From contig NZ_FZNT01000001.1 in NCBI RefSeq assembly GCF_900188235.1, positions 186,001-250,000 on the forward strand: 64,000 nucleotides of DNA, in the 5' to 3' direction. The notes beneath the pieces were generated by a model. It was not told where the DNA came from, ran no database searches, and was given only the letters and a program-made list of their open reading frames with translations. The stretch is from Lutibacter agarilyticus. Lineage in GTDB: Bacteria > Bacteroidota > Bacteroidia > Flavobacteriales > Flavobacteriaceae. Of the stretch, positions 1 through 64,000 are shown piece after piece (within the stretch, counting starts at the first letter, position 1; every line of letters begins with the position of its first letter). The translations under genes and the position numbers were made by a program.

Positions 1-42
1 ATAGTAATTTACTTGAATGTAGTACTAATGTAATTGGCTAAA

Positions 43-74
43 TTTGAGTAGGAGTATTGAAACTGTTAAATTTG
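43..74 (+). promoter_or_regulatory. Bacteroidetes-type promoter of the GH28/GH117 operon
   Basis: TTTG at 43-46 is followed after 20 bases by TAAATTTG at 67-74. This matches the Bacteroidetes -33 TTTG and -7 TAnnTTTG elements with normal spacing. It would start transcription near 80, leaving a leader of about 55 bases before the first gene of the plus-strand operon. No experimental support. Confidence 0.6.
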
Positions 75-136
75 ACTATCTCTTTAATAGAAAGGGTTTA
101 TGGTTATTTTTCACACATTTTTAACACTTATTTTTT

Positions 137-1492
137 ATGAAATCTTACTATTTTGTACTTATTATTTTTTTAATATTATCCTGTAAATCAAATAAGCAAA
201 ATATAAATATTAGTGACTTTGGTGCAAAAGGAGATAGCTTAACTATCAATACAAAATTTATTCAAAAAGCCATAGATGAATGTTTTGAAAATGGAGGAGG
301 TACAGTGGTGGTTTCTGATGGAGTTTATATCACTGGAACTATTTTGTTAAAAGACAATGTTACGTTGCAGGTTAATGAAAATGCAACCCTATTTGGAAGT
401 GCTAATTTTGCCGATTATATAAATATTGATCCGTTTATTGATGCCACAGGTCAGGCAAGAGGAAACTGTTTAATTGGAGCTAAAGATGCAACAAATATTG
501 CCATTACAGGTAAAGGTACTATTGACGGTAATGGAGAGAATTTTATAGCTACCAACTATAAAATCCAAAAAGAGAAAAACCCTAATCTGCCAAGTTTTGA
601 TCGTCCGTTTTTAATTCGCATTGTAAATTCTTCAAAATTAAAAATGCAAGATATTAACATTAGGCAAGCAGCAGCTTGGGCAGTGCATTTGTTTCAATCA
701 CATGATATTACAATAGACAATGTTGATATTTATAACCACGCAAACAAAAATAACGATGGTATTGATATAGATTCTAGTTATGATATTACCATTACCAATA
801 CAAAAGTAAATTCTGAAGATGATGCTATTTGTATCAAAGCTACCAGTCCGTTGCCAACATACAATGTAAAAGTGAGTAATTGCGATATAAAAAGCGATTG
901 GGGTGCTATTAAATTTGGTACTGAATCTATGGGAGATTTTTACAATATTGATATTAGAGATTGTAAAATTCACGACAATAAAGGTGGAGGAATCAAATTA
1001 TTGAGTATGGACGGCACAAATATTTACAATATTGTAATTGATAATATTATAATGGATAACGTTGATATGCCAATTTTTGTTCGCTTAGGTGAGCGTTTAA
1101 GAACGTATAGAGATGTAGAAAAACGACCAGTAGGTTCTATCAATAATGTGGTAATTAGCAATATTAAAGCAACAACTATGGGGTTAGAAAACTCTAGAGT
1201 TTCGCCACCAGCGGGGATCTTAATTACAGGTACACCTAACCATAAAATTGGAAGTCTACAATTAAAAAATATAGACATTCAATTACCTGGAGGTGGTTTG
1301 TTTACAGATGTTGTTGAAGTGCCTGAAGATGAAACTCGTTATCCTGAGTTTAGTTTCTTTGGTGTTTTACCAGCTTACGGAATGTATGCTAGGCATATTG
1401 AAACGTTAGAAACAACCAACGTTAATTTTAAAGTTTTAGGAAAAGATGAGCGTGAAGAAATTATTTTAGAGGATGTTTTTAATCGTAATTAA
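137..1492 (+). CDS. GH28-like beta-helix glycoside hydrolase, lipoprotein
   Basis: Predicted exo- or endo-acting glycoside hydrolase of the GH28 (polygalacturonase-like) fold. A lipoprotein signal ends at a lipobox with Cys16 (ILSC). The mature part starts with the FGAKGD motif common in pectin-lyase-fold proteins and continues as right-handed beta-helix coils rich in Asn/Ile. GH28 acidic motifs are visible: NNDGID around residues 205-210 and EDDA around 227-230. The usual GHG histidine motif is replaced by GTES at 261-264, a variant I associate with a large uncharacterised Bacteroidetes GH28 branch, so galacturonan need not be the substrate. No acidic residues follow the lipid Cys, which favours a periplasmic position. 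First gene of an operon with GH117, sulfatase and GH16, so a role on algal galactan is inferred. Confidence 0.85.
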   Translation: MKSYYFVLIIFLILSCKSNKQNINISDFGAKGDSLTINTKFIQKAIDECFENGGGTVVVSDGVYITGTILLKDNVTLQVNENATLFGSANFADYINIDPFIDATGQARGNCLIGAKDATNIAITGKGTIDGNGENFIATNYKIQKEKNPNLPSFDRPFLIRIVNSSKLKMQDINIRQAAAWAVHLFQSHDITIDNVDIYNHANKNNDGIDIDSSYDITITNTKVNSEDDAICIKATSPLPTYNVKVSNCDIKSDWGAIKFGTESMGDFYNIDIRDCKIHDNKGGGIKLLSMDGTNIYNIVIDNIIMDNVDMPIFVRLGERLRTYRDVEKRPVGSINNVVISNIKATTMGLENSRVSPPAGILITGTPNHKIGSLQLKNIDIQLPGGGLFTDVVEVPEDETRYPEFSFFGVLPAYGMYARHIETLETTNVNFKVLGKDEREEIILEDVFNRN

Positions 1493-1532
1493 TTATTAAA
1501 AAAAGTAACAAAATTATCTAATATACAAAATC

Positions 1533-2810
1533 ATGAAAATCAAATTATTGAATCTATTAATACTTGTTGTAAGTTCAACTTTATTTATGATCTCTTGTGA
1601 ACCAAAGCAAGATGAAGTCGCTGAACAAAAAAGTTTTCCATTTCAATTACCAAAGGAAAAACCAAATATGCCTTTGAGTAGGGCTATGGAACGTAATTAT
1701 GATAATTATTTAGCACCAAGACCTGAAGATAACGAGTTATATACACAGTTTAAATATACAGAGTTAAAAGGTTTTGATTATAATAATCACGATGGTACTA
1801 TTTCAAGAAGAGATCCTTCAAAAGTAATTTTTGAAAACGGAAAATATTATGTGTGGTACACCCATAGGGAAACACCAACACCACCACAGGGAGCAAAAAA
1901 ATGTAATGATACTATTCCGTCATCAGACTGGGATTTATGTGATATTTATTATGCAACTAGCATAGATGGTTTTACTTGGGAAGAGGAAGGTGTTGCAGTA
2001 CCAAGACCTCCAAAACCAAATGTAGGATGGAGATCTGTTGCTACAACCGATATTTTAAAATGGAAAGGGAAATATTATTTGTATTATCAAGGTTTTATGG
2101 AAGCAAGTGGATTGCGTGGAGATGATTGCCCAGTGGCAGTTTCATATGCCGATTCTCCTGACGGCCCTTGGACTGCAGCAAACCAAATTGTAATTCCAAA
2201 TGGTCCTAAAGGAGCTTGGGATCAATATTCAATTCACGATCCATATCCGTTGGTATATAATGATAAAATTTACTTGTATTATAAGTCAGATTTCGATGGG
2301 AAACCAAATTTAGTCAGAATGCAAGGGGTGGCTACAGCAGATAATCCGTTGGGTCCTTTTACTAAAAGTCCTTTAAATCCAGTGTTAAATTCTGGACATG
2401 AGACTACATTATTTCCTTTTAAAACAGGAATTGCAGCATTAACAATCAGAGACGGTAATGAGCATTATACCATTCAATATGCTGAAGACGGAGTGAATTT
2501 TGAAATAGCAGCTATTGTGAGTGATTTAATGCCAAATGCAGGAGGGCCTTTTATACCAGATGCATTTACAAATACAAAAGATGGAAGAGGAATTACTTGG
2601 GGAATTTCACATTTTACCAACGTTACGACTTGGAGTGAAAATCACGCAATTTTAACACGTTTTGACTGTGATTTAAGTCAGGATGTAAACGATCCACAAA
2701 TGAAAAAAAGTCATATTTATTATAGGCCAGAGGATTATTACAGACAAGGCTTAAGTAAACAACAAAGAGAAAGAATAGCAGCCGAAAATCAAAAACTTCA
2801 AAACAATTAA
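1533..2810 (+). CDS. GH117 alpha-1,3-(3,6-anhydro)-L-galactosidase-like lipoprotein
   Basis: Likely removes 3,6-anhydro-galactose from the non-reducing end of agar-type oligosaccharides. Lipobox Cys22 (MISC). Residues 49-54 (SRAMER) fit the N-terminal SxAxxR motif that mediates domain-swapped dimers in GH117. The five-bladed propeller core contains DPS (Asp94) in the position of the catalytic base, TTDILKWKGKYY near 172-182, HDPYPL near 235-240 and GHETT near 288-292, whose His fits the unusual catalytic acid of the family. Length of 425 residues is usual. It begins 40 bases after the GH28-like gene and ends 6 bases before a sulfatase gene, so the three are co-transcribed. GH117 clades differ in specificity, so the exact anhydro-sugar is not settled. 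Confidence 0.88.
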   Translation: MKIKLLNLLILVVSSTLFMISCEPKQDEVAEQKSFPFQLPKEKPNMPLSRAMERNYDNYLAPRPEDNELYTQFKYTELKGFDYNNHDGTISRRDPSKVIFENGKYYVWYTHRETPTPPQGAKKCNDTIPSSDWDLCDIYYATSIDGFTWEEEGVAVPRPPKPNVGWRSVATTDILKWKGKYYLYYQGFMEASGLRGDDCPVAVSYADSPDGPWTAANQIVIPNGPKGAWDQYSIHDPYPLVYNDKIYLYYKSDFDGKPNLVRMQGVATADNPLGPFTKSPLNPVLNSGHETTLFPFKTGIAALTIRDGNEHYTIQYAEDGVNFEIAAIVSDLMPNAGGPFIPDAFTNTKDGRGITWGISHFTNVTTWSENHAILTRFDCDLSQDVNDPQMKKSHIYYRPEDYYRQGLSKQQRERIAAENQKLQNN

Positions 2811-2816
2811 TAACAA

Positions 2817-4373
2817 ATGAATAACATAATTATTAAATTAAAACAATTGGTAGTTATTGTTTTTATGCTCTCTTTTATTGGTGTTTTTTCACAAAATAAA
2901 AAGACGATAAAACCAAATGTATTGGTTATTTATACGGATGATCACAGGGCATCTGGAATTCATAAGTTGGGAGGAATGGATGTTGAAACTCCAAATTTAG
3001 ATAATTTGGTAACCGAGGGTATAGCATTCAAAAAAACATATTTAATGGGAGCTTTTACCGGTGCAACTTGTATTGCGAGTAGAGCAATGCTACATTCAGG
3101 TAGACAGTTATTTACTTTAGAAGGTCAGGGGAGAAGCATTCCTGCTAAACATACCACAATGGGCGAAACCTTTAAAAATGCAGGATATAATACCTTTATG
3201 GTGGGTAAATGGCATAACGACAACGCTTCTTTAATTCGTTCTTTTGATGATGGTGAAAAAGTGATGGGACGAGGTGTTTATTTGGTAGATCATTTTAGAA
3301 TGCCATTTCACGATTGGGATAAAGACGGTAAATTTAAGAAAGAGGATGCTTATTTATTGGTATATGATGAAAATGGAAATACGGTAAAAAGAGCCATTAC
3401 AAAAGAAGATAAAAGAGGACCAATAGGCACAGAAGAAAATGGACCTCATACTTCAGAAGTATTTGCAAAACACGCTTCAGACTATATAAAAAATTACAAA
3501 AAGAAGGATCCATTTTTTATGTATGTAGCTTTTCATGCGCCTCACGATCCTCGTCAGGCTCCAAAAGCGTATAAAGATATGTATCCGCCAAATGAAATTG
3601 AATTGCCGCCATCTTATTTGCCTCAACACCCTTTTGATAATGGACATATGGTGTTGCGTGATGAAAAATTAGCTGTTTGGCCAAGAACTGAAGCAATTGC
3701 TAAGCAGCAATTATCAGATTATTATGCAATTATTACACATTTAGATGCGCAAATAGGAAAAGTTATTAAAGCATTAAAAGAAAGTGGTGCTTATGAAAAC
3801 ACCATTATTGTATTAGCGGGTGACAGTGGTTTAGCTGTTGGAAATCACGGTTTAATGGGCAAACAAAATATATACGATGAAGACGGAATTCATGTTCCCT
3901 TTATTATTTCAGGAGGTTTGGTTCAAGATAAAGGAATAGAGATCAACGCTTTTAGTTATATTCATGACATTTTTCCAACTATTTGTGAATTGGCAGCTAT
4001 TGAAATTCCAGCCTCAGTAAACGGTAAAAGTTTAGTACCTGTAATTAATAATGAAGTAGCCGAAGTTAGAAATTCAACATATCATGCGTATCGTCAATTT
4101 CAGCGTGCGTATAGAAAAGGTGCATATAAATTAATTGAATATGTACGAGCTAAAGGTTTCAATAAAAAAACAGGTGAATTTGAAGCGGGTTCAAGGGTGA
4201 CCCAACTTTTTAATATTGAAAAAGATCCTTGGGAAACTACAGATTTATCATTTTTTCCAGAATATTTCGAAATTTTAGCTGAAATGCGTAGAGAAATGAT
4301 GGCTAAAGCCATTAAACTTGGCGATAAAAAAGAAAGTATTAATGAGCAATTTGATTTTTGGGATTACTATTAA
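2817..4373 (+). CDS. S1-family FGly-dependent sulfatase (exported)
   Basis: Type I sulfatase expected to remove an O-sulfate ester from a galactan oligosaccharide. An N-terminal signal peptide (about 26 residues, ending VFSQ) directs export. The formylglycine motif is CIASR at 85-89 (Cys85 to be converted by a maturase not encoded in this window). The calcium-site aspartates DD at 41-42 and the downstream AGDSG segment are present, as is the HAPHDP stretch seen in iduronate-2-sulfatase-like members. It lies 6 bases after GH117 and 42 bases before GH16, so it most likely acts on the same oligosaccharides. The S1 subfamily and the sulfate position cannot be decided by eye. Confidence 0.9.
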   Translation: MNNIIIKLKQLVVIVFMLSFIGVFSQNKKTIKPNVLVIYTDDHRASGIHKLGGMDVETPNLDNLVTEGIAFKKTYLMGAFTGATCIASRAMLHSGRQLFTLEGQGRSIPAKHTTMGETFKNAGYNTFMVGKWHNDNASLIRSFDDGEKVMGRGVYLVDHFRMPFHDWDKDGKFKKEDAYLLVYDENGNTVKRAITKEDKRGPIGTEENGPHTSEVFAKHASDYIKNYKKKDPFFMYVAFHAPHDPRQAPKAYKDMYPPNEIELPPSYLPQHPFDNGHMVLRDEKLAVWPRTEAIAKQQLSDYYAIITHLDAQIGKVIKALKESGAYENTIIVLAGDSGLAVGNHGLMGKQNIYDEDGIHVPFIISGGLVQDKGIEINAFSYIHDIFPTICELAAIEIPASVNGKSLVPVINNEVAEVRNSTYHAYRQFQRAYRKGAYKLIEYVRAKGFNKKTGEFEAGSRVTQLFNIEKDPWETTDLSFFPEYFEILAEMRREMMAKAIKLGDKKESINEQFDFWDYY

Positions 4374-4415
4374 AATGAAACAAAAGGATTTAAAAATAAC
4401 ATAAATATAAATAAA

Positions 4416-5306
4416 ATGAAGTCAATAATTAAAATATCAAAACAAGTTGTAACGTTAGTATTGCTTTTAATAGCAACTACTATGCTTGCACAAAAAGCAC
4501 CACAATTTAAAGATGGAGAAGACCCTAAGTCAACTGGTAAAAAATGGAAGCTGGTTAAAAATATGTCTGATGAATTTAATGGAAAAAAAATAAATAATAA
4601 AAAATGGCAAACATCAGGGCAAGGATGGATTGGCCGTGCACCAGGATTGTTTTTAGCCGAAAATGTGAAAGTAGCAGATGGTAGTTTACAAGTAACAACC
4701 ACAGCATTGCCTAAAACGGTTATTAAACATAATAAAGAATTTACTTATGGAGGTGGTTATGTTGGGTCAAGAAACGCAATGACTTATGGTTATTACGAGT
4801 GTGAAATGAAAGCCAATAAAACTTTTATGTCCTCAACCTTTTGGTTAATTAATGGAGGTAAAGGATTAGAAGGGTGTGATAAAAGAACTACAGAATTAGA
4901 TATTCAAGAATGTGTTGGAGAAATAACAAATCCTGCTAAATGGATGAAAGATTTTGACCAAGCAATGAATTCTAATACACATAGTAGAAATATTCCAGAA
5001 GGTTGTGATTATATTAAGGGAACATCAAAAGGAAGAGCAGATATAGCAGGAAAAGTATACGATGATTTTCATATTTATGGTGTTTGGTGGAAATCTAAAG
5101 ATGAAATTTTATTCTTTTTAGATGGTAAATTTCAATCGAAAGTAAAACCACCATCAGATTTTAATATTGAAATGTATTTAAGAATGGTTGTTGAAACCTA
5201 CGATTGGAATAAAGCTCCTGCTGATGGAGGAATGAATGGTTCTAAAGAAGATAGAACAACTTATTACAACTGGGTTAGATCTTGGGAATTGGTTGATAGT
5301 AAATAG
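4416..5306 (+). CDS. GH16 endo-beta-galactanase (agarase/porphyranase-like)
   Basis: Predicted endo-acting beta-galactanase that cuts the polymer backbone. Signal peptide of about 25 residues (ends TTMLAQ), then a single GH16 jelly-roll domain to the C terminus with no binding module. The catalytic signature is ELDIQE at 160-165: Glu160 nucleophile, Asp162 and Glu165 acid/base. The C-terminal ETYDWN..PADGG stretch is shared with the second GH16 of this window (17317-18162) and resembles agarase/porphyranase subfamilies rather than laminarinases. Fourth gene of the GH28-GH117-S1 operon. Beta-agarase versus beta-porphyranase cannot be separated without subfamily alignment. Confidence 0.88.
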   Translation: MKSIIKISKQVVTLVLLLIATTMLAQKAPQFKDGEDPKSTGKKWKLVKNMSDEFNGKKINNKKWQTSGQGWIGRAPGLFLAENVKVADGSLQVTTTALPKTVIKHNKEFTYGGGYVGSRNAMTYGYYECEMKANKTFMSSTFWLINGGKGLEGCDKRTTELDIQECVGEITNPAKWMKDFDQAMNSNTHSRNIPEGCDYIKGTSKGRADIAGKVYDDFHIYGVWWKSKDEILFFLDGKFQSKVKPPSDFNIEMYLRMVVETYDWNKAPADGGMNGSKEDRTTYYNWVRSWELVDSK

Positions 5307-5421
5307 AGTATTACTAAATGTAAAGTAAATATAGTATTGATAATGTTAGTTTTAATGAAGTTGGGAATTACTATTAATTAATAATATACAACTAAAAATA
5401 AATGTACTTAACTAATTATTT

Positions 5422-6288
5422 ATGATTAAAAAATTTTACGCTTTTTTAGCAATTATACTAATTTCTGGAAGTTTATTTTCTCAAGCTTGGAATTATAATA
5501 ATAACCGAATAGCTGTTAGTTTTGACGGGAATAGTGCTGCCGATAATGCCTATAAATGGCCAACAGGAGATCCAGATGATTGGGGAGCTTTAGTAGCTTC
5601 TTGCGCCATAATAGCTAAATTAGAATTACAGGATAAACTAGTACATTGTTCTTACAATAATTTTATTGATGCTCCTGCCGGACCTGACAATGAAAATCAA
5701 TTAAAAATGAGTGCTGATGGATGTATTGAAAGATGGAATTTTCAAAAAAACGTGTTTTTTGATGTTACTACACAATTAAAAGAGGCTAAATCAAATTTAG
5801 CAACAGAGATGGGAAAATCAACGGCTGAAAATCCATTGTATTTTTTACATGCCGGATTATCGGAATTTTTATATCAGGTAATAGAAGAGGTAATTGCTCA
5901 AGGAAACATTGAAGCACTTAACCATGTTTATCTTTTATCTCATAGTAAATTCAATGAAAACGAAATAAGAAGAGATTATCACCATACTTGGGATGATGTG
6001 CAAAAATTATGTGGCAATCGTATTAAGTACAAAAAAATACAAGATCAGAATGATAAAAACAATCCTGAAAATTTATGGCATTCAATGGATGACTTTTCAG
6101 TTTGGTATTGGATGAGAGACCATAAAGATCCTAACATAAGATGGATGTATGAAAGAATGCAGGCTCATAGTGTGGGGCATGCTGATATTTCAGATTGTGG
6201 TTTATTTTATTATTTACTTGTAGGTGACGATAATGGAAACCCACAAAAATTTAAAAATTTTATTGGAGAAGGGATATATAATAATTAA
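5422..6288 (+). CDS. Secreted nucleoside-hydrolase-like protein of unknown function
   Basis: Secreted protein (signal peptide ending about residue 21, SLFSQ) that I cannot assign to a defined family. After the signal, IAVSFDGN and then GDPDDWGA (Asp50, Asp52, Asp53) recall the calcium-binding Asp cluster of nucleoside hydrolase or DUF1593-type proteins. A second conserved-looking strand reads YLLSHS, followed by a region rich in His, Trp and Asp, and the C terminus has GDDNG. It is last in the operon, 115 bases after GH16, which suggests a role in processing the same glycan. The fold assignment is inference from motif resemblance only; a metal-dependent hydrolase of a sugar derivative is possible. 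Confidence 0.6.
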   Translation: MIKKFYAFLAIILISGSLFSQAWNYNNNRIAVSFDGNSAADNAYKWPTGDPDDWGALVASCAIIAKLELQDKLVHCSYNNFIDAPAGPDNENQLKMSADGCIERWNFQKNVFFDVTTQLKEAKSNLATEMGKSTAENPLYFLHAGLSEFLYQVIEEVIAQGNIEALNHVYLLSHSKFNENEIRRDYHHTWDDVQKLCGNRIKYKKIQDQNDKNNPENLWHSMDDFSVWYWMRDHKDPNIRWMYERMQAHSVGHADISDCGLFYYLLVGDDNGNPQKFKNFIGEGIYNN

Positions 6289-6291
6289 AAT

Positions 6292-6396
6292 AAAAAGCTG
6301 CATACCCACAGCATCTCATAAAATTTATACTTGTTTTTATCTAAAACAAACAAGCAACGTTTGTTGCGTTAGAACCTTCAATGCAGCTTTTCTAAT
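6292..6396 (+). terminator. Long hairpin after the first operon
   Basis: AAAAGCTGCAT at 6293-6303 and ATGCAGCTTTT at 6381-6391 form a perfect 11-bp stem, followed by T-rich sequence. The loop of 77 bases holds a nested hairpin with GCAAC and GTTGC arms. It sits 5 bases after the stop of the last gene. It may terminate the operon or be a structured 3' end. The rest of 6289-6572 has no gene. Confidence 0.45.
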
Positions 6397-6538
6397 TACA
6401 CACTTGACAAAACATTACCTTTGTCTTTTTAAACACTTTTCAATATAAATAACTTCAAAAAGAACAGTAATACTTTATTAATAACCATTTGTTATTCAAA
6501 AATAGTTAAATGTTATGTTCCCTTTATATGTATCGTAT

Positions 6539-6546
6539 TATTTTTG
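6539..6546 (+). promoter_or_regulatory. Possible -7 promoter element before the beta-helix gene
   Basis: TATTTTTG fits the TAnnTTTG -7 element and lies 27 bases before the ATG at 6573. No clear TTTG at normal spacing is seen upstream, so this is weak. A second fit, TACCTTTG, lies at 6416-6423. Confidence 0.3.
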
Positions 6547-6572
6547 ACTCATAAAAATAAACATTTAAAACG

Positions 6573-9161
6573 ATGCTAAAAACTACTCGATTTTTTATAC
6601 ACCTTTCTTTTATATTAATAAGTTCTGTGATTTTTGCTGAAAACATTTATGTTGCTACCAATGGGAATGATACAACAGGTAACGGTACTATTGATAACCC
6701 ATATAGAACATTTAATAAAGCAATTTCATTAATGTCGGCTGGCGATGTTTGTATCATAAGAGGAGGTATTTATGAAGAAGAATTATCAGTTAATAAAAGT
6801 GGAACTGCAGGTAATTTTTTAACATTTAAAGCCGCTGATGGCGAAAATGTTGAAATTAGAGCCACATCTAAAATAAATGGCTGGCAAGTTCATAGTGGTA
6901 ATATTTATAAAGCAACCGTAAATATGTCTATGGAAAGCAGATTTCGTGCTGTATATCACAACGGTAAATTTATGGATTTAGCGCGATGGCCAAATAACAC
7001 AGATAATAGCCGCTGGACTATAGATTGCACACCTGTAACAGGTGGTGATGGTGCTCATTTTACAGCAGATAACATTCCTAATATAGATTGGACTGGTGGT
7101 TTGGTATATTACCTTGGCGCACATTCTGGAACTAGTTGGACCAGAACTATTACCAGTAGTTCTAACACAAGAATAGACTATACAGGGGTTGATATTACTA
7201 AATGGCCATTTACCCCACATAACCCAACACAATGGAGAGAAAACCCAGGGAATAATAGAGGGCAATTGTACTTGTTTAATAAATTAGAAGCGTTAGATTA
7301 TGCAAATGAATGGTTTTATGATAGCGCTACAAATACGCTTTATCTTCAAACTGCTGATGGAGATATGCCTGCTGATGGAGCTGTGGAATATGCAACATCA
7401 AAATTTATTTCAGAATTAAAAGGTGATTATATTAAACTAGAAGGTTTAAACTTTTTTGGAGGAAGTGTTAAAATCGACAATAATGCTGATAATAACCAAA
7501 TTATTAATTGTAAAATAACTCACGGTAGTGAGGGATATGACTCTTTAACTAATACATCAGCTCAAGTTGGTGAGGCATCTCTTGAAATTCTTGGAGACAA
7601 CACTTTAATTAAAGGTTGTACTATAAATCACAGTTCAGTAAGCGGTATACTAATAGCTGGTTGGGCTGCTTCAAATTGTACTGTTGAAGAAAACTATATT
7701 AGTAATATTGATTATTTAGGAATTCATGCATCACCAATTAGAACTAGCGCTAACAATATGAAGGTGTTAAAAAACACCATTGTTAATGCTGGTAGAGATG
7801 GTATGTACGTGTCAGGCTCTAATTGTGAGATTGCTTACAATGATGTTTCTGGATCTCAAAAAATTAATAGTGATTCGGGAGTGTTTTATACTGTTGGAAA
7901 TGCCAATTTAAAGAATAATGAACTTCATCATAACTGGTTTCATGATGCTACTGCACCAGCTTATTCTCATAAACCGGGAGAACCTGGTAAAGCTGCAGGA
8001 ATCTATTTAGATAATAACAGTAAGGGCTATACAGTACATCACAATGTTATTTGGAATGTGTCTTGGAGTGGTTATCAAGTAAATTGGAATAATACCAATT
8101 TAGACTTTTTTCATAATACTATTTGGAATGCTGAGCGCGCTATGGATTCTTGGGTTAATGGTTATACACAAGAAAACAATAAAATATATAATAATTTTGC
8201 AAATACTGGTGAATGGTTTAGTGAAACCTCAACTGATTTTGATATAAAAGACAATTTAATCACAAGTACTTCACCTTTTGAAGATGACAATAATCAAAAT
8301 TTTATGCCAAAAGCCGGAAGTGAAGTGTTTGATACTGGAAGAGTTATTGCGGGTTTTACAAAACCTTTTAAAGGAAATGCACCAGATATTGGGGCTTATG
8401 AAAGATTTGGGACCAAATGGACAGCAGGTGTTAATGCTATTGAAGATACAGGAGAAGGAGATAATTTAACTATCTATGACACTCAATTTACGATACTAGC
8501 AGCTACAGAAACTTGCCCTAATCAAAACAATGGTAAAATTAATATTGAAGCTGATTTAGAACAAAATTATAAGGTGAGTTTCAATGGTGTGGATACAAAT
8601 TTCACTAAGGAAATTGATATAGAAGATATAGAACCAGGTGTTTATGAGTTGTGTATTTCATTAATTGGTAATACAGAAAGCCAGTGTTTTAATGTTGATA
8701 TTAAGGCAGCATCTCAAATTTCTGGAAAATCTTCTTTAGGGAAGAATAAACTTTCTGTAGATATCCAAAAGGGAACTGCTCCTTTTTCTGTATTTATAAA
8801 CAATAATAAGGTATATGAAACATCTGCTTTGTCATTTGAAGTTGATGTAATTCAAGGAGATGAGGTTAAAATACAATCTAGCAAAGATTGTGAAGGAGAA
8901 ATGAATGAAATTATTGATTTTTATGGCAACATAGTTGCATACCCAAATGCCACTACTGGAGATTTTCAATTGTTATTACCTATAAATGAAGGAACTATTT
9001 TTATTGAAATATATGATGTTTATTCACGAATAATATCTTCCAGATTATATGAAATTGAATCTGGAAGAATAAACCTAAGTTTAAATAACAAACCTTCAGG
9101 TGTATATTTTGTTAGAGTTATGGGTAAAAAACCAGTAAGTATAAAGGTGGTGAAGCAATAA
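6573..9161 (+). CDS. Large parallel beta-helix protein with T9SS sorting domain
   Basis: Secreted 862-residue protein. Signal peptide of about 22 residues (ends VIFAEN), then the NIYVATNGND start typical of DUF1565/right-handed beta-helix CAZymes, with many Asn-rich coils to about residue 600. Segments such as MDLARWPN, GRDGMYVSG, HHNWFHDA and HHNVIWN are also found in the protein at 23093-25819, so the two are paralogs. Residues from about 650 carry small beta-sandwich repeats, and the last 80 or so form a type A T9SS sorting domain (AYPNATTGDF, GVYFVRV), so the protein is secreted or attached at the cell surface. Folds like this include GH120, GH141 and polysaccharide lyases, but I cannot choose a family. 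Probably its own transcript. Confidence 0.75.
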   Translation: MLKTTRFFIHLSFILISSVIFAENIYVATNGNDTTGNGTIDNPYRTFNKAISLMSAGDVCIIRGGIYEEELSVNKSGTAGNFLTFKAADGENVEIRATSKINGWQVHSGNIYKATVNMSMESRFRAVYHNGKFMDLARWPNNTDNSRWTIDCTPVTGGDGAHFTADNIPNIDWTGGLVYYLGAHSGTSWTRTITSSSNTRIDYTGVDITKWPFTPHNPTQWRENPGNNRGQLYLFNKLEALDYANEWFYDSATNTLYLQTADGDMPADGAVEYATSKFISELKGDYIKLEGLNFFGGSVKIDNNADNNQIINCKITHGSEGYDSLTNTSAQVGEASLEILGDNTLIKGCTINHSSVSGILIAGWAASNCTVEENYISNIDYLGIHASPIRTSANNMKVLKNTIVNAGRDGMYVSGSNCEIAYNDVSGSQKINSDSGVFYTVGNANLKNNELHHNWFHDATAPAYSHKPGEPGKAAGIYLDNNSKGYTVHHNVIWNVSWSGYQVNWNNTNLDFFHNTIWNAERAMDSWVNGYTQENNKIYNNFANTGEWFSETSTDFDIKDNLITSTSPFEDDNNQNFMPKAGSEVFDTGRVIAGFTKPFKGNAPDIGAYERFGTKWTAGVNAIEDTGEGDNLTIYDTQFTILAATETCPNQNNGKINIEADLEQNYKVSFNGVDTNFTKEIDIEDIEPGVYELCISLIGNTESQCFNVDIKAASQISGKSSLGKNKLSVDIQKGTAPFSVFINNNKVYETSALSFEVDVIQGDEVKIQSSKDCEGEMNEIIDFYGNIVAYPNATTGDFQLLLPINEGTIFIEIYDVYSRIISSRLYEIESGRINLSLNNKPSGVYFVRVMGKKPVSIKVVKQ

Positions 9162-9214
9162 ATTAAGAAAAAGTTGACACTATCCCGAAAAGTTTACAAT
9201 TTCTTTTATTATTC

Positions 9215-10741
9215 TCATTTTTCAACCCAATAATCCATCACCATAGCATCATCAAGTAATGGGCCTATTATATTTACGAGTTTTAAATGTGCTTTATGAA
9301 AAAGATAAATTTCTAGCGCATTTGCATTGTTAAATGTTAGGGTAAAGCAATAGTTAAAACCTTTGCTTTGGCCTTCGGTACTCGTATTAATTCCCCATTC
9401 CAAATTTGTGATTTCTGGAATTTCATTTTTTAGGTTTTCAAAAGCAAAAAGGACTTTGTCAATTTCTTCTTGACTAATATTTTCTTTGAATTTCAGATTT
9501 ATAATGTGTCTTAAGACTTTTTTATTTGAATTGTTTTTTTCGGCAGAAACCTTATATGAAACTAATTTTTTTACATCAAACCTTACTGAACCGGCTATAA
9601 AAAAAAGTGCCTCATCAATTTTTACCGAACCTAAACCATAGTATATAGGGTAACCCGTTTTTAAATAAGATATAGGGGTAAGCGTTCCGTTTGTATCTAA
9701 TTTACATAATTGAATGCTTTCATCATCTTTAGTGCCTATAGCAACAATTGCTTCTTTATTACTAACAGAAAGAATTTCAATTCTAGTTTGACCAGTAAGC
9801 ATTGTATTTTCATTATCAATTAATGTTGAATGTGGTACCAGAGCTCCTTTATTATTTATTTTAAAAACACTTACACCGTCGCCGTGATAAACAAAGTCTT
9901 TCTTTTTAATAAAATTTCCTCTTTTGTAATATTTATGGTGTCTGTGTCCAACTATTACATAATGGTTGCCTTCTAAAGTAACACCTGTTACAGGGTAGGT
10001 TCCTGTAAGAAACCGGTCTGTTGTATTATCACCTATATTGTTAATGTTTTTGAAATGGCCATTTTCATATACTCTAAAACTGCTAACGCCATTGTCTTGA
10101 AAACCTCCAGTATATAAAAATGTTTTTCCATTAATTTTATGAGAAAACATGCCAATAATACCATCGGTATAAATGTTATGATCATCTTTTAGCGATTGCA
10201 CATGCGTTAAAGAGCCATTACTATGTATTTTGAAGCTGCTTAATCCAGGCGTATCTTCTAAACCTCCAACAAAAAGATAAGATGCTTTTTTCATATGTAT
10301 TACTTGCAATGTAATTACAACGCCTAAATGGGTTTCATCTGTATCGTTAAGAGTATAAACCCTTTTAAGTGAACCGTTATTTTGAATTTGGAAAACTTCA
10401 ACAGCATTCGCTCCTTTATTTCCAACAAAAAGATAATCCGTTCCATTGATATTGTCTGCTACAAGACCTCTCGCAGGACCTTTACTATTAAAAAGTTCAT
10501 GGCTGCTTACTGGGGTTAATTTTCCTTTTTTGTCTAAAGAAAATACATCTATAAAACCACCATCTCCTCCAGAATAAATATAGTGAGTGTCACTTTTTTT
10601 ATAACTCGTTACAGTTACTGTATTGTTTGAAGTATTTTTAAAATCTTGCCTTGTTAGTGTTAATGTGTTAACAGTTTGTGCAATACTAATTTTTACAATA
10701 AATAATAAGCTTATTAAAATGAGGTTTTTTATGGTATTCAT
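9215..10741 (-). CDS. Secreted beta-propeller protein fused to a Dabb domain
   Basis: Signal peptide of about 22 residues (KISIAQ), then about 370 residues of repeated beta-propeller blades resembling YncE/lactonase-type proteins (repeated Y-I/L-F-V-G-G or similar strands such as YLFVGG, FLYTGG, FFIAGS). From about residue 405 to the end a separate ferredoxin-like Dabb (stress-responsive A/B barrel) domain begins with LRHIINLKFK and ends with DYWVEK. Dabb domains are usually stand-alone, so the fusion is unusual. It follows the GlcG/HbpS-like gene by 27 bases on the same strand. Function unknown; binding of a small hydrophobic molecule or heme product by the Dabb part is speculation. It converges with the beta-helix gene ending at 9161. 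Confidence 0.75.
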   Translation of the reverse strand: MNTIKNLILISLLFIVKISIAQTVNTLTLTRQDFKNTSNNTVTVTSYKKSDTHYIYSGGDGGFIDVFSLDKKGKLTPVSSHELFNSKGPARGLVADNINGTDYLFVGNKGANAVEVFQIQNNGSLKRVYTLNDTDETHLGVVITLQVIHMKKASYLFVGGLEDTPGLSSFKIHSNGSLTHVQSLKDDHNIYTDGIIGMFSHKINGKTFLYTGGFQDNGVSSFRVYENGHFKNINNIGDNTTDRFLTGTYPVTGVTLEGNHYVIVGHRHHKYYKRGNFIKKKDFVYHGDGVSVFKINNKGALVPHSTLIDNENTMLTGQTRIEILSVSNKEAIVAIGTKDDESIQLCKLDTNGTLTPISYLKTGYPIYYGLGSVKIDEALFFIAGSVRFDVKKLVSYKVSAEKNNSNKKVLRHIINLKFKENISQEEIDKVLFAFENLKNEIPEITNLEWGINTSTEGQSKGFNYCFTLTFNNANALEIYLFHKAHLKLVNIIGPLLDDAMVMDYWVEK

Positions 10742-10768
10742 GTTTTAAATGTATTAAAATTTAAAGAA

Positions 10769-11257
10769 TTATTCTAATATAGCTTCAGCTCCAATTATTG
10801 CAATTTCGTGATCCTGTTCTATGGTGCCACCACTTATACCAATGGCTCCAATAATTTTTCCTTCGTTGTTTTTAATAGGAACACCTCCAGGAAATGTAAT
10901 TAATCCGTTATTAGATACTTCTATATTATATATGATACCTCCCGGTTGTGTTAGTTTACCCAAATCTCCAGTTGCAATATTAAAATATCTAGCTGTTTTT
11001 GCTTTTTTTATAGCTACATCAATGCTACCTAAAAAAGATTCGTCCATTCTTATAAAAGCTTTTAAGTTAGCTCCAGCATCTACAACTGCTATATTTACAA
11101 GTACGTTAGATGCTTCCGCTTTTTTCTTTGCCTCAAAAACTACTTTTAGAGCTTGTTCATGAGTAATATTGTTAGTTATTTGTGCTTGTGTTGAATTTGA
11201 TACTATTGTTAGTAAAAATACAATGCTATAAAATTTAAATTGATTCAATAAATTCAT
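10769..11257 (-). CDS. Secreted GlcG/HbpS (DUF336) family protein
   Basis: 162-residue exported protein with a signal peptide of about 25 residues (SNSTQAQ). The rest is one GlcG/HbpS-type domain: the AFIRMDES segment, then the family-typical GGVPIKNNEGKIIGAIGISGG and a C-terminal DHEIAIIGAEAI helix. Relatives bind heme or cobalamin-like ligands, or occur beside diol and glycolate enzymes with no proven activity. Placed between a Crp-like regulator gene and the propeller/Dabb gene, all on the minus strand, which suggests a three-gene unit. No catalytic residue can be named. Confidence 0.82.
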   Translation of the reverse strand: MNLLNQFKFYSIVFLLTIVSNSTQAQITNNITHEQALKVVFEAKKKAEASNVLVNIAVVDAGANLKAFIRMDESFLGSIDVAIKKAKTARYFNIATGDLGKLTQPGGIIYNIEVSNNGLITFPGGVPIKNNEGKIIGAIGISGGTIEQDHEIAIIGAEAILE

Positions 11258-11350
11258 TTTTTGTGTAGGTTATAATTTTAGAATGCAAAAATTGTAAAAC
11301 CTTCTGAGAAAAAAGTTGAACTAGTTCAATTTAATAAAAAAACTATTAAG

Positions 11351-11923
11351 CTAGTTTCGTCTTTTAATTTTACTTAAAAATTCATGAGAGATACCAAGGT
11401 AACTAGCTATTTGCTTATCGTTTATTTTAGAAGCTATGTTTGGGTAATTATTTATAAAATAAACGTAGCGTTCTTTTGCTGTTTGGCTATTGTTTCTAAT
11501 TAATCTTCTTTGCCATGCTACCAAAGCTTTTTGTGACATTACTCTAAATAGTTTTTCAACAGCAGGAATTGACTCGTAAAGAGAAAGTTTATCTGCTCTG
11601 TTTATTAAAAGTATTTTGCTATCTGTTAATGCTTGTATATTTAAATTGGAGGTTGATTGGTTCATAAAACTATCAATATCCATTAACCACCAATCTTTTG
11701 CAGCAAAATACAATGTGTTTTCATTCCCTTTTTTGTCGATTGTAAAAATTCTGAAACAGCCTTCTAATACAAAGCCTTCAAATTTGCAGATTTCACCTTG
11801 CTCTAAAAGAAATTCTGTTTTTTTAATATTCTTAAAATAAAAGTATTTACAAAACTCTTCAAGTTCTGTTTTAGAAAATGGAGCATTTTTGGTTATATTT
11901 TCTTTTAATAAATTGTTTATCAT
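11351..11923 (-). CDS. Crp/Fnr family transcriptional regulator
   Basis: 190-residue cytoplasmic regulator. The N-terminal cyclic-nucleotide-binding-like barrel covers about residues 20-120 (LEQGEICKFEGFVLEG), followed by a dimer helix and a C-terminal winged-helix region with IASYLGISHEFLSKIK near 167-183. The glycine-rich cAMP pocket is poorly conserved, as in many Bacteroidetes members, so the signal is unknown. It lies 93 bases upstream of the GlcG/HbpS-like gene and could control that group. It is the only DNA-binding regulator in the PUL-containing half of the window, but nothing in the sequence ties it to the PUL operons. Confidence 0.85.
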   Translation of the reverse strand: MINNLLKENITKNAPFSKTELEEFCKYFYFKNIKKTEFLLEQGEICKFEGFVLEGCFRIFTIDKKGNENTLYFAAKDWWLMDIDSFMNQSTSNLNIQALTDSKILLINRADKLSLYESIPAVEKLFRVMSQKALVAWQRRLIRNNSQTAKERYVYFINNYPNIASKINDKQIASYLGISHEFLSKIKRRN

Positions 11924-11972
11924 AAGATGTTTTTGTTTTTGAAACCTGAGAAGTGCTATTTTTTTTAAAATT

Positions 11973-12007
11973 AAAAACTGTTCATTTGATAAGAATGAAC
12001 AGTTTTT
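11973..12007 (-). terminator. Terminator after the GH2-to-sulfatase operon
   Basis: Perfect 14-bp stem (11973-11986 with 11994-12007) with a 7-base loop. A-rich and T-rich flanks make it a good intrinsic terminator on either strand. It lies 43 bases beyond the stop of the sulfatase gene at 12050 and so closes the long minus-strand operon starting at 22257. Confidence 0.8.
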
Positions 12008-12049
12008 GCAGCTTTATTTCTTATATTTTTAGAATATAATTTAATGAAT

Positions 12050-13567
12050 TTAAATTTTACCAGTTTTAACTTTACGATCTCTTGTGCGGTTATACTTTTC
12101 AAAAAGTTCTTTAACCTTGTCTTGATATGTTGGGTTGTTAATTAAATTTTTGCTTTCGTTTTCTGAAACATTCTTATTTAAATTAAACAATGCAAAAGGA
12201 GTTCTAGTAGCATTTGTTTTATCTTTTTTATCTACCTGAATAATTAATTTCCAACCATCTTCAGTAATCATTGTTTGTTTTCCTGTTCCAGCTTGTGTAA
12301 TTAAAAATGGGTGTGCTTTTTCTTTTTTTTGTTCTAACAAAATAGGTAATAAATTTGAAGAATCCATAGCTTGATTGTCTTCAATTTTTTGATTGGTTAC
12401 ACCAGCAAGCGTTGCCATAATGTCGATACCTAAAATAGGAGTGTCTGATACTGTTTTAGCTTTTATTTTCCCTGGCCACCAAGCTATAAAAGGTACTCTG
12501 GTTCCGCCTTCATAACATTGGTTTTTACCTCCTCTATAAATATCATTAGATTTATGACCAGCTTTAAGAGTTTCCTTTTCCAATAAGCCTCCATTGTCTG
12601 ATGTGAAAATAAATAAAGTATTATTGTAAACACCTTTTTCTTTTAAGGCTTTGATAAGCATTTCCATTTGTACATCCAATTCTTTTACCATATCTAAATG
12701 ACTAGAAGGTGTTGTACCTGCAATTTTTTTACCATTTAATTCTGTGGAAGGTGTGTGTGGTAAATGAACAGCTTGAGAGCAGTAGTACATAAAGAAAGGT
12801 TTTTTGTTTGAAGTATTTTCAATAAAGTCTACAGCTTTGTTAACTAATAATTCTCCAGAATTATACGGATTCCAATAGCTATCTCCTAAACCTTCTTTTT
12901 TATCTAGTTTAACGTTTAGTTTACTCATGTTTTCTTGAGTAATCAACACAATTTTAGAGTTTTCATTTAAAGGCATCATCACACCGTTTTCGTAAACAGC
13001 ATATGGTTCTGCTTGTATTCCCGCAGGATACATAAAACTGTAATCAAAACCATTTTGTACCGGACCTTTATCTAAAACTTTTGAAATATCAACATCTAAT
13101 TCGTGTTCTTTTCTAGGAGATCTGTAAACCGTATTTGGGTCATCTTTTCTTCCGAAATCCATTCCAAACCCCCATTTTCCAAAAAATGAAGTGGTGTATC
13201 CAGCATTTTTCATTAATTTGCCTAATGTCAATTGATTTTCTTCAATAGGTGAAGGTTGGTAAGAGCCCCAAACACCCCAAGGTGCATAACTACGGTAACA
13301 ATGATTTCCTGTCATAATTGCATAGCGTGTTGGTGCGCACAAAGCAGCAGGAGAGTGTGCATCCGTAAATACAATACCTTCTTTTGCTAATTTATCAAGG
13401 GTTGGTGTTTCAACCACAATATTTTTTGAATGCATTTCTCGGTAATACGAAATATCTCCAACACCAATATCATCGGCTAAAATTACAACTACGTTTGGTT
13501 TTTGTTGTGCAAAAATTACTGTTGTAATAACAGTAAAACCTATAATAAGTAAGTGTTTAATTTTCAT
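12050..13567 (-). CDS. S1-family sulfatase, CAPTR motif
   Basis: Type I FGly sulfatase, last gene of the GH2-GH29-GH16-GH3-GH43 operon. I place the start at 13567, where the protein begins MKIKHLLIIGF with a normal signal peptide ending VIFAQ; this ATG lies 2 bases past the stop of the GH43 gene. An earlier in-frame ATG at 13618 would sit inside that gene. The FGly motif is CAPTR at 77-81 and metal-site DD at 31-32. FFGKWGFG and the TSDNGG segment are typical of arylsulfatase-like members. It likely removes a sulfate from oligosaccharides released by the GH16. Subfamily and regioselectivity are not decided. Confidence 0.9.
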   Translation of the reverse strand: MKIKHLLIIGFTVITTVIFAQQKPNVVVILADDIGVGDISYYREMHSKNIVVETPTLDKLAKEGIVFTDAHSPAALCAPTRYAIMTGNHCYRSYAPWGVWGSYQPSPIEENQLTLGKLMKNAGYTTSFFGKWGFGMDFGRKDDPNTVYRSPRKEHELDVDISKVLDKGPVQNGFDYSFMYPAGIQAEPYAVYENGVMMPLNENSKIVLITQENMSKLNVKLDKKEGLGDSYWNPYNSGELLVNKAVDFIENTSNKKPFFMYYCSQAVHLPHTPSTELNGKKIAGTTPSSHLDMVKELDVQMEMLIKALKEKGVYNNTLFIFTSDNGGLLEKETLKAGHKSNDIYRGGKNQCYEGGTRVPFIAWWPGKIKAKTVSDTPILGIDIMATLAGVTNQKIEDNQAMDSSNLLPILLEQKKEKAHPFLITQAGTGKQTMITEDGWKLIIQVDKKDKTNATRTPFALFNLNKNVSENESKNLINNPTYQDKVKELFEKYNRTRDRKVKTGKI

Positions 13568-13569
13568 TT

Positions 13570-14904
13570 TTATTTCAGTTTTAACCAGTTTAAATTTACA
13601 GTTTTGTCCGATCCCCAATCAGACTTAAATAGCACTACAATATTTTGTTTTCCAGTAATTTTTTCGAGTATTGGAGTTTCAATGGTTTTCCATGTATTCC
13701 AACCACCAGTATATTTTACAGGGAAATTAGCAATAAGTTTTCCTTTGGCATTTCCAATTCTAACTTCAAAACTACCAATGCGTTGTCCGCAGGCAATTCT
13801 AGCTTCCATTTTAGTAGCTGAACCATCAGCAAAATCAACATTGTTAAATTGTACGGTACTCATCATTTTTGTATCACAAACCATCCATCCTAAAGGTTCA
13901 TTTCCACCAACAAAGGCAGTTTTAGCACCACTAATTTCATTATATCTATCTACCTGAATTTCTTCACCAATAGTTGGTGACCCAATTCCTCTCATGGTTG
14001 GTTTTACTTTTTTAATAGCACCATCTTTTTTAAATTCCATATAATCGGCGCTCATAGAACGTAGTTTGTTGTAACCACTCACTTGCCAGTAATGGTAAAA
14101 TAAAATCCATTGTCCGTTATAATTAACAACCGAATGATGATTAGTACCGTTGTTGATATTGTCCATAATTTTTCCGCGATAGGTAAAAGGCCCTAGCGGA
14201 TTTTCACTAGTTGCGTAACCAATGGTATAACCTTCATCAGGAAACACATGAGCAAATGTAAAATAGTATAAATTATTGTATTTAAAAGGAAAAGAACCTT
14301 CTTTATAACCAGCAGGTAATCCTTCAACTTTTATAGGTTCTGCAGCAATTTCTTTCATATTGTCTTTTAAAGGAGCAACAAACAATTCTTGTCCACCACC
14401 AAAATACAAATAAGCTTTTCCGTCATCATCTAAAAGCAATCCAGGGTCAATACCACTTACACCTTTAATGTAATCTTTTTCCCATTTAAAAGGGCCTGTC
14501 GGACTTTTAGATGTTCCTACACCAATACGTCTAAATGAAGATTCATCTTTAGGTTGAGCAGGGTAGTAGTAATAGTAGGTATCGCCTTTTTTTATACAAT
14601 CAGGCGCCCACATACCGTATGAATCTTTTTTGCCCCAAGGCACTTCATTTTGGTCTAAAACCACACCGTAATCTTTCCAAGTATTCCCATTTTCTAATGA
14701 AAATAAATGATAATCGGGCATACAAAACCGTGGTGCTTCAATTCCTTCAGGAGGAACAATATCGTGTGATGGATACACATATAATTTGCCATCAAATACT
14801 CGTGCAGTTGGGTCTGCAGTAAAAATATTTGTAACCAAAGGGTTTTGTGCTATCATTTGTTGAAATAACAGGCAACTACTTATAAAAAGTACTATTTTTT
14901 TCAT
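13570..14904 (-). CDS. GH43 family glycosidase with CBM6-like domain
   Basis: Signal peptide ends near residue 19 (QQMIAQ). The five-bladed GH43 catalytic domain covers about 25-320. The three expected acids are visible: Asp31 (FTADPTA), Asp153 (SGIDPG) and Glu202 (YKEGSFPF). The C-terminal about 120 residues form a CBM6-like beta-sandwich with paired Trp (GGWNTWKT) and end WLKLK. Known relatives act on beta-xylosides, alpha-L-arabinofuranosides or beta-galactosides. In this operon a side-chain xylose or galactose is plausible. 13 bases downstream of the GH3 gene, 2 bases upstream of a sulfatase. Confidence 0.88.
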   Translation of the reverse strand: MKKIVLFISSCLLFQQMIAQNPLVTNIFTADPTARVFDGKLYVYPSHDIVPPEGIEAPRFCMPDYHLFSLENGNTWKDYGVVLDQNEVPWGKKDSYGMWAPDCIKKGDTYYYYYPAQPKDESSFRRIGVGTSKSPTGPFKWEKDYIKGVSGIDPGLLLDDDGKAYLYFGGGQELFVAPLKDNMKEIAAEPIKVEGLPAGYKEGSFPFKYNNLYYFTFAHVFPDEGYTIGYATSENPLGPFTYRGKIMDNINNGTNHHSVVNYNGQWILFYHYWQVSGYNKLRSMSADYMEFKKDGAIKKVKPTMRGIGSPTIGEEIQVDRYNEISGAKTAFVGGNEPLGWMVCDTKMMSTVQFNNVDFADGSATKMEARIACGQRIGSFEVRIGNAKGKLIANFPVKYTGGWNTWKTIETPILEKITGKQNIVVLFKSDWGSDKTVNLNWLKLK

Positions 14905-14917
14905 AAAATAAAGTTTA

Positions 14918-17296
14918 TTATTTATTTACTGAGAAAAAGACTGATCGTCCGTTTTCTAAGACTTTTTTTGTTCCATTTAAATCAATTTCACCTTTTAAAC
15001 GAAGATCTGTTGAAGAAGCTCCAATTAATACTTCAATTTTTTCAGGATTAATAATCCATTTATTATTAATATATTGGGCAAATTGTTCTGGTGAAATTTT
15101 AAAAATAACCTTCTTTTGTTCTCCCGGTTTTAATTCAACTCGTTGAAAACCTTTTAGTTGAATAGGGAGTAGGGTAGAGTTACTTTCTTTAGGTGAAACA
15201 TACAATTGTACAATTTCAGTACCTGTTCTATCTCCTGTATTTTTTATATTGAATTCAACAGTAAAACGTTCATCAGTTATGTTTGCTGATGATTGAACTT
15301 TTAAATTACTGTATTTGTAATTTGTATAAGAAAGTCCATAACCAAAAGGATATTGAGGTTGATTGTCTTCGGAATAACCTCGTTTATAATTTATTTCGTT
15401 TTTGCTTTCATCTTTTGGATACGTAACACATAATTTACCAGAAGGGTTTACGTTTCCTACTAAAATATCAGCAATTGCATTTCCACCTTCTTCACCAGGA
15501 AACCAAGCTTGAACAATAGCAGCACATTTGTCTTCAAACTTGCTAACCAATTGTTGACGACCACCAAACATTACTAAAATAACAGGTTTACCAGTTGCAA
15601 GTAATTTTTCTACAAAAGCTTCTTGCGCTCCAGGCAATCTTATACCTTTTCTTTCTCTACCTTCTCCGCATAAATATAAATTTTCTCCAACTGCAGCTAT
15701 AATTACATCACTTTCTTTTGAAATTTTTATAGCATTTTCCAAATCAGGCTGAGGTAGTCCTTTAATTGTTAATAGTTTTAATTTACTAAGTCTGTCATCA
15801 CCCAAACCACTATTATCAATGGTTGATTCTAACGGAGCACTCCAATCGCAACCTCGTTCGTGTAGTATTTCAACAGCACTTCCTAACTTTGTTTCTAGTC
15901 CTTCTTTTAAAGTGATTAATTTTGGATTTTCAGGATCAAACTCTGTGCTGTGCCAAAATGAAATCATAGATTGATAGGTGTAATCTCCTAATAAACAATG
16001 TACAGTTGCAGCGTTTGGACCAACAAGTGCAATTTTTTTTATGTTCTTTTTCAACGGAAGTATGCCATTGTTTTTTAATAAAACAATAGACTGACTTGCA
16101 GATTCATAAGCCAATTTTCTGTTTTCAGGTGGGTCGAAATTTAGAGAGCCATCTTGCCCTATTTGTGGATTTTTATCTAATAAGCCCAATTTAGCTTTCA
16201 TAGTTAAAGAGCGCTTCACTGCCTGATTGATTTCTTTTTCAGTAACCAACCCTTTCTCAATAGCTTCAGGCAATAAAGGATAAGCTTCAGGAGAAGAAAG
16301 TTCAATATCTACACCTGCATTTAAAGCCATTGCGCCAGCGACCATAGATGAAGGAGCTTGCTTGTAACCTTTGTAAATTTTATTAACTGCAAAATAATCA
16401 CTAACAACCAATCCGTCAAAACCAATTTCTTTGCGAAGCATTTGATCAAGCATTGTTGGATTTGCCACAACAGGCAAAGACCTATAAACACCATATGATG
16501 GCATTACACTTTTAGCACCTCCAATTTTAATGCAGGCTTCATGAGGCATTAAGTATTCTTCGTATAATTCTTTTGTGTCGTTATTTGATGTTCCATAACC
16601 TGCAAAATGTTTTACGGTAGCAGCAACGCCTGTTCTAAAATCATCTCCTTGTAAACCTTTAACAAAAGCTACTCCTAAACGAGAAGTTAAATATGCATCT
16701 TCACCGTAGCTTTCTTCTAGCCTGTTCCAATGTGCTGTACGACTTAAATCGAGCATTGGAGACAAAGCAAACGTGGCACCCGCTGCTCGCATATTTTTAG
16801 TTGTTGAAGCGGTGTTTTTAGAAATTAGTTCAGGGTTCCAAGTACAACCCATGCCAATTTGTTGCGGAAATGTTGTAGCTCCTTGGGTAGCAAAACCTGT
16901 AATTGCTTCTTCATGAAAAATAGCTGGAATTTTTAAATCTGTTTCGGTCATTAAAAAATGTTGAACATCTCTAACTAAATCTCTTAATTCTTCAGGACTT
17001 AATGTAAGACCCGATGAAAACTGACAAAAATGTCCAATACCAAATGGCATGTGCTCTTTTGCTTTTTCAGAAGAGAATTTACCATTTTCCATCACAAATT
17101 TTAATCTGGTTCCTACAATTTGAGCTAATTTTTCTTCCATGGTCATTTTTGCCATAATAGCATCTACCACTTCATTTGTTTCTGAAGTGTAAAAGGGTGT
17201 TTGGTTTTGAGCAAATAGTTGCCCAATTCCAATAGAGAAAAATAGGGAAGCAGTTAAAGCTAAATGTTTTAGTGAAATAGATTTTAATAAGTTCAT
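14918..17296 (-). CDS. GH3 family beta-glycosidase
   Basis: 792-residue exported enzyme with a signal peptide of about 29 residues (GQLFAQ). The (beta/alpha)8 barrel carries the nucleophile Asp300 in LVVSDYFA. The alpha/beta sandwich domain follows (about 400-630), and a C-terminal FnIII-like domain (FGYGLSYTNY onward) completes the three-domain layout. Length is usual for GH3 exo-enzymes such as beta-glucosidase or beta-xylosidase. It sits between GH16 and GH43 genes in one operon with gaps of 20 and 13 bases, so it probably trims a side group or terminal sugar from the galactan. The sugar cannot be decided from the sequence. Confidence 0.92.
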   Translation of the reverse strand: MNLLKSISLKHLALTASLFFSIGIGQLFAQNQTPFYTSETNEVVDAIMAKMTMEEKLAQIVGTRLKFVMENGKFSSEKAKEHMPFGIGHFCQFSSGLTLSPEELRDLVRDVQHFLMTETDLKIPAIFHEEAITGFATQGATTFPQQIGMGCTWNPELISKNTASTTKNMRAAGATFALSPMLDLSRTAHWNRLEESYGEDAYLTSRLGVAFVKGLQGDDFRTGVAATVKHFAGYGTSNNDTKELYEEYLMPHEACIKIGGAKSVMPSYGVYRSLPVVANPTMLDQMLRKEIGFDGLVVSDYFAVNKIYKGYKQAPSSMVAGAMALNAGVDIELSSPEAYPLLPEAIEKGLVTEKEINQAVKRSLTMKAKLGLLDKNPQIGQDGSLNFDPPENRKLAYESASQSIVLLKNNGILPLKKNIKKIALVGPNAATVHCLLGDYTYQSMISFWHSTEFDPENPKLITLKEGLETKLGSAVEILHERGCDWSAPLESTIDNSGLGDDRLSKLKLLTIKGLPQPDLENAIKISKESDVIIAAVGENLYLCGEGRERKGIRLPGAQEAFVEKLLATGKPVILVMFGGRQQLVSKFEDKCAAIVQAWFPGEEGGNAIADILVGNVNPSGKLCVTYPKDESKNEINYKRGYSEDNQPQYPFGYGLSYTNYKYSNLKVQSSANITDERFTVEFNIKNTGDRTGTEIVQLYVSPKESNSTLLPIQLKGFQRVELKPGEQKKVIFKISPEQFAQYINNKWIINPEKIEVLIGASSTDLRLKGEIDLNGTKKVLENGRSVFFSVNK

Positions 17297-17316
17297 TATA
17301 AAATTTGATTTTTATT

Positions 17317-18162
17317 TTAAATTGGGCTTAATTTCCAAGTTCTAACCCATTCGTATTGAGTGGTTCTTTGTGCTTTAGTACCGTGGGAAACCAATCCACC
17401 ATCTTCAGGAACTGGATTCCAATCATAGGTTTCAATAGCCATTTGTATAAAAGCAGGCACATCCCAAGTTACAGTAGGATTCAACGTGTACGCATAAACA
17501 CCATCTAAATAAAATAGTATTTCAGTTTCTGATTTCCACCAAGCACCATATACATAAAAACGTTCGTGGTTTTTAGTTTCAGGTACCGAAAAAGCCTGAA
17601 CTCTTTCACTTTCTGGGTGACAACTAGTTTTTCTATGAATGGCATTTGCATGAAAAATTTGATCCCATTCTTTACCCCAAACTTCGGTTGAATCTGTAGT
17701 TTTCCCAACACATTCCTGTATGTCTAATTCTAATTTTTTTTCACAATTATACTTCGTCATTAACCAAAATGTAGATGACATTACTGTTTCATTGGCTTTC
17801 ATTTTAGCCTCAAAATACCAACCAATATGCCCAGGTTTTATTGAGCGTACAATACCACCTTGATACGTGAAAGTTTTTCCGTTTGAAATTACAGGGGTAT
17901 CTAGTTTACCAACGGTTACATTTAATTTTCCGTTTTCAACAACAACATTGTTAGCTTTAAACAGTGCTGGAGGTCGTCCGTCCCACATCCAATCGTTTCC
18001 AATTGGTTCTTTTTGCCATTTGGATTCATCTAAAGTTGTACCGTCAAATTCATCAGACAATTCTTCAACTTTAACCCATTTTTTACCAATTGGTGCTTGT
18101 GGTGTTTGTGCGTAAAAAACACTAAATGTTAAATAGCTAAAAATTAGGATTAATTGTTTCAT
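17317..18162 (-). CDS. GH16 endo-beta-galactanase, second copy
   Basis: 281 residues, paralogous to the GH16 at 4416-5306. Signal peptide ends about residue 18 (SVFYAQ). Catalytic signature ELDIQE at 145-150 (Glu145, Asp147, Glu150). It shares FTYQGGIV, MSSTFWL, YGAWWKS, ETYDWN..PEDGG and the C-terminal YEWVRTW with the first copy. Loops between the shared strands differ, for example GNDWMWDGRPP against GQGWIGRAPG near the substrate cleft, so the two may cut different repeats of a hybrid polymer. It lies between GH29 and GH3 in the operon starting at 22257. Confidence 0.88.
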   Translation of the reverse strand: MKQLILIFSYLTFSVFYAQTPQAPIGKKWVKVEELSDEFDGTTLDESKWQKEPIGNDWMWDGRPPALFKANNVVVENGKLNVTVGKLDTPVISNGKTFTYQGGIVRSIKPGHIGWYFEAKMKANETVMSSTFWLMTKYNCEKKLELDIQECVGKTTDSTEVWGKEWDQIFHANAIHRKTSCHPESERVQAFSVPETKNHERFYVYGAWWKSETEILFYLDGVYAYTLNPTVTWDVPAFIQMAIETYDWNPVPEDGGLVSHGTKAQRTTQYEWVRTWKLSPI

Positions 18163-18208
18163 AATGAATAAAAGTGATTCTTTAACGATTTTTAAAATGT
18201 TGTATCTA

Positions 18209-19765
18209 TTAATCTACATGCGTATCAATAGCACCGCCAATATTGTTTTCTTTATAACCTTCCATTGTAATTTTGAAAGCATGAGCATATTCTGACGAGA
18301 ATTGTTTAGGAGCTTTAATAATTAAGCCTTTTTCATTTCTTACCCATTCAATTTCTTCGTTACTACCTAATAATTCCACTTTTTCAATGGTTGAATTAAG
18401 CACTCCAATTTGTGTACTTAACGATTTGATAAGAATTTCGTTTTTAGGAGTGTCCATTACTATAGCAAAAAACTCTTTGTCAGTTTTTTTTGTAAAACGA
18501 ATATCTGTATTGGTATACGCAATTTTGTGTTTTTCAACTTTATGACCACCTTCAGGAAGGCGAGTAGGACCTTCTCCAAAAATTGTCCAAGGACGTGTAC
18601 CGTAAATAGCTTCACCATTTACAGCTAACCATTCTCCCATATCAATTAATAAATCTTTCATTTCCTGCGGAATAGAACCGTCTGGATTTGGTGGTACATT
18701 TAACAACATCAATCCGTTTTTTGATACAATATCAACCAAGATATCTACCAATTCATTTGAAGTTGTAAACTTTGCATTTGGACGGTAAAACCAAGCTCCT
18801 GGAGATGTATCTGTTAACCAAAAATGTTCTTTTGGTTGATTTGGTCGTCCACGTTCAAAATCTTTTACAGCTGCATCTTCAGGGAAAGTAGTTTCTTTAT
18901 AACAAACAGCAACTTCTTTATTCCACTCAATTCCTTTGTTGTAATAATACGCTAAAAATTTTGTGCGAATTTCTTCTGTCATATTTTCTAACCACCAATC
19001 AAACCAAATAACATCAGGTTGATAAACATCCATAAACTCTTTTATTTTTGCCCACCAAGCATTGTAAAAATCTTCATCAGGTGTATCTGATTCTAATGAA
19101 TGCGGATTGGTATATAAATCGTAATCTTCTGGATTAACACCACCATAAGCGTGCGCAGGTGCAAAATATTTCCAAGTAAAAGCGTGGTGAAACGAGCCTA
19201 AAAACTTCATTCCGTGGCTTTCAATTTCTTTTTTTAACGCAGCTGAAGGATCAATACCTCCGTAATTCATAGAGTTCCAACGCGTAGCTTTACTATCCCA
19301 CATTGCAAAATTATCGTGGTGCATAGCTACGGGTCCTGCAAATTTTGCTCCTGATTTAGCAAATAAATCAGCCCATTCTTTGGCATCAAAAGCAGATGGA
19401 TTGAATTGCTCAATAATGTATTTGTAACCATACTTAGCTGGGTCACCGTATTTGTTTTTGTGATGTGTAAAATTAGTTGTAGGTTTTCCATTTTTTGTAG
19501 GTACCTTTTTACCATCTTCATACATTTTCATACCGTGCCAACCAGCATACCATTGATCCGGATCTGCACCAACAAATGCAGAAGAAACTGGTCCGTAATG
19601 GGTGTAAATTCCAAATTTAGCATCCTGAAACCAATCTGGAGCTTCATTAACCTTCTTTAACGATTCCCAATTTTCTTGATAATGTGTATGTTCTTTGTTT
19701 TGTTGTTGACTATATGCAACAGTTATTGTTAAGAGTAAAGCAAGACTTATTTTAAATAGTTTCAT
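18209..19765 (-). CDS. GH29 alpha-L-fucosidase/alpha-L-galactosidase
   Basis: 518 residues with signal peptide ending near 19 (VAYSQQ). The GH29 barrel includes FGIYTHYGP, the MHHDNFAMWDS segment and the nucleophile Asp256 in VIWFDWWLE. A beta-sandwich follows from about 380. Known GH29 enzymes release alpha-L-fucose, and one from a porphyran PUL of Bacteroides plebeius is an exo-alpha-1,3-L-galactosidase. L-galactose is part of agar and porphyran, so with GH16 and GH117 nearby that specificity is the more likely one here. 17 bases after GH2 and 46 before GH16. A second GH29 is at 28372-29919. Confidence 0.9.
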   Translation of the reverse strand: MKLFKISLALLLTITVAYSQQQNKEHTHYQENWESLKKVNEAPDWFQDAKFGIYTHYGPVSSAFVGADPDQWYAGWHGMKMYEDGKKVPTKNGKPTTNFTHHKNKYGDPAKYGYKYIIEQFNPSAFDAKEWADLFAKSGAKFAGPVAMHHDNFAMWDSKATRWNSMNYGGIDPSAALKKEIESHGMKFLGSFHHAFTWKYFAPAHAYGGVNPEDYDLYTNPHSLESDTPDEDFYNAWWAKIKEFMDVYQPDVIWFDWWLENMTEEIRTKFLAYYYNKGIEWNKEVAVCYKETTFPEDAAVKDFERGRPNQPKEHFWLTDTSPGAWFYRPNAKFTTSNELVDILVDIVSKNGLMLLNVPPNPDGSIPQEMKDLLIDMGEWLAVNGEAIYGTRPWTIFGEGPTRLPEGGHKVEKHKIAYTNTDIRFTKKTDKEFFAIVMDTPKNEILIKSLSTQIGVLNSTIEKVELLGSNEEIEWVRNEKGLIIKAPKQFSSEYAHAFKITMEGYKENNIGGAIDTHVD

Positions 19766-19782
19766 ATGCTGTTTTTTATAAA

Positions 19783-22257
19783 TTATTCAGTAATAAATTT
19801 TATGGTAGCAGTTTCTAATCCTTTTGAAGAAGCTGTGAATTTAATATCTCCTGTTTTTTCTGATGTTTTAATTATTGCTAAGCATTTGCTATTGAATGCT
19901 TTTCTGCTTGAAGCTTGAAATGAATCGTGATTCATATTGTCACCATTTCCTACACCAATTAATGTTCCTACACCATCAACCTTAAATTCTATTAAATTAT
20001 CAGCATTAGGCACTACATTTCCATCTGCATCAAGAATTGTACATTCTATATAAGCTAAATCAGTACCATTAGCTTTTAAATTTGATCTTCTTGCAAATAA
20101 TTCAATTTTAGCAGGTTTTCCTGCTGTTTTTACTTCTTTTTCTGCAACAATTTTTCCGTTTTTAGAAGCTATTGCTTTTAAAGTTCCAGGGGTGTAAATT
20201 ACTTTCCATTGTTGGTATTCAACATCATTTATATCATTGCTTTGTTTTCCTAATGATTTTCCATCTTGAAATAATTCAACTTCATCACCATTTGTATAAG
20301 CGTATACCGCAACTTCTTTACCTTCCATACCTTCTAAATTCCAATGAGGAAAAATATGAACCATTGGTTTTGAAGTCCATTGAGATTGATAAAAATAATA
20401 GCCATCTTTGGGAAAACCACATAAATCAATAGGAGCAAAGGATGACGAACGAGCTGGCCATCCAAACGGAATTACTTCACCTAAATAGTCAAACCCTGTC
20501 CAAATAAATTGCCCCATTACTCCCTTACGCTTTTTTACGGCTCTCCAAGAAGCATAACCTCTTTCTCCAATTAAACCTCTCGTTTCTACCCAATTGTACG
20601 CATCTTTACTTTCGTAATTTAGGTTGTCCCACCAAGCTTTTTTTTGTGCTCCGTATAAATAAGTTCCTCTCGGATAAAAAGATTGCGCAGATGCACATTC
20701 AGTAACTATACCCATAGCTTCTGGAAAAAGTGCTTCTTCACGAACAAATCCATTTTCTTTAATGTAATTAAAACCTTTAATATCGCTTGTGGCAGCAGCT
20801 TCATCGCTTGGCCACGCATCCCAACCATAACCGATTAAACCATTGGTAACAGGTCTGTAATCTAAATTATGAATAATATCAATCAACCGTTCAGCAATTG
20901 GAATTCCTTCATCAGTTTTCATTTGATCAATTTCATTTCCAATACTCCACATAATTACTGAAGGGTGATTTCTATCTCGTAATACAAAATCGGTTAAATC
21001 TTTATCGGCCCATTCTTTAAATTGATTTGCATAAAAATCTACAGGAATACGAACTTTTTTACCATTTTGAGTAGTAGCAGGTTCTTTTACAACTTCCCAT
21101 TCATCAAACATTTCATTCATTACTAAAAAACCCATTTCGTCACAAACATCTAAAAATTCAGTTGAAAATGGGTTGTGGGCAGTTCTAACTGCATTACATC
21201 CCATTTCTCTTAATATTTCAAGCTGACGTTCAATAGTTCTTCTGTAAACAGCTGCACCTAAAGGTCCACCACCGTGATGTAAGCAAACACCTTTTAATTT
21301 TGTTTGAACTCCGTTAATTGAAAAACCAGAGTCTTTATTGTAATCTAAAGTTCTAATACCTGTTCTTGTTGATTCTGTACCAATTAATTCTCCGTTTTCA
21401 AATAATTCAACTTTAACCGTGTAAAGGTTCGGACTTTCAGGTGACCAGAATTCAGGATTTATAATGTCTAAATCAATAGAGAATTCTTCATTGATACCTT
21501 TTGAAATAGTTAATTTATCTTCTTTGGAAGTAATTACTTTATCATTTTTTAAAATACTTGTTTTAGTTAGTACATGTTTTGCTTTATTGAATTCAGATGT
21601 TACTTTGAATTTTGTGTTAATTGTAGCTTTGTTTTTAGAAATTTGTGGAGTTGTAACATATAAACTCCAAGTTGGAATGTATGTTTTATTACGTATTTTT
21701 AAAGTTACATCTCTATAAATACCAGTTCCAGAATACCATCGAGAACCTGGTTGTGAAGAATTATCTAAAGTTACGGTTAGTACATTTTCTCCTTTAAATT
21801 TTATGAACTTAGTTAAGTCGTATTCAAAACCTATATAACCTAAAGGTCTAAAACCAACTTTATTTCCGTTGATATATACTGTTGAATTACGGTAAGCACC
21901 ATCAAAGTAAACAAACACTTTATGTTCATTTGCATTAGCATCTACAGTAAACGTTTTTCTGTAAGTACACTTTCCGGTTGGTAACCAACCACCACGTGAA
22001 AAAGATGGGTTGTCTTTAGAGAAAGGTCCTTTAATACTCCAATCGTGAGGAATGTTTATGGTTTCCCATGCGCTATCATTAAATGCTGGCTGAATAGCTG
22101 CTGTAATTTCTCCTTTTGAGAATTGCCAACCTTTATTAAAATTATGCGTAGTAACCTGAGCTTCTTTGGTACAGGAAACTAAAAAAGCAACAATGAAACC
22201 AATTAAAGTTAGTTGTTTTATTTGTTTGTGGTTAAAACTTAAAAAAGGAGTATTCAT
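19783..22257 (-). CDS. GH2 beta-galactosidase-like lipoprotein
   Basis: 824-residue exo-glycosidase, first gene of a six-gene operon. Lipoprotein signal with lipobox Cys29 (FLVSC). Sugar-binding N-terminal jelly roll, an immunoglobulin-like domain, then the barrel with acid/base Glu442 in SIGNEID and nucleophile Glu520 in GIVTECAS. C-terminal Ig-like/DUF4982-type domains follow (AYTNGDEVELFQDG). Likely removes terminal beta-D-galactose from neo-oligosaccharides after anhydro- or L-galactose removal. Post-Cys residues (TKEAQ) do not show a strong surface-export acidic patch, so the periplasm is favoured. Confidence 0.9.
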   Translation of the reverse strand: MNTPFLSFNHKQIKQLTLIGFIVAFLVSCTKEAQVTTHNFNKGWQFSKGEITAAIQPAFNDSAWETINIPHDWSIKGPFSKDNPSFSRGGWLPTGKCTYRKTFTVDANANEHKVFVYFDGAYRNSTVYINGNKVGFRPLGYIGFEYDLTKFIKFKGENVLTVTLDNSSQPGSRWYSGTGIYRDVTLKIRNKTYIPTWSLYVTTPQISKNKATINTKFKVTSEFNKAKHVLTKTSILKNDKVITSKEDKLTISKGINEEFSIDLDIINPEFWSPESPNLYTVKVELFENGELIGTESTRTGIRTLDYNKDSGFSINGVQTKLKGVCLHHGGGPLGAAVYRRTIERQLEILREMGCNAVRTAHNPFSTEFLDVCDEMGFLVMNEMFDEWEVVKEPATTQNGKKVRIPVDFYANQFKEWADKDLTDFVLRDRNHPSVIMWSIGNEIDQMKTDEGIPIAERLIDIIHNLDYRPVTNGLIGYGWDAWPSDEAAATSDIKGFNYIKENGFVREEALFPEAMGIVTECASAQSFYPRGTYLYGAQKKAWWDNLNYESKDAYNWVETRGLIGERGYASWRAVKKRKGVMGQFIWTGFDYLGEVIPFGWPARSSSFAPIDLCGFPKDGYYFYQSQWTSKPMVHIFPHWNLEGMEGKEVAVYAYTNGDEVELFQDGKSLGKQSNDINDVEYQQWKVIYTPGTLKAIASKNGKIVAEKEVKTAGKPAKIELFARRSNLKANGTDLAYIECTILDADGNVVPNADNLIEFKVDGVGTLIGVGNGDNMNHDSFQASSRKAFNSKCLAIIKTSEKTGDIKFTASSKGLETATIKFITE

Positions 22258-22291
22258 AAATAGGATAATAGTAAAATTACTTTGATATCAA

Positions 22292-22329
22292 CAAATTTAC
22301 AGTTAACACTATATATGAATACTTACAAA
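22292..22329 (-). promoter_or_regulatory. Candidate promoter of the GH2 operon
   Basis: On the minus strand TTTG (22326-22329) is followed after 26 bases by TAAATTTG (22292-22299), 35 bases before the GH2 start. The -7 element is exact but the spacer is longer than the usual 19-21. Confidence 0.4.
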
Positions 22330-22394
22330 TGGCTAATATTCTAAAACGAATGTGTTTTGATTCAGAAATTCAATAGTTTTTATTTAACTGAAAA

Positions 22395-23093
22395 CTATTT
22401 AGTTGTAAATTCAAATGTTGGAGATATTGAACTATTACCGTGTTTGTCAATAGTTTTAACATACCAATAGTATACCGTATTTGTATTTAAAGAAACATTT
22501 TGAATAGTGGTGTTTGTGGTAGTTTCAAATAAGGTTGTAGGTGTGCTATTTACATCTAAATAAACTTCATATTTATCAATATCATTATCTATATCGCTAC
22601 CATTCCATTTTAAAGTAACTACATAATCAGTTAAACCTCCCATTGGTGGACTTACAACTTCCGCAGGGAAAGGAATATAATTCTCAACGGGTTTTCCAGC
22701 ATTAAAAAAGTTCCAAGTTTCACTAGTTGCTGTTGTTGAATTTGAATTGGATATTGAAATTATTTTCCAAGAAAAAGAAGTTCCTCGGGCTATGTTTTGA
22801 CTAATTGTTGTACTTGAAGTGTTAGTTTCTGTAGTTTCATTAGTACTTAAATTTTTTAAAACAAGCGTATATTTATCAGTGTTTTCAGATTTATTCCACT
22901 CAAATTTAACCCTGCTTAATGTTTCAGAAATGATATTTCCTTGGTTACATTCTTCATTTTTTAATGGTAATACTAAATCAGCTGCTGTAGGATTTTCAAC
23001 AACAGGAGGAGGTGGTGTGTCATCGTTGCTACCACCACAACTTACTATTGTTAAAGAAAAAAAGAGTACTGTTATTTTGAATAAATTTTTCAT
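22395..23093 (-). CDS. FN3-domain lipoprotein, probably cell surface
   Basis: 232-residue lipoprotein with lipobox Cys19 (TIVSC). The post-Cys residues GGSNDD are followed by a proline run, a pattern that fits surface-exported flavobacterial lipoproteins. The rest is two fibronectin type III-like domains (about 40-130 and 135-232) with Y-x-V-Y/W strands. Its ATG overlaps the stop codon of the upstream beta-helix gene (TAATG), so translation is coupled and the two proteins probably work together, for example as surface anchor or glycan binder. No enzymatic residues seen. Confidence 0.75.
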   Translation of the reverse strand: MKNLFKITVLFFSLTIVSCGGSNDDTPPPPVVENPTAADLVLPLKNEECNQGNIISETLSRVKFEWNKSENTDKYTLVLKNLSTNETTETNTSSTTISQNIARGTSFSWKIISISNSNSTTATSETWNFFNAGKPVENYIPFPAEVVSPPMGGLTDYVVTLKWNGSDIDNDIDKYEVYLDVNSTPTTLFETTTNTTIQNVSLNTNTVYYWYVKTIDKHGNSSISPTFEFTTK

Positions 23094-25819
23094 TATTGTT
23101 TTATTATTTTAGATTGAACATTATAGTTTAAACCAATGATATTAACAAAATATAAGCCTTTTGATAGGTTACTTGTATTAACTATAATTGGTTGATTGGT
23201 TATTTTTACAGTTTTATTTATTACGATGTTTCCAGAGATAGAAATTACTTGATAGTTAATTGTTTTGCCTTCTGGTGAAGGAATTCCAATTGAAAATTTG
23301 TTGTTAACTACAGTAGGGTAGATAGTTATATTATTTAATAATGAAAATTCATCGATATAAACACCTTGACAATCTAATTCAGTTTTTACCTTTAAATTGT
23401 TTTTACCTGAAATTAGATCAAGTGTAATTTCATTTTCGTTTGTTATTAAAATCTTTTCATTTAGTTCAATTCTATATTGTTTTGAACCAGAAAGTTTAAG
23501 TGTTATTTGGCTTGTTGATTTATGAACCTTTGTTGATACTTTTAATGCTTGAGGTTGTTTAATTTTAATAGTAAAGCATTGTTTATAATTTGTGTCTTCT
23601 GTAGTTGTTATACAAACAGTATATGTACCAGCATCTAAATTTTCAAATGTTATATTTTTTGTAAATTCTTTTGATTCATTTGTTTCTGTAATTTTAGCAG
23701 TAAAAGCTAATTCTTTTGAAGACTCAATTGATATAGAACCATTATTGCTATTTGGACATGATTCACTTGTACTTAACAATTTAAAATTATCAGCAGGCAA
23801 TGAGAAAAATTCACAACCTACAGCATTAACGGTTCTTCCAAGAGGAGTATCAGGACATTCATCAATTTCATCGGCAACACCATCTTTATCTTGATCGTTT
23901 TTAGGTAACGTAATACAATCTTCACCAGGTAACCCATAGCAACCTAAGCCAGTAGGTCCATATTTATAATCCCAAGTAATTCCTGCGACCCATTTTTCAT
24001 TTCCATATTCGTATGCCCCAACATCGGGCATACTTCCTGAATAACCATCAGTAATACCAGGAATAATTTTTCCAGCATTTATAGGTATAGAACTATCTGA
24101 TAGATAAAAATCTCCATTATTACTATCAACAAAAACACTTGAAGCAACAGTTAGGTTGTTTTGTTTGTCTGATTGGGGTTCCCAATTTTCATCACTCCCT
24201 AAATTATTCCAAACTTTTACATTTGTAAATTCTGTTCCGTCTTTATGCCATGCTCCCATAACTTGAGCTCCATTCCATAGGGTATTATTAAAAATATCAA
24301 TATCTTTCCCATTCCAGTTGATTTGAATACTAGACCATTCAGTATTCCAAACTACGTTGTGGTGGACAGAAAAACCTTCGGCATTATTATCTAAATAAAT
24401 ACCAGCAGCCTTTTTCTTATCTCCACTTGAAGCAGCATCATGAAACCAATTATGATGAATTTTAGTACCTAATTGTTTACCAACAGTATAAAACAGGGCG
24501 CAGTCATCGGCAATTAAATTACTTTTTGAAATGTCATTAAAAGCCAATTCATTATTTTCTCCACTGTAGTTTACTCCGTCTCTACCACCATTGAAAACTT
24601 CATTTTGTGAAAATTTTGTATTGGTGATTCCTCTCATAACAACTGGAGCATCATAAGATCCTAAAAAGTTAAAATCGTGAATTCTGTTATCTTTAATAAT
24701 ATGATTATTACCTCTAACTTGTATACCAGACGCAGCGTTATAAGCAATTTCACACTTTTCAATAGTATTGTTTTGTCCTTGTACACTTACACTTGGAGAG
24801 TTCGCATTAAATCCACTAACAATTCCTTGTGTATGATTTCCGTAGAATGAAGAAATACCGTATAAAACGTTATTTGTAGTTCTATTATTGGTTTGCCAAG
24901 TGGAGGAATCTTCTAAATTAATGCTTCCACCAAAAACAGCTAAATTTCTAACTTCGATGTACTTTTTATCTTTTAAGTTGATCGTTTCAATTCTTCTACG
25001 CATTTGTACTACACCATCAATAGGAGCTGTGCCATTTGGTAATTGAACAAATAATTCTTTTGTACTTGAATTGAACCACCATTCATTTTGATAATCTAAT
25101 GCCGATTTTACACCTTCCAAAAAGAAATCTCCAAAATCTGCCGGTGCATGAAATGTTCTAATCCAGTCAGGGTTTTTATTTAAATTAAAATTAACTCTTC
25201 CACCAGCACTGCTTGTTATTGTTGCTTTCCAAGAAATCCAACCAGAGCCAGGTTTATCTCCATAGAACCAAACAGCTCCACCAGTCCAATCGTGACTAGG
25301 AATACTAGATTCGGTTAAGTAAGCATTAGAAATAACACTTCCATCGCTTCCGCCAGTATTTCTTAAGGTATTTAAATCGAAAGGACTAACTCCAACTGTT
25401 TTATTTGGCCAACGTGCCAAATCAAGGGCAGTTTCTCCGTTCATAACAAAATTATGCTGTTCTAAACTATTGAAAGGAATTGTGGTTTTATAAATACTAC
25501 CAGTATCTTGTGTCCATCCAGAAAGTGCTTCCATAGCACTTATAATAACTTTATCTCCTGGATAAGATTGAAAAATAATAGGACTTCCCGCAGTTCCTGA
25601 ATTTGCAGGTTTTAAGGTTTCTTCATATGTGCCTTCTTTAATAAATACAATATCTCCAGGCTGTGCTATGCTTGCAGCTTTACTTATTGTTAAATAAGGA
25701 CTTTCTTCCGTTCCGGGGTTTGAATCATCTCCATCTTTTGCAACATAAATATTTCTGGAGAAACTATTTAGAACAATGAATAAGAGAGGAACTAATACTA
25801 TTCTTTTAAGATTACTCAT
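23093..25819 (-). CDS. Large parallel beta-helix protein, TSP3 motif, T9SS
   Basis: 908-residue paralog of the protein at 6573-9161. Signal peptide ends about residue 20. The helix domain starts NIYVAKDGDD and runs to about 620, sharing LARWPN, GRDGVNYSG, HHNWFHDA and HHNVVWNT with its paralog. A calcium-binding thrombospondin type 3 stretch (DQDKDGVADEIDECPD, near 640) follows, then beta-sandwich repeats and a T9SS type A sorting domain ending GLYFVNI and KIIKQ. It is therefore secreted through T9SS. The family is not assignable by eye: GH120/GH141-type and lyase folds are candidates. Transcript ends with the FN3 lipoprotein. Confidence 0.78.
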   Translation of the reverse strand: MSNLKRIVLVPLLFIVLNSFSRNIYVAKDGDDSNPGTEESPYLTISKAASIAQPGDIVFIKEGTYEETLKPANSGTAGSPIIFQSYPGDKVIISAMEALSGWTQDTGSIYKTTIPFNSLEQHNFVMNGETALDLARWPNKTVGVSPFDLNTLRNTGGSDGSVISNAYLTESSIPSHDWTGGAVWFYGDKPGSGWISWKATITSSAGGRVNFNLNKNPDWIRTFHAPADFGDFFLEGVKSALDYQNEWWFNSSTKELFVQLPNGTAPIDGVVQMRRRIETINLKDKKYIEVRNLAVFGGSINLEDSSTWQTNNRTTNNVLYGISSFYGNHTQGIVSGFNANSPSVSVQGQNNTIEKCEIAYNAASGIQVRGNNHIIKDNRIHDFNFLGSYDAPVVMRGITNTKFSQNEVFNGGRDGVNYSGENNELAFNDISKSNLIADDCALFYTVGKQLGTKIHHNWFHDAASSGDKKKAAGIYLDNNAEGFSVHHNVVWNTEWSSIQINWNGKDIDIFNNTLWNGAQVMGAWHKDGTEFTNVKVWNNLGSDENWEPQSDKQNNLTVASSVFVDSNNGDFYLSDSSIPINAGKIIPGITDGYSGSMPDVGAYEYGNEKWVAGITWDYKYGPTGLGCYGLPGEDCITLPKNDQDKDGVADEIDECPDTPLGRTVNAVGCEFFSLPADNFKLLSTSESCPNSNNGSISIESSKELAFTAKITETNESKEFTKNITFENLDAGTYTVCITTTEDTNYKQCFTIKIKQPQALKVSTKVHKSTSQITLKLSGSKQYRIELNEKILITNENEITLDLISGKNNLKVKTELDCQGVYIDEFSLLNNITIYPTVVNNKFSIGIPSPEGKTINYQVISISGNIVINKTVKITNQPIIVNTSNLSKGLYFVNIIGLNYNVQSKIIKQ

Positions 25820-25846
25820 ATAAAATCCAATTGGTATTTTGATTTA

Positions 25847-25884
25847 CAAAATTACATTTGAAGCGAAGATATATTTTGAACAAA
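25847..25884 (-). promoter_or_regulatory. Candidate promoter of the beta-helix/FN3 pair
   Basis: On the minus strand TTTG (25881-25884), 26 bases, then TAATTTTG (25847-25854), 28 bases before the ATG. The spacer equals that of the GH2 candidate. The -7 element is exact, the spacing atypical. Confidence 0.4.
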
Positions 25885-26017
25885 TGTTTAAGAGAATAGA
25901 ACAAATGATTTTACTTCATAATTATTGAAGAACTTAGAAGGGGAAGTGTGTTGTTTATTGCTTTTTGTTGATTTTTACTTGAGTGAAAGGAAGTAATAAA
26001 AATATACTTATTTTAAG

Positions 26018-26046
26018 AAACCTCTTTACGCAAAGTAAAGAGGTTT
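26018..26046 (-). terminator. Terminator after the GH3 gene
   Basis: Perfect 12-bp stem (26018-26029 with 26035-26046) with 5-base loop GCAAA, 12 bases downstream of the GH3 stop at 26058. Separates this transcript from the beta-helix operon. Confidence 0.85.
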
Positions 26047-26057
26047 TATGTTTTTTT

Positions 26058-28286
26058 TTAGAAATTTATATTTTTTGAAATAGTTTTTGAAGCGCCTAAA
26101 TCAATACTTCTTTGAGAAGGTAAAGATCCGCCAATATATAAGGTGTAATTACCTTTTCTTAACACTTCTTTTCCTTCTTGATTAAATTGATTGAAGGTTT
26201 CTTTACTTAGCTTAAACGTGATTGTTTTTGTTTCACCTACAGCTAATTTTTCACGTTTAAATGATTTTAAGTCGTATATAGGATCTTCTTTTCCTGCTAA
26301 AGGAGAGCTTATATATAACTGAACAACTTCTTCACCTTCAGTTTTTCCTGTGTTCGTAATATCTACAGTTACTTCATAAGTATCGCTAATGGTTAAATTA
26401 CTATATTCAAAATTTGTGTATGATAATCCAAACCCAAAAGGATATAATGGCTCCTTTGTCATATATTTATAAGTTCTTCCGACCATATTGTAATCTATGT
26501 AAGGAGGTAGTTGATCTTCTGATTTTGGGAAAGTTATAGGTAGCTTACCAGAAGGATTGATATCACCAAAAATAACGTCAGCAACGGCATTTCCACCTTC
26601 TTCACCTGGATACCATACAAAAAGAATAGCATCAACTAAATCGTGTAATTCAGGAATGGCTATTGGGCTTCCGCCAGTTAAAACCAATACCAGTGGCTTG
26701 TTGGATTTACTTTTTATTTTTTTAATAAAGTCTATTTGGTTTTGAGGTAATTTAATACTTGTTCTATCTCCTTTATCGCTTGATGCTATGGCTTCACCTT
26801 CTTCACCTTCTAAAAGTGCTGAAATTCCCATTACAGCAATACAAACATCCGCTTGTCCGGCTTCTCCTGTAGTCCAATCTATTGGATTTACATTAGCTCT
26901 AAAAGGCAATACCCCAGATTTGTAATTGATGGTAGTTCCGGCGCTTACTTTATTTACAATACCATCTAAAATTGTTTGTGTGCTACTTGTTAAACCGTAA
27001 TAATTTCCAAGTAAAACCTCTTCGTTTGCAGCATTTGGACCAACAACATAGGCAGTTCTTATATCTTTTTTTATAGGAAGAATATTGTTTTTGTTTTTTA
27101 AAAGTACAATTGATTTTTGAGCGACTTTTCTGGCAAGCATTCTATGTTTTTCAGAATCTACAACTTCAGAAGTAATGGCATCATATGGGTTTGTACCAAT
27201 AGGATCAAACATTCCAAGTTTGAAACGAGTTAATAAACTTTCTTTTAGGCGAGTATCAATTAATTCTTCTGTAATTAATTTTTGTTCAAGAGCAGATTTT
27301 AATACTTGATACACATTTCCACAGTTTATGGTTGTTCCGCTTTTTAAGGCTAAGGCTGCCGATTCTTCAGCAGTTTTGGTTACTTTATGAAATCTATGAA
27401 AATCACTAATAGCTCCACAGTCTGAAACAATATATCCTTTAAACCCCCATTGGTCTCTTAAAATATCTTGCAATAAATAAGGACTTCCACAACAAGGTTC
27501 TCCTAAAGTTCTGTTGTAAGCTCCCATAACACCTTCAACATTGGCTTCAGTAACCAAGGCTTTAAAAGCAGGTAAATAGGTTTCAAATAAATCTTTTTTA
27601 TTTACAACAGCATTAAATTCATGTCTAAATTCCTCAGGACCTGAATGTACTGCATAATGTTTTGCACAGGCAGCAGCTTTCATATATTTAGCATCTGTTC
27701 CTTGCAAACCTTTTACAAAAGAAACACCAATTCTACTTGTTAAATAGGGATCTTCACCATAAGTTTCTTGTCCTCGACCCCAGCGAGGGTCTCTAAAAAT
27801 ATTTACATTTGGAGACCAAAATGTGAGTCCCGCGTAACGACTTCTATTATCAATTTTAATAGCTTCATTGTATTTAGCTCTAGCTTCATCTGAAATTGCA
27901 GTACCAACTTCTAAAATTAATTCCTCGTCAAAGGTAGCCCCAAATGCTATTGCCTGTGGAAAAACAGTTGCTTTACCATTTCTAGCTACGCCGTGTAAAG
28001 CTTCGTTCCACCAATTATATTCTGGAATACCTAATCTTTCAATAGGAGGACAGATGTCTAATAATTGAGACGTTTTTTCTTCTAAAGTCATTTCAGCAAT
28101 TAAAATATCTACGCGTTCATTATTCGAAAGATTGATGTTTTCCCATTTAAATTTCGGTTCTACATTGTTTTGTGCTGTTTCTTTTTCTTTTTCTTTTTCT
28201 TTTGTCTCACAACTTAGAACTCCAAATGAGATTGCCATTACAATTAAAAAAGAATATTTGATTTTTGAGTGGGATAAGAATTTCAT
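26058..28286 (-). CDS. GH3 beta-xylosidase-like lipoprotein
   Basis: Start placed at 28286, which gives MKFLSHSKIKYS and a lipobox with Cys26 (VLSC). A longer in-frame start at 28352 would run through the terminator of the neighbouring gene. The mature N terminus carries an acidic-basic KEKEKEKE run encoded by a short tandem repeat. YNWWNEALHGVAR is characteristic of the beta-xylosidase/arabinosidase branch of GH3. Nucleophile Asp289 in GYIVSDCG. The sandwich domain and the C-terminal FnIII domain are complete (742 residues). It is a single-gene transcript between two terminators. Release of xylose side groups fits, but the substrate is inferred. Confidence 0.92.
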   Translation of the reverse strand: MKFLSHSKIKYSFLIVMAISFGVLSCETKEKEKEKETAQNNVEPKFKWENINLSNNERVDILIAEMTLEEKTSQLLDICPPIERLGIPEYNWWNEALHGVARNGKATVFPQAIAFGATFDEELILEVGTAISDEARAKYNEAIKIDNRSRYAGLTFWSPNVNIFRDPRWGRGQETYGEDPYLTSRIGVSFVKGLQGTDAKYMKAAACAKHYAVHSGPEEFRHEFNAVVNKKDLFETYLPAFKALVTEANVEGVMGAYNRTLGEPCCGSPYLLQDILRDQWGFKGYIVSDCGAISDFHRFHKVTKTAEESAALALKSGTTINCGNVYQVLKSALEQKLITEELIDTRLKESLLTRFKLGMFDPIGTNPYDAITSEVVDSEKHRMLARKVAQKSIVLLKNKNNILPIKKDIRTAYVVGPNAANEEVLLGNYYGLTSSTQTILDGIVNKVSAGTTINYKSGVLPFRANVNPIDWTTGEAGQADVCIAVMGISALLEGEEGEAIASSDKGDRTSIKLPQNQIDFIKKIKSKSNKPLVLVLTGGSPIAIPELHDLVDAILFVWYPGEEGGNAVADVIFGDINPSGKLPITFPKSEDQLPPYIDYNMVGRTYKYMTKEPLYPFGFGLSYTNFEYSNLTISDTYEVTVDITNTGKTEGEEVVQLYISSPLAGKEDPIYDLKSFKREKLAVGETKTITFKLSKETFNQFNQEGKEVLRKGNYTLYIGGSLPSQRSIDLGASKTISKNINF
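28178..28203 (-). repeat. Six-base tandem repeat in the GH3 gene
   Basis: About four tandem copies of GAAAAA (minus strand) encode Lys-Glu repeats just after the lipidated Cys. The unit is a multiple of three, so slippage would change linker length without frameshift. Confidence 0.75.
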
Positions 28287-28306
28287 TACGGTTTTTTTAA
28301 AAATTA

Positions 28307-28343
28307 AAAAAAGGTACATTTTAAATATAAATGTACCTTTTTT
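28307..28343 (-). terminator. Terminator after the second GH29 gene
   Basis: 15-bp perfect stem (28307-28321 with 28329-28343), 7-base loop, T-rich end. It lies 29 bases past the GH29 stop at 28372 and upstream of the GH3 start, showing that these genes are separately transcribed. Confidence 0.85.
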
Positions 28344-28371
28344 ATTAATCAATCAATCAACTTAACAATAA

Positions 28372-29919
28372 CTATTTTAATGATATGGCTATGGTGTATG
28401 CAAAATCACAAGGTTTTTCTTTTGGCATTGCTACCTCAAGTCCTTCTTCAGTTTGGCTCCATTTTATGTTTTCAGAACTTCCTAAAACATTTATATCAGT
28501 TATGTGTATATCTTTTGCGAATTCAGTATTTTTAGCTAATGTGGTAATGTTTACCTTACCGTTTTCAGGCCAATCTAATACAATGGCGTAAAGGTTGTTA
28601 TCTTTTGTGGTGAAACGAATATCTTTTGAAGATAAATCTTTGTTATTACCTTCAGAGTGGTGTCCTTTTTTAACTTCAGTTGGACCTTCACCAAAAGTTT
28701 TCCAGTATTTGGTATCGTAAATTGCTTCACCATTGGTAGTTAACCAATCACCAATTTGTAATAATATTTTAGCTTGATCTTCTGGAATTGTACCGTCAGC
28801 TTTAGGACCAACATTTAATAATAAACATCCGTTTTTACTTACAATATCAACTAAATCGTCAACAATTTGATTTGCTGTTTTTGATTTCCAGTTGGTAACA
28901 TGACTCCAAGAGTTTTTACCAATAGAGGTATCTGTTTGCCAAGGTAACTTTCTAATTCCGGGTAATTTTCCCCTTTCTAAATCGTATATAACGGTTCCTT
29001 CAGGAAAGGCTTCGTGAGAAAAGTTTTTATCTTGTAATACAACTTCTTTATTCCACTCAATTCCTTTATTGTAGTAATAAGCAGCTAATTTTGGTCTCAT
29101 ATCAGCATAATCAGGAATATCTAGATAGAAATCGAACCATAAAATATCTGGTTGATAGTTGTCAATAACATCTTTAGTTCTTTCCCACCAGCGTTGTTTA
29201 AATTCTTCAGATACAGGTTCTGTTAAATCTTTCCCTTTTGAAGAATAAAGATCTGCATATTCAGGGTCTGTAGTATCAAAATGATCTTTTTTGTTGTAGA
29301 ATGACCAGTTAAAAGCGAAATGAGATGATGTTCCCATAATCATTCCTTTTTCTCTACCAGCTTTAAATAATTCGCCTAAAACATCTCTTTTAGGACCCAT
29401 ATCATAAGCATTCCATCGAGTAGTGTTAGATTTATACATAGCAAAACCATCATGATGATCAGCTACAGGAATTACATATTTTGCACCAGATTTTTTGAAT
29501 AAATCAATCCATTCGTCAGCATTAAATTTTTCAGCCTTAAACATTGGAATAAAATCTTTGTATCCAAAGTCTTTTTGGTCTCCCCAAACTTTTTTATGAT
29601 GCAAGTATTCCTTACTAGGGCCAGGTTTAGTACCACCTAATTGAGCATTAAAGTTTGCAGTATCCATATACATTTGTCTTGGATACCATTCAGAACCAAA
29701 GGCTGGAACAGTGTATGCTCCCCAGTGAATAAAAATTCCAAATTTGGTTTTGTTAAACCATTCTGGATCTTTATAATTAGCTTTAATAGATTCCCAATTA
29801 GCCTCGTATGTAGGTTTTTGAGCCTGGGCTATTTTTTTTTCGCTTGATTTATCAGCGCAAGAATATACAAATATAGAAAGTATAATAGCGACTAATAAAT
29901 TTGATTTGCTTAATCTCAT
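28372..29919 (-). CDS. GH29 alpha-L-fucosidase/galactosidase, lipoprotein
   Basis: 515 residues. Lipobox Cys21 (VYSC). GH29 barrel: FGIFIHWGAY near 60-69, ADHHDGFAMY near 153-162 and nucleophile Asp263 in ILWFDFYL. The family-typical LLLNVGPKADG and the C-terminal beta-sandwich follow. It differs from the first GH29 (18209-19765) in being lipid-anchored and in the active-site His/Trp loops (HWGA against HYGP), so the two may prefer different sugars or linkages. As in porphyran PULs, alpha-L-galactose is a likely substrate, with fucose the alternative. Single-gene transcript. Confidence 0.9.
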   Translation of the reverse strand: MRLSKSNLLVAIILSIFVYSCADKSSEKKIAQAQKPTYEANWESIKANYKDPEWFNKTKFGIFIHWGAYTVPAFGSEWYPRQMYMDTANFNAQLGGTKPGPSKEYLHHKKVWGDQKDFGYKDFIPMFKAEKFNADEWIDLFKKSGAKYVIPVADHHDGFAMYKSNTTRWNAYDMGPKRDVLGELFKAGREKGMIMGTSSHFAFNWSFYNKKDHFDTTDPEYADLYSSKGKDLTEPVSEEFKQRWWERTKDVIDNYQPDILWFDFYLDIPDYADMRPKLAAYYYNKGIEWNKEVVLQDKNFSHEAFPEGTVIYDLERGKLPGIRKLPWQTDTSIGKNSWSHVTNWKSKTANQIVDDLVDIVSKNGCLLLNVGPKADGTIPEDQAKILLQIGDWLTTNGEAIYDTKYWKTFGEGPTEVKKGHHSEGNNKDLSSKDIRFTTKDNNLYAIVLDWPENGKVNITTLAKNTEFAKDIHITDINVLGSSENIKWSQTEEGLEVAMPKEKPCDFAYTIAISLK

Positions 29920-29990
29920 TTTAAATTTTTTTGAGTGATGCTCTTAATTATCTAGGTGCTAAATTCGATATAAAATACTATTTAGCGTTA

Positions 29991-30000
29991 AACATATGTT
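29991..30000 (-). promoter_or_regulatory. Palindrome AACATATGTT upstream of GH29
   Basis: Perfect 10-base palindrome 72 bases upstream of the GH29 start. The same palindrome lies upstream of the sulfatase at 31763-33439 (33497-33506), and AACATATGGA lies upstream of susC (41560-41569). Possible shared operator. Confidence 0.3.
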
Positions 30001-30037
30001 TTTAAAAATGCATTAAATGATTAAAAGTAACTGTTTT

Positions 30038-31663
30038 TTATTTTTTTAATTTGGAAATTAATATGGCGTCAGCCTTTGTATTCCAGGGAGATATGTATTT
30101 TTGTCCTTTTTTTATATCTTTTTCTTCTGAGTATTCACCTGTTAAAGTGTTGAACCATTGTATGGTTCTTTCTCCATGTTTTGGATTTAAAAACCAACAA
30201 TTCATGGCTACTACTTCTTTAGGAAAATAGAGTAATATAGTGTTTTCGTCATCTGTTAAATTATAGCCTGCAGAATTTTTCCAATGAGTTGGTTTCATTT
30301 TTGAAAAATCAAATTTGTCAAACAAACTTTTCATATGTTTAAAGTATTCAAATTTTGGTTTTATAAAGTCTTCAGGTTGTTCAAACGGATTGTAAATTAC
30401 AACATTCCAAGATGAACCTTGCCAATAATAAGTGGTGTAGACACCTGCAAATAGGCACATATAATTTCTACGTAAACAAACTTCAGCATTGGTATATGAA
30501 CCAGGAAATACTACATATGGCGATTCTTCATAGCCACCATGTTCTATATTAAAAACAGGTTTGTCTTTAAAATTTTCATGGTCATCTAACATTTTATTGT
30601 AAATGTTATGTACCCAATTTTGTGTTGAAATAAAATCAACTTTTTCAGGATTTCTTTTGCAATAGCCAAAATCGTGAACAGAAAGTAGTCGTTTAAAATG
30701 ATCTTCTTTTCTAACTCTTTCAATTCTATTATTTATATAAGCTTCATCGGCTCTGCCATAAAATAAGGCTTCTTTTGAAATGTCCCACACAATGTTTGGA
30801 AAGGCTTGATAGCGCTTTACAACATAGTCAAAATACATATTATCAGCTTCAGAATTCATATCAGGCCAAGCAACTAATTTGTTCCAAACGTAAATCATTA
30901 AATGCGAAACAATTCGTTTGTCGTGCATTAAGCTAATAGTTCTATCAAATCTTTTGAAAAATTCTGGATTTAAAGCTGAATAATCAGGGTTTTCATTATT
31001 TCCTAAAAAAGGAAAAATAGCTTCAGGACTCCCATATTCATGTTCTGGGTGTTCTTTTAACTTTTCATCTTTATCCCAACTTACATCATATGAAAAAACA
31101 TTCATTACAATTTGATTGAATCCATTTTTATCTAATAAATCTAAAAAATGTTCGGTTTTAGGAAGTGATTTTTCATTGTGATAATCTAAAGCATATAACC
31201 AATCACATTCAAACGCTAATAAAAAATATGGAGTTCCATCTTCATAATAAAAGTGTTGAGGATTGTCTTTATTAATTACAATGCTTCCGTGGTTATTTTC
31301 TTTGTTTTTTGAAATGATAACTGTTCCCTTTTTACCTATTAATTTTTTTGATTCGGAAAAAGTATCAAAAGTCCATTTTCCTTCTAATGAACTTGAAAAA
31401 CGAATAATCCATTCATTTTTTCCATTGTAAAATCCAGGAACTTCTTGTTTAGTACCATTTTCATGAATAAAGTGTGCTCCAAAATTTGTGGTGTAAGGAG
31501 ATTTAATACCTGCATTTGTTGAAATTGAAATATCTAATACTTCCCATTTTTCAGCTTCATATGTTTTATTGTTTTTGTATGAATTTTTTATTATTTGAGC
31601 TTGAGAAATTGAAGTTACCAGTAGACTTAAAGTTACAATTAAAATAGATTTTATAATTTTCAT
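30038..31663 (-). CDS. DUF5060/DUF4038-type glycoside hydrolase
   Basis: 541-residue secreted protein (signal peptide ends near 22, SISQAQ). An N-terminal beta-sandwich like DUF5060 covers about 25-110 (FGAHFIHENG, FYNGKNEWIIRF, GKWTFDTF). A TIM barrel of the DUF4038/GH140-like kind follows (YYEDGTPYFLLAFECDWLY). Candidate catalytic glutamates of a clan-A barrel lie in IVWDISKEAL (acid/base) and VFNIEHGGYE (nucleophile). A short C-terminal sandwich ends the protein. Relatives are known as apiosidase or uncharacterised glycosidases, so the activity here is open. It is transcribed on its own, upstream of the GH29 gene. Confidence 0.78.
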   Translation of the reverse strand: MKIIKSILIVTLSLLVTSISQAQIIKNSYKNNKTYEAEKWEVLDISISTNAGIKSPYTTNFGAHFIHENGTKQEVPGFYNGKNEWIIRFSSSLEGKWTFDTFSESKKLIGKKGTVIISKNKENNHGSIVINKDNPQHFYYEDGTPYFLLAFECDWLYALDYHNEKSLPKTEHFLDLLDKNGFNQIVMNVFSYDVSWDKDEKLKEHPEHEYGSPEAIFPFLGNNENPDYSALNPEFFKRFDRTISLMHDKRIVSHLMIYVWNKLVAWPDMNSEADNMYFDYVVKRYQAFPNIVWDISKEALFYGRADEAYINNRIERVRKEDHFKRLLSVHDFGYCKRNPEKVDFISTQNWVHNIYNKMLDDHENFKDKPVFNIEHGGYEESPYVVFPGSYTNAEVCLRRNYMCLFAGVYTTYYWQGSSWNVVIYNPFEQPEDFIKPKFEYFKHMKSLFDKFDFSKMKPTHWKNSAGYNLTDDENTILLYFPKEVVAMNCWFLNPKHGERTIQWFNTLTGEYSEEKDIKKGQKYISPWNTKADAILISKLKK

Positions 31664-31712
31664 GACTTATTGAATTGGTTTTAAATAGAATAAAAAGTTA
31701 ATGATTATAATG

Positions 31713-31749
31713 AAAAACACCTAGCAGTGTTATTTTACTAGGTGTTTTT
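31713..31749 (-). terminator. Terminator after the third sulfatase
   Basis: 12-bp stem (31713-31724 with 31738-31749) with a 13-base loop and T-rich end, 14 bases beyond the sulfatase stop at 31763. Isolates the sulfatase transcript from the DUF5060 gene. Confidence 0.8.
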
Positions 31750-31762
31750 ATAAAACCAAATA

Positions 31763-33439
31763 TTAATCGTTCCAGTGTTCATTTATCACTTTTTGAATAT
31801 GTGGAAATTTATCGCCATCTTCTTCATTTAGTTCTTTACGTTTTGCAATTAATTGCTCTTTTAAGTTTGCAATAATATCTTTATACTGTGGGTCATTATA
31901 TGCATTATTCATTTCTTTAGGATCTTTTGTTAAGTCGTAAAACTCCCAAGCCACAGGTGTATCCATTTCAAATTTGTTACCCCAGCTATTTTTGTTCCAT
32001 GTTGCGTTAGGATCTTTTGTGTCAACCCAATATTTACCGTAGAAAAATATAAGTTTGTATTCTTTTGTTCTTATTCCAAAATGAGCAGGATTTGCATGTT
32101 TATGAGCCATATGCATCCAATAACGGTAATAAGTTGATTGTTGCCAACCTTCTGGCTCTTGTCCAGTTTCTAAAATATGTTTAAAACTGTGACCTTGCAT
32201 TTGTTCTGGAGGAGTACCACCTGCCATTTCAATTAACGTAGGGGCAAAGTCTGTATTGTTTATAATTGCATTGGTTCGTGTTCCAGGTTTAATTTTTTCT
32301 GGGTAACGCACAAAGAAAGGCATTCTTAGCGCTTCTTCATACATCCATCTTTTATCAATATAATCGTGTTCTCCAAGCATAAAGCCTTGATCACCTGTGT
32401 AAACAATAATCGTATTGTCATACAAGTCATTTTCTTTTAGATATTGAACTAAGCGAGCTACATTATCATCAACACCTTTTACGCAACGTAAATAACGTTT
32501 TAGATATTCTTGATAAGTTTCATGCGTGTATTGACGATCGTCTAACAATGCCATTGATTTTGTTTTAGGGTCAAAATCTGGATTCGAATTTTTCATATAG
32601 GTGTCACTCCACATTACTTCCCCCATATGTCTTATGCTATTTCTTCTTGAAACTGAAGAGCCAATTTCTCTAATTAAAGAGTCGTTTTCTCCACGAGTTG
32701 CAATAGAACCATTGTTTCCGTTGTAATATAAACTAGCAGGTTCAGGAATGTAAACATCTTCTAAGTAATCTTTATAACGAGGTGCAAATTCAAAATTATC
32801 ATGTGGCGCTTTAAATTGGTGAAATAATATGAATGGTTTATTTGGATCACGTTTTTTGTCTAACCAATCTAATGTGATATCTGTAACAATATCTGAACTA
32901 TAGCCTTTGTATTGTTTTCCTTCGTATTCTTTTTCGTTAGCTTGTGCGTAATGCATACCAGTTTCTGTAAGCCAAGGATCAAAATAAGAACCTTGACCTC
33001 CGTGATGTGTAAAAACATTGTAATAATCAAAATTAGGTTGGTCATGTAAATGCCATTTTCCAACAATAGCTGTTTGATAACCCATTTTTTTCATTTCAAT
33101 AGGTAAATATTGGTTTTTAGGTTTTAACACGCCTTCTAAATCTAAAACCCCATTTGCCTGACTGTGCTGACCAGTTAAGATGGCTGCTCTACTAGGTGTA
33201 CAAATAGCATTGTTTACAAAACAGTTATCAAAAATAATTCCTTCATTTGCTATTTTGTCTAAAGTAGGAGTTGGGTTAAGACTTGCCAATCTGCTTCCGT
33301 AAATACCAAAACCTTGTGTGGTATGGTCATCAGACATTATGTAAATAATATTGGGCTTTTTAACTTCTGGTTTTTTTTTGTTTTTTGTACAGGATATTGA
33401 TATGATAACAATAAGTACAAGTAGAAAATTACGTGTCAT
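31763..33439 (-). CDS. S1-family sulfatase, lipoprotein, CTPSR motif
   Basis: 558-residue type I sulfatase. Lipobox Cys17 (SISC), so it is membrane-anchored, unlike the two other sulfatases. FGly motif CTPSR at 80-84, metal-site DD at 37-38, VGKWHLH and YTGDQGF segments typical of the N-sulfoglucosamine-sulfohydrolase-like branch of S1. The C-terminal subdomain has WEFYDLTKDPKEMNN. It is a single-gene transcript with a terminator downstream, and an AACATATGTT palindrome lies 58 bases upstream of its start. It would desulfate imported or surface-bound oligosaccharide. Confidence 0.9.
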   Translation of the reverse strand: MTRNFLLVLIVIISISCTKNKKKPEVKKPNIIYIMSDDHTTQGFGIYGSRLASLNPTPTLDKIANEGIIFDNCFVNNAICTPSRAAILTGQHSQANGVLDLEGVLKPKNQYLPIEMKKMGYQTAIVGKWHLHDQPNFDYYNVFTHHGGQGSYFDPWLTETGMHYAQANEKEYEGKQYKGYSSDIVTDITLDWLDKKRDPNKPFILFHQFKAPHDNFEFAPRYKDYLEDVYIPEPASLYYNGNNGSIATRGENDSLIREIGSSVSRRNSIRHMGEVMWSDTYMKNSNPDFDPKTKSMALLDDRQYTHETYQEYLKRYLRCVKGVDDNVARLVQYLKENDLYDNTIIVYTGDQGFMLGEHDYIDKRWMYEEALRMPFFVRYPEKIKPGTRTNAIINNTDFAPTLIEMAGGTPPEQMQGHSFKHILETGQEPEGWQQSTYYRYWMHMAHKHANPAHFGIRTKEYKLIFFYGKYWVDTKDPNATWNKNSWGNKFEMDTPVAWEFYDLTKDPKEMNNAYNDPQYKDIIANLKEQLIAKRKELNEEDGDKFPHIQKVINEHWND

Positions 33440-33496
33440 TTTTAAAGTGTTGAATTGTGATGTATAAAAGTATAGATAGCTAACCGAATATACTAT

Positions 33497-33506
33497 AACA
33501 TATGTT
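33497..33506 (-). promoter_or_regulatory. Palindrome AACATATGTT upstream of the sulfatase
   Basis: Perfect 10-base palindrome in the intergenic leader, the same as that at 29991-30000. Possible operator; no binding protein is identified. Confidence 0.3.
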
Positions 33507-33538
33507 TTTTTTAATGGAAGGATTCGTTTAAAAAAACA

Positions 33539-33569
33539 AAAAGAGCCTGTAATACTTACAGACTCTTTT
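33539..33569 (-). terminator. Terminator after the small secreted protein gene
   Basis: 14-bp stem with one mismatch (33539-33552 with 33556-33569), 3-base loop, 21 bases past the stop at 33590. Confidence 0.75.
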
Positions 33570-33589
33570 CTTAAGAATTTATAAAACTA

Positions 33590-33994
33590 TTAAATTATAG
33601 TAACTGTTTTCCAGTTTGAAATCCATTTATTGTCAGAATTTTTAAAGGTCATAACAATTCGATATTCTTCATCTTTTTTAAGTTCAGAAGAAGGAGCTAT
33701 CTTTTTTGTAATTTTAAAACTAGCTGAAGAACTACCTTTGTTAATTCCTTTTGTGGTTTCGTCACTTTCACTAGCCTTCCAAACAAACTTTTTTGTTTTA
33801 GTATTGAAAACTCTTAAAACGAATGCAATACCTTTTTCCCCAACAGTTTGGTTCTCTCCAGCATCATAATCTCCTTCAAGTTCAACTACGGTTCCTATTT
33901 TTATAGGCTCTGTTGGGTATTTAGTTATTGTTGCTTTTTGTGCAAATGTTACAGCTGTAATTAATACTGTTGCTATTAAAATTAGTTTTTTCAT
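33590..33994 (-). CDS. Small secreted protein of unknown function
   Basis: 134 residues, signal peptide of about 18 residues (AVTFAQ), then about 115 residues of predicted beta-strands (GTVVELEGDYD, GIAFVLRVFNTK, YRIVMTFKNSDNKWISNW). No recognised domain; an Ig-like single beta-sandwich is possible. It follows the T9SS-sorted protein by 3 bases and ends the same transcript, so the two probably act together at the cell surface. No catalytic motif seen. Confidence 0.65.
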   Translation of the reverse strand: MKKLILIATVLITAVTFAQKATITKYPTEPIKIGTVVELEGDYDAGENQTVGEKGIAFVLRVFNTKTKKFVWKASESDETTKGINKGSSSASFKITKKIAPSSELKKDEEYRIVMTFKNSDNKWISNWKTVTII

Positions 33995-33997
33995 AAT

Positions 33998-34777
33998 TTA
34001 CTCTTTTATAAATTTGGCTAGTTTGCCATTATCTGTTTTTATTAAATATACACCTTTAGTTAACGTAGAGACATCAACAGTTGTTTTGTTTTCGACTTTT
34101 AATACTTGTTTTCCAGTAACATCAAAAATACGAACAGATTTAATTTCTTGATCTTTGTCTTGAATAGTTAAGGTATTTGTAGTAGGATTTGGATAGATTC
34201 CTATTTTAAGAAGCTCATAGTTTTTAACTCCTAATGTTGATGCTGTTGTTTGTGCAATATCATCAATGTAATAAACATCACCAGCTATTAATTCTGTTCC
34301 AGTATGAAATTCAAAGTCCATTCTAGAAAGATAGCCCTCTATTGAAGATGTGCAATCAAATTCAATGGTTTGCCATGTTGTTGCTGAAGCTCCAGTGAAA
34401 TTAGCAATTATGGCAGGTTGTTTTTTTCCACTAATCCAAGGGTAAAAGTAAATTGATCCATTTTCAATAGGAGAAATAAATTTTAAATTAAAAAATTTCC
34501 CTAATGTAGTATTCACTTGAGTTCCTCCTGTTTTTAAATCAATAAAAGGATATGCCCAAAAACCAATATTACTATTAATTGTATATTTTAACACATTAGC
34601 ACCAGTATCATTTCCTGTAGTTCCAGAAGGGTTAGATTCTATAGTGGCTGAGGTGTTTGCTGCACCTTGATGACCAATAGTGTAAACTGGAGCAGTTTCC
34701 TCAAAATCAATTGTTAATTGCCCAAATGACATTGTAGTTACAAACAATGCAACTGTAAAAAGTAATTTTTTAATCAT
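33998..34777 (-). CDS. T9SS-sorted carbohydrate-binding-like protein
   Basis: 259 residues. Signal peptide ends near 19 (TMSFGQ). Residues about 20-175 form one beta-sandwich (IDFEETAPVYT, WAYPFIDLKTG, MDFEFHTG, YYIDDI) that resembles carbohydrate-binding modules and matches the last domain of the SusE-position lipoprotein in style. Residues from about 185 form a T9SS type A sorting domain (LKIGIYPNPTTNTLTIQ, GVYLIKT, AKFIKE). No catalytic domain, so a secreted or surface glycan-binding protein is likely. It starts 174 bases beyond the susE-like gene and is followed closely by the 134-residue gene. Confidence 0.75.
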   Translation of the reverse strand: MIKKLLFTVALFVTTMSFGQLTIDFEETAPVYTIGHQGAANTSATIESNPSGTTGNDTGANVLKYTINSNIGFWAYPFIDLKTGGTQVNTTLGKFFNLKFISPIENGSIYFYPWISGKKQPAIIANFTGASATTWQTIEFDCTSSIEGYLSRMDFEFHTGTELIAGDVYYIDDIAQTTASTLGVKNYELLKIGIYPNPTTNTLTIQDKDQEIKSVRIFDVTGKQVLKVENKTTVDVSTLTKGVYLIKTDNGKLAKFIKE

Positions 34778-34897
34778 AGTAAAAAGTTTTAAAGTTAATT
34801 TATTGCTAAATTAAAGAGAAATGTATCTTTAAAAGGTAATAAATGGTTTTTAGAATAGACTGTATGGTTTTATTTCAAAAAATAATATGTGTTAAAA

Positions 34898-34928
34898 AAA
34901 AGCCCATTTGAATTTCAAATGGGCTTTT
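34898..34928 (-). terminator. Terminator after the SusCD-surface lipoprotein operon
   Basis: Perfect 14-bp stem (34898-34911 with 34915-34928), 3-base loop and T-rich end, 24 bases past the stop at 34952. Confidence 0.85.
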
Positions 34929-34951
34929 AATACTATTTTTTAAGAATATAG

Positions 34952-36520
34952 TTATGGACGGTCATCCACTTCAATAATACGAAGATCATCAAAGTAAAGT
35001 GTTCCTACACCATTGTGTCTTATGTACACAAAAAAGTCATCTCCAGTTTTATTTGAAGTCCATTTTTTATTGAATCTTATGGTAGTCCAAGTATCAAATG
35101 GGACAGCTTTAATTTGGTTATCCCAAAATTGTGTAATAGTTGTTCCTGGTAATTGAGAAACCCAAGGGGCTAAAAAGTTTAGAGCTGCACCTGAAGCTTT
35201 ATAAACTTTCATTTCGTATTGAATTACTTGCCCAGTTCTTAAAGAATATTGGTCTATTGGGTTTTCAAAAGCCGACCAGTTTCCTGCTTCTGTTGATTCA
35301 ACTTTTAAGCTTTTGGTACCACTAACAGCTTGTTCTTCTGAAATGTAAATACTAGTACTTGGTTTGTTGGCAACATGTGCAGTCCAGTTTGAACCACCCG
35401 TTTCAAAATCAAAAGTAATTAATTCATGTTGGAACATTGATACAGGGGCATCTGTAAATGCAACAGGTTTCCTAGTATCAGTTGACTCTAAATCAGAACC
35501 ATCAGCTAATGAAATAGTTATAACATCTTCTCTGTAAATAGGATCTTGTAATTTTAAATCAAGGATAGTAGCATCATCTTCATTTAAAGTAACAGTAGCA
35601 ATTGCAAATTCAGCTCCATTAACCATGACAGTAAAAAAGCTTTCTTGAGCTGTGAAATCTACAAACTCACCGTTAAAAGGAATGTGAATTGTTTGATTTT
35701 CCAATTCCATAACATTACCATACAGTTCAAAAGGTTTGCTTGAAGGAATTACTTCAAAAGTTGCAGGAATATTGTATTTTTCATAGTCTCCTGGAACATC
35801 TTCACCAGTTCTACTTGCTGTAAATGATCCTTTCCATGTACCTAATTTTTTAAACACAATTGTAGAAACTGAGTCAGTTGCTGTAGAACCACCAACATTC
35901 CATAAACGAGTGTTAGGTCTTCCAATAGCAGTAGCATCAATAAACTCTAAATTATCACCAGCTTCAACAAAAATCACATCAGATTCATTTTCGTGAGATA
36001 TTACTGCTCCATTTTGTTTCACAATAATAGTTGGTACAATGGTATCATACACATCTACTACAAAAGTAGTATCTATCACCCATTTATCACCCACTTTTTT
36101 AGAAGGAAAAACCACTTCTTCTTGTCCACTAACCCCTTTAAAAGTTACAGAATCTTTAAATGTATTGTAAAGATTAACGGTGTTCAAACCAGATTGTTTA
36201 AATAATATATGCACTGTTGGATCTGAAGATTCAAATAATGCAGGCTCAATAATAAAATTCTCAAATATTGAATCTGTTCTTTCAATAGGTCCCTCTAAAA
36301 AGAAACTTCCATCTCCAATTGTCCAAGTATGGTCAATTGCTCCTTGGGAAAGATCCGAGAACGACATAAAATTATTAATATTTAATTTAAAATCAGTATC
36401 ACGTAGAGCACTGGTATACCATCCTACATCTGAAAACGAATTAGGGGTTTCGTAATCATCCTCACACCCAACAAAGACTGCGGTTAGTACGAAAGCCATT
36501 AAAATTATTATTTTTTTCAT
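34952..36520 (-). CDS. SusE-position surface glycan-binding lipoprotein
   Basis: 522-residue lipoprotein with lipobox Cys19 (VFVGC) followed by acidic EDDYE, which fits the surface-export signal of flavobacterial lipoproteins. Several Ig/PKD-like beta-domains fill the first 370 residues (SHENESDVIFVEAGDN, TRLWNVGGSTATDSV). The last 150 residues form a carbohydrate-binding-like beta-sandwich with Trp-rich strands (FDFETGGSNWTAHV, APWVSQLPG, YFDDLRIIEVD). It lies 67 bases past susD and is expected to help capture the polysaccharide at the cell surface. A TAATTTTG element at 36543-36550 hints at an extra promoter. Confidence 0.82.
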   Translation of the reverse strand: MKKIIILMAFVLTAVFVGCEDDYETPNSFSDVGWYTSALRDTDFKLNINNFMSFSDLSQGAIDHTWTIGDGSFFLEGPIERTDSIFENFIIEPALFESSDPTVHILFKQSGLNTVNLYNTFKDSVTFKGVSGQEEVVFPSKKVGDKWVIDTTFVVDVYDTIVPTIIVKQNGAVISHENESDVIFVEAGDNLEFIDATAIGRPNTRLWNVGGSTATDSVSTIVFKKLGTWKGSFTASRTGEDVPGDYEKYNIPATFEVIPSSKPFELYGNVMELENQTIHIPFNGEFVDFTAQESFFTVMVNGAEFAIATVTLNEDDATILDLKLQDPIYREDVITISLADGSDLESTDTRKPVAFTDAPVSMFQHELITFDFETGGSNWTAHVANKPSTSIYISEEQAVSGTKSLKVESTEAGNWSAFENPIDQYSLRTGQVIQYEMKVYKASGAALNFLAPWVSQLPGTTITQFWDNQIKAVPFDTWTTIRFNKKWTSNKTGDDFFVYIRHNGVGTLYFDDLRIIEVDDRP

Positions 36521-36542
36521 TTTTATATTTTTATATTTTTTA

Positions 36543-36570
36543 CAAAATTACTTTTCTAATAAATTGTCAA
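36543..36570 (-). promoter_or_regulatory. Possible internal promoter before the SusE-like gene
   Basis: TAATTTTG (36543-36550, minus strand) with TTG 17 bases upstream (36568-36570), 22 bases before the lipoprotein start. Could raise expression of the binding protein above SusCD. Weak because TTG is short. Confidence 0.3.
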
Positions 36571-36586
36571 TACAATTTAACTTGTT

Positions 36587-38371
36587 TTACAAATTTGGAT
36601 TTGCTACAACTTCGCTATTTGGTATTGGCCAATATGCGTGTTCAGATTCAATATAATTTTGAGATGATTGTAAAAATTCCTTAAAATCAGGTTGAACTAC
36701 AGCAGGATTACCTTTATAATCAAGTGCTCCGTCAAAATAATTTTCTAATGAAGATCCCCATCTTGTAGATTCTTTTCCATCAACTGTAATAAAAGGATAA
36801 TCATTTGCAAAATATTCTCTTGTTGATAATTCTTCAAAACGTTGTTTTGTAATTCCCCATCTTCTCATATCAATACCACGAATTGAATTTCCTTCAGCAG
36901 CTAATTCTAAAGGTCTTTCAACATACATTAAATGTTCCATTAAGCTTTGTGCAGTATAAACAATATCATCGTGATCGTTAGCAGGGTATTGCCCTGTTCC
37001 GGTTAAGCCTAATAATCTAACAGCAGAACGTCTTCTAACTTGATTGATTGCATCAAGAGCTTCATCAACACCACTATCATTTGCTCCACCTTCAATTAAA
37101 CATTCAGCATACATTAAAAGTACATCTGCTAAACGAATAACTCTTACGTTTACACCTGATCTTGGAACTGCTTGAGAAATATCTTTTTCATTCTCTGCAA
37201 TATCCCAGTTAGTATATTTTCTGTAATATGCTGTTTCCTTATTATTAAAAGCAGTTGCTTGGGCTGTTGTTAACCCGTAATAAGGTAAATCTCTATCATC
37301 AACTAATGCAATAGAGTATGAAGCTCTTAATGAATAATCTCTAAACCTTTCAGTACCATCCTCTTCAGTAACAGTATTTATTGGGTCAGAATAATCAAGC
37401 GTTTCATTTTTATACTCCATAATTAACCAACATGAAGGGTAACAAGATCTCCATCCACCTACTGGGCTAAAAGCAAAGTTATTAGTACTTGAAGTTTGTT
37501 CACCTGCATAAGGATTAAGTTCTGCATTATAAGTTAGTGAATAGTTAATTTCAAGAATAGATTCTGAATTTAATTCATCCATTGTTGTAAAGTTACTACC
37601 AATATTTGGTGCTAACACATATCCAAAATCATCAATTACACTTTTGAAATATGTTTTTGCAGTTGCGTAATCTCCTTCATACAAATAACTTTTACCAATT
37701 ACAGCTGTTGCAGCACCTACAGTAACTCTACCTAAATCAGAAGGATTTGTCCACTCTGTAGGAAGGTTTTCTTTTGCAAATTCTAAATCAGTTAAATAAA
37801 AGTTTTTAACATCTTCAGGAGCACTAACTGGTTGGTAAAAATTAGCTTCAGAAGTTGGTACAAAATCTAAAATAGGTACTGAACCTTGATTAAAACCATT
37901 GTATAAATAGAAGTAAAATAAACCTCTAAAAAATTTAGCTTGTGCTAATATTATTAGTGCACTATCTTCTTCTTGCTCAGTTGCGAAAGTACCCATTAAT
38001 TTATCACAGGCTTCAATTACTTGGTTAGCTCTAAATATTCCTTTATATAGAGCTTGCCACTTGGCATTTGGAGCATCAGATGCATCATTAAATGTTTGTA
38101 ACCAATATACATTACTTGTGTTAGGTCGTCCCCATCCTGGGTATGTTAAATCAGTTCTATTATACTCATCACTTACACGCATTATATTACCGTCTTTAAA
38201 AGCATTATATACGGCATTTTGACCAGCGTTTAAATCATCAACTGTTTTCCAAAAACTGTCAGTTGAAATTTGGTTCGGATTCACCTCTTCGAGGAACTCC
38301 TTGCTACAAGCAATAAATGATAAAGCTATTATCAATATAATTGCAAATTTGCTATTCATTATTTTTTTCAT
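36587..38371 (-). CDS. susD: SusD/RagB family glycan-binding lipoprotein
   Basis: 594-residue lipoprotein, lipobox Cys22 (FIAC), with the CSKEFLEEVNPNQIS start typical of SusD. N-terminal TPR-like helices (FWKTVDDLNAGQNAVYNAF, ALYKGIFRANQVIEAC) and the C-terminal SusD domain (VIRLADVLLMYAECLIEGG, INQVRRRSA, ERPLELAAEGNSIRGIDMRRWG) are complete. It caps the SusC transporter at the outer membrane and binds the oligosaccharide. It starts 17 bases past susC and is translated from the same message. The ligand is inferred to be the sulfated galactan handled by the neighbouring enzymes. Confidence 0.95.
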   Translation of the reverse strand: MKKIMNSKFAIILIIALSFIACSKEFLEEVNPNQISTDSFWKTVDDLNAGQNAVYNAFKDGNIMRVSDEYNRTDLTYPGWGRPNTSNVYWLQTFNDASDAPNAKWQALYKGIFRANQVIEACDKLMGTFATEQEEDSALIILAQAKFFRGLFYFYLYNGFNQGSVPILDFVPTSEANFYQPVSAPEDVKNFYLTDLEFAKENLPTEWTNPSDLGRVTVGAATAVIGKSYLYEGDYATAKTYFKSVIDDFGYVLAPNIGSNFTTMDELNSESILEINYSLTYNAELNPYAGEQTSSTNNFAFSPVGGWRSCYPSCWLIMEYKNETLDYSDPINTVTEEDGTERFRDYSLRASYSIALVDDRDLPYYGLTTAQATAFNNKETAYYRKYTNWDIAENEKDISQAVPRSGVNVRVIRLADVLLMYAECLIEGGANDSGVDEALDAINQVRRRSAVRLLGLTGTGQYPANDHDDIVYTAQSLMEHLMYVERPLELAAEGNSIRGIDMRRWGITKQRFEELSTREYFANDYPFITVDGKESTRWGSSLENYFDGALDYKGNPAVVQPDFKEFLQSSQNYIESEHAYWPIPNSEVVANPNL

Positions 38372-38388
38372 TGTTTTAATGTTTTTGA

Positions 38389-41300
38389 TTAAAAGTCTAA
38401 TTGAACACCAATTCTATATTGAGAGCTTACAGGATAAGTTCCTTTATCTATACCTTTAGTGCTTAAACCATTATTACCAACCTCAGGATCAAACCCTGTG
38501 TATTTTGTGAAAGTTAAAGGGTTTTGAGCTCCAATATATACACGTAATTTAGAAATCTTGGCTTTTTCTAACTTGTCGTTAGGTATTGTATATCCTAAAT
38601 TTACATTACGTAATCTTACAAAAGAACCATCTTCAACCCAATGATCTGTGTATCCTCTATAGTTTTCGTGGTCACGACCTCTATTAGTAGGGATGTTTGA
38701 ATCTGGGTTTTGAGGAGACCATTGGTAAACTAAATCTTTATTAGTTCCATATTTATAAGTGAAAGCTTTGTTACCATTCAAAATTTCAGCACCCTGTGAA
38801 GTATACCATTGCATATAAAAATCGAAATTTTTATAATCAGCAGAGAAATTAAATCCAGCTTCAAAATCAGGAGTACCGTTACCCATTGCAATTCTATCGT
38901 CATTATCAATTGTTCCGTCATTATTCCCATCAACATATCTTAAATCACCTAAATTAGCTGTAGGTACTATGTTTTTGTACTCATCTAATTGTTCTTGGGT
39001 TTTTATAATACCATCTGTAGGTACTAAGAAAAATGTTCCAGCAGTATATCCTTCGGCAATTGCAGACACTAAATCTTCATTAGGTACACCTGCAACTACA
39101 GTACTATTATCTAAATAAGCTATTTTATTAGAACCACTCATTTTAGTAATTGTATTTTCGTTGTGTGTAAAGGTAGCTCCAACATTCCATGAGAAATTAC
39201 CTTTATGACGGTAATTTACAGCAAATTCATAACCTACGTTTTCCATATCACCAACATTTAATACAACAGTAGCGTTTTGACCAGCACCTGTAGTAGGAGG
39301 TAACAACAATGGGAATAACATATCTTCTTTCTTTGTATTATAAAAATCTCCAGATAATGTTAAACTATTTTTTAAGAAACCAAAGTCGAAACCAAAGTTT
39401 GTTGATTTTGAAGTTTCCCATTTTACATCTGGGTTCGCATAACCAGTTTGTGTAGCTCCAAGGGCTAAATTATCACTCCCTTCAGGTCCAAAAATATAAT
39501 TTTGAGCTATTGTAATTGTAGGTGCGTTACTATAATCAAGGAATCCTTGGTTACCAGTTGTACCGTAAGAAGCTCTTAATTTTAATGAACTAACGGTATT
39601 TTTAATTGGTTCCCAAAAGTTTTCATCTGATACATTCCACCCAGCAGAAGCAGAAGGAAATATACCCCACCTGTTAGCTTTAGAAAATCTTGAAGAACCA
39701 TCTCTACGAATACTAGCACTTAATAAGTATTTACCTTTATAATCATATTGTACACGACCTAACATACCAATTAATGAAGTTGTTTTGTCTTGTCCCCATC
39801 CTTTTCCTGAACCGGCATTTGGGTCTAAAGTGGCTCCGTTTAATACAGTAACATCATTACTTACTAAGTCAAATTTTTGAGCAAAAAATGAAGTGAATGT
39901 ATATTTTTCAGAAGAATACAATAATAAAACTTTTAGTTGATGATCACCAAACTGTTGCTTATAATCAAGTGAGTTATCCCAAGTAGTTTTTGTAGATCTA
40001 TCACTGTAGTTATATACTCCTGACCTTACATTAGAAGGTATAAGATCACCTTCATCATCATACGCCTTAAATAATGGATTTATTCTTACACGTGTGTTAT
40101 TTCCATATTGTAAGGCTGCTCTTGTAGTAAATGTTAAGTTTTTAGTAATTTTATAAGATGCATTTATGTTTGCATTAAATTGGTCACCATCTCTAACATC
40201 GGTTTGTTGAAATTTTTGTGCTAAATTACTTCTATTTTGAGCGCTATTACTTCCACCAGGCCCTGAAGTTTGAATTGTTTCTTGATCTGGATCAATTTCA
40301 TTTTGGTAAGGGTGAAATTTATACGCATCTAATATAAGGTTCCAAGCAGCATATTCTTGCTGTTCAATTCTAAAGCCCATTCCAGTATTAATTTTCCATT
40401 TACCTTTTGTGAACTGAGTATTAGCCCGTACGTTAAAACGGTCATAACCAGAATTAGTAATCATACCATCTTGACTGAAAAAGTTTCCAACTACATTGTA
40501 AGAAAGACCATCTTTACCACCCGAAACACTTAAACTGTAATTTTGAATAGGAGCATTGTCATTTTCTACAATAGGTCTTAAATCTGAATTGTTAGTTAAT
40601 TGCAATGTGTTATACTCAATAGGAGTCCAAGAATTTCCATAAGTAGTACCATTAAGCGTTGCTTTACTTAAAAATTGTACATATAAATCTTCTTCAACAT
40701 TTACTAAATCGGTACCAGAAGTAATGCTTTGGATTCCATAATATCCATCAACAGAAATCTTCATTTGTCCCATTTTACCTTGTTTGGTTGTAATTAAAAT
40801 TACCCCACCAGAACCACGTGTACCATAAATAGCAGCAGATGCGGCATCTTTTAATACATCAATAGTTTCAATTTCATTCATACTTAATTTAGGGTCGCTA
40901 TCAAAAGGAATTCCATCCACTACATATAATGGTTGACTAGAACCTGAAATTGAGCTTAAACCACGAATTGTAATATTAGATTCAGAACCAGGAGCACCAG
41001 AACTAGCAACAACATTTACCCCAGCAATTTGACCTTGTAAAGCCGTTCCTAAATCTTGTGTTGCAACTTGGCTAATTGTTTCAGATGAAATTTGAACAAC
41101 TGCACCTGTTACTTCCTTTTTCTTTTGGGTACCATACCCAATTACTACAACTTCATCTAAAGCAGCAACATCAGATGTTAAAGCTACATTAATGGTTGTT
41201 TTTCCGTTCAAAGAAACTTCTTTAGCTTCAAACCCTATGTAGCTGAATATAAGTACATCTTTAGGTTTCGCAGTAATTTCAAAGTTTCCATCAAAATCAG

Positions 41301-41481
41301 TAACCGTTCCATTCGATGATCCTTTAACAAGAACAGTTACACCTGGTAAAGCTTCTCCTTCACCAGTAACAGTACCTTTTACAGTACTTGTTTGTGCTTG
41401 AATTGAACTAAAACTTATTAATAACACACAGGTTAATAAATAAGCTTTGATTTTCCAATTAACAAGTAAATTGAATTTCAT
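38389..41481 (-). CDS. susC: SusC/RagA TonB-dependent glycan transporter
   Basis: 1030-residue outer-membrane transporter from the start at 41481 (MKFNLLVNWKIKAY, signal peptide ending SIQAQ); an in-frame ATG at 41517 would only add 12 residues lacking signal character. A carboxypeptidase-regulatory-like domain covers about 30-110 (GVTVLVKGSSNGT). The plug begins near 118 (EVVVIGYGTQKKKEVTGAV) and ends before the 22-strand barrel, which carries the SusC-typical LYVVDGIPF and KDAASAAIYGTRGS. The last residue is Phe, as usual for outer-membrane barrels. Paired with SusD downstream. No FecR-type signalling N-terminal extension is present, so this is not an ECF-coupled SusC. Confidence 0.95.
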   Translation of the reverse strand: MKFNLLVNWKIKAYLLTCVLLISFSSIQAQTSTVKGTVTGEGEALPGVTVLVKGSSNGTVTDFDGNFEITAKPKDVLIFSYIGFEAKEVSLNGKTTINVALTSDVAALDEVVVIGYGTQKKKEVTGAVVQISSETISQVATQDLGTALQGQIAGVNVVASSGAPGSESNITIRGLSSISGSSQPLYVVDGIPFDSDPKLSMNEIETIDVLKDAASAAIYGTRGSGGVILITTKQGKMGQMKISVDGYYGIQSITSGTDLVNVEEDLYVQFLSKATLNGTTYGNSWTPIEYNTLQLTNNSDLRPIVENDNAPIQNYSLSVSGGKDGLSYNVVGNFFSQDGMITNSGYDRFNVRANTQFTKGKWKINTGMGFRIEQQEYAAWNLILDAYKFHPYQNEIDPDQETIQTSGPGGSNSAQNRSNLAQKFQQTDVRDGDQFNANINASYKITKNLTFTTRAALQYGNNTRVRINPLFKAYDDEGDLIPSNVRSGVYNYSDRSTKTTWDNSLDYKQQFGDHQLKVLLLYSSEKYTFTSFFAQKFDLVSNDVTVLNGATLDPNAGSGKGWGQDKTTSLIGMLGRVQYDYKGKYLLSASIRRDGSSRFSKANRWGIFPSASAGWNVSDENFWEPIKNTVSSLKLRASYGTTGNQGFLDYSNAPTITIAQNYIFGPEGSDNLALGATQTGYANPDVKWETSKSTNFGFDFGFLKNSLTLSGDFYNTKKEDMLFPLLLPPTTGAGQNATVVLNVGDMENVGYEFAVNYRHKGNFSWNVGATFTHNENTITKMSGSNKIAYLDNSTVVAGVPNEDLVSAIAEGYTAGTFFLVPTDGIIKTQEQLDEYKNIVPTANLGDLRYVDGNNDGTIDNDDRIAMGNGTPDFEAGFNFSADYKNFDFYMQWYTSQGAEILNGNKAFTYKYGTNKDLVYQWSPQNPDSNIPTNRGRDHENYRGYTDHWVEDGSFVRLRNVNLGYTIPNDKLEKAKISKLRVYIGAQNPLTFTKYTGFDPEVGNNGLSTKGIDKGTYPVSSQYRIGVQLDF

Positions 41482-41506
41482 ATTATTATGTTTTAAGTTT
41501 ATGATA

Positions 41507-41544
41507 CAAATGTTCATATTTTTTATAGTTTATGGCGTGACAAA
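41507..41544 (-). promoter_or_regulatory. Candidate susC promoter
   Basis: On the minus strand TTTG (41541-41544), 26 bases, then AACATTTG (41507-41514), which departs from TAnnTTTG at the first base. The TTTG-to-box spacing equals that of two other PUL promoter candidates. 25 bases before the susC start. Confidence 0.35.
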
Positions 41545-41559
41545 TGATTTTTAAAATAA

Positions 41560-41569
41560 AACATATGGA
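41560..41569 (-). promoter_or_regulatory. AACATATGGA motif upstream of susC
   Basis: Half-conserved copy of the AACATATGTT palindrome found upstream of GH29 and a sulfatase. 79 bases upstream of the susC start. Confidence 0.25.
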
Positions 41570-42188
41570 TTAAACCTTAAATTTTTGTTAATAAATCATG
41601 ATGAATAATATTTTTTTAAAATATGATGTAGTTGTTAGTTTTCAATTACTTATAAGTAATAATACTTGGTGAAGTAAGTTTTTTAAGAGCGTAATTTAAT
41701 GATACTTTAAAATAAATAGGTAAATATTCATTTTTTTATTACTGAATACTTATGGTGCTAATATATAAAATTAATCAATATTTATGGTTGTACTTTAAAC
41801 TTGTTATTTGATTAAATTTAATGCTGAAAAACAATCTTAATTTGGATGAATAATAATTACTATTTAGATTGATGTATACCACGCTAATTAGAATACTAAT
41901 TTGGAAGATTTTATTATTTGAAAAAAAAAGATAAATTCCAAAGAAAATTAATTATAAAAAATGGCTGGAAGAGGTGAAGAGGAATTTAAAGTTATTAAAT
42001 AGTATTTTCTAAGATTGGTTAATAAGTACTTTTTGTGAATAAATAAAAGAATACAGTAAATTAACTTTTATTTTCTTTAGTGATAAAAGAGAAAAATAAT
42101 ATATATAACCCGTTGAGCATTTTGGTTATTTAAACAAGTTATTTTGTCAGTCCTATTGATTTTTTTGATTAAATTGTATAATTAGGCA
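41570..42188. other. Non-coding AT-rich region upstream of susC
   Basis: About 620 bases with no ORF of note on either strand, very AT-rich and with scattered TTTG. It is longer than a promoter needs. It may hold remote operators or the remains of a lost gene, possibly a regulator, but no homologous reading frame is visible. Confidence 0.6.
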
Positions 42189-42201
42189 CCCTAACTTAGG
42201 G
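42189..42201. promoter_or_regulatory. Inverted repeat CCCTAA-C-TTAGGG
   Basis: Perfect 6-base arms around one base, 69 bases before the ATG of the broken pectate-lyase-like gene. Compact dyads like this can be operators. No regulator is identified. Confidence 0.3.
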
Positions 42202-42269
42202 AACTTAAGAGGTAGTTAATTAGTAATTTTATCAGTAACAAAAACTCATGAATATTAAGCTCTGTAAAA

Positions 42270-42678
42270 ATGTCTAAACGATCGTTATTTTTTAATGTCT
42301 TATTTATTTGTCAAATATTTGTAGTTGCAGCACAAGAAGTACCTAAAATATTAACTGATAAAAAAATTACAGAAAATAATTATTTACCTGACTTTAGCTA
42401 TGCAGGTTATCATAATGGAGAAGTTGAACTTCCAAATAGTTTTGATAAAATTGTTTTAGCAACAGATTTTGGAGTGGTTGCAAATGATGGTTTAGATGAT
42501 TCAAAAGCATTGTTAAAAGCGTTAGAAGCTACTAAAAAAAATGCCAGGAAATAGAATACTTCAATTGCCAGCAGGAAAATTAATTCTGAGCAATATTCTT
42601 TTTACAGAGCGAAGTAATTTTGTGTTACGCGGAGCAGGAGCAGGAGCAGGTGGTACAGAAATTTTAGTAAAATCATGA
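42270..42678 (+). pseudogene. Frameshifted, truncated pectate-lyase-like protein
   Basis: An ATG at 42270 opens a secreted protein (signal peptide ending FVVAAQ) with the TDFGVVANDGLDDSKAL start typical of pectate-lyase-superfamily beta-helix proteins. At a run of eight A (42534-42541) the reading frame breaks and stops at TAG 42552-42554. Removing one A restores a continuous product (GNRILQLPAGKL, FVLRGAGAG) until a TGA at 42676-42678. The intact protein would be several hundred residues, so the gene has lost its 3' part as well as its frame. Mobile-element debris follows. Not expected to be functional. Confidence 0.8.
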
Positions 42679-42719
42679 TAATCACAAAGTTATTTTAAAC
42701 TCATAATTTCAGAATAATG

Positions 42720-42821
42720 TTATTTTTCCTCTGAATAATTTAGATGTCTTTCTATTGTTTCTAATCTCGTTTCAATAGTAGTAATTTTTTCAATGATAAT
42801 TTCAAAAGGGTTTTCCATCAT
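42720..42821 (-). pseudogene. Fragment of an excisionase-like HTH protein
   Basis: A 33-residue frame starts MMENPFEIIIEKITTI and ends after a short coiled-coil-like helix. This resembles the N terminus of helix-turn-helix excisionase-type proteins in Bacteroidetes mobile elements, which normally continue into an HTH domain that is missing here. Resemblance is from memory of family starts, so moderate confidence. Confidence 0.45.
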
Positions 42822-43162
42822 TAGTTGTTTATAGTTAATAATAAAAAAGTTTGCAAATTTGGGTTATTCCCCGCGCCAGCCAAACTTATGTAATCAAGGT
42901 CAAGCCCTACGGGTTTTGAAAAAGATCTCCACCTCGCAACTATTCGTTTCCAATTTTTAATAAAAACACAGGTAGTATTTTTCCCGGAAAATTGACAAAA
43001 TTTGCCACACAACCTAGCCTGCTGCTATCTTTTTTCTTTCTCTTCCGAAAAAATTACGTGCGCGAAGCAGGACTGAGCGTGAAGAAAGAGTTCAGTGAAC
43101 TCTTTTAGCGATAGAGCTAGCTGGTGCAAGGCTATTAATTTTAATTCCGGAATATAGCTGTT
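42822..43162. other. Mobile-element debris of different base composition
   Basis: About 340 bases with a local rise in GC (for example 42865-42935 and 43055-43085) beside AT-rich flanks. No credible gene. It includes a perfect 21-base palindrome at 43085-43105. It lies between an excisionase-like stub and an IS3 remnant, so it is probably part of an old insertion. Confidence 0.5.
43085..43105. repeat. Palindrome with 10-bp arms
   Basis: AAAGAGTTCA-G-TGAACTCTTT, a perfect dyad with one central base and a T run. It could be a terminator or recombination-site stem of the decayed element. Confidence 0.6.
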
Positions 43163-43501
43163 AAATCCAATGCAATTAGCGAAGAACTCATTTTTTATTC
43201 AGATAGAGGCGTTCAATATGCTAGTTGTCTCTTTACAGATCTCATAAAAAACAAAGGTTTAGTGATACAATCTATGAGTAGAAAGTGGAATTGTAGAGAT
43301 ATAGCTGTTGTAGAATTCTTCCTTAAAAGATTAAAAAAGGAATGGGTTTATAAACACAAGTATAATTATAAATCACAAGCTAAATTAGCTATCTTTTCTT
43401 GAATTGAAACTTGGTATAATTAAAAATGGATACACTCAATAGGGTATAAAACAATTAATGAATTTAAAATAGTAATATATAATCAAAATGTAGCTGCTTA
43501 A
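43163..43501 (+). pseudogene. IS3-family transposase (OrfB) remnant
   Basis: In one frame the C-terminal part of an IS3-type DDE integrase is readable: FYSDRGVQYAS with the second Asp, IQSMSRKWNCRD, and VVEFFLKRLKKEW with the catalytic Glu, then YNYKSQAKLAIFS. In-frame stops at 43400 (TGA) and later (TAA) break it, and the N-terminal half is absent. The end HSIGYKTINEF matches the family's HSALGYKTP-type tail. Dead element. Confidence 0.85.
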
Positions 43502-43598
43502 AGCTCACAATTAATTGTCCACAATATTAGATTCCTGTTTTCACTAGAATGAAAGTTGGTTGAGAAAACCTCAGGTTGACGTTAAATTTGTTAAAGAC

Positions 43599-44771
43599 TT
43601 AGTATTTCAAACTTTTAATCAAATAAACATATCGAATAGCTAACGCAACAATTAAAGGAGATAAAGCGTAGTTAAACACCTGAATCTTTAATAGCCAGCA
43701 AACAACCATTATTAGTAATAAGAGCAATAATAAAATGAAATAATAACATATCCATGTTGGAGGCTTTGTTTTAAGTAAGTAAAAAGCGACTATTAAGTTA
43801 GGGGCAAAAGCCCATAAAAAATTAAGGTTTTGATAAGTAGCAGTATGTGTAGTTGCAAACCATAATAATAAAACAGTTACACCTATGATCCCTGTAAATA
43901 AAAACAGCCCAACATCCAGCAACTTAGAACGTTTTTGTTGTTGCTGATTTTTATAGGTGATAAAAATAATACCTAAACTTATGAGTAGAATTAAATTTAG
44001 AGGTGTAAGAATTTCTGTCTTTTTTTCAATAGGTTTTTCTTCTAAAATTGAAATTTCTTTAGCAACCAAAGGCTCCATAGTTGCTCCTTTTTGAATGGTT
44101 GCTTTTTCAAAGGCTTTAAAAATATAATCAGGTAAAAATTTATAATCGTTTTTTGCTGCTTCATCATCAATTACAGCACCTAAAGCCAAATCGATACCGA
44201 ATTTCCCCCATTTGAACTGTTTTGTATAATCGTTGATTAAATCTCGATGCGATTTATGGGTGGTGATGTGATTGTTCGAAAAATGGACTTTATCGTTTAA
44301 AACCGTTTGAATTACAGCTTCAATTTTTGTTGAACAATTGTCGTAGAAGAAATCGTACTGATAGTTTCTGTTTTCAACTTTCGCATTTTCTTCCAAAAAT
44401 TCATATATGGCCTGCACTTCTTCCGAAGATAAATTCAATAATTGCAATTTTACCCAACGATTTTCATATTGATACATACGTAAAAAACGAACAAAATCGG
44501 CTGTAGATAAAAAATAAGTAAGATTTCCTTTGGCAAAATTTCCGTAGAAATTAGGTGCATTAAAGTCAAAAGTACCGTAATTGTATATTTTATCGATTCC
44601 TAATGTAGGATCAAAAACACGAAATGCACTATGACCAAAAGCAGTGTATAATTCAGCTCCCGGTCCACAAGTTACTACACTAATACTTGCTTTCTCAGTT
44701 AATTGTTGTTGAGCATTTAATTGAAAACAACTAAAAATTACCAAGCAAAAAATATAGAAATAATGCCTCAT
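43599..44771 (-). CDS. DUF4105 membrane protein
   Basis: About 390 residues. The start at 44771 gives MRHYFYIFCLVIF, a signal sequence, and lies 1 base beyond the preceding stop; an in-frame ATG at 44789 would overlap that gene. The N-terminal part (about 20-190) is a DUF4105 domain: TCGPGAELYTAFGHSAFR, YNYGTFDF, NYQYDFFYDNCSTKI. The conserved His and the Cys of DNCSTK suggest a papain/NlpC-like thiol hydrolase-related fold. At least four membrane segments follow in the C-terminal third. The role is unknown, probably envelope-related. Co-transcribed with the PorV/PorQ-like gene. Confidence 0.82.
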   Translation of the reverse strand: MRHYFYIFCLVIFSCFQLNAQQQLTEKASISVVTCGPGAELYTAFGHSAFRVFDPTLGIDKIYNYGTFDFNAPNFYGNFAKGNLTYFLSTADFVRFLRMYQYENRWVKLQLLNLSSEEVQAIYEFLEENAKVENRNYQYDFFYDNCSTKIEAVIQTVLNDKVHFSNNHITTHKSHRDLINDYTKQFKWGKFGIDLALGAVIDDEAAKNDYKFLPDYIFKAFEKATIQKGATMEPLVAKEISILEEKPIEKKTEILTPLNLILLISLGIIFITYKNQQQQKRSKLLDVGLFLFTGIIGVTVLLLWFATTHTATYQNLNFLWAFAPNLIVAFYLLKTKPPTWICYYFILLLLLLLIMVVCWLLKIQVFNYALSPLIVALAIRYVYLIKSLKY

Positions 44772-44772
44772 A

Positions 44773-45894
44773 TTATCTGAAATAATCAAAATCTAATTTA
44801 AGTGAAAAAACATTGGAATACAGTGCATTTCCAATGCTAGCTATATTTGTTAAGGCATAATCTATTTGAATACCTTTGTAGCGAAATCCTACTCCAAAAT
44901 TTGGTTGTAAGGTTACTTCTTTATGATTGTCAAATTGTAGTTCGTTTTGAAAATTTCCTATTCCAGCTCTTAAAAATACCAAGTTCATATAATCTGCTTG
45001 AAAGCCAAAAGAAGGATCTATACTCACAAAACTACTAGAAATAATGTCGTTAGTTGGCGCAAATCTAAAATTCAAATCAAGTTCCGTAAGCAAGCTAAAA
45101 TCTCTATTCAATTCAAATTTTCTTGCCACTCCAAATTGCATTTTAGGCAATGTTAATTCTGTACTTTCAGGCAATTCCTGATTTTCACCGGGAATGGCAT
45201 CATAAATAGCTGTAAACTTATCTTCATTAAAACTCCAAGTATTAAATGTGGTTGTAATGTCGCGTAACATTAAGCCAAATTTCCAATTATTTCTTTCAAA
45301 TTGTAGCGCAGCATCTAATCCAAATCCCCAAGACGAAGCAAAATCTCCAATAATTCTTCGAATAACTTTTACGTTAAAACCAATATCTAATCCTTGTAGC
45401 AATAAACTTCTAGCGTAGGCAAAATTTAAGGCATAATCGGCTGCAGAAAACAAATTAATTCGGTTGTAATCTATATTTCCTTCACTATCAATTAAGTTGG
45501 TGGTATCTAAAATATCATCAACGCCAAAACGAATTAACGAAATTCCTAAAGCACTTTGCCTGTCTATAGGCATCGCAAAAGCAGCATAATCATATTTTCC
45601 AATACCAGCAAAATATTCAGCATGCATTAAAGCTCCTTGATAATCGGTTACTGCTGTTAAACCTGCAGGATTCCAGTACGTTGAATTCACATCTCTGCTA
45701 GTTGCTACAACAGATTTACTCATTCCAAATGCGGCAGCATCTACACCAATATTTAAAAATTCATTTGAATATTTTCGTGTAGTTTGGCTATAGCCAAGTT
45801 GAAAAGAAATGAGCAGTATGAATAATAAACTTTTTTTCAAAGTATTGTAATTAAAAGGCGAAAGTAAAAAAACTTTATAAGGTAAACGCTTCAT
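44773..45894 (-). CDS. PorV/PorQ-like outer-membrane barrel protein
   Basis: 373 residues, a FadL-like outer-membrane barrel. The mature start has GVDAAAFGMSKSVVATSRDVNSTYWNPAGLT, the recognisable PorV/PorQ-family N-terminal pattern, and the C terminus ends in an aromatic-rich strand (LKLDFDYFR). PorV shuttles T9SS cargo to the attachment complex. Whether this copy is the main PorV or a paralog cannot be told. The N terminus before the signal peptide is long: an internal TTG at 45840 would give MKKSLLFILLISF, a typical signal. The ATG is 1 base past the YheT-like stop. Confidence 0.78.
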   Translation of the reverse strand: MKRLPYKVFLLSPFNYNTLKKSLLFILLISFQLGYSQTTRKYSNEFLNIGVDAAAFGMSKSVVATSRDVNSTYWNPAGLTAVTDYQGALMHAEYFAGIGKYDYAAFAMPIDRQSALGISLIRFGVDDILDTTNLIDSEGNIDYNRINLFSAADYALNFAYARSLLLQGLDIGFNVKVIRRIIGDFASSWGFGLDAALQFERNNWKFGLMLRDITTTFNTWSFNEDKFTAIYDAIPGENQELPESTELTLPKMQFGVARKFELNRDFSLLTELDLNFRFAPTNDIISSSFVSIDPSFGFQADYMNLVFLRAGIGNFQNELQFDNHKEVTLQPNFGVGFRYKGIQIDYALTNIASIGNALYSNVFSLKLDFDYFR

Positions 45895-45895
45895 T

Positions 45896-46864
45896 TTAAG
45901 AAATAATATGTTGTATAAAACTTCTTATACGATTTTCGCTCCATAAGATGTCTTTTGAAGGTGTTGAAGTATTAAAACCAACGTGTCCTCCGTATTTAGG
46001 AGTTTCCAAGGTTAAGAATTTATGCTGTTTTGAAGATTCAAACGGGAAACAATTTTCAGATAAAAAAGTATCATCTAAGGCGTTTATGATTAATGTGGGT
46101 AATTTTATACTTGGTAAAAAGCTGTTTGAACTACTTTGTGTCCAATAATCCTTGGCGCTTTTAAAACCAAATAAAGGGGCGGTAACTGCACCATCAAAGT
46201 CTGCAAAGTTTTTAGCACCTAAAATAGCTTGTTTATTTAAGGTGCTTTCTGGAAATAGTTTTATTTTTTCTATAGATTTTTTTTTCAAAGTCTTTAGAAA
46301 ACGTTGCATATAAATGGTGTTTTCCCATTTAGACAAAGCATTTGAAGAACCTTCTAAATCACAAGGGGCTGAAATAGCAATGCCTCCTTTAATTTCCGAA
46401 GGAATAGTTGTTGTTTCACCTAAATATTTAAGGACGATGTTAGCTCCCATGCTGTAACCAACCAATACAATATTCTTATAACTATAATTGCTTAATATAT
46501 AATTGTTGATGGTTGAAACATCATCGGTTTTTCCGCTATGATACGAATGTAAATACTTGTTGTTTTCTCCGCTACAACCTCTAAAATTTACTGCAACACA
46601 AGCAATGTTATGGTTATTTAGATGATTTACAAGTGAAAGTATATATTTTGAATTGGAACTGCCTTCTAGTCCATGCATTGCAATGACTAAAGTATTAGAC
46701 GGAACTAAAGAAAAATCAAGGTCTAAAAAATCTTGATCGGGAGTTTCAATACGTTTTCTAATATATGGTACTTCATCTTTAAAAAAAAGGGTCTTATAAA
46801 CCGTATTAATATGTGTGTTTTTAAATATAAACGGGGGTTTATATGTTGAAGAAATTAAAGGCAT
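45896..46864 (-). CDS. YheT-type alpha/beta hydrolase
   Basis: 322-residue cytoplasmic hydrolase of the YheT family. Nucleophile Ser138 sits in GYSMGANI. The oxyanion region is MHGLEGSS near 63-70, and the remaining triad members lie in INALDDTFL (Asp) and GGHVGF (His). Members hydrolyse short-chain esters, but the natural substrate is unknown. It begins a three-gene minus-strand group with the PorV/PorQ-like and DUF4105 genes and is divergent from pssA. Confidence 0.88.
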   Translation of the reverse strand: MPLISSTYKPPFIFKNTHINTVYKTLFFKDEVPYIRKRIETPDQDFLDLDFSLVPSNTLVIAMHGLEGSSNSKYILSLVNHLNNHNIACVAVNFRGCSGENNKYLHSYHSGKTDDVSTINNYILSNYSYKNIVLVGYSMGANIVLKYLGETTTIPSEIKGGIAISAPCDLEGSSNALSKWENTIYMQRFLKTLKKKSIEKIKLFPESTLNKQAILGAKNFADFDGAVTAPLFGFKSAKDYWTQSSSNSFLPSIKLPTLIINALDDTFLSENCFPFESSKQHKFLTLETPKYGGHVGFNTSTPSKDILWSENRIRSFIQHIIS

Positions 46865-46942
46865 TACTTTTTTTGTTTAAAATTACAGATAATTAATTCT
46901 TCCTAAAAAATAGTTTATTAAATTTACTGAAATTATTTACAG

Positions 46943-47710
46943 ATGACTTTTAAAAAACACGTACCAAATATATTAACATTATTGAATTTATTATCAGGAA
47001 CTATTGCTGTATTTTTTGCAGTTAAAGAGCAGTTAGTAGTTGCTGCTCTGTTTGTGTTTTTAGGTATATTTTTCGACTTTTTTGATGGTTTTGCAGCACG
47101 TTTATTAAAAGTGCAAGGCGAATTAGGAAAACAGTTAGACTCTTTAGCCGATGTAGTTACAAGTGGAGTAGTGCCAGGAATTGTGATGTTTCAACTAATT
47201 TTAGCTTCAGTAAGTAATACCGAATGGACGATTAAAGGGCAAAGTATTTCAGATTTACCACTGAAAGAATATTTAAGCATTGTTTATTTAACAGCAATTA
47301 TTGGCTTGTTAATTACGTTGGCAGCAGCTTACCGTTTGGCAAAATTTAATATTGATGAACGTCAAACAAGTTCTTTTATTGGCTTACCAACACCTGCAGC
47401 AGCTTTAGTAGTATTGTCTCTACCTTTAATTCAGCTATATACCAATAATGAGTTGGCACTTTATTTAATTGAAAGCACTTGGTTTTTAGTGTTGCTAACC
47501 TTGGTATTGTGTTATTTTATGAATGCAGAAATTCCTTTATTTTCCTTAAAATTTAAGGATTATAGTTGGAGAAATAATGTTATAAAATATATTTTTGTTT
47601 TGAGTACCTTGTTGTTAGTAGTTCTTTTTCAATACATTGCAATTCCGTTGGTAATTGTTTTGTATGTGTTGTTGTCTTTAATTACAAGGAAGAAAAGTAT
47701 AAACGAATAA
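46943..47710 (+). CDS. pssA: CDP-diacylglycerol--serine O-phosphatidyltransferase
   Basis: 255-residue multi-pass membrane enzyme that makes phosphatidylserine from CDP-diacylglycerol and L-serine, the first step to phosphatidylethanolamine. The CDP-alcohol phosphotransferase signature DFFDGFAARLL..GELGKQLDSLAD (D-x2-DG-x2-AR-x8-G-x3-D-x3-D) is intact near residues 47-70. About seven to eight membrane segments span the protein. Length is usual. A convergent terminator follows at 47713-47745. Confidence 0.92.
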   Translation: MTFKKHVPNILTLLNLLSGTIAVFFAVKEQLVVAALFVFLGIFFDFFDGFAARLLKVQGELGKQLDSLADVVTSGVVPGIVMFQLILASVSNTEWTIKGQSISDLPLKEYLSIVYLTAIIGLLITLAAAYRLAKFNIDERQTSSFIGLPTPAAALVVLSLPLIQLYTNNELALYLIESTWFLVLLTLVLCYFMNAEIPLFSLKFKDYSWRNNVIKYIFVLSTLLLVVLFQYIAIPLVIVLYVLLSLITRKKSINE

Positions 47711-47712
47711 AC

Positions 47713-47745
47713 AAACCTAACAGTTTTTAAAAACCTGTTAAGTTT
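47713..47745. terminator. Bidirectional terminator between pssA and glsA
   Basis: AAACCTAACAG and CTGTTAAGTTT arms with T/A runs at the apex form an 11-bp stem with one mismatch in the convergent gap. Serves both genes. Confidence 0.6.
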
Positions 47746-47767
47746 AAATAAGCTAAGAAATAACAAT

Positions 47768-48682
47768 CTAAAAGATAGAAATTTTTGTTTCTGAAGTAAA
47801 ACGTTCTAAGAATTCAATTCCTTTGTTAGAATTTCCTTTTTTATTTAGTTTTGGACTCCAAACAGCAATGCTATATTTTTCTGGGTGAATAGCAACAATA
47901 CCACCGCCAACACCACTTTTACCTGGTAATCCTACTTTGAACGAAAACTCGCCAGCTTCATCATAAAATCCACAAGATTGCATAATTGAATTGATTCGTT
48001 TTGTTTTACTCGGAGTTAATATTATAGTATTGGTAAACGGACAAACCCCATGATTTGCTAAAAATAAAAATGTTTTAGAAAGTTCTTGGCAAGTCATTTC
48101 AATAGAACATAAATTGAAGTAAAAATCCATCACTTCATCAATATCATTTTTTATATTTCCGAAGGATTTCATTAAATTAGCGAGTGCCATATTACGGAAA
48201 CCACATGATTTTTCAGAAGCTACAATTCTTTCACAAAATGAAATTTCTGAATTTTCAGCTACTTGCTGTACAAACTGTATAAAATCTTCTTTCGGGTTTT
48301 TTAAATGACTAACCAATACGTCAGAAATAACTATTGCCCCGGCATTTATAAATGGATTTCTAGGAATTCCGTTATCTGCTTCTAGTTGAAATAAAGAATT
48401 GAATGGCGTACCAGAAGGTTCAACACCTACACGTTTAAATAAATTTTCATCTTCCAAGGTATAGGCCAATGTTAACGCTAATACTTTTGATATACTTTGA
48501 ATAGAAAACTTTTCATTAGCATCGCCAAAACCAAAGTGCTGTTTATCAACTGTTGTTAAATGGACTCCAAATTTATTGGGATTTACTTTGCCTAATTCTG
48601 GAATATAATCAGCTACTTGTCCTAAATCATGAAATTCTTGTAGGCCATTATTAATTTTAATAAATAACTTTTGATATTCCAT
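47768..48682 (-). CDS. glsA: Glutaminase
   Basis: 304-residue glutaminase of the serine-dependent beta-lactamase-like superfamily, converting L-glutamine to glutamate and ammonia. The active-site SxxK is Ser63-Ile-Ser-Lys66 (IQSISK). Further family segments are GIPRNPFINAGAIV, FRNMALANLMKS and GLPGKSGVGGGIVAI. Length matches bacterial glutaminases. Cytoplasmic, no signal. It lies 25 bases downstream of lptB but is not clearly part of that operon. Confidence 0.95.
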   Translation of the reverse strand: MEYQKLFIKINNGLQEFHDLGQVADYIPELGKVNPNKFGVHLTTVDKQHFGFGDANEKFSIQSISKVLALTLAYTLEDENLFKRVGVEPSGTPFNSLFQLEADNGIPRNPFINAGAIVISDVLVSHLKNPKEDFIQFVQQVAENSEISFCERIVASEKSCGFRNMALANLMKSFGNIKNDIDEVMDFYFNLCSIEMTCQELSKTFLFLANHGVCPFTNTIILTPSKTKRINSIMQSCGFYDEAGEFSFKVGLPGKSGVGGGIVAIHPEKYSIAVWSPKLNKKGNSNKGIEFLERFTSETKISIF

Positions 48683-48707
48683 GATAAATTAAAAAGGGTT
48701 TTTATTC

Positions 48708-49442
48708 TTAAAACTTTCGTGTTTTTAATTCAAAATCTTTACCTAAATATACACGTCTAACAGTTTCATCTTCAGCCAATTCTTGTGGTGTACCTTCTTT
48801 TAAAATACCACCTTCAAACATTAAATATGTTTTATCGGTTATGGCTAAAGTTTCTTGTACATTATGATCGGTGATTAGAATTCCAATATTTTTATCTTTT
48901 AAATGTGCTACAATGCTTTGTATGTCTTCAACCGCAATTGGGTCAACTCCAGCAAAAGGTTCATCTAATAAAATAAATTTAGGATCTGATGCTAATGCAC
49001 GTGCTATTTCAGTTCTTCTACGTTCACCTCCAGATAATAAATCACCTCTATTGGTACGTACATGACCTAAACTAAATTCATCAATTAACGATTCTAATTT
49101 TCGTTTTTGATCGGCTTTTGAAAGGTCGGTAAATTGCAATACTGACATAATATTGTCTTCCACAGAAAGTTTTCTAAAAACAGAAGCTTCTTGTGCTAAA
49201 TAACCAACACCTTGTTGTGCTCTTTTGTACATTGGGAAATTAGTAATGGGCTTATCATCTAAATAAATTTGACCCTCGTTGGGTTTAATCATGCCAACAA
49301 TCATATAAAAAGAGGTAGTTTTACCAGCTCCATTAGGACCTAACAAGCCAACAATTTGACCTTGTTCAACTTGCAGTGAAATACCTTTTACAACGTATCT
49401 ACTTCCGTATTTTTTCTTTATATTTTCAGCTCTTAATATCAT
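48708..49442 (-). CDS. lptB: LPS export ABC transporter ATPase LptB
   Basis: 244-residue ATPase that powers lipopolysaccharide transport together with LptF/G. Walker A is GPNGAGKTT near residues 35-43, the ABC signature LLSGGERRR, Walker B LLDEPFAGVDP, and the H-loop ITDHNV. The LAQEASVF stretch and overall pattern are diagnostic of LptB rather than other ABC ATPases. It lies downstream of the CMD-like and tatC genes, with kdsD (a Kdo pathway enzyme) further upstream. Confidence 0.93.
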   Translation of the reverse strand: MILRAENIKKKYGSRYVVKGISLQVEQGQIVGLLGPNGAGKTTSFYMIVGMIKPNEGQIYLDDKPITNFPMYKRAQQGVGYLAQEASVFRKLSVEDNIMSVLQFTDLSKADQKRKLESLIDEFSLGHVRTNRGDLLSGGERRRTEIARALASDPKFILLDEPFAGVDPIAVEDIQSIVAHLKDKNIGILITDHNVQETLAITDKTYLMFEGGILKEGTPQELAEDETVRRVYLGKDFELKTRKF

Positions 49443-49500
49443 TTTTAGTTGTTGTTTGTGTTGAATGTAAATGGATTAGGCTATTAGTTTGTTATGAATT

Positions 49501-49854
49501 TTATTTTTGTGCATTTAATTCTAATGCTTCCCAAAATTCATAAGCTCTTCGCAAATGAGGAACTACGATAGTACCACCAACTAAGGTAGCAATTGATAAT
49601 GTTTCCATCATTTCTTCTTTTGTAATACCTTCATTAAAGCAGGTTTCTAAATGGTATTTTATACAATCATCGCAGCGTAAAACGGCTGAAGAAACCAGAC
49701 CTAATAATTCTTTTGTTTTTACATCTAAACTACCTGCTTTGTAGGCATTGGTATCTAAATTAAATATTCTTTTGATGACTTTATGATCTTCTGATAAAAT
49801 CTTATCGTTCATTTTTTGACGATACTCATTAAATTCTTCTACTTGATTAGGCAT
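49501..49854 (-). CDS. Carboxymuconolactone decarboxylase (AhpD-like) family protein
   Basis: 117-residue all-helical protein of the AhpD/CMD family. The redox CxxC pair with the following His is RCDDCIKYH near 74-82, and the C-terminal helix includes TLVGGTIVVPHLRRAYEFW. Such proteins often act as peroxidase or disulfide reductants, but the partner is unknown. Its start overlaps the tatC stop by 8 bases, so translation is coupled. Confidence 0.85.
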   Translation of the reverse strand: MPNQVEEFNEYRQKMNDKILSEDHKVIKRIFNLDTNAYKAGSLDVKTKELLGLVSSAVLRCDDCIKYHLETCFNEGITKEEMMETLSIATLVGGTIVVPHLRRAYEFWEALELNAQK

Positions 49855-50665
49855 TTTCTTGGGCTGCTTTAAGTTCTCGTTTTATCACAATTTTGGAGAT
49901 AAAAATACTTACTTCGTACAAAATTAAGATTGGTATGGCTACAATTACTTGACTAATAATATCTGGCGGTGTTATAATAGCCGCTAAAATTAGTACTATT
50001 ACTAGCGCATGTTTTCTGTATTTTTTTAAAAAATCTGGAGTAATTAACCCCATTTTAGTTAAGAAAAACATAATAATAGGCAATTCAAAGATCAACCCTG
50101 ATGCTAAAACAGAAGAACGAACCAATGAAATATACGATCCAATTTTAATATTACGTTCAACTAAATCACTAATAGAATAGTTTCCAAGGAAATTTACAGA
50201 TAATGGTGTAACTACATAATAACCAAATAATACCCCTATAAAAAACAAAAAAGAAGAGATTACAATAAATGTTTTGGCTCCTTTTCGTTCATTTTCATAC
50301 AATCCAGGGCTTAAAAACTTCCAAAATTCCCAAATAACAAACGGAAATGCTAATATAAAACCAGCAGTTATAGAAGTCCAAATATGTACGCTAAACTGTT
50401 CGGCCATTGCCAAACTTTGAAATGTAAAAGGCAAATCTTCTATACACAAACCTTCAGTTCCAAAAAAACGGGAGACTTTACAAAAGAATCTATAGGTTAC
50501 AAAATCGGCACTTTTAGGCGCAAAAAGGATTACATTAAAAATAAGATTCTTCATTAAAAATGCAATGATAGAAAATAATAGTATGACACCTGTAGATCGA
50601 ACTAAATGCCACCTTAATTCTTCAACATGGTCTAAAAAAGACATTTCATTTTGTTCTTTAGCCAT
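49847..50665 (-). CDS. tatC: Sec-independent protein translocase TatC
   Basis: 272-residue multi-spanning membrane protein, receptor of the twin-arginine translocation system. Starts FLDHVEELRWHL, the conserved TatC N terminus, and has six membrane segments and the FWKFLSPGLYENERKGAK loop. FELPIIMFFLTKMGLITP is the conserved fifth-helix region. It starts 1 base after kdsD and overlaps the CMD-like gene. A TatA gene is not in the window. Confidence 0.95.
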   Translation of the reverse strand: MAKEQNEMSFLDHVEELRWHLVRSTGVILLFSIIAFLMKNLIFNVILFAPKSADFVTYRFFCKVSRFFGTEGLCIEDLPFTFQSLAMAEQFSVHIWTSITAGFILAFPFVIWEFWKFLSPGLYENERKGAKTFIVISSFLFFIGVLFGYYVVTPLSVNFLGNYSISDLVERNIKIGSYISLVRSSVLASGLIFELPIIMFFLTKMGLITPDFLKKYRKHALVIVLILAAIITPPDIISQVIVAIPILILYEVSIFISKIVIKRELKAAQENA

Positions 50666-50666
50666 C

Positions 50667-51635
50667 TTAAAATAATCCTTCTTTTAACAAATCATGTAAA
50701 TGAACTACACCAACATACTTGGTGTTATCTTCTACTAATATTTGTGTGATATTATTATTCTCCATGGTTTCTAAAGCTTCAATTGCCATGGCATCAACTT
50801 GAATTGTTTTAGGGTTTTCACTCATAATATTAACAGCTGTTAATTCGCTAATATCGGAATTATCTTTTAACATACGTCTTAAATCTCCATCTGTTACAAT
50901 TCCAACAATTTTATTATTTTCAATAACAGCAGTTGTACCTAAACGTTTTTTAGAGATTTCAATAATAACATCTTTAATAGGTGTAGTAGTGACAACTTGT
51001 GGCAATTCATTTTTGTTAATTAAATCGCTTACTCTCAAGTATAACTTTTTACCTAAAGCTCCACCGGGATGATATTTAGCAAAATCTTTGCTTGAAAAAT
51101 CATTCAAATCTAACAAACAAACAGCAAGGGCATCACCAATAACTAATTGTGCGGTGGTACTTGTTGTAGGTGCTAAATTATTAGGACAAACTTCTTTTTC
51201 AACATAACAATTCAATACAAAATCAGCATTTAACCCTAAATAAGACTGTGTATTTCCAGTAAGTGCTATAATTTTATTGCCATAATTTTTAATAAATGGC
51301 ACTAAGACTTTTATTTCAGGAGTATTTCCACTTTTTGAAATACACATAACAACGTCATTTTTTTGAATATTACCTAAATCACCGTGAATGGCGTCAGCAG
51401 CATGCATAAAAATAGCAGGTGTACCTGTAGAATTTAGTGTTGCAACAATTTTATCAGCAATTTTAGCACTTTTTCCAATACCTGTAACTATAAGCCTACC
51501 ATTAGATTTATGAATAAATTTAACAGCATTTTCGAAATCTTCTGTTAAAAAATTAACTAAATTTGAAATTGCGTTACTTTCTGCTATGATTGTTTGTTTA
51601 GCAGTCTCTAGAATTGTATTTTTATTTTTTTTCAA
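50667..51635 (-). CDS. kdsD: Arabinose-5-phosphate isomerase KdsD
   Basis: 322-residue enzyme converting D-ribulose 5-phosphate to D-arabinose 5-phosphate for Kdo of LPS. The SIS domain carries GIGKSAKIADK and the SKSGNTPEIKVL phosphate loop. The cluster HGDLG near the active site is present. Two CBS domains form the C-terminal half (VTDGDLRRML; TQILVEDNTKYVGVVHLHDLL). Length matches KdsD. First of a kdsD-tatC-CMD group and divergent from recQ. Confidence 0.93.
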   Translation of the reverse strand: MKKNKNTILETAKQTIIAESNAISNLVNFLTEDFENAVKFIHKSNGRLIVTGIGKSAKIADKIVATLNSTGTPAIFMHAADAIHGDLGNIQKNDVVMCISKSGNTPEIKVLVPFIKNYGNKIIALTGNTQSYLGLNADFVLNCYVEKEVCPNNLAPTTSTTAQLVIGDALAVCLLDLNDFSSKDFAKYHPGGALGKKLYLRVSDLINKNELPQVVTTTPIKDVIIEISKKRLGTTAVIENNKIVGIVTDGDLRRMLKDNSDISELTAVNIMSENPKTIQVDAMAIEALETMENNNITQILVEDNTKYVGVVHLHDLLKEGLF

Positions 51636-51819
51636 AAGTTTATGTTTTTTGAATTAAAAAATTGTTTTATCTTTAATAGCAGACAAAAATAAATTTATTT
51701 AATTAGATATTTGTTAAACTAAGCTAAAAAGTAAAACAAAAATTATTATAATTGTGTGAAAAAGAAAATAACTTAAGTAAGAACGCGTTATTTGTTGACA
51801 ATTAATTTTTTAAAAAAGA

Positions 51820-54018
51820 ATGAACAAAAAAGATATTGATATACACAAAGCCCTAAAGCAATATTTTGGTTTTTCAAAATTTAAAGGGTTACAAGAAGGA
51901 GTGATTAAAAGTATTATGAATAATGATGATACTTTTGTTATAATGCCAACAGGAGGTGGGAAATCGTTGTGTTACCAATTACCTGCATTAATTAAGGATG
52001 GTACAGCTATTGTTGTATCTCCATTAATTGCATTAATGAAGAATCAAGTTGATGCTATGCGAGGAATTTCATCTCAACATGGAATTGCGCACGTATTAAA
52101 TTCGTCATTAAATAAAACGGAAGTAGCCCAAGTAAAAGGCGATATAGAAAAAGGAATTACAAAGTTATTATATGTAGCTCCAGAATCCTTAATAAAAGAA
52201 GATTATATTGAGTTTTTACAAGCTCAAAATATTTCATTTGTAGCCATTGATGAAGCACATTGTATTTCTGAATGGGGACATGATTTTAGACCAGAATACA
52301 GAAACCTTCGAAATATTATTCAAAAAATTGATGATGTACCTATTATAGGTTTAACAGCTACCGCCACTGAAAAGGTACAGGAAGATATTTTGAAAACCTT
52401 AGGAATGTCAGATGCTACAACATTTAAAGCTTCGTTTAACAGGCCAAATTTATTTTATGATGTACGCCCTAAAACCAAGAATATTGACGGAGATATTATT
52501 CGTTTTATTCGTGGTCATGCTGATAAATCGGGCATTATTTATTGTTTAAGTCGTAAAAAGGTTGAAGAAATAGCACAACTATTACAAGTAAACGGTATAA
52601 AAGCGGTTCCTTATCATGCAGGCTTAGATGCTAAAACAAGAGCAAAACATCAAGACATGTTTTTGATGGAAGACATTGATGTTGTAGTTGCAACAATTGC
52701 TTTTGGTATGGGAATTGACAAGCCAGATGTTCGTTTTGTAATTCATCATGATATTCCAAAAAGTTTAGAAAGTTATTATCAAGAAACTGGAAGAGCTGGT
52801 CGTGATGGTGGCGAAGGTTATTGTTTGGCATATTACGCATATAAAGATATTGAAAAGTTAGAAAAATTTTTATCAGGAAAACCAATTGCCGAGCAAGAAA
52901 TTGGAAATGCTTTATTACAAGAAGTTGTTGGCTATGCTGAAACTTCGATGTCTCGAAGAAAATACTTATTGCATTATTTTGGAGAGGAATTTGATGATGT
53001 AAATGGTTTAGGTGCTGAGATGGATGATAATGTTGTAAATCCAAAGAAAAAACATGAAGCTAAAAGCGATTTAAAACTTTTGTTAGAAGTTGTTAGAGAT
53101 ACCAAAGAAAAATACAAATCTAAAGAGCTTGTAAATACACTTATAGGAAGGGTAAATGCTTTGTTGAAATCTCATAAAACCGATGAACAATCATTTTTTG
53201 GTTGTGGTAAATATAAAGAAGGTAGTTACTGGATGGCTTTAATTCGACAGGCACTAGTGGCAGGTTTTATTAGAAAGGAAATAGAACAATACGGAGTTGT
53301 TAAAATTACAGAAAACGGTTTAAAATATATTGATACACCTACATCATTTATGATGACGGAAGATCATATATATGATGAAACCGATGATCCAAGTATTGTA
53401 ACAAATAGCAAAAAGGCTGGAGCAGCTTCAGATGAAGTATTAGTAAAATTATTGAAAGAACTACAAAAGTCTGTAGCAAAGAAAAATAAAGTACCTCCTT
53501 ATGCTGTGTTCCAAGAAACATCTTTAGAAGATATGGCGCTTAAATATCCAATAACAATGGATGAGCTAAAGAATATTTATGGTGTTGGTGAAGGAAAAGC
53601 TCGAAAGTTTGGAAAACCATTCTTAGATTTGATAGCAAAGTATGTGGAAGAAAATGATATTTTGAGACCTGATGATTTTGTTGTAAAGAGTACAGGTGTT
53701 AATTCTGGGTTGAAATTATACATCATTCAAAATACAGATAGAAAGTTGCCGCTTGAAGATATTGCAAAGGCTAAAGGTTTAGAATTTGCAGATTTAATTG
53801 AGGAAATGCAACGTATTGTTTATAGTGGTACTAAAATTAATATAGACTATTGTATAGACGAGTTGTTAGATGAAGAGCAACAAGAAGAAATTTATGAATA
53901 TTTTATGGAATCTGACAGTGATAGAATACAGGATGCAATGGATGAATTTGATGGTGATTATGATGATGATGAATTGCGTTTAATGCGAATTAAATTTATT
54001 AGCGAAGTAGCAAATTAA
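51820..54018 (+). CDS. recQ: ATP-dependent DNA helicase RecQ
   Basis: 732-residue superfamily 2 helicase. Walker A MPTGGGKSLCYQLPA, DEAH box DEAHCISEWGHDFRP, motif III LTATAT, and motif VI ETGRAGRDG are all intact. The zinc/RQC region follows (YAETSMSRRKYLLHYFGEEFDD), and an HRDC domain sits near 530-610 (MDELKNIYGVGEGKARKFG). A C-terminal extension ends in an acidic tail. Longer than the E. coli protein, as is common in Bacteroidetes. 184 bases separate it from the divergent kdsD. Confidence 0.95.
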   Translation: MNKKDIDIHKALKQYFGFSKFKGLQEGVIKSIMNNDDTFVIMPTGGGKSLCYQLPALIKDGTAIVVSPLIALMKNQVDAMRGISSQHGIAHVLNSSLNKTEVAQVKGDIEKGITKLLYVAPESLIKEDYIEFLQAQNISFVAIDEAHCISEWGHDFRPEYRNLRNIIQKIDDVPIIGLTATATEKVQEDILKTLGMSDATTFKASFNRPNLFYDVRPKTKNIDGDIIRFIRGHADKSGIIYCLSRKKVEEIAQLLQVNGIKAVPYHAGLDAKTRAKHQDMFLMEDIDVVVATIAFGMGIDKPDVRFVIHHDIPKSLESYYQETGRAGRDGGEGYCLAYYAYKDIEKLEKFLSGKPIAEQEIGNALLQEVVGYAETSMSRRKYLLHYFGEEFDDVNGLGAEMDDNVVNPKKKHEAKSDLKLLLEVVRDTKEKYKSKELVNTLIGRVNALLKSHKTDEQSFFGCGKYKEGSYWMALIRQALVAGFIRKEIEQYGVVKITENGLKYIDTPTSFMMTEDHIYDETDDPSIVTNSKKAGAASDEVLVKLLKELQKSVAKKNKVPPYAVFQETSLEDMALKYPITMDELKNIYGVGEGKARKFGKPFLDLIAKYVEENDILRPDDFVVKSTGVNSGLKLYIIQNTDRKLPLEDIAKAKGLEFADLIEEMQRIVYSGTKINIDYCIDELLDEEQQEEIYEYFMESDSDRIQDAMDEFDGDYDDDELRLMRIKFISEVAN

Positions 54019-54074
54019 TTATAAAATAACTTGTTTCAGAATCTTATAATGTGGATAACCAATGATTATTAAAT

Positions 54075-54109
54075 AAAAAACTCCGAAGAAAATAGCTTCG
54101 GAGTTTTTT
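54075..54109. terminator. Bidirectional terminator between recQ and the ZIP gene
   Basis: 14-bp perfect stem (54075-54088 with 54096-54109) with 7-base loop and A/T tails. Serves recQ and the convergent ZIP-family gene. Confidence 0.85.
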
Positions 54110-54111
54110 AT

Positions 54112-54783
54112 TTATGCTAAAATAGCTACGATCATTCCTACTAAAATTGCAATAAATTTTAATAAATTAAATTTATGATCTTTTGAAGTTTCAAACAAAA
54201 TAATGGTTGAAATATGTAAAAACACACCAATTATAATGGCTGATATTTGTGTTTTGTAAGTAACTAATAAAGGGATATTTTCTCCAGCCAAGCTTCCTAA
54301 AGGAGACATTAACGAAAAAAGCACTAAAAATAAGATTGAGTTTTGTTTTGAAATGTTTGATTTTACAAAAAACGTACCTAAAATAATGGCAATAGGTACT
54401 TTATGAATTACAATAGCCCAAAGTAAATGGTCGTGATGGTGATTGTTGGCTAAAGGAATTCCTTCCATAAATGAATGTAAACATAAGCTTATAAATAAAG
54501 CCCAAGGAAAAACAACATCTTGTTGTACATGAATATGTCCGTGTTCAGCACCTTTTGAGAAAAAATCAAGAATGAGTTGCAACAATAATCCAATTAAAAT
54601 AAAGAGTCCAATGGATTCATTATGCGTATGATAAACTTCTGGTAATAAATGAAGTATGGTAATTGATAGTAAGTAAGCACCACTAAAAGCTAATAGTAAT
54701 TGTACAGTTTTTGTACTTGGTTTTAGACCAAAAACAATAACCACACCTACTAAAACGGATAATATAAGTACTATATAGGTCAT
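54112..54783 (-). CDS. ZIP family metal transporter
   Basis: 223-residue inner-membrane protein with about seven to eight membrane segments. ZIP-typical motifs: LHLLPEVYH in the second segment region, a His-rich loop (EHGHIHVQQD), HSFMEGIPLANN and IVIHKVPIAIIL, which carry the metal-binding His/Glu pairs of segments four and five. Likely moves zinc or another divalent metal into the cytoplasm. Its start overlaps the preceding methyltransferase stop by 4 bases (ATGA). Confidence 0.88.
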   Translation of the reverse strand: MTYIVLILSVLVGVVIVFGLKPSTKTVQLLLAFSGAYLLSITILHLLPEVYHTHNESIGLFILIGLLLQLILDFFSKGAEHGHIHVQQDVVFPWALFISLCLHSFMEGIPLANNHHHDHLLWAIVIHKVPIAIILGTFFVKSNISKQNSILFLVLFSLMSPLGSLAGENIPLLVTYKTQISAIIIGVFLHISTIILFETSKDHKFNLLKFIAILVGMIVAILA

Positions 54784-55508
54784 TCTAAAACTAAAATTAA
54801 ACGATCTGAAGTTTTTGAATCAAAATCAGCTAACTGATAATTACCAAAAATATGCTTTATTTTGAAACCAACACTATGAATATAGCTATTGATTTTTTCT
54901 AAATTTAAACTTTTTACTTTTTCAAAGAAAATATGCTGCGCGCCATCGGCTTCAAAACGTATTTCTTTAACTATAAATCCTTTTTCTAGATAACGTGAAA
55001 TATGAAAAGTTATGCCATCAATAGTTTGTACTTCATTAGGTACTAAATTAGCAGTTACTTTTTCAGCATTCATAAAATCAATAACCGCAATTCCGTTAGG
55101 TAATAAACCGTTTTTTATATTTTGAAGAATAGCTATATCTTCTTTATCATCTTCAAAAAAGCCAAAACTTGTAAATAAGTTTAAAATAGCGTTGTATTTA
55201 TTTTTGAAAGCATTTCGCATGTCGTGTTCAACAAAATGCAGTCGGTCATTTTCAAATTTTTTAGCAAGTTGTATGCTATTTTTAGATAAGTCTGCTCCAA
55301 CAACATTGTAACCTAAAGAATTTAAATAAATAGAGTGACGCCCTTTTCCGCAGGCCAAATCTAGTAATAAATCGTCGCTATTAAATTGTAAAAGTGACAC
55401 CAAATTTCGCATAAATTCCTGTGCTTCGGTATCATCTCGGTGCTTGTATAGTATGTGGTAGTAATTGGTGTCAAACCAAGATACAAACCAATCTTTGTTT
55501 ATTGTCAT
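54780..55508 (-). CDS. Class I SAM-dependent methyltransferase
   Basis: 242 residues from the start at 55508 (MTINKDWFVSWFDT); an ATG two codons earlier is also possible. SAM-binding motif I is LLLDLACGKGRHSIYLN, with the acidic motif II end (VGADLS) and FVEHDM following. The substrate is not known. Cytoplasmic, translationally coupled to the ZIP gene by a 4-base overlap. It shares the convergent terminator at 54075-54109 through that gene. Confidence 0.85.
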   Translation of the reverse strand: MTINKDWFVSWFDTNYYHILYKHRDDTEAQEFMRNLVSLLQFNSDDLLLDLACGKGRHSIYLNSLGYNVVGADLSKNSIQLAKKFENDRLHFVEHDMRNAFKNKYNAILNLFTSFGFFEDDKEDIAILQNIKNGLLPNGIAVIDFMNAEKVTANLVPNEVQTIDGITFHISRYLEKGFIVKEIRFEADGAQHIFFEKVKSLNLEKINSYIHSVGFKIKHIFGNYQLADFDSKTSDRLILVLE

Positions 55509-55643
55509 TGTCAAAAAAAATAGTTACAAAAATAGTGAATTGAAATAATTATAAGCGTGTTTATTATAGGTTTCTTCAATTTTTAAAATAAGAAGTTCTT
55601 TTAGCGTTTCTAAATTGAGTACTTTTGCAGAAAATAAGTATAG

Positions 55644-56849
55644 ATGAATCATAATTTTAAAATGGTTGCCACCACAATGTTTGGTTTAGAAGAAGTTTTG
55701 GCAACCGAACTTAGAAATTTAGGAGCTCAAGATGTTGAAGTAGGGGTTCGTAACGTTTCTTTTTTAGGCGATAAAGGTTTTATGTACAAAGCAAATATTG
55801 CTTTGCGTACAGCCATTAGAATATTAAAACCTATCAAACGTTTTAAAGTTTTTGATGAAGACGATTTGTACAAGAAATTAATGCAAATGGAGTGGGAGCG
55901 CGAAATGACCGTTGATTCTACTTTTGCTATTGGAGCAGTTGTAAATTCAAAACATTTTACAACCAACTCGCATTATATTTCGCTAAAATCCAAAGATGCA
56001 ATTGCCGATTATTTTCGTCATAAATACCATAAAAGACCCAATGTAGATGTGCATCATCCTGATGTGAAAATTCACGTACATATTTTAAACGATTTGTGTA
56101 CGGTTTCTTTAGACAGTTCAGGGCAATCGTTGCATAAAAGAGGGTATAGAACGGCAACAAATATTGCACCAATTAATGAAGTTTTGGCGGCAGGATTGGT
56201 ATTGCTTTCTGGTTATACAGGTGATTGTAATTTTATTGATCCTATGTGTGGTTCGGGAACCATATTAATTGAAGCGGCTATGATTGCTAATAATATTCCG
56301 GCAAATATCAATAGAAAAGAATTTGGTTTTGAACTTTGGAAGGATTTTGATGAAGATTTATTCTTTAAAATTCAAGAGGTGTTGTTGAAGAAAATCCGTA
56401 ATTGTCATTTTAAAATTATGGGATTTGATAAGGCACCTTCTGCCATTCAAAAAGCAAATGATAATATTAAAAATGCAAATTTAACCGAATTTATAGGTGT
56501 GCACCATGTAAATTTCTTTAATTCAATGAAAGAAGTTTTTGGAGCAACTACTATTTTGTTCAATCCACCTTATGGTGAGCGTTTAAACATTGATGTAAAA
56601 GAATTTTATAAAAGTATTGGGGACACTTTAAAGCAGGGATATCCCGATTCTACGGTTTGGTTTATAACATCAGATTTAGAAGCTCTAAAGCATGTAGGCC
56701 TAAAAACTTCAAAAAGAATTCCTATCAAAAATGCCGATTTAGATTGTCGTTTTGTACGTTATGATATGTATGCAGGTAGTAGAAAGGCTTCAAAAAATAA
56801 GCCAAAACAGATAGAAAATACAGAAGAAACTACTGAAAGTGAATCTTAA
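55644..56849 (+). CDS. THUMP-domain rRNA/tRNA methyltransferase (RlmL-like)
   Basis: 401 residues. The THUMP domain covers about 5-160 (TMFGLEEVLATELRNLG, VHIHVLNDLCTVSLDSSG near its end). The Rossmann methylase follows with motif I NFIDPMCGSGTILIEAA and catalytic NPPYGERL (N-P-P-Y), as in N2-guanine methyltransferases of the RlmL/RlmK type. Expected to make m2G2445 in 23S rRNA. E. coli RlmL has an extra C-terminal domain that is absent here. Ends at a terminator. Confidence 0.88.
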   Translation: MNHNFKMVATTMFGLEEVLATELRNLGAQDVEVGVRNVSFLGDKGFMYKANIALRTAIRILKPIKRFKVFDEDDLYKKLMQMEWEREMTVDSTFAIGAVVNSKHFTTNSHYISLKSKDAIADYFRHKYHKRPNVDVHHPDVKIHVHILNDLCTVSLDSSGQSLHKRGYRTATNIAPINEVLAAGLVLLSGYTGDCNFIDPMCGSGTILIEAAMIANNIPANINRKEFGFELWKDFDEDLFFKIQEVLLKKIRNCHFKIMGFDKAPSAIQKANDNIKNANLTEFIGVHHVNFFNSMKEVFGATTILFNPPYGERLNIDVKEFYKSIGDTLKQGYPDSTVWFITSDLEALKHVGLKTSKRIPIKNADLDCRFVRYDMYAGSRKASKNKPKQIENTEETTESES

Positions 56850-56868
56850 AAGTAAGTTTATACCATAA

Positions 56869-56916
56869 AAAAAAACTGTTTAAAGAGTCTTATAACTTTT
56901 TAAACAGCTTTTTTAT
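56869..56916. terminator. Bidirectional terminator
   Basis: AACTGTTTAAA and TTTAAACAGC-TT arms form a stem of about 10 bp with a bulge and long A/T tails, between the convergent methyltransferase and the low-complexity gene. Confidence 0.7.
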
Positions 56917-56926
56917 TTAGTACTAT

Positions 56927-58018
56927 TTATAACGTTCTTCTTGATGTTGAAGCTACCGTTCTTTTATTATTTTTGGTTGAAACAGGTTTTCTAGTATATT
57001 CTTTTTTTGATCTAGCATTTACAGTACTTTCTTTTTTGTTTGAAGTGCTGCCTTTTCTATTTTGCATATTAGCTGAAGAACTTCTAGTTTCAGCATATTT
57101 TTTATTTACAGCAGTTGTTTTTCTCTTGTCGAAATTACGGTTAGAACCACTTCTTGTTGAAGTTGAGCGTTCAGTATTTCTGTGTTGAATATTTGCTGTT
57201 TTTCTATTGTTGTTTGTTGTGGCTCTATTGTAATTTCCACGTTCATTTTTAAATAAATCAGTAGCTTTTACCTGGTTTCTACTGTTGTTTGTAACATTGT
57301 TTTCTTTTCGTTTTGGAACTGAATTTGTTGCAAAACGTTGTCTGTTTTCGTGGCTTTTATAATTGTTGTATTTGCTGTTATTTCCACGTTTTTTATAGTT
57401 GTTATTTTTAATGTAATACTTGTTTTTAGAGTGCTCTCTATGATAAGCATACCGTTGAGCTTTGTAATGATTACGGTAGGGTTTGTAGCTTACAACTCTA
57501 TAATCGTAACAAGGTCTTGTAAAATAATTATGGTAAGGATGATAAGCGTAATTTCTATTATAGCGATTCACATAACCTCTGTAATAAGCATAATTTCCAT
57601 AGTTGTTATAGTAAATATGCATACCGCCTAAACGTACCAACCTACCGTTTGTATAATTGATGTTTATTGATCCAACTTGTGAAATTCGTCCGTAATAATC
57701 GTAATATACAGGGGTGTTTTCTATTTGAATTACTGCTCCAAAACGATCGTATTGTACATAAGCATCGTAATTATACCCAGCGTTAAAACTAATGTTAACA
57801 CCATTGTTATAATAGTTGGCGTTAAAATTATTGCGATGATTCAAATAAAAATCAAATTCACCATTTTGAAAAACAGAAAATGTAATACCGCTTTCTACAA
57901 AAGTAAAAGCATTTCCTAGTCTGTTGTTATAATTATTTGTTGTGGCGTTATTAGAAGCATATGAATTACCAAAGCCAAGTAATAAAAGTGTTACGAATGT
58001 AAGTAGTGATTTTTTCAT
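56927..58018 (-). CDS. Secreted Asn/Tyr-rich low-complexity protein
   Basis: 363 residues with a signal peptide ending near 21 (SYASNN). About 30-110 carry an Ig-like-looking stretch (FSVFQNGEFDFYLN, GVNISFNAGYNYDAYVQYD). Then a Tyr/Asn/His-rich block (YYRGYVNRYNRNYAYHP). The C-terminal half is very basic and rich in Asn, Ser, Thr, Arg and Lys, with no fold expected. Similar proteins occur in marine flavobacteria without known role. The block is longer than average for simple-sequence regions, and its basic tail may bind polyanions such as the algal sulfated glycan or DNA. Confidence 0.7.
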   Translation of the reverse strand: MKKSLLTFVTLLLLGFGNSYASNNATTNNYNNRLGNAFTFVESGITFSVFQNGEFDFYLNHRNNFNANYYNNGVNISFNAGYNYDAYVQYDRFGAVIQIENTPVYYDYYGRISQVGSININYTNGRLVRLGGMHIYYNNYGNYAYYRGYVNRYNRNYAYHPYHNYFTRPCYDYRVVSYKPYRNHYKAQRYAYHREHSKNKYYIKNNNYKKRGNNSKYNNYKSHENRQRFATNSVPKRKENNVTNNSRNQVKATDLFKNERGNYNRATTNNNRKTANIQHRNTERSTSTRSGSNRNFDKRKTTAVNKKYAETRSSSANMQNRKGSTSNKKESTVNARSKKEYTRKPVSTKNNKRTVASTSRRTL

Positions 58019-58191
58019 AATTAAATAGTTTTAAAGGGTTCGTATTAAAAAGTTGTGGTTAGCTTTTGTGCTTCATATAAAACAAACAACGTGCCAAAAT
58101 TAATAATAAGAAGCAATCAACTGTTAATCAGTATTGTATAAAGTTTTTTGTTTATTTGTTTAATTTAATATGAATACAATATTCAAATAAG

Positions 58192-58199
58192 TATTTTTG
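58192..58199 (+). promoter_or_regulatory. -7 element of priA
   Basis: TATTTTTG fits TAnnTTTG. It lies 33 bases before the proposed priA start and overlaps the alternative TTG start at 58197, which argues against that TTG. Confidence 0.45.
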
Positions 58200-58232
58200 T
58201 ACATATTAATAATTGTAACAATTTTTAACGCT

Positions 58233-60674
58233 ATTCATTATATAAACGTCATATTGCCCATTCCTTTGCAAAAGGAATTCACCTATAAAATTACAGCTGC
58301 TGAAGCCGATTTTTTACAAAAAGGAATGCGTGTAGCTGTTGAATTTGGAAAATCTAAGGTGTACACTGCATTGGTACATGAAATTCATGAAATTGCACCT
58401 GAAGGGTATGAAGCAAAAGAGATTCATCAAATTTTAGATGAAACACCTATTGTGAATGAACTGCAACTACAACACTGGGCGTGGATAGCAAAATATTATA
58501 TGTGCTCTTTAGGCGATGTGTTTAGAGCCGCGTTGCCTTCGGCTTTTTTATTAGAAAGTGAAACAGAAATATCTTTAATTTCCGATTTCAAAGGTGAAAA
58601 TGAATTAAGCGATAATGAATTTTTAATTGTTGAAGCATTGCAACACCAAGCACGTTTATCTATTCATCAAATTATGGAGATAGTTGGAAAGAAAAACGTT
58701 TTTCCAATTATTAAAGAATTATTAAATAAAGAAGTTATTAGTATAAAAGAACAAATTTATGAGCAATACAAGCCTAAATTGGTTAAATATATTCAATTAA
58801 CTTCAACTTGGAATACGCCCGAAAAATTACCTGAATTATTAGAATTGGTAAACAGGGCAAAAAAGCAACGCGAAGCGGTACTTACTTATTTTCAACTACA
58901 AGCATCAAAAAAGCCCATTAAAGTAACGCAATTACAAGAAGCTTCAAATACTTCTGCGGCAGTTATAAAATCGTTGGTTGATAAAGATATTTTTGAATAT
59001 TATTTTATTCAAAAAGACCGAATTGAATTCAACGGGAAAACTTCAGAAATAAAAACATTAAGCGAGCATCAACAAATTGCCTATAATGAAATAACAACCT
59101 CTTTTGAAACCAAATCAACAGTGTTGTTAAAAGGAGTTACCAGTAGTGGTAAAACCGAAATTTATGTAAAATTGATAAAAGAGTTGTTAGAAAGTGGTAA
59201 ACAGGTATTGTATTTATTGCCTGAAATTGCACTTACTACACAGTTAATAGAGCGTTTACAGCATTATTTTGGAGCATATTTATCGGTTTTTCATTCAAAA
59301 TATTCAATGAATGAACGTGTTGAAGTTTGGAACAATGTGTTGCAAAACAAACAAAAAGCACAACTAATTATTGGAGCGCGTTCTTCGTTATTTTTACCTT
59401 TTTCAAACTTATCGTTTGTAATTGTTGATGAAGAACATGAGCCTTCATTTAAACAATACGATCCTGCTCCAAGGTATCATGCAAGAGATGCCGCCATTGT
59501 TTTAGCCAACTTACACAAAGCAAAAGTTTTGTTAGGTTCGGCAACACCAAGTATAGAATCCTTTTACAATGCGCAACAAGGAAAATATGGTTTTGTAGAG
59601 TTAAATAGGCGTTTTGGAAATGTTTTATTGCCCGAAATTGAATTGGTTGATATTAAAGAAAAGCATCGAAAGAAAAGAATGAAAGGTCATTTTTCTGATC
59701 GTTTGTTAATTATGATTCAGGAAGCTTTAGATGAAAAAGAACAAGTTATTTTGTTTCAAAATCGACGTGGTTTTGCACCTGTTGTTGAATGTGAAACTTG
59801 TGGAGTTTCACCGCAATGTCCGCAATGTGATGTAAGTTTAACGTTTCATAGTTACAGAAAAGAATTACGTTGCCATTATTGTGGATACCGACAGGCAATG
59901 CCGCATAATTGTGGTGCTTGTGGAAGCAATAAATTGAATACCAAAGGTTTTGGAACTGAGCAAATTGAAATGGAGTTGCAAGAGCTTTTTCCTGATCATA
60001 AAATTGGTAGAATGGATTTAGATACCACGCGTGGTAAATATGGCTATCAAAAAATAATTGGTCAGTTTCAAGCCCAAGAAATTGATATTTTAGTGGGTAC
60101 GCAAATGCTTTCAAAAGGATTGGATTTTGCAAATGTTTCTTTGGTTGGTATTTTAAATGCCGACAATATGTTGAATTTCCCAGATTTTAGAGCACACGAA
60201 AGAAGCTACCAATTAATGGTACAAGTTTCAGGTAGGGCTGGTCGCGATAAAAAACGAGGAAAAGTAGCCATTCAAACCTTTAATCCGTACCATCAAATTT
60301 TGCAACAGGTTTCTACCAATAGCTATGATGTTATGTACAAAGAGCAGTTGGAAGAACGTTGGCAATACCATTACCCACCTTTTTACAGGTTGATAAAAAT
60401 AACCTTCAGACATAAAGATTTTAATAGGGTAGAAGAAGGTGCCAATTGGTTTGGGAAATCATTGACAAGCATGTTTAAAGACAATGTTTTAGGGCCTACA
60501 ACACCAGCAGTTTCTAAAATACGAAACTACTATATTCGACATATTATTATAAAGATACCTCAAAAGCAACATTTAGCAGCTACTAAAAAAAATATTATTC
60601 GTGTTAAAAATGCATTTCAATCGGTAAAAGAATTTCGACCAATAAGATTGAATATTGATGTTGATAATTATTGA
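58233..60674 (+). CDS. priA: Primosomal replication restart helicase PriA
   Basis: About 813 residues. No ATG fits the N terminus. Conserved PriA homology starts HYINVILPIPLQKEFTY, and the codon at the family's Met position is ATT at 58233; TTG at 58197 is an upstream alternative but lies in the -7 element. Motifs: Walker A TSSGKTE, DEEHEPSFKQYD, GSATPS, the zinc cysteines CETCGVSPQCPQC and CHYCGYRQ..CGACGS, and VSGRAGRDKKRG. It restarts stalled forks after loading at D-loops. It is followed by the rpsF operon after about 165 bases. Confidence 0.93.
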   Translation: MHYINVILPIPLQKEFTYKITAAEADFLQKGMRVAVEFGKSKVYTALVHEIHEIAPEGYEAKEIHQILDETPIVNELQLQHWAWIAKYYMCSLGDVFRAALPSAFLLESETEISLISDFKGENELSDNEFLIVEALQHQARLSIHQIMEIVGKKNVFPIIKELLNKEVISIKEQIYEQYKPKLVKYIQLTSTWNTPEKLPELLELVNRAKKQREAVLTYFQLQASKKPIKVTQLQEASNTSAAVIKSLVDKDIFEYYFIQKDRIEFNGKTSEIKTLSEHQQIAYNEITTSFETKSTVLLKGVTSSGKTEIYVKLIKELLESGKQVLYLLPEIALTTQLIERLQHYFGAYLSVFHSKYSMNERVEVWNNVLQNKQKAQLIIGARSSLFLPFSNLSFVIVDEEHEPSFKQYDPAPRYHARDAAIVLANLHKAKVLLGSATPSIESFYNAQQGKYGFVELNRRFGNVLLPEIELVDIKEKHRKKRMKGHFSDRLLIMIQEALDEKEQVILFQNRRGFAPVVECETCGVSPQCPQCDVSLTFHSYRKELRCHYCGYRQAMPHNCGACGSNKLNTKGFGTEQIEMELQELFPDHKIGRMDLDTTRGKYGYQKIIGQFQAQEIDILVGTQMLSKGLDFANVSLVGILNADNMLNFPDFRAHERSYQLMVQVSGRAGRDKKRGKVAIQTFNPYHQILQQVSTNSYDVMYKEQLEERWQYHYPPFYRLIKITFRHKDFNRVEEGANWFGKSLTSMFKDNVLGPTTPAVSKIRNYYIRHIIIKIPQKQHLAATKKNIIRVKNAFQSVKEFRPIRLNIDVDNY

Positions 60675-60713
60675 TACTACAGGATTTCAAATTTAAATAA
60701 AGGTTATGAATTA

Positions 60714-60741
60714 TGGGAACTCATTTAAATTCACATTCCCA
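60714..60741. promoter_or_regulatory. Dyad upstream of rpsF
   Basis: TGGGAA at 60714-60719 and TTCCCA at 60736-60741 flank a central ATTTAAAT palindrome (60723-60730). It may be an operator or a priA 3' structure. It lies outside the predicted rpsF leader. Confidence 0.35.
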
Positions 60742-60777
60742 ATCGTAAATAAATATTATTTATTTTTGAATAAAGGC

Positions 60778-60807
60778 TTGTCTTCTTGATATTAAATTGT
60801 ACTTTTG
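60778..60807 (+). promoter_or_regulatory. Promoter of the rpsF-rpsR-rplI operon
   Basis: TTG at 60778-60780, 19-base spacer, TACTTTTG at 60800-60807. A start near 60814 leaves about 26 bases before the rpsF ATG, too short for an S6:S18-binding leader. Confidence 0.6.
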
Positions 60808-60839
60808 CAGCCTTAAAAGTAAATTTAAAAAAGAAAATT

Positions 60840-61181
60840 ATGAATCATTACGAAACTGTTTTCATTTTGAATCCCGTTTTATCTGATACTCAGATAAAGG
60901 AGACAGTAAAGAAGTTCGAAGACTATCTTGTTTCCAAAGGTGCCGAAATGATCTCAAAAGAAGATTGGGGGCTAAAAAAATTAGCTTATACAATTCAAAA
61001 CAAAAAAAGTGGATTTTACCACTTATTTGAGTACAAAGTAGATGGACAAGCAATTACTCCATTCGAATTAGAGTTCAGAAGAGATGATAGCGTTATGCGT
61101 TATTTAACTGTAGGTTTAGATAAACATGCTGCTGCTTGGGCTGAAAAGAGAAGAGTAAGAAATAACGCATCTAAAAAATAA
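60840..61181 (+). CDS. rpsF: 30S ribosomal protein S6
   Basis: 113 residues from the ATG at 60840 ([12 protein letters not shown], the usual S6 start); an in-frame ATG at 60786 would precede the predicted transcript start. Conserved segments: [41 protein letters not shown] and [17 protein letters not shown]. It binds 16S rRNA with S18 in the platform of the 30S subunit. Start of the S6-S18-L9 operon, with a 5-base gap to rpsR. Confidence 0.97.
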
Positions 61182-61186
61182 AAGTT

Positions 61187-61480
61187 ATGTCTATAGAACA
61201 ACAAGCAAAAGGAGGAAAACAAGGTGATGTTCGTTACCTAACTCCATTAGATATTGACACTAAACAAGTAAAAAAATACTGTCGTTTTAAAAAGAACGGT
61301 ATCAAATATATTGATTATAAAGATGCTGATTTCTTATTATACTTAGTAAATGAGCAAGGTAAAATTTTACCTCGTCGTTTAACTGGTACATCATTAAAAT
61401 TTCAACGTAAAGTTTCTGTAGCTATTAAAAGAGCGCGTCACTTAGCTTTAATGCCATACGTTGGTGATATGTTAAAATAA
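61187..61480 (+). CDS. rpsR: 30S ribosomal protein S18
   Basis: 97 residues. Typical S18 core: [34 protein letters not shown], then [35 protein letters not shown]. The N terminus is a little longer than in E. coli, as in other Bacteroidetes. It partners S6 in the 30S platform. Only 14 bases to rplI. Confidence 0.97.
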
Positions 61481-61494
61481 AACTGAAAGGAATC

Positions 61495-61947
61495 ATGGAA
61501 ATTATATTAAAACAAGACGTTGAAAACTTAGGTTTTATAGATGATGTAGTAACTGTAAAAAATGGTTACGGACGTAACTACTTAATTCCTCACGGATTTG
61601 CAGTATTAGCAACTAGTTCAGCAAAAAAAGTATTAGCAGAAACTTTAAAGCAAAGAGCTTTTAAAGAAGAAAAACTAATAAAAGATGCTACAAAAATTGC
61701 AGATGCAATTAAAGAATTAGAAATCAAAATCACAGCTAAAACAGGTGACGGTACTAAATTATTTGGATCAGTAAATAATGGTAATGTAGCTGAAGCTTTA
61801 GCTAAAGCAGGTCAAGAGGTTGATAAAAAATTCATTAAAGTTGAAGGTGGAAACATTAAGAGACTTGGTAAATACAACGCAACAGTTCGTTTACACAGAG
61901 CTGTAATTGTTGAATTACCTATTGAAATTATAAGTGAAGCTAACTAA
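61495..61947 (+). CDS. rplI: 50S ribosomal protein L9
   Basis: 150 residues. The N-terminal domain (MEIILKQDVENLGFIDDVVTVKNGYGRNYLIPHGFA) is the L9 signature. A long linker helix rich in Lys/Glu/Ala and the C-terminal domain (GDGTKLFGSVNNGNVAEALA) follow. It binds 23S rRNA near the L1 stalk. Last gene of the S6-S18-L9 operon; a terminator follows at 61971-62003. Confidence 0.97.
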   Translation: MEIILKQDVENLGFIDDVVTVKNGYGRNYLIPHGFAVLATSSAKKVLAETLKQRAFKEEKLIKDATKIADAIKELEIKITAKTGDGTKLFGSVNNGNVAEALAKAGQEVDKKFIKVEGGNIKRLGKYNATVRLHRAVIVELPIEIISEAN

Positions 61948-61970
61948 TTAATTAGTTGCTTAACAATATT

Positions 61971-62003
61971 AAAGAGACTCACTTTTATAGTGGGTCTTTT
62001 TTT
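61971..62003 (+). terminator. Terminator after rplI
   Basis: Stem of about 9 bp with two G-U pairs (61974-61982 with 61990-61998), 7-base loop and a run of seven T. Ends the ribosomal operon. Confidence 0.75.
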
Positions 62004-62155
62004 ATGTTTATTATTCTTTGGATTATGTAACTAAAATATTGTTTAAGGTAGTTTATCGTTATTTTAAAAGTTTAATTTGGATTGCGTTATTCTTTCTAAA
62101 CACAGAAAATATAGTATATTTGAACCGCTCTTTTGAGCAATTTTTATGATTATTT

Positions 62156-62626
62156 ATGAAATACAGACAACTTACTAAAGAACAGTTTTTAGAATTACAC
62201 AAAGAATTTGCTGAATTTTTAGCGACACAACAAATTGATGTGAAGGAATGGGAAACCATTAAAACAGAGAAACCAAAAATGGCTGATGATGAGTTGAATA
62301 TATTTAGTGATATTGTTTGGGAAGATGTGTTAAATAAAACCGAATATATTGAGCATATTTCAGCAAATCATATCAACTTGTTTAAATGCAATTCTAAAGA
62401 AATTATTCGGATTTATATTCGATTAAATGATGTTTCAAAGAGTTTTTTAAATGAAGAAGATTTTAATTGGTTTATGCAAAATCCGTTAAGTGACTCAATT
62501 GAATACTTTAAAGCTGTTAAAAAATATCAAAAAGAAAGAAATACGGAGCTTTTTGTATTGATTGAAATGGGTGGTCAAATTACAAAAGGAAGTTTGTTTA
62601 TTTCAACAAGTCAATTAATTCAGTAA
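62156..62626 (+). CDS. Conserved cytoplasmic protein, DUF6495-like
   Basis: 156 residues, no signal. Starts KYRQLTKEQFLELHKEFAEFLATQ, then a helical acidic core (DDELNIFSDIVWEDVLNKTEYIEHIS) and a short hydrophobic end (ELFVLIEMGGQITKGSLF). It resembles the small Bacteroidetes DUF6495 family as far as I recall. Function unknown. A TATATTTG element at 62115-62122 and a GCTC-GAGC hairpin at 62127-62138 lie just upstream. Its 3' end overlaps the convergent sirtuin gene by 29 bases. Confidence 0.7.
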   Translation: MKYRQLTKEQFLELHKEFAEFLATQQIDVKEWETIKTEKPKMADDELNIFSDIVWEDVLNKTEYIEHISANHINLFKCNSKEIIRIYIRLNDVSKSFLNEEDFNWFMQNPLSDSIEYFKAVKKYQKERNTELFVLIEMGGQITKGSLFISTSQLIQ

Positions 62627-63290
62627 CCACTTTTGGCACACCTGTTGAAGCAACTTCATTAATAATTGTTAAGTTATTAAAGCTGTTTTTAGCAATAGAC
62701 GGTTTAGGATCTATAAAATAGATGGGCGTATTTTGCTGAATATAATTTACTAAATTGGCTGCAGGGTACACTTGCATTGATGTTCCTACAATAAGTAATA
62801 CATCGGCTTCAGATACAATTTCAATTGCAGTATCTAACATTGGTACTTCTTCTCCAAACCATACAATATGCGGTCTTAATTGAAAATTTTCAGCACAAAC
62901 GTCGCCAATATTTAAGTCTTTTTTCCAAGGGTAAATTAAATTCTTATTTTTGGTGCTTCTTACTTTTAATAATTCTCCGTGTAAATGGGTAATGTTTGCA
63001 TTTCCTGCACGTTCATGTAAATCATCAACATTTTGGGTAACAATATTTACTTCAAAGTGTTTTTCTAATTCAGCTAAGGCTAAATGACCTAAGTTAGGCT
63101 GCACATTAAATAATTGTGCACGTCTTTTATTGTAAAAGTCGAGTACTAAATTTTGGTCATTTTCCCATCCAATAGGTGAGGCTACTTCCATAACGTCATG
63201 ACCTTCCCATAAACCATTGGCATCTCTAAATGTTTTAATGCCGCTTTCAGCACTAATACCAGCTCCAGTAAGAACAACAATTTTCTTCAT
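62598..63290 (-). CDS. cobB: Sirtuin-type NAD-dependent protein deacylase
   Basis: 230 residues. Sirtuin motifs: GAGISAESGIKTFRDANGLW (NAD site), FYNKRRAQ with the Tyr/Arg pair (YxxR) typical of class III desuccinylase-type sirtuins, TQNVDDLHERAG, and the catalytic His in HLHGEL. The four zinc cysteines of the usual small domain are missing; only one Cys (VCAE) is seen in that region. Such zinc-less forms are known in some Bacteroidetes. Expected to remove succinyl or acetyl groups from lysine. Converges with the preceding gene and overlaps it by 29 bases. Confidence 0.92.
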   Translation of the reverse strand: MKKIVVLTGAGISAESGIKTFRDANGLWEGHDVMEVASPIGWENDQNLVLDFYNKRRAQLFNVQPNLGHLALAELEKHFEVNIVTQNVDDLHERAGNANITHLHGELLKVRSTKNKNLIYPWKKDLNIGDVCAENFQLRPHIVWFGEEVPMLDTAIEIVSEADVLLIVGTSMQVYPAANLVNYIQQNTPIYFIDPKPSIAKNSFNNLTIINEVASTGVPKVVTELIDLLK

Positions 63291-63334
63291 AATTCAAAAG
63301 TAAAATTTTATCTTTGAAAAAATAATATATTTTA

Positions 63335-64000
63335 ATGGTAGATCATAAATTTATTGAATATTTAGAAGATTTTGTAACAGATAAAAGAAAAAACTTATTT
63401 AAAAAAGTGTTAAATGATAGAACTCGTCATTTCACGGTAGCTATTGAAGATATTTTTCAGCCTCATAATTCTAGTGCAATTGTTAGAAGTTGTGATATAT
63501 TTGGAATACAAGATTTGCATGTAATTGAAAGTAAGTATGAGTTTTACGCTTCAAACCAAGTAGCAAAAGGTGCCCAAAAATGGATTGATTTTTCGTTATA
63601 CAATAAGCAAGATGCCAATAATACATTAGCGTGTATTGATGATTTAAAGAGCAAAGGCTACCAAATTATTGCAACTACACCACATAATGAATCGTGTTAT
63701 TTACAAGATTTTGATATCAGTAAAAAGTCGGCTTTCTTTTTTGGGGTTGAAAAACAAGGCTTATCTGAACACGTAATGAACAATGCCGACGGGTTTTTAA
63801 AAATACCAATGGTTGGTTTTACTGAAAGCTTGAATATATCGGTAGCAGTAGCTATTATTCTTCAAAGTTTAAACGATCGCTTAAAAAAATCGGATATTGA
63901 TTGGCAATTATCAGATTTAGAGAAAAGTGAAATTTATTTAAAGTGGTTGAAGAAAACTATTAAAAGCATCAAAAAAATTGAAGCACATTATCACGAGAAA
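63335..64000 (+). CDS. trmH: TrmH-type tRNA/rRNA 2'-O-methyltransferase, partial
   Basis: 222 codons in frame, then cut by the window end. SPOUT-type motifs are intact: motif 1 NSSAIVRSCDIFGIQDLHVIE, motif 2 FFFGVEKQGLSEHVMNNADG, motif 3 IPMVGFTESLNISVAVAI. The N terminus (VDHKFIEYLEDFVTDKRKNLFKKVLNDRTRHFTVAIEDI) fits tRNA (guanosine(18)-2'-O)-methyltransferase TrmH. Further residues after the window end cannot be seen. Confidence 0.85.
   Translation, partial: MVDHKFIEYLEDFVTDKRKNLFKKVLNDRTRHFTVAIEDIFQPHNSSAIVRSCDIFGIQDLHVIESKYEFYASNQVAKGAQKWIDFSLYNKQDANNTLACIDDLKSKGYQIIATTPHNESCYLQDFDISKKSAFFFGVEKQGLSEHVMNNADGFLKIPMVGFTESLNISVAVAIILQSLNDRLKKSDIDWQLSDLEKSEIYLKWLKKTIKSIKKIEAHYHEK

Follow-up and report, generated by a model that had tools for sequence, protein, structure and literature searches.

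A probable porphyran utilization super-locus in Lutibacter agarilyticus with a candidate corrinoid route for sugar O-demethylation

The first-pass annotation of a 64,000-nucleotide stretch of the Lutibacter agarilyticus genome (hereafter the window; contig NZ_FZNT01000001.1, positions 186,001 to 250,000) described a large polysaccharide utilization locus (PUL) for an agar- or porphyran-type sulfated galactan, perhaps with xylose side groups, raising the question of which galactan these genes serve and how far they extend. Here, we conclude with high confidence that the window is the downstream part of a flavobacterial porphyran utilization super-locus spanning the contig from 100 kb or before to 227.5 kb. 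Protein families, nearest solved relatives, gene linkage and recurrence in other genomes form the basis of this conclusion, and from them we infer the order of steps, the substrate of each enzyme and the regulation.

Gene content and extent

Pfam and PDB sequence searches recovered every family named earlier at 137–41517 (Table 1), and with three matches above 400 bits, chance is not an issue. The interval originally drawn, 137–41481, stands as to gene content but not as to its limits: the left one is only the window edge, and at the right the SusC frame ends at 41517. The window part comprises two divergent blocks, with three genes of another type between them (9215–11923). Upstream of the window, related genes extend over at least a further 86 kb, reaching contig position 100205 or beyond, with the contig read from 100001. 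This upstream part encodes a protein with porphyranase domains (contig 110001–112640), which we take to be of GH86, anhydro-L-galactose genes (with a further GH3 in their block), a second GH28-like enzyme, four more sulfatases, a 6-O-methylgalactose (G6Me) P450 operon and two more SusCD pairs (contig 102982–107822 and 175651–180280), bringing the total to three.

Table 1. Features of the window (window coordinates) and the matches on which their assignments rest
Position	Strand	Feature	Evidence
137..1492	+	GH28-like exported enzyme	Pfam GH28, 95 bits
1533..2810	+	GH117, 4u6d type	4u6d, 760 bits, 80% identical over 392 columns
2817..4373	+	S1-type sulfatase without close solved relative	Pfam; best PDB match 121 bits
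4416..5306	+	GH16 beta-porphyranase, PorB type	3juu, 505 bits
5422..6288	+	Exported protein, weak likeness to nucleoside-hydrolase-like folds	
6573..9161	+	Secreted beta-helix protein, T9SS tail	Model like BT_1002
12050..13618	-	S1-type sulfatase, nearest solved relatives S1_15A/B	9bas, 201 bits
13570..14904	-	GH43 with CBM6	Pfam
14918..17296	-	GH3	Pfam
17317..18162	-	Second GH16, porphyranase-like	Best PDB match 3juu (PorB), 216 bits
18209..19765	-	GH29 (a)	Pfam; 41% identical to GH29 (b)
19783..22257	-	GH2	Pfam
22395..23093	-	Small lipoprotein	Weak Fn3 match
23093..25819	-	Second secreted beta-helix protein, T9SS tail	36% identical to the first
26058..28352	-	GH3	Pfam
28372..29919	-	GH29 (b), nearest exo-alpha-L-galactosidase	7snk, 442 bits; 7ljj, 441 bits
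30038..31663	-	DUF5060 and apiosidase-like protein	Pfam
31763..33439	-	Exo-L-galactose-6-sulfatase-type sulfatase	7lha, 584 bits
33998..34777	-	Small exported protein, T9SS tail	Pfam
34952..36520	-	Putative surface glycan-binding lipoprotein	Weak CBM_11; adjoins SusD
36587..38371	-	SusD	Pfam
38389..41517	-	SusC-type TonB-dependent transporter	Pfam

Porphyran as the probable substrate and the alternatives to it

The initial assignment to an agar- or porphyran-type galactan can be sharpened to porphyran on the combination of the PorB-type GH16, the upstream porphyranase domains, the sulfatase at 31763–33439 (S1_11, judging from its sequence), the GH29 (b) copy, assigned by PDB comparison, and the G6Me operon, to which the window adds its SusC/SusD pair. 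The first GH16 shares 209 of 272 aligned residues (77%) with PorB, whereas the second, 45% identical to the first, yielded no match in the Pfam search; both carry ELDIQE. A methyl-tolerant porphyranase was considered and rejected: GH16C of Bacteroides plebeius is described as accepting the methyl group (PMC12316285), but both window GH16 have Thr at the position of Gly132 in 8ep4 (presumably BpGH16C, from its residue numbering), read for the second enzyme through the PorB alignment, and so look methyl-excluding.

The window GH117 matches Pfam only weakly, as GH43, and its best PDB matches are of the GH117 type; it is distant from the AhgA/BpGH117-type entries (193–212 bits), and the motifs RRDPS, HDP and SGHE occur both in it and in the GH117 encoded upstream. 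That upstream enzyme, which adjoins the anhydro-L-galactose genes, is the better candidate for the anhydro-galactosidase step; we know of no demonstration of this activity for a 4u6d-type GH117. GH117A of the Bacteroides uniformis NP1 Ag-PUL is likewise described without a known activity (PMC5849685). Rhamnogalacturonan was not adopted as the substrate of the GH28-like enzyme, the NCBIfam rhamnogalacturonidase model scoring 247 bits against a cut-off of 500.

For the first beta-helix protein, Pfam and NCBIfam returned only Beta_helix and the T9SS tail, and its model (pLDDT 80.6) resembles 5mqp (E 2.3e-19, TM 0.60–0.63, 15–16% identity), that is, BT_1002, which we take to be a GH141 enzyme. Relatives at 62% identity or more occur in 15 of 29 P450-positive genomes and in none of 29 P450-negative ones (no match at E≤1e-60), the latter chosen by hand rather than at random. 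Here and below, P450-positive sets include L. agarilyticus itself unless stated, and because the genomes share ancestry, Fisher tests on co-occurrence overstate independence. The exported protein at 5422–6288, which has no match in Pfam or NCBIfam, has relatives in 18 of the 29 P450-positive genomes, own genome included. Its model (pLDDT 69) is too weak for an activity to be assigned: Foldseek gave no match at E≤0.001, and a nucleoside-hydrolase-like protein was simply the top row (E 6.8e-3).

Other genomes of the family also contain parts of the locus core. Of 397 family genomes, 17 encode PorB at no less than 63% identity, and 16 of these are P450-positive. In half of the other genomes surveyed (8/16), a GH117 of the window type is no more than about 10 kb away from PorB. 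In Mariniflexile maritimum, the SusC, SusD, sulfatases, apiosidase-like protein, GH29 and beta-helix protein of the window all have homologues on a single 105-kb contig that also carries the P450 operon and anhydro-L-galactose genes. Nevertheless, just 4 of the 16 surveyed PorB neighbourhoods include S1_11, and five of the 16 contain no other locus genes, one weak SusC match apart, both of which we count against porphyran.

It is unlikely, but deserves real weight, that two or more independent loci for different galactans (e.g., agarose, porphyran and a branched galactan) simply adjoin. Such an arrangement would account for the three SusCD pairs, for the divergent window blocks split by unrelated genes, and for the many genomes in which PorB, P450 and the beta-helix gene are distant or on separate contigs; yet the same genes combine otherwise elsewhere, as in genomes G061 and G134, where S1_15-like, apiosidase-like and S1_11 genes directly flank the P450 operon, with GH29 and beta-helix genes on its opposite side. 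A xylosylated, corallinan-like agaran is improbable. The minus-strand block, with its two GH3, GH43 with CBM6 and apiosidase-like protein, would suit it, but subfamily evidence for xylosidase activity was not obtained and GH3 also occurs in the upstream anhydro-L-galactose block. The xylose side groups suggested at the outset found no backing: nothing xylose-specific was detected.

A locus for carrageenan or furcellaran, in which GH16, GH28, GH2, GH29 and sulfatases would act on a D-galactan, is very improbable. The most similar set described, ZGAL_3628–3640 of Zobellia galactanivorans, with two GH16 (putative porphyranases), two GH28, GH2, GH29, sulfatases and SusCD, is strongly induced by kappa- and iota-carrageenan, which we count against porphyran, although the authors of that study prefer sulfated agars as its substrate (PMC5698469). 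It differs from the present locus in that the two sulfatases induced there belong to S1_28 and S1_30, and the passages describing it make no mention of GH117, beta-helix, GH3 or GH43 proteins (PMC5698469). The kappa-carrageenase NCBIfam model also matches the second GH16, at 44 bits against a cut-off of 350, but PorB is nearest for both GH16, L-galactose enzymes are nearest for the sulfatase at 31763–33439 and GH29 (b), and the same super-locus holds porphyranase domains, GH117 genes and the G6Me operon. Carrageenan was set aside on the nearest relatives of the GH16, GH29 and sulfatase.

On the favoured porphyran reading, the window GH16 and the upstream porphyranase-domain protein would cleave porphyran to sulfated oligosaccharides that SusC/SusD pairs would import. 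Terminal L-galactose would then lose its 6-sulfate through the L-galactose-6-sulfatase-type enzyme and be released by GH29, and beta-D-galactose would be released by GH2. Agarose-like segments would be handled by GH117 and the upstream anhydro-L-galactose genes, and 6-O-methyl-D-galactose would pass to the P450/ferredoxin/reductase/ADH operon. As a guess, the beta-helix proteins may be GH141-like and target alpha-L-galactose linkages. This account leaves the roles of the GH3, GH43, GH28 and apiosidase-like proteins unexplained, which counts against it.

A corrinoid methyltransferase cassette beside the P450 operon

At contig 138325–145676, P450, ferredoxin, ferredoxin reductase, ADH, esterase and GH2 genes are adjacent, as in the Formosa/Zobellia G6Me module (PMC10033563). 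Here, however, a corrinoid cassette, not mentioned in the description of that module, precedes the operon. In all five known carriers, which show two operon architectures, it has an AraC regulator on one side and the P450 operon on the other. The cassette encodes a UroD-type methyltransferase (MT1, contig 133322–134380), a corrinoid protein, a second methyltransferase fused to a thioredoxin-like domain (MT2), a CobW GTPase and a MetH-activation-like protein. The pairing of UroD-superfamily methyltransferases with a corrinoid protein (URO-D, 93 and 194 bits; B12-binding, 83 bits) is that of corrinoid O-demethylases.

We tentatively propose that the cassette is a second, corrinoid-dependent O-demethylation route for porphyran sugars. 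MT1 would take the methyl group from a methylated galactose and load it onto the neighbouring corrinoid protein, MT2 would pass it on to a thiol such as homocysteine, and the MetH-activation-like protein would reactivate the corrinoid. Inspection by eye showed that MT2 has Phe in place of the 4ay7-site His in all five copies, with both Cys kept, and that MT1 keeps HSCG and has SPSH at the last Cys; these changes count against a simple MtbA-like mechanism. The PDB search with MT1 gave no match at E≤0.001.

The Type 1 mlp clusters likewise combine multiple UroD-superfamily methyltransferases with a corrinoid protein and contain no folate methylase, but they carry a Ram/RACE activase and belong to obligate anaerobes (PMC10418091), whereas the cassette genes include no such activase and adjoin an O2-dependent P450, with CobW and the MetH-activation-like protein present. 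In the Cdm chloromethane system and UroD-type O-demethylases, a UroD-superfamily methyltransferase likewise passes methyl to a corrinoid protein, but the substrates are haloalkanes or methoxylated aromatics and a folate methyltransferase is present (PMC13222342). No dedicated folate methyltransferase was seen in the cassette, and the genome search found only two Pterin_bind proteins, both on other contigs, namely a MetH-like 910-aa frame with a B12-binding match and a 279-aa frame that is probably dihydropteroate synthase. The cassette may alternatively serve haloalkane or methyl-sulfur use (PMC13222342, PMC10418091).

Relation to known porphyran systems and implications

The described porphyran PULs of B. 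plebeius share porphyranase GH16, S1_11 sulfatase, GH29, GH2 and SusCD with the present locus but are much smaller, and demethylation genes are reported as not found around them (PMC12316285). The NP1 Ag-PUL also combines GH16, GH2, two GH117, GH29, GH86, three sulfatases, Sus genes and a RhaT homologue, but is described as an agarose system of a gut bacterium (PMC5849685). The locus appears to be a variant of the known porphyran PUL type, with corrinoid O-demethylation of a sugar as its specific prediction. Among the literature matches listed, judged on their titles, the opening of their abstracts and counts of terms, none linked corrinoids to porphyran or methylgalactose. If the prediction is true, the cassette would be, to our knowledge, the first corrinoid system known to O-demethylate a carbohydrate.

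Porphyran degradation serves as a model of seaweed-gene acquisition by gut bacteria. The locus names candidates for unassigned porphyran steps, namely the secreted beta-helix proteins, the 4u6d-type GH117 and the GH28-like enzymes, as well as for a porphyran-linked CoA pathway. Anaerobic demethylation of the methylated fraction of porphyran has been called undiscovered (PMC12316285), and the corrinoid cassette offers a named candidate for this step in anaerobes, by which the methyl group would be saved rather than released as formaldehyde, and oxygen would not be needed.

Extent and substrate of the locus

The locus is cut by the window edge, and on contig C8 (NZ_FZNT01000001.1, one of the 22 contigs of the 4.1-Mb genome) the super-locus unit extends over at least 127 kb. 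On this contig the window spans C8:186001-250000. Family searches and PDB comparisons recovered in the window every family listed in the first-pass annotation; between its two PUL blocks sit three genes without the look of a PUL.

Features of the super-locus in order along contig C8
Position	Strand	Content
C8:100.2-107.8 kb		GH16 (partial, at edge of sequence read), SusC/SusD pair
C8:110001-112640		Protein with porphyranase domains and T9SS tail, presumably GH86
Between the preceding protein and C8:115.4 kb		GH2
C8:115.4-125.5 kb		ADH (alcohol dehydrogenase), KduD-like SDR, aldehyde dehydrogenase, GH3, enolase-superfamily enzyme, aldose epimerase, RhaT-type transporter, second GH117
Ahead of AraC		GH88-DUF2264
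C8:132349-133203	minus	AraC
C8:133322-138164 (L023:3322-8164)		Corrinoid cassette: UroD-type methyltransferase MT1, corrinoid protein, UroD-type MT2 with thioredoxin-like C-terminus (CAPC), CobW GTPase, MetH-activation-like protein
C8:138325-145676		P450 operon
C8:148279-160692 (L024:279-12692; 148.3-160.7 kb)		CoA block: two RhaT-type transporters, aldehyde dehydrogenase, enoyl-CoA hydratase, IclR regulator, two solute-binding-protein-like proteins, two family III CoA-transferases, Gfo/Idh oxidoreductase, MaoC hydratase (gene names partly assigned by eye)
After CoA block		GH29, GH2, GH3
Next towards window		Four sulfatases, second GH28-like gene among them; SusC/SusD
Nearest window		FG-GAP protein, MFS transporter, GntR regulator
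Window 137-9161	plus	GH28-like, GH117, sulfatase, GH16, unassigned protein, T9SS-tailed beta-helix protein
Window 9215-11923		Dabb/lactonase-like protein, HbpS-like protein, cNMP-binding regulator (by family, unrelated to PUL)
Window 41517 to 12050	minus	SusC, SusD, putative glycan-binding lipoprotein, two small exported proteins, sulfatase, apiosidase-like protein, GH29, GH3, beta-helix protein, small lipoprotein, GH2, GH29, GH16, GH3, GH43, sulfatase
Window 43599-45894		Lnb-type membrane protein adjoining PorV-like (T9SS) gene, just beyond PUL

The GH16 at 4416-5306 is identical to PorB (3juu) at 209 of 272 aligned residues, and PorB is also nearest to the second GH16 of the window (216 bits); the sulfatase at 31763-33439 is closest to an exo-L-galactose-6-sulfatase (584 bits) and the GH29 at 28372-29919 to an exo-alpha-L-galactosidase (442 bits). 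Because of these matches, together with the upstream porphyranase domains and the 6-O-methylgalactose (G6Me) P450 operon, the agar- or porphyran-type galactan proposed initially stands, and sequence comparison points to porphyran as the substrate; the proposed xylose side groups found no support. Against the porphyran reading, the nearest described Zobellia locus was induced by carrageenans (PMC5698469). The genes at C8:115353-125534 (L014:15353-16000 and L013:1-9534), kept on a Mariniflexile contig at 64-89% identity, resemble ZGAL_4657-4669 (PMC5613140) and are on that ground assigned to anhydro-L-galactose catabolism. Of the seven sulfatases, three of them in the window and four upstream of it, five matched a sequence pattern for the cysteine sulfatase core; inspected by eye, the other two read CIASR (2817-4373) and CIPSR (C8:170786).

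Recurrence of PorB, its neighbors, and the beta-helix protein

Among 397 genomes of the family, 29 encode an orthologue of the operon's P450 (P450+), and PorB-like GH16 enzymes occur in 24 at E <= 1e-50 (22 of them P450+) and in 17 at >=63% identity (16 P450+). Apart from our own genome, the set at >=63% identity comprises 16, in which the 20 kb around PorB were searched by tblastn (E <= 1e-15, at least half of the query), recovering the window-type GH117 in 8 neighborhoods, the GH29s of 18209-19765 and 28372-29919 in 6 and 5, the sulfatases starting at 12050 and 31763 in 6 and 4, and a GH28-like gene in 3. No locus gene other than PorB was matched in 4 of these 16 spans; one further span added a weak SusC match, and another only the 5422-type protein. 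The family of the latter (window 5422-6288; relatives L030:12604-14469 and L044:499-2367) has no Pfam match, and both relatives are fused to an extra domain of >300 residues, likewise without one.

Of the 29 P450+ genomes, 15 (own counted) encode the T9SS-tailed beta-helix protein at >=62% identity across the catalytic part, and none of 29 P450- genomes (no P450 match at E <= 1e-60) does so at that identity; 6 of the P450- genomes have matches at E <= 1e-40, one at 34% to the catalytic part and the rest essentially to the tail. Its predicted model resembles BT_1002 (GH141). Since GH29, a fucosidase family, acts on L-galactose in this pathway, it is a reasonable guess that this protein may be a GH141-like enzyme with alpha-L-galactose as its target.

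A corrinoid cassette between AraC and the P450 operon

The corrinoid cassette lies ~48-53 kb upstream of the window. MT1 was found at E <= 1e-40 in 2 of the 397 genomes, our own and G134 (Mariniflexile maritimum), and a scan of named genomes gave four loci (Lutibacter citreus, L. oricola, an uncultured Lutibacter and M. maritimum, counted once), making five known carriers including our own. At E <= 1e-15, MT1 matches occur in 15 of 296 sampled genomes of the phylum (own counted), the others at <=34% identity. In all five carriers the cassette sits between AraC and the P450 operon, with identities to our own of 93-96% (MT1), 88-93% (corrinoid protein), 82-93% (MT2), 72-81% (CobW), 69-74% (MetH-activation-like protein) and 72-86% (P450).

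A divergent AraC directly precedes the operon in 23 of the 28 other P450+ genomes; it is on the same strand in G119, on the other side of the operon in G177 and G326, and absent from the mapped span around the operon in G334 and G084. The match exceeds 60% in 9 of the 23 and is 36-42% in 14, where the gene may be another AraC. The operon reads either P450-ferredoxin-ferredoxin reductase-ADH (e.g., G246, G286, G370) or ADH-esterase-P450-ferredoxin-ferredoxin reductase (e.g., G061, G002, G019), and the cassette is promoter-proximal in both, in the first in our own and the Lutibacter loci and in the second in Mariniflexile. In both G061 and G134 the genes run 12050-type sulfatase, apiosidase-like gene, 31763-type sulfatase, AraC and operon, and the two genomes differ in this stretch by the cassette. 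Most simply, these arrangements would mean that the cassette has moved between lineages and is expressed together with the G6Me genes.

The function of the cassette we infer. Its co-location supports a use shared with porphyran and is no evidence of a particular reaction; haloalkanes or methyl-sulfur compounds are rival substrates, and the usual metal site, only partly retained in each of MT1 and MT2, counsels caution. No folate methyltransferase was found in the cassette, and none but MetH in the whole genome; therefore, a thiol is more likely than folate to be the methyl acceptor.

The CoA block and the locus as a whole

Both solute-binding-like proteins of the CoA block lack a visible signal peptide and look cytoplasmic. 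The first has matches at E <= 1e-60 in 28 of 397 genomes; at >=66% identity the number is 10, with 9 of them P450+. Its distance from the P450 is at most 25 kb in 5 of the 29 P450+ genomes (G019, G084, G119, G248 and our own). Taken together, the locus is unusually large; its core is that of a porphyran locus of known kind, and it has three less ordinary additions: the porphyran-linked secreted beta-helix protein, the CoA block, and the corrinoid cassette within the methylgalactose operon.
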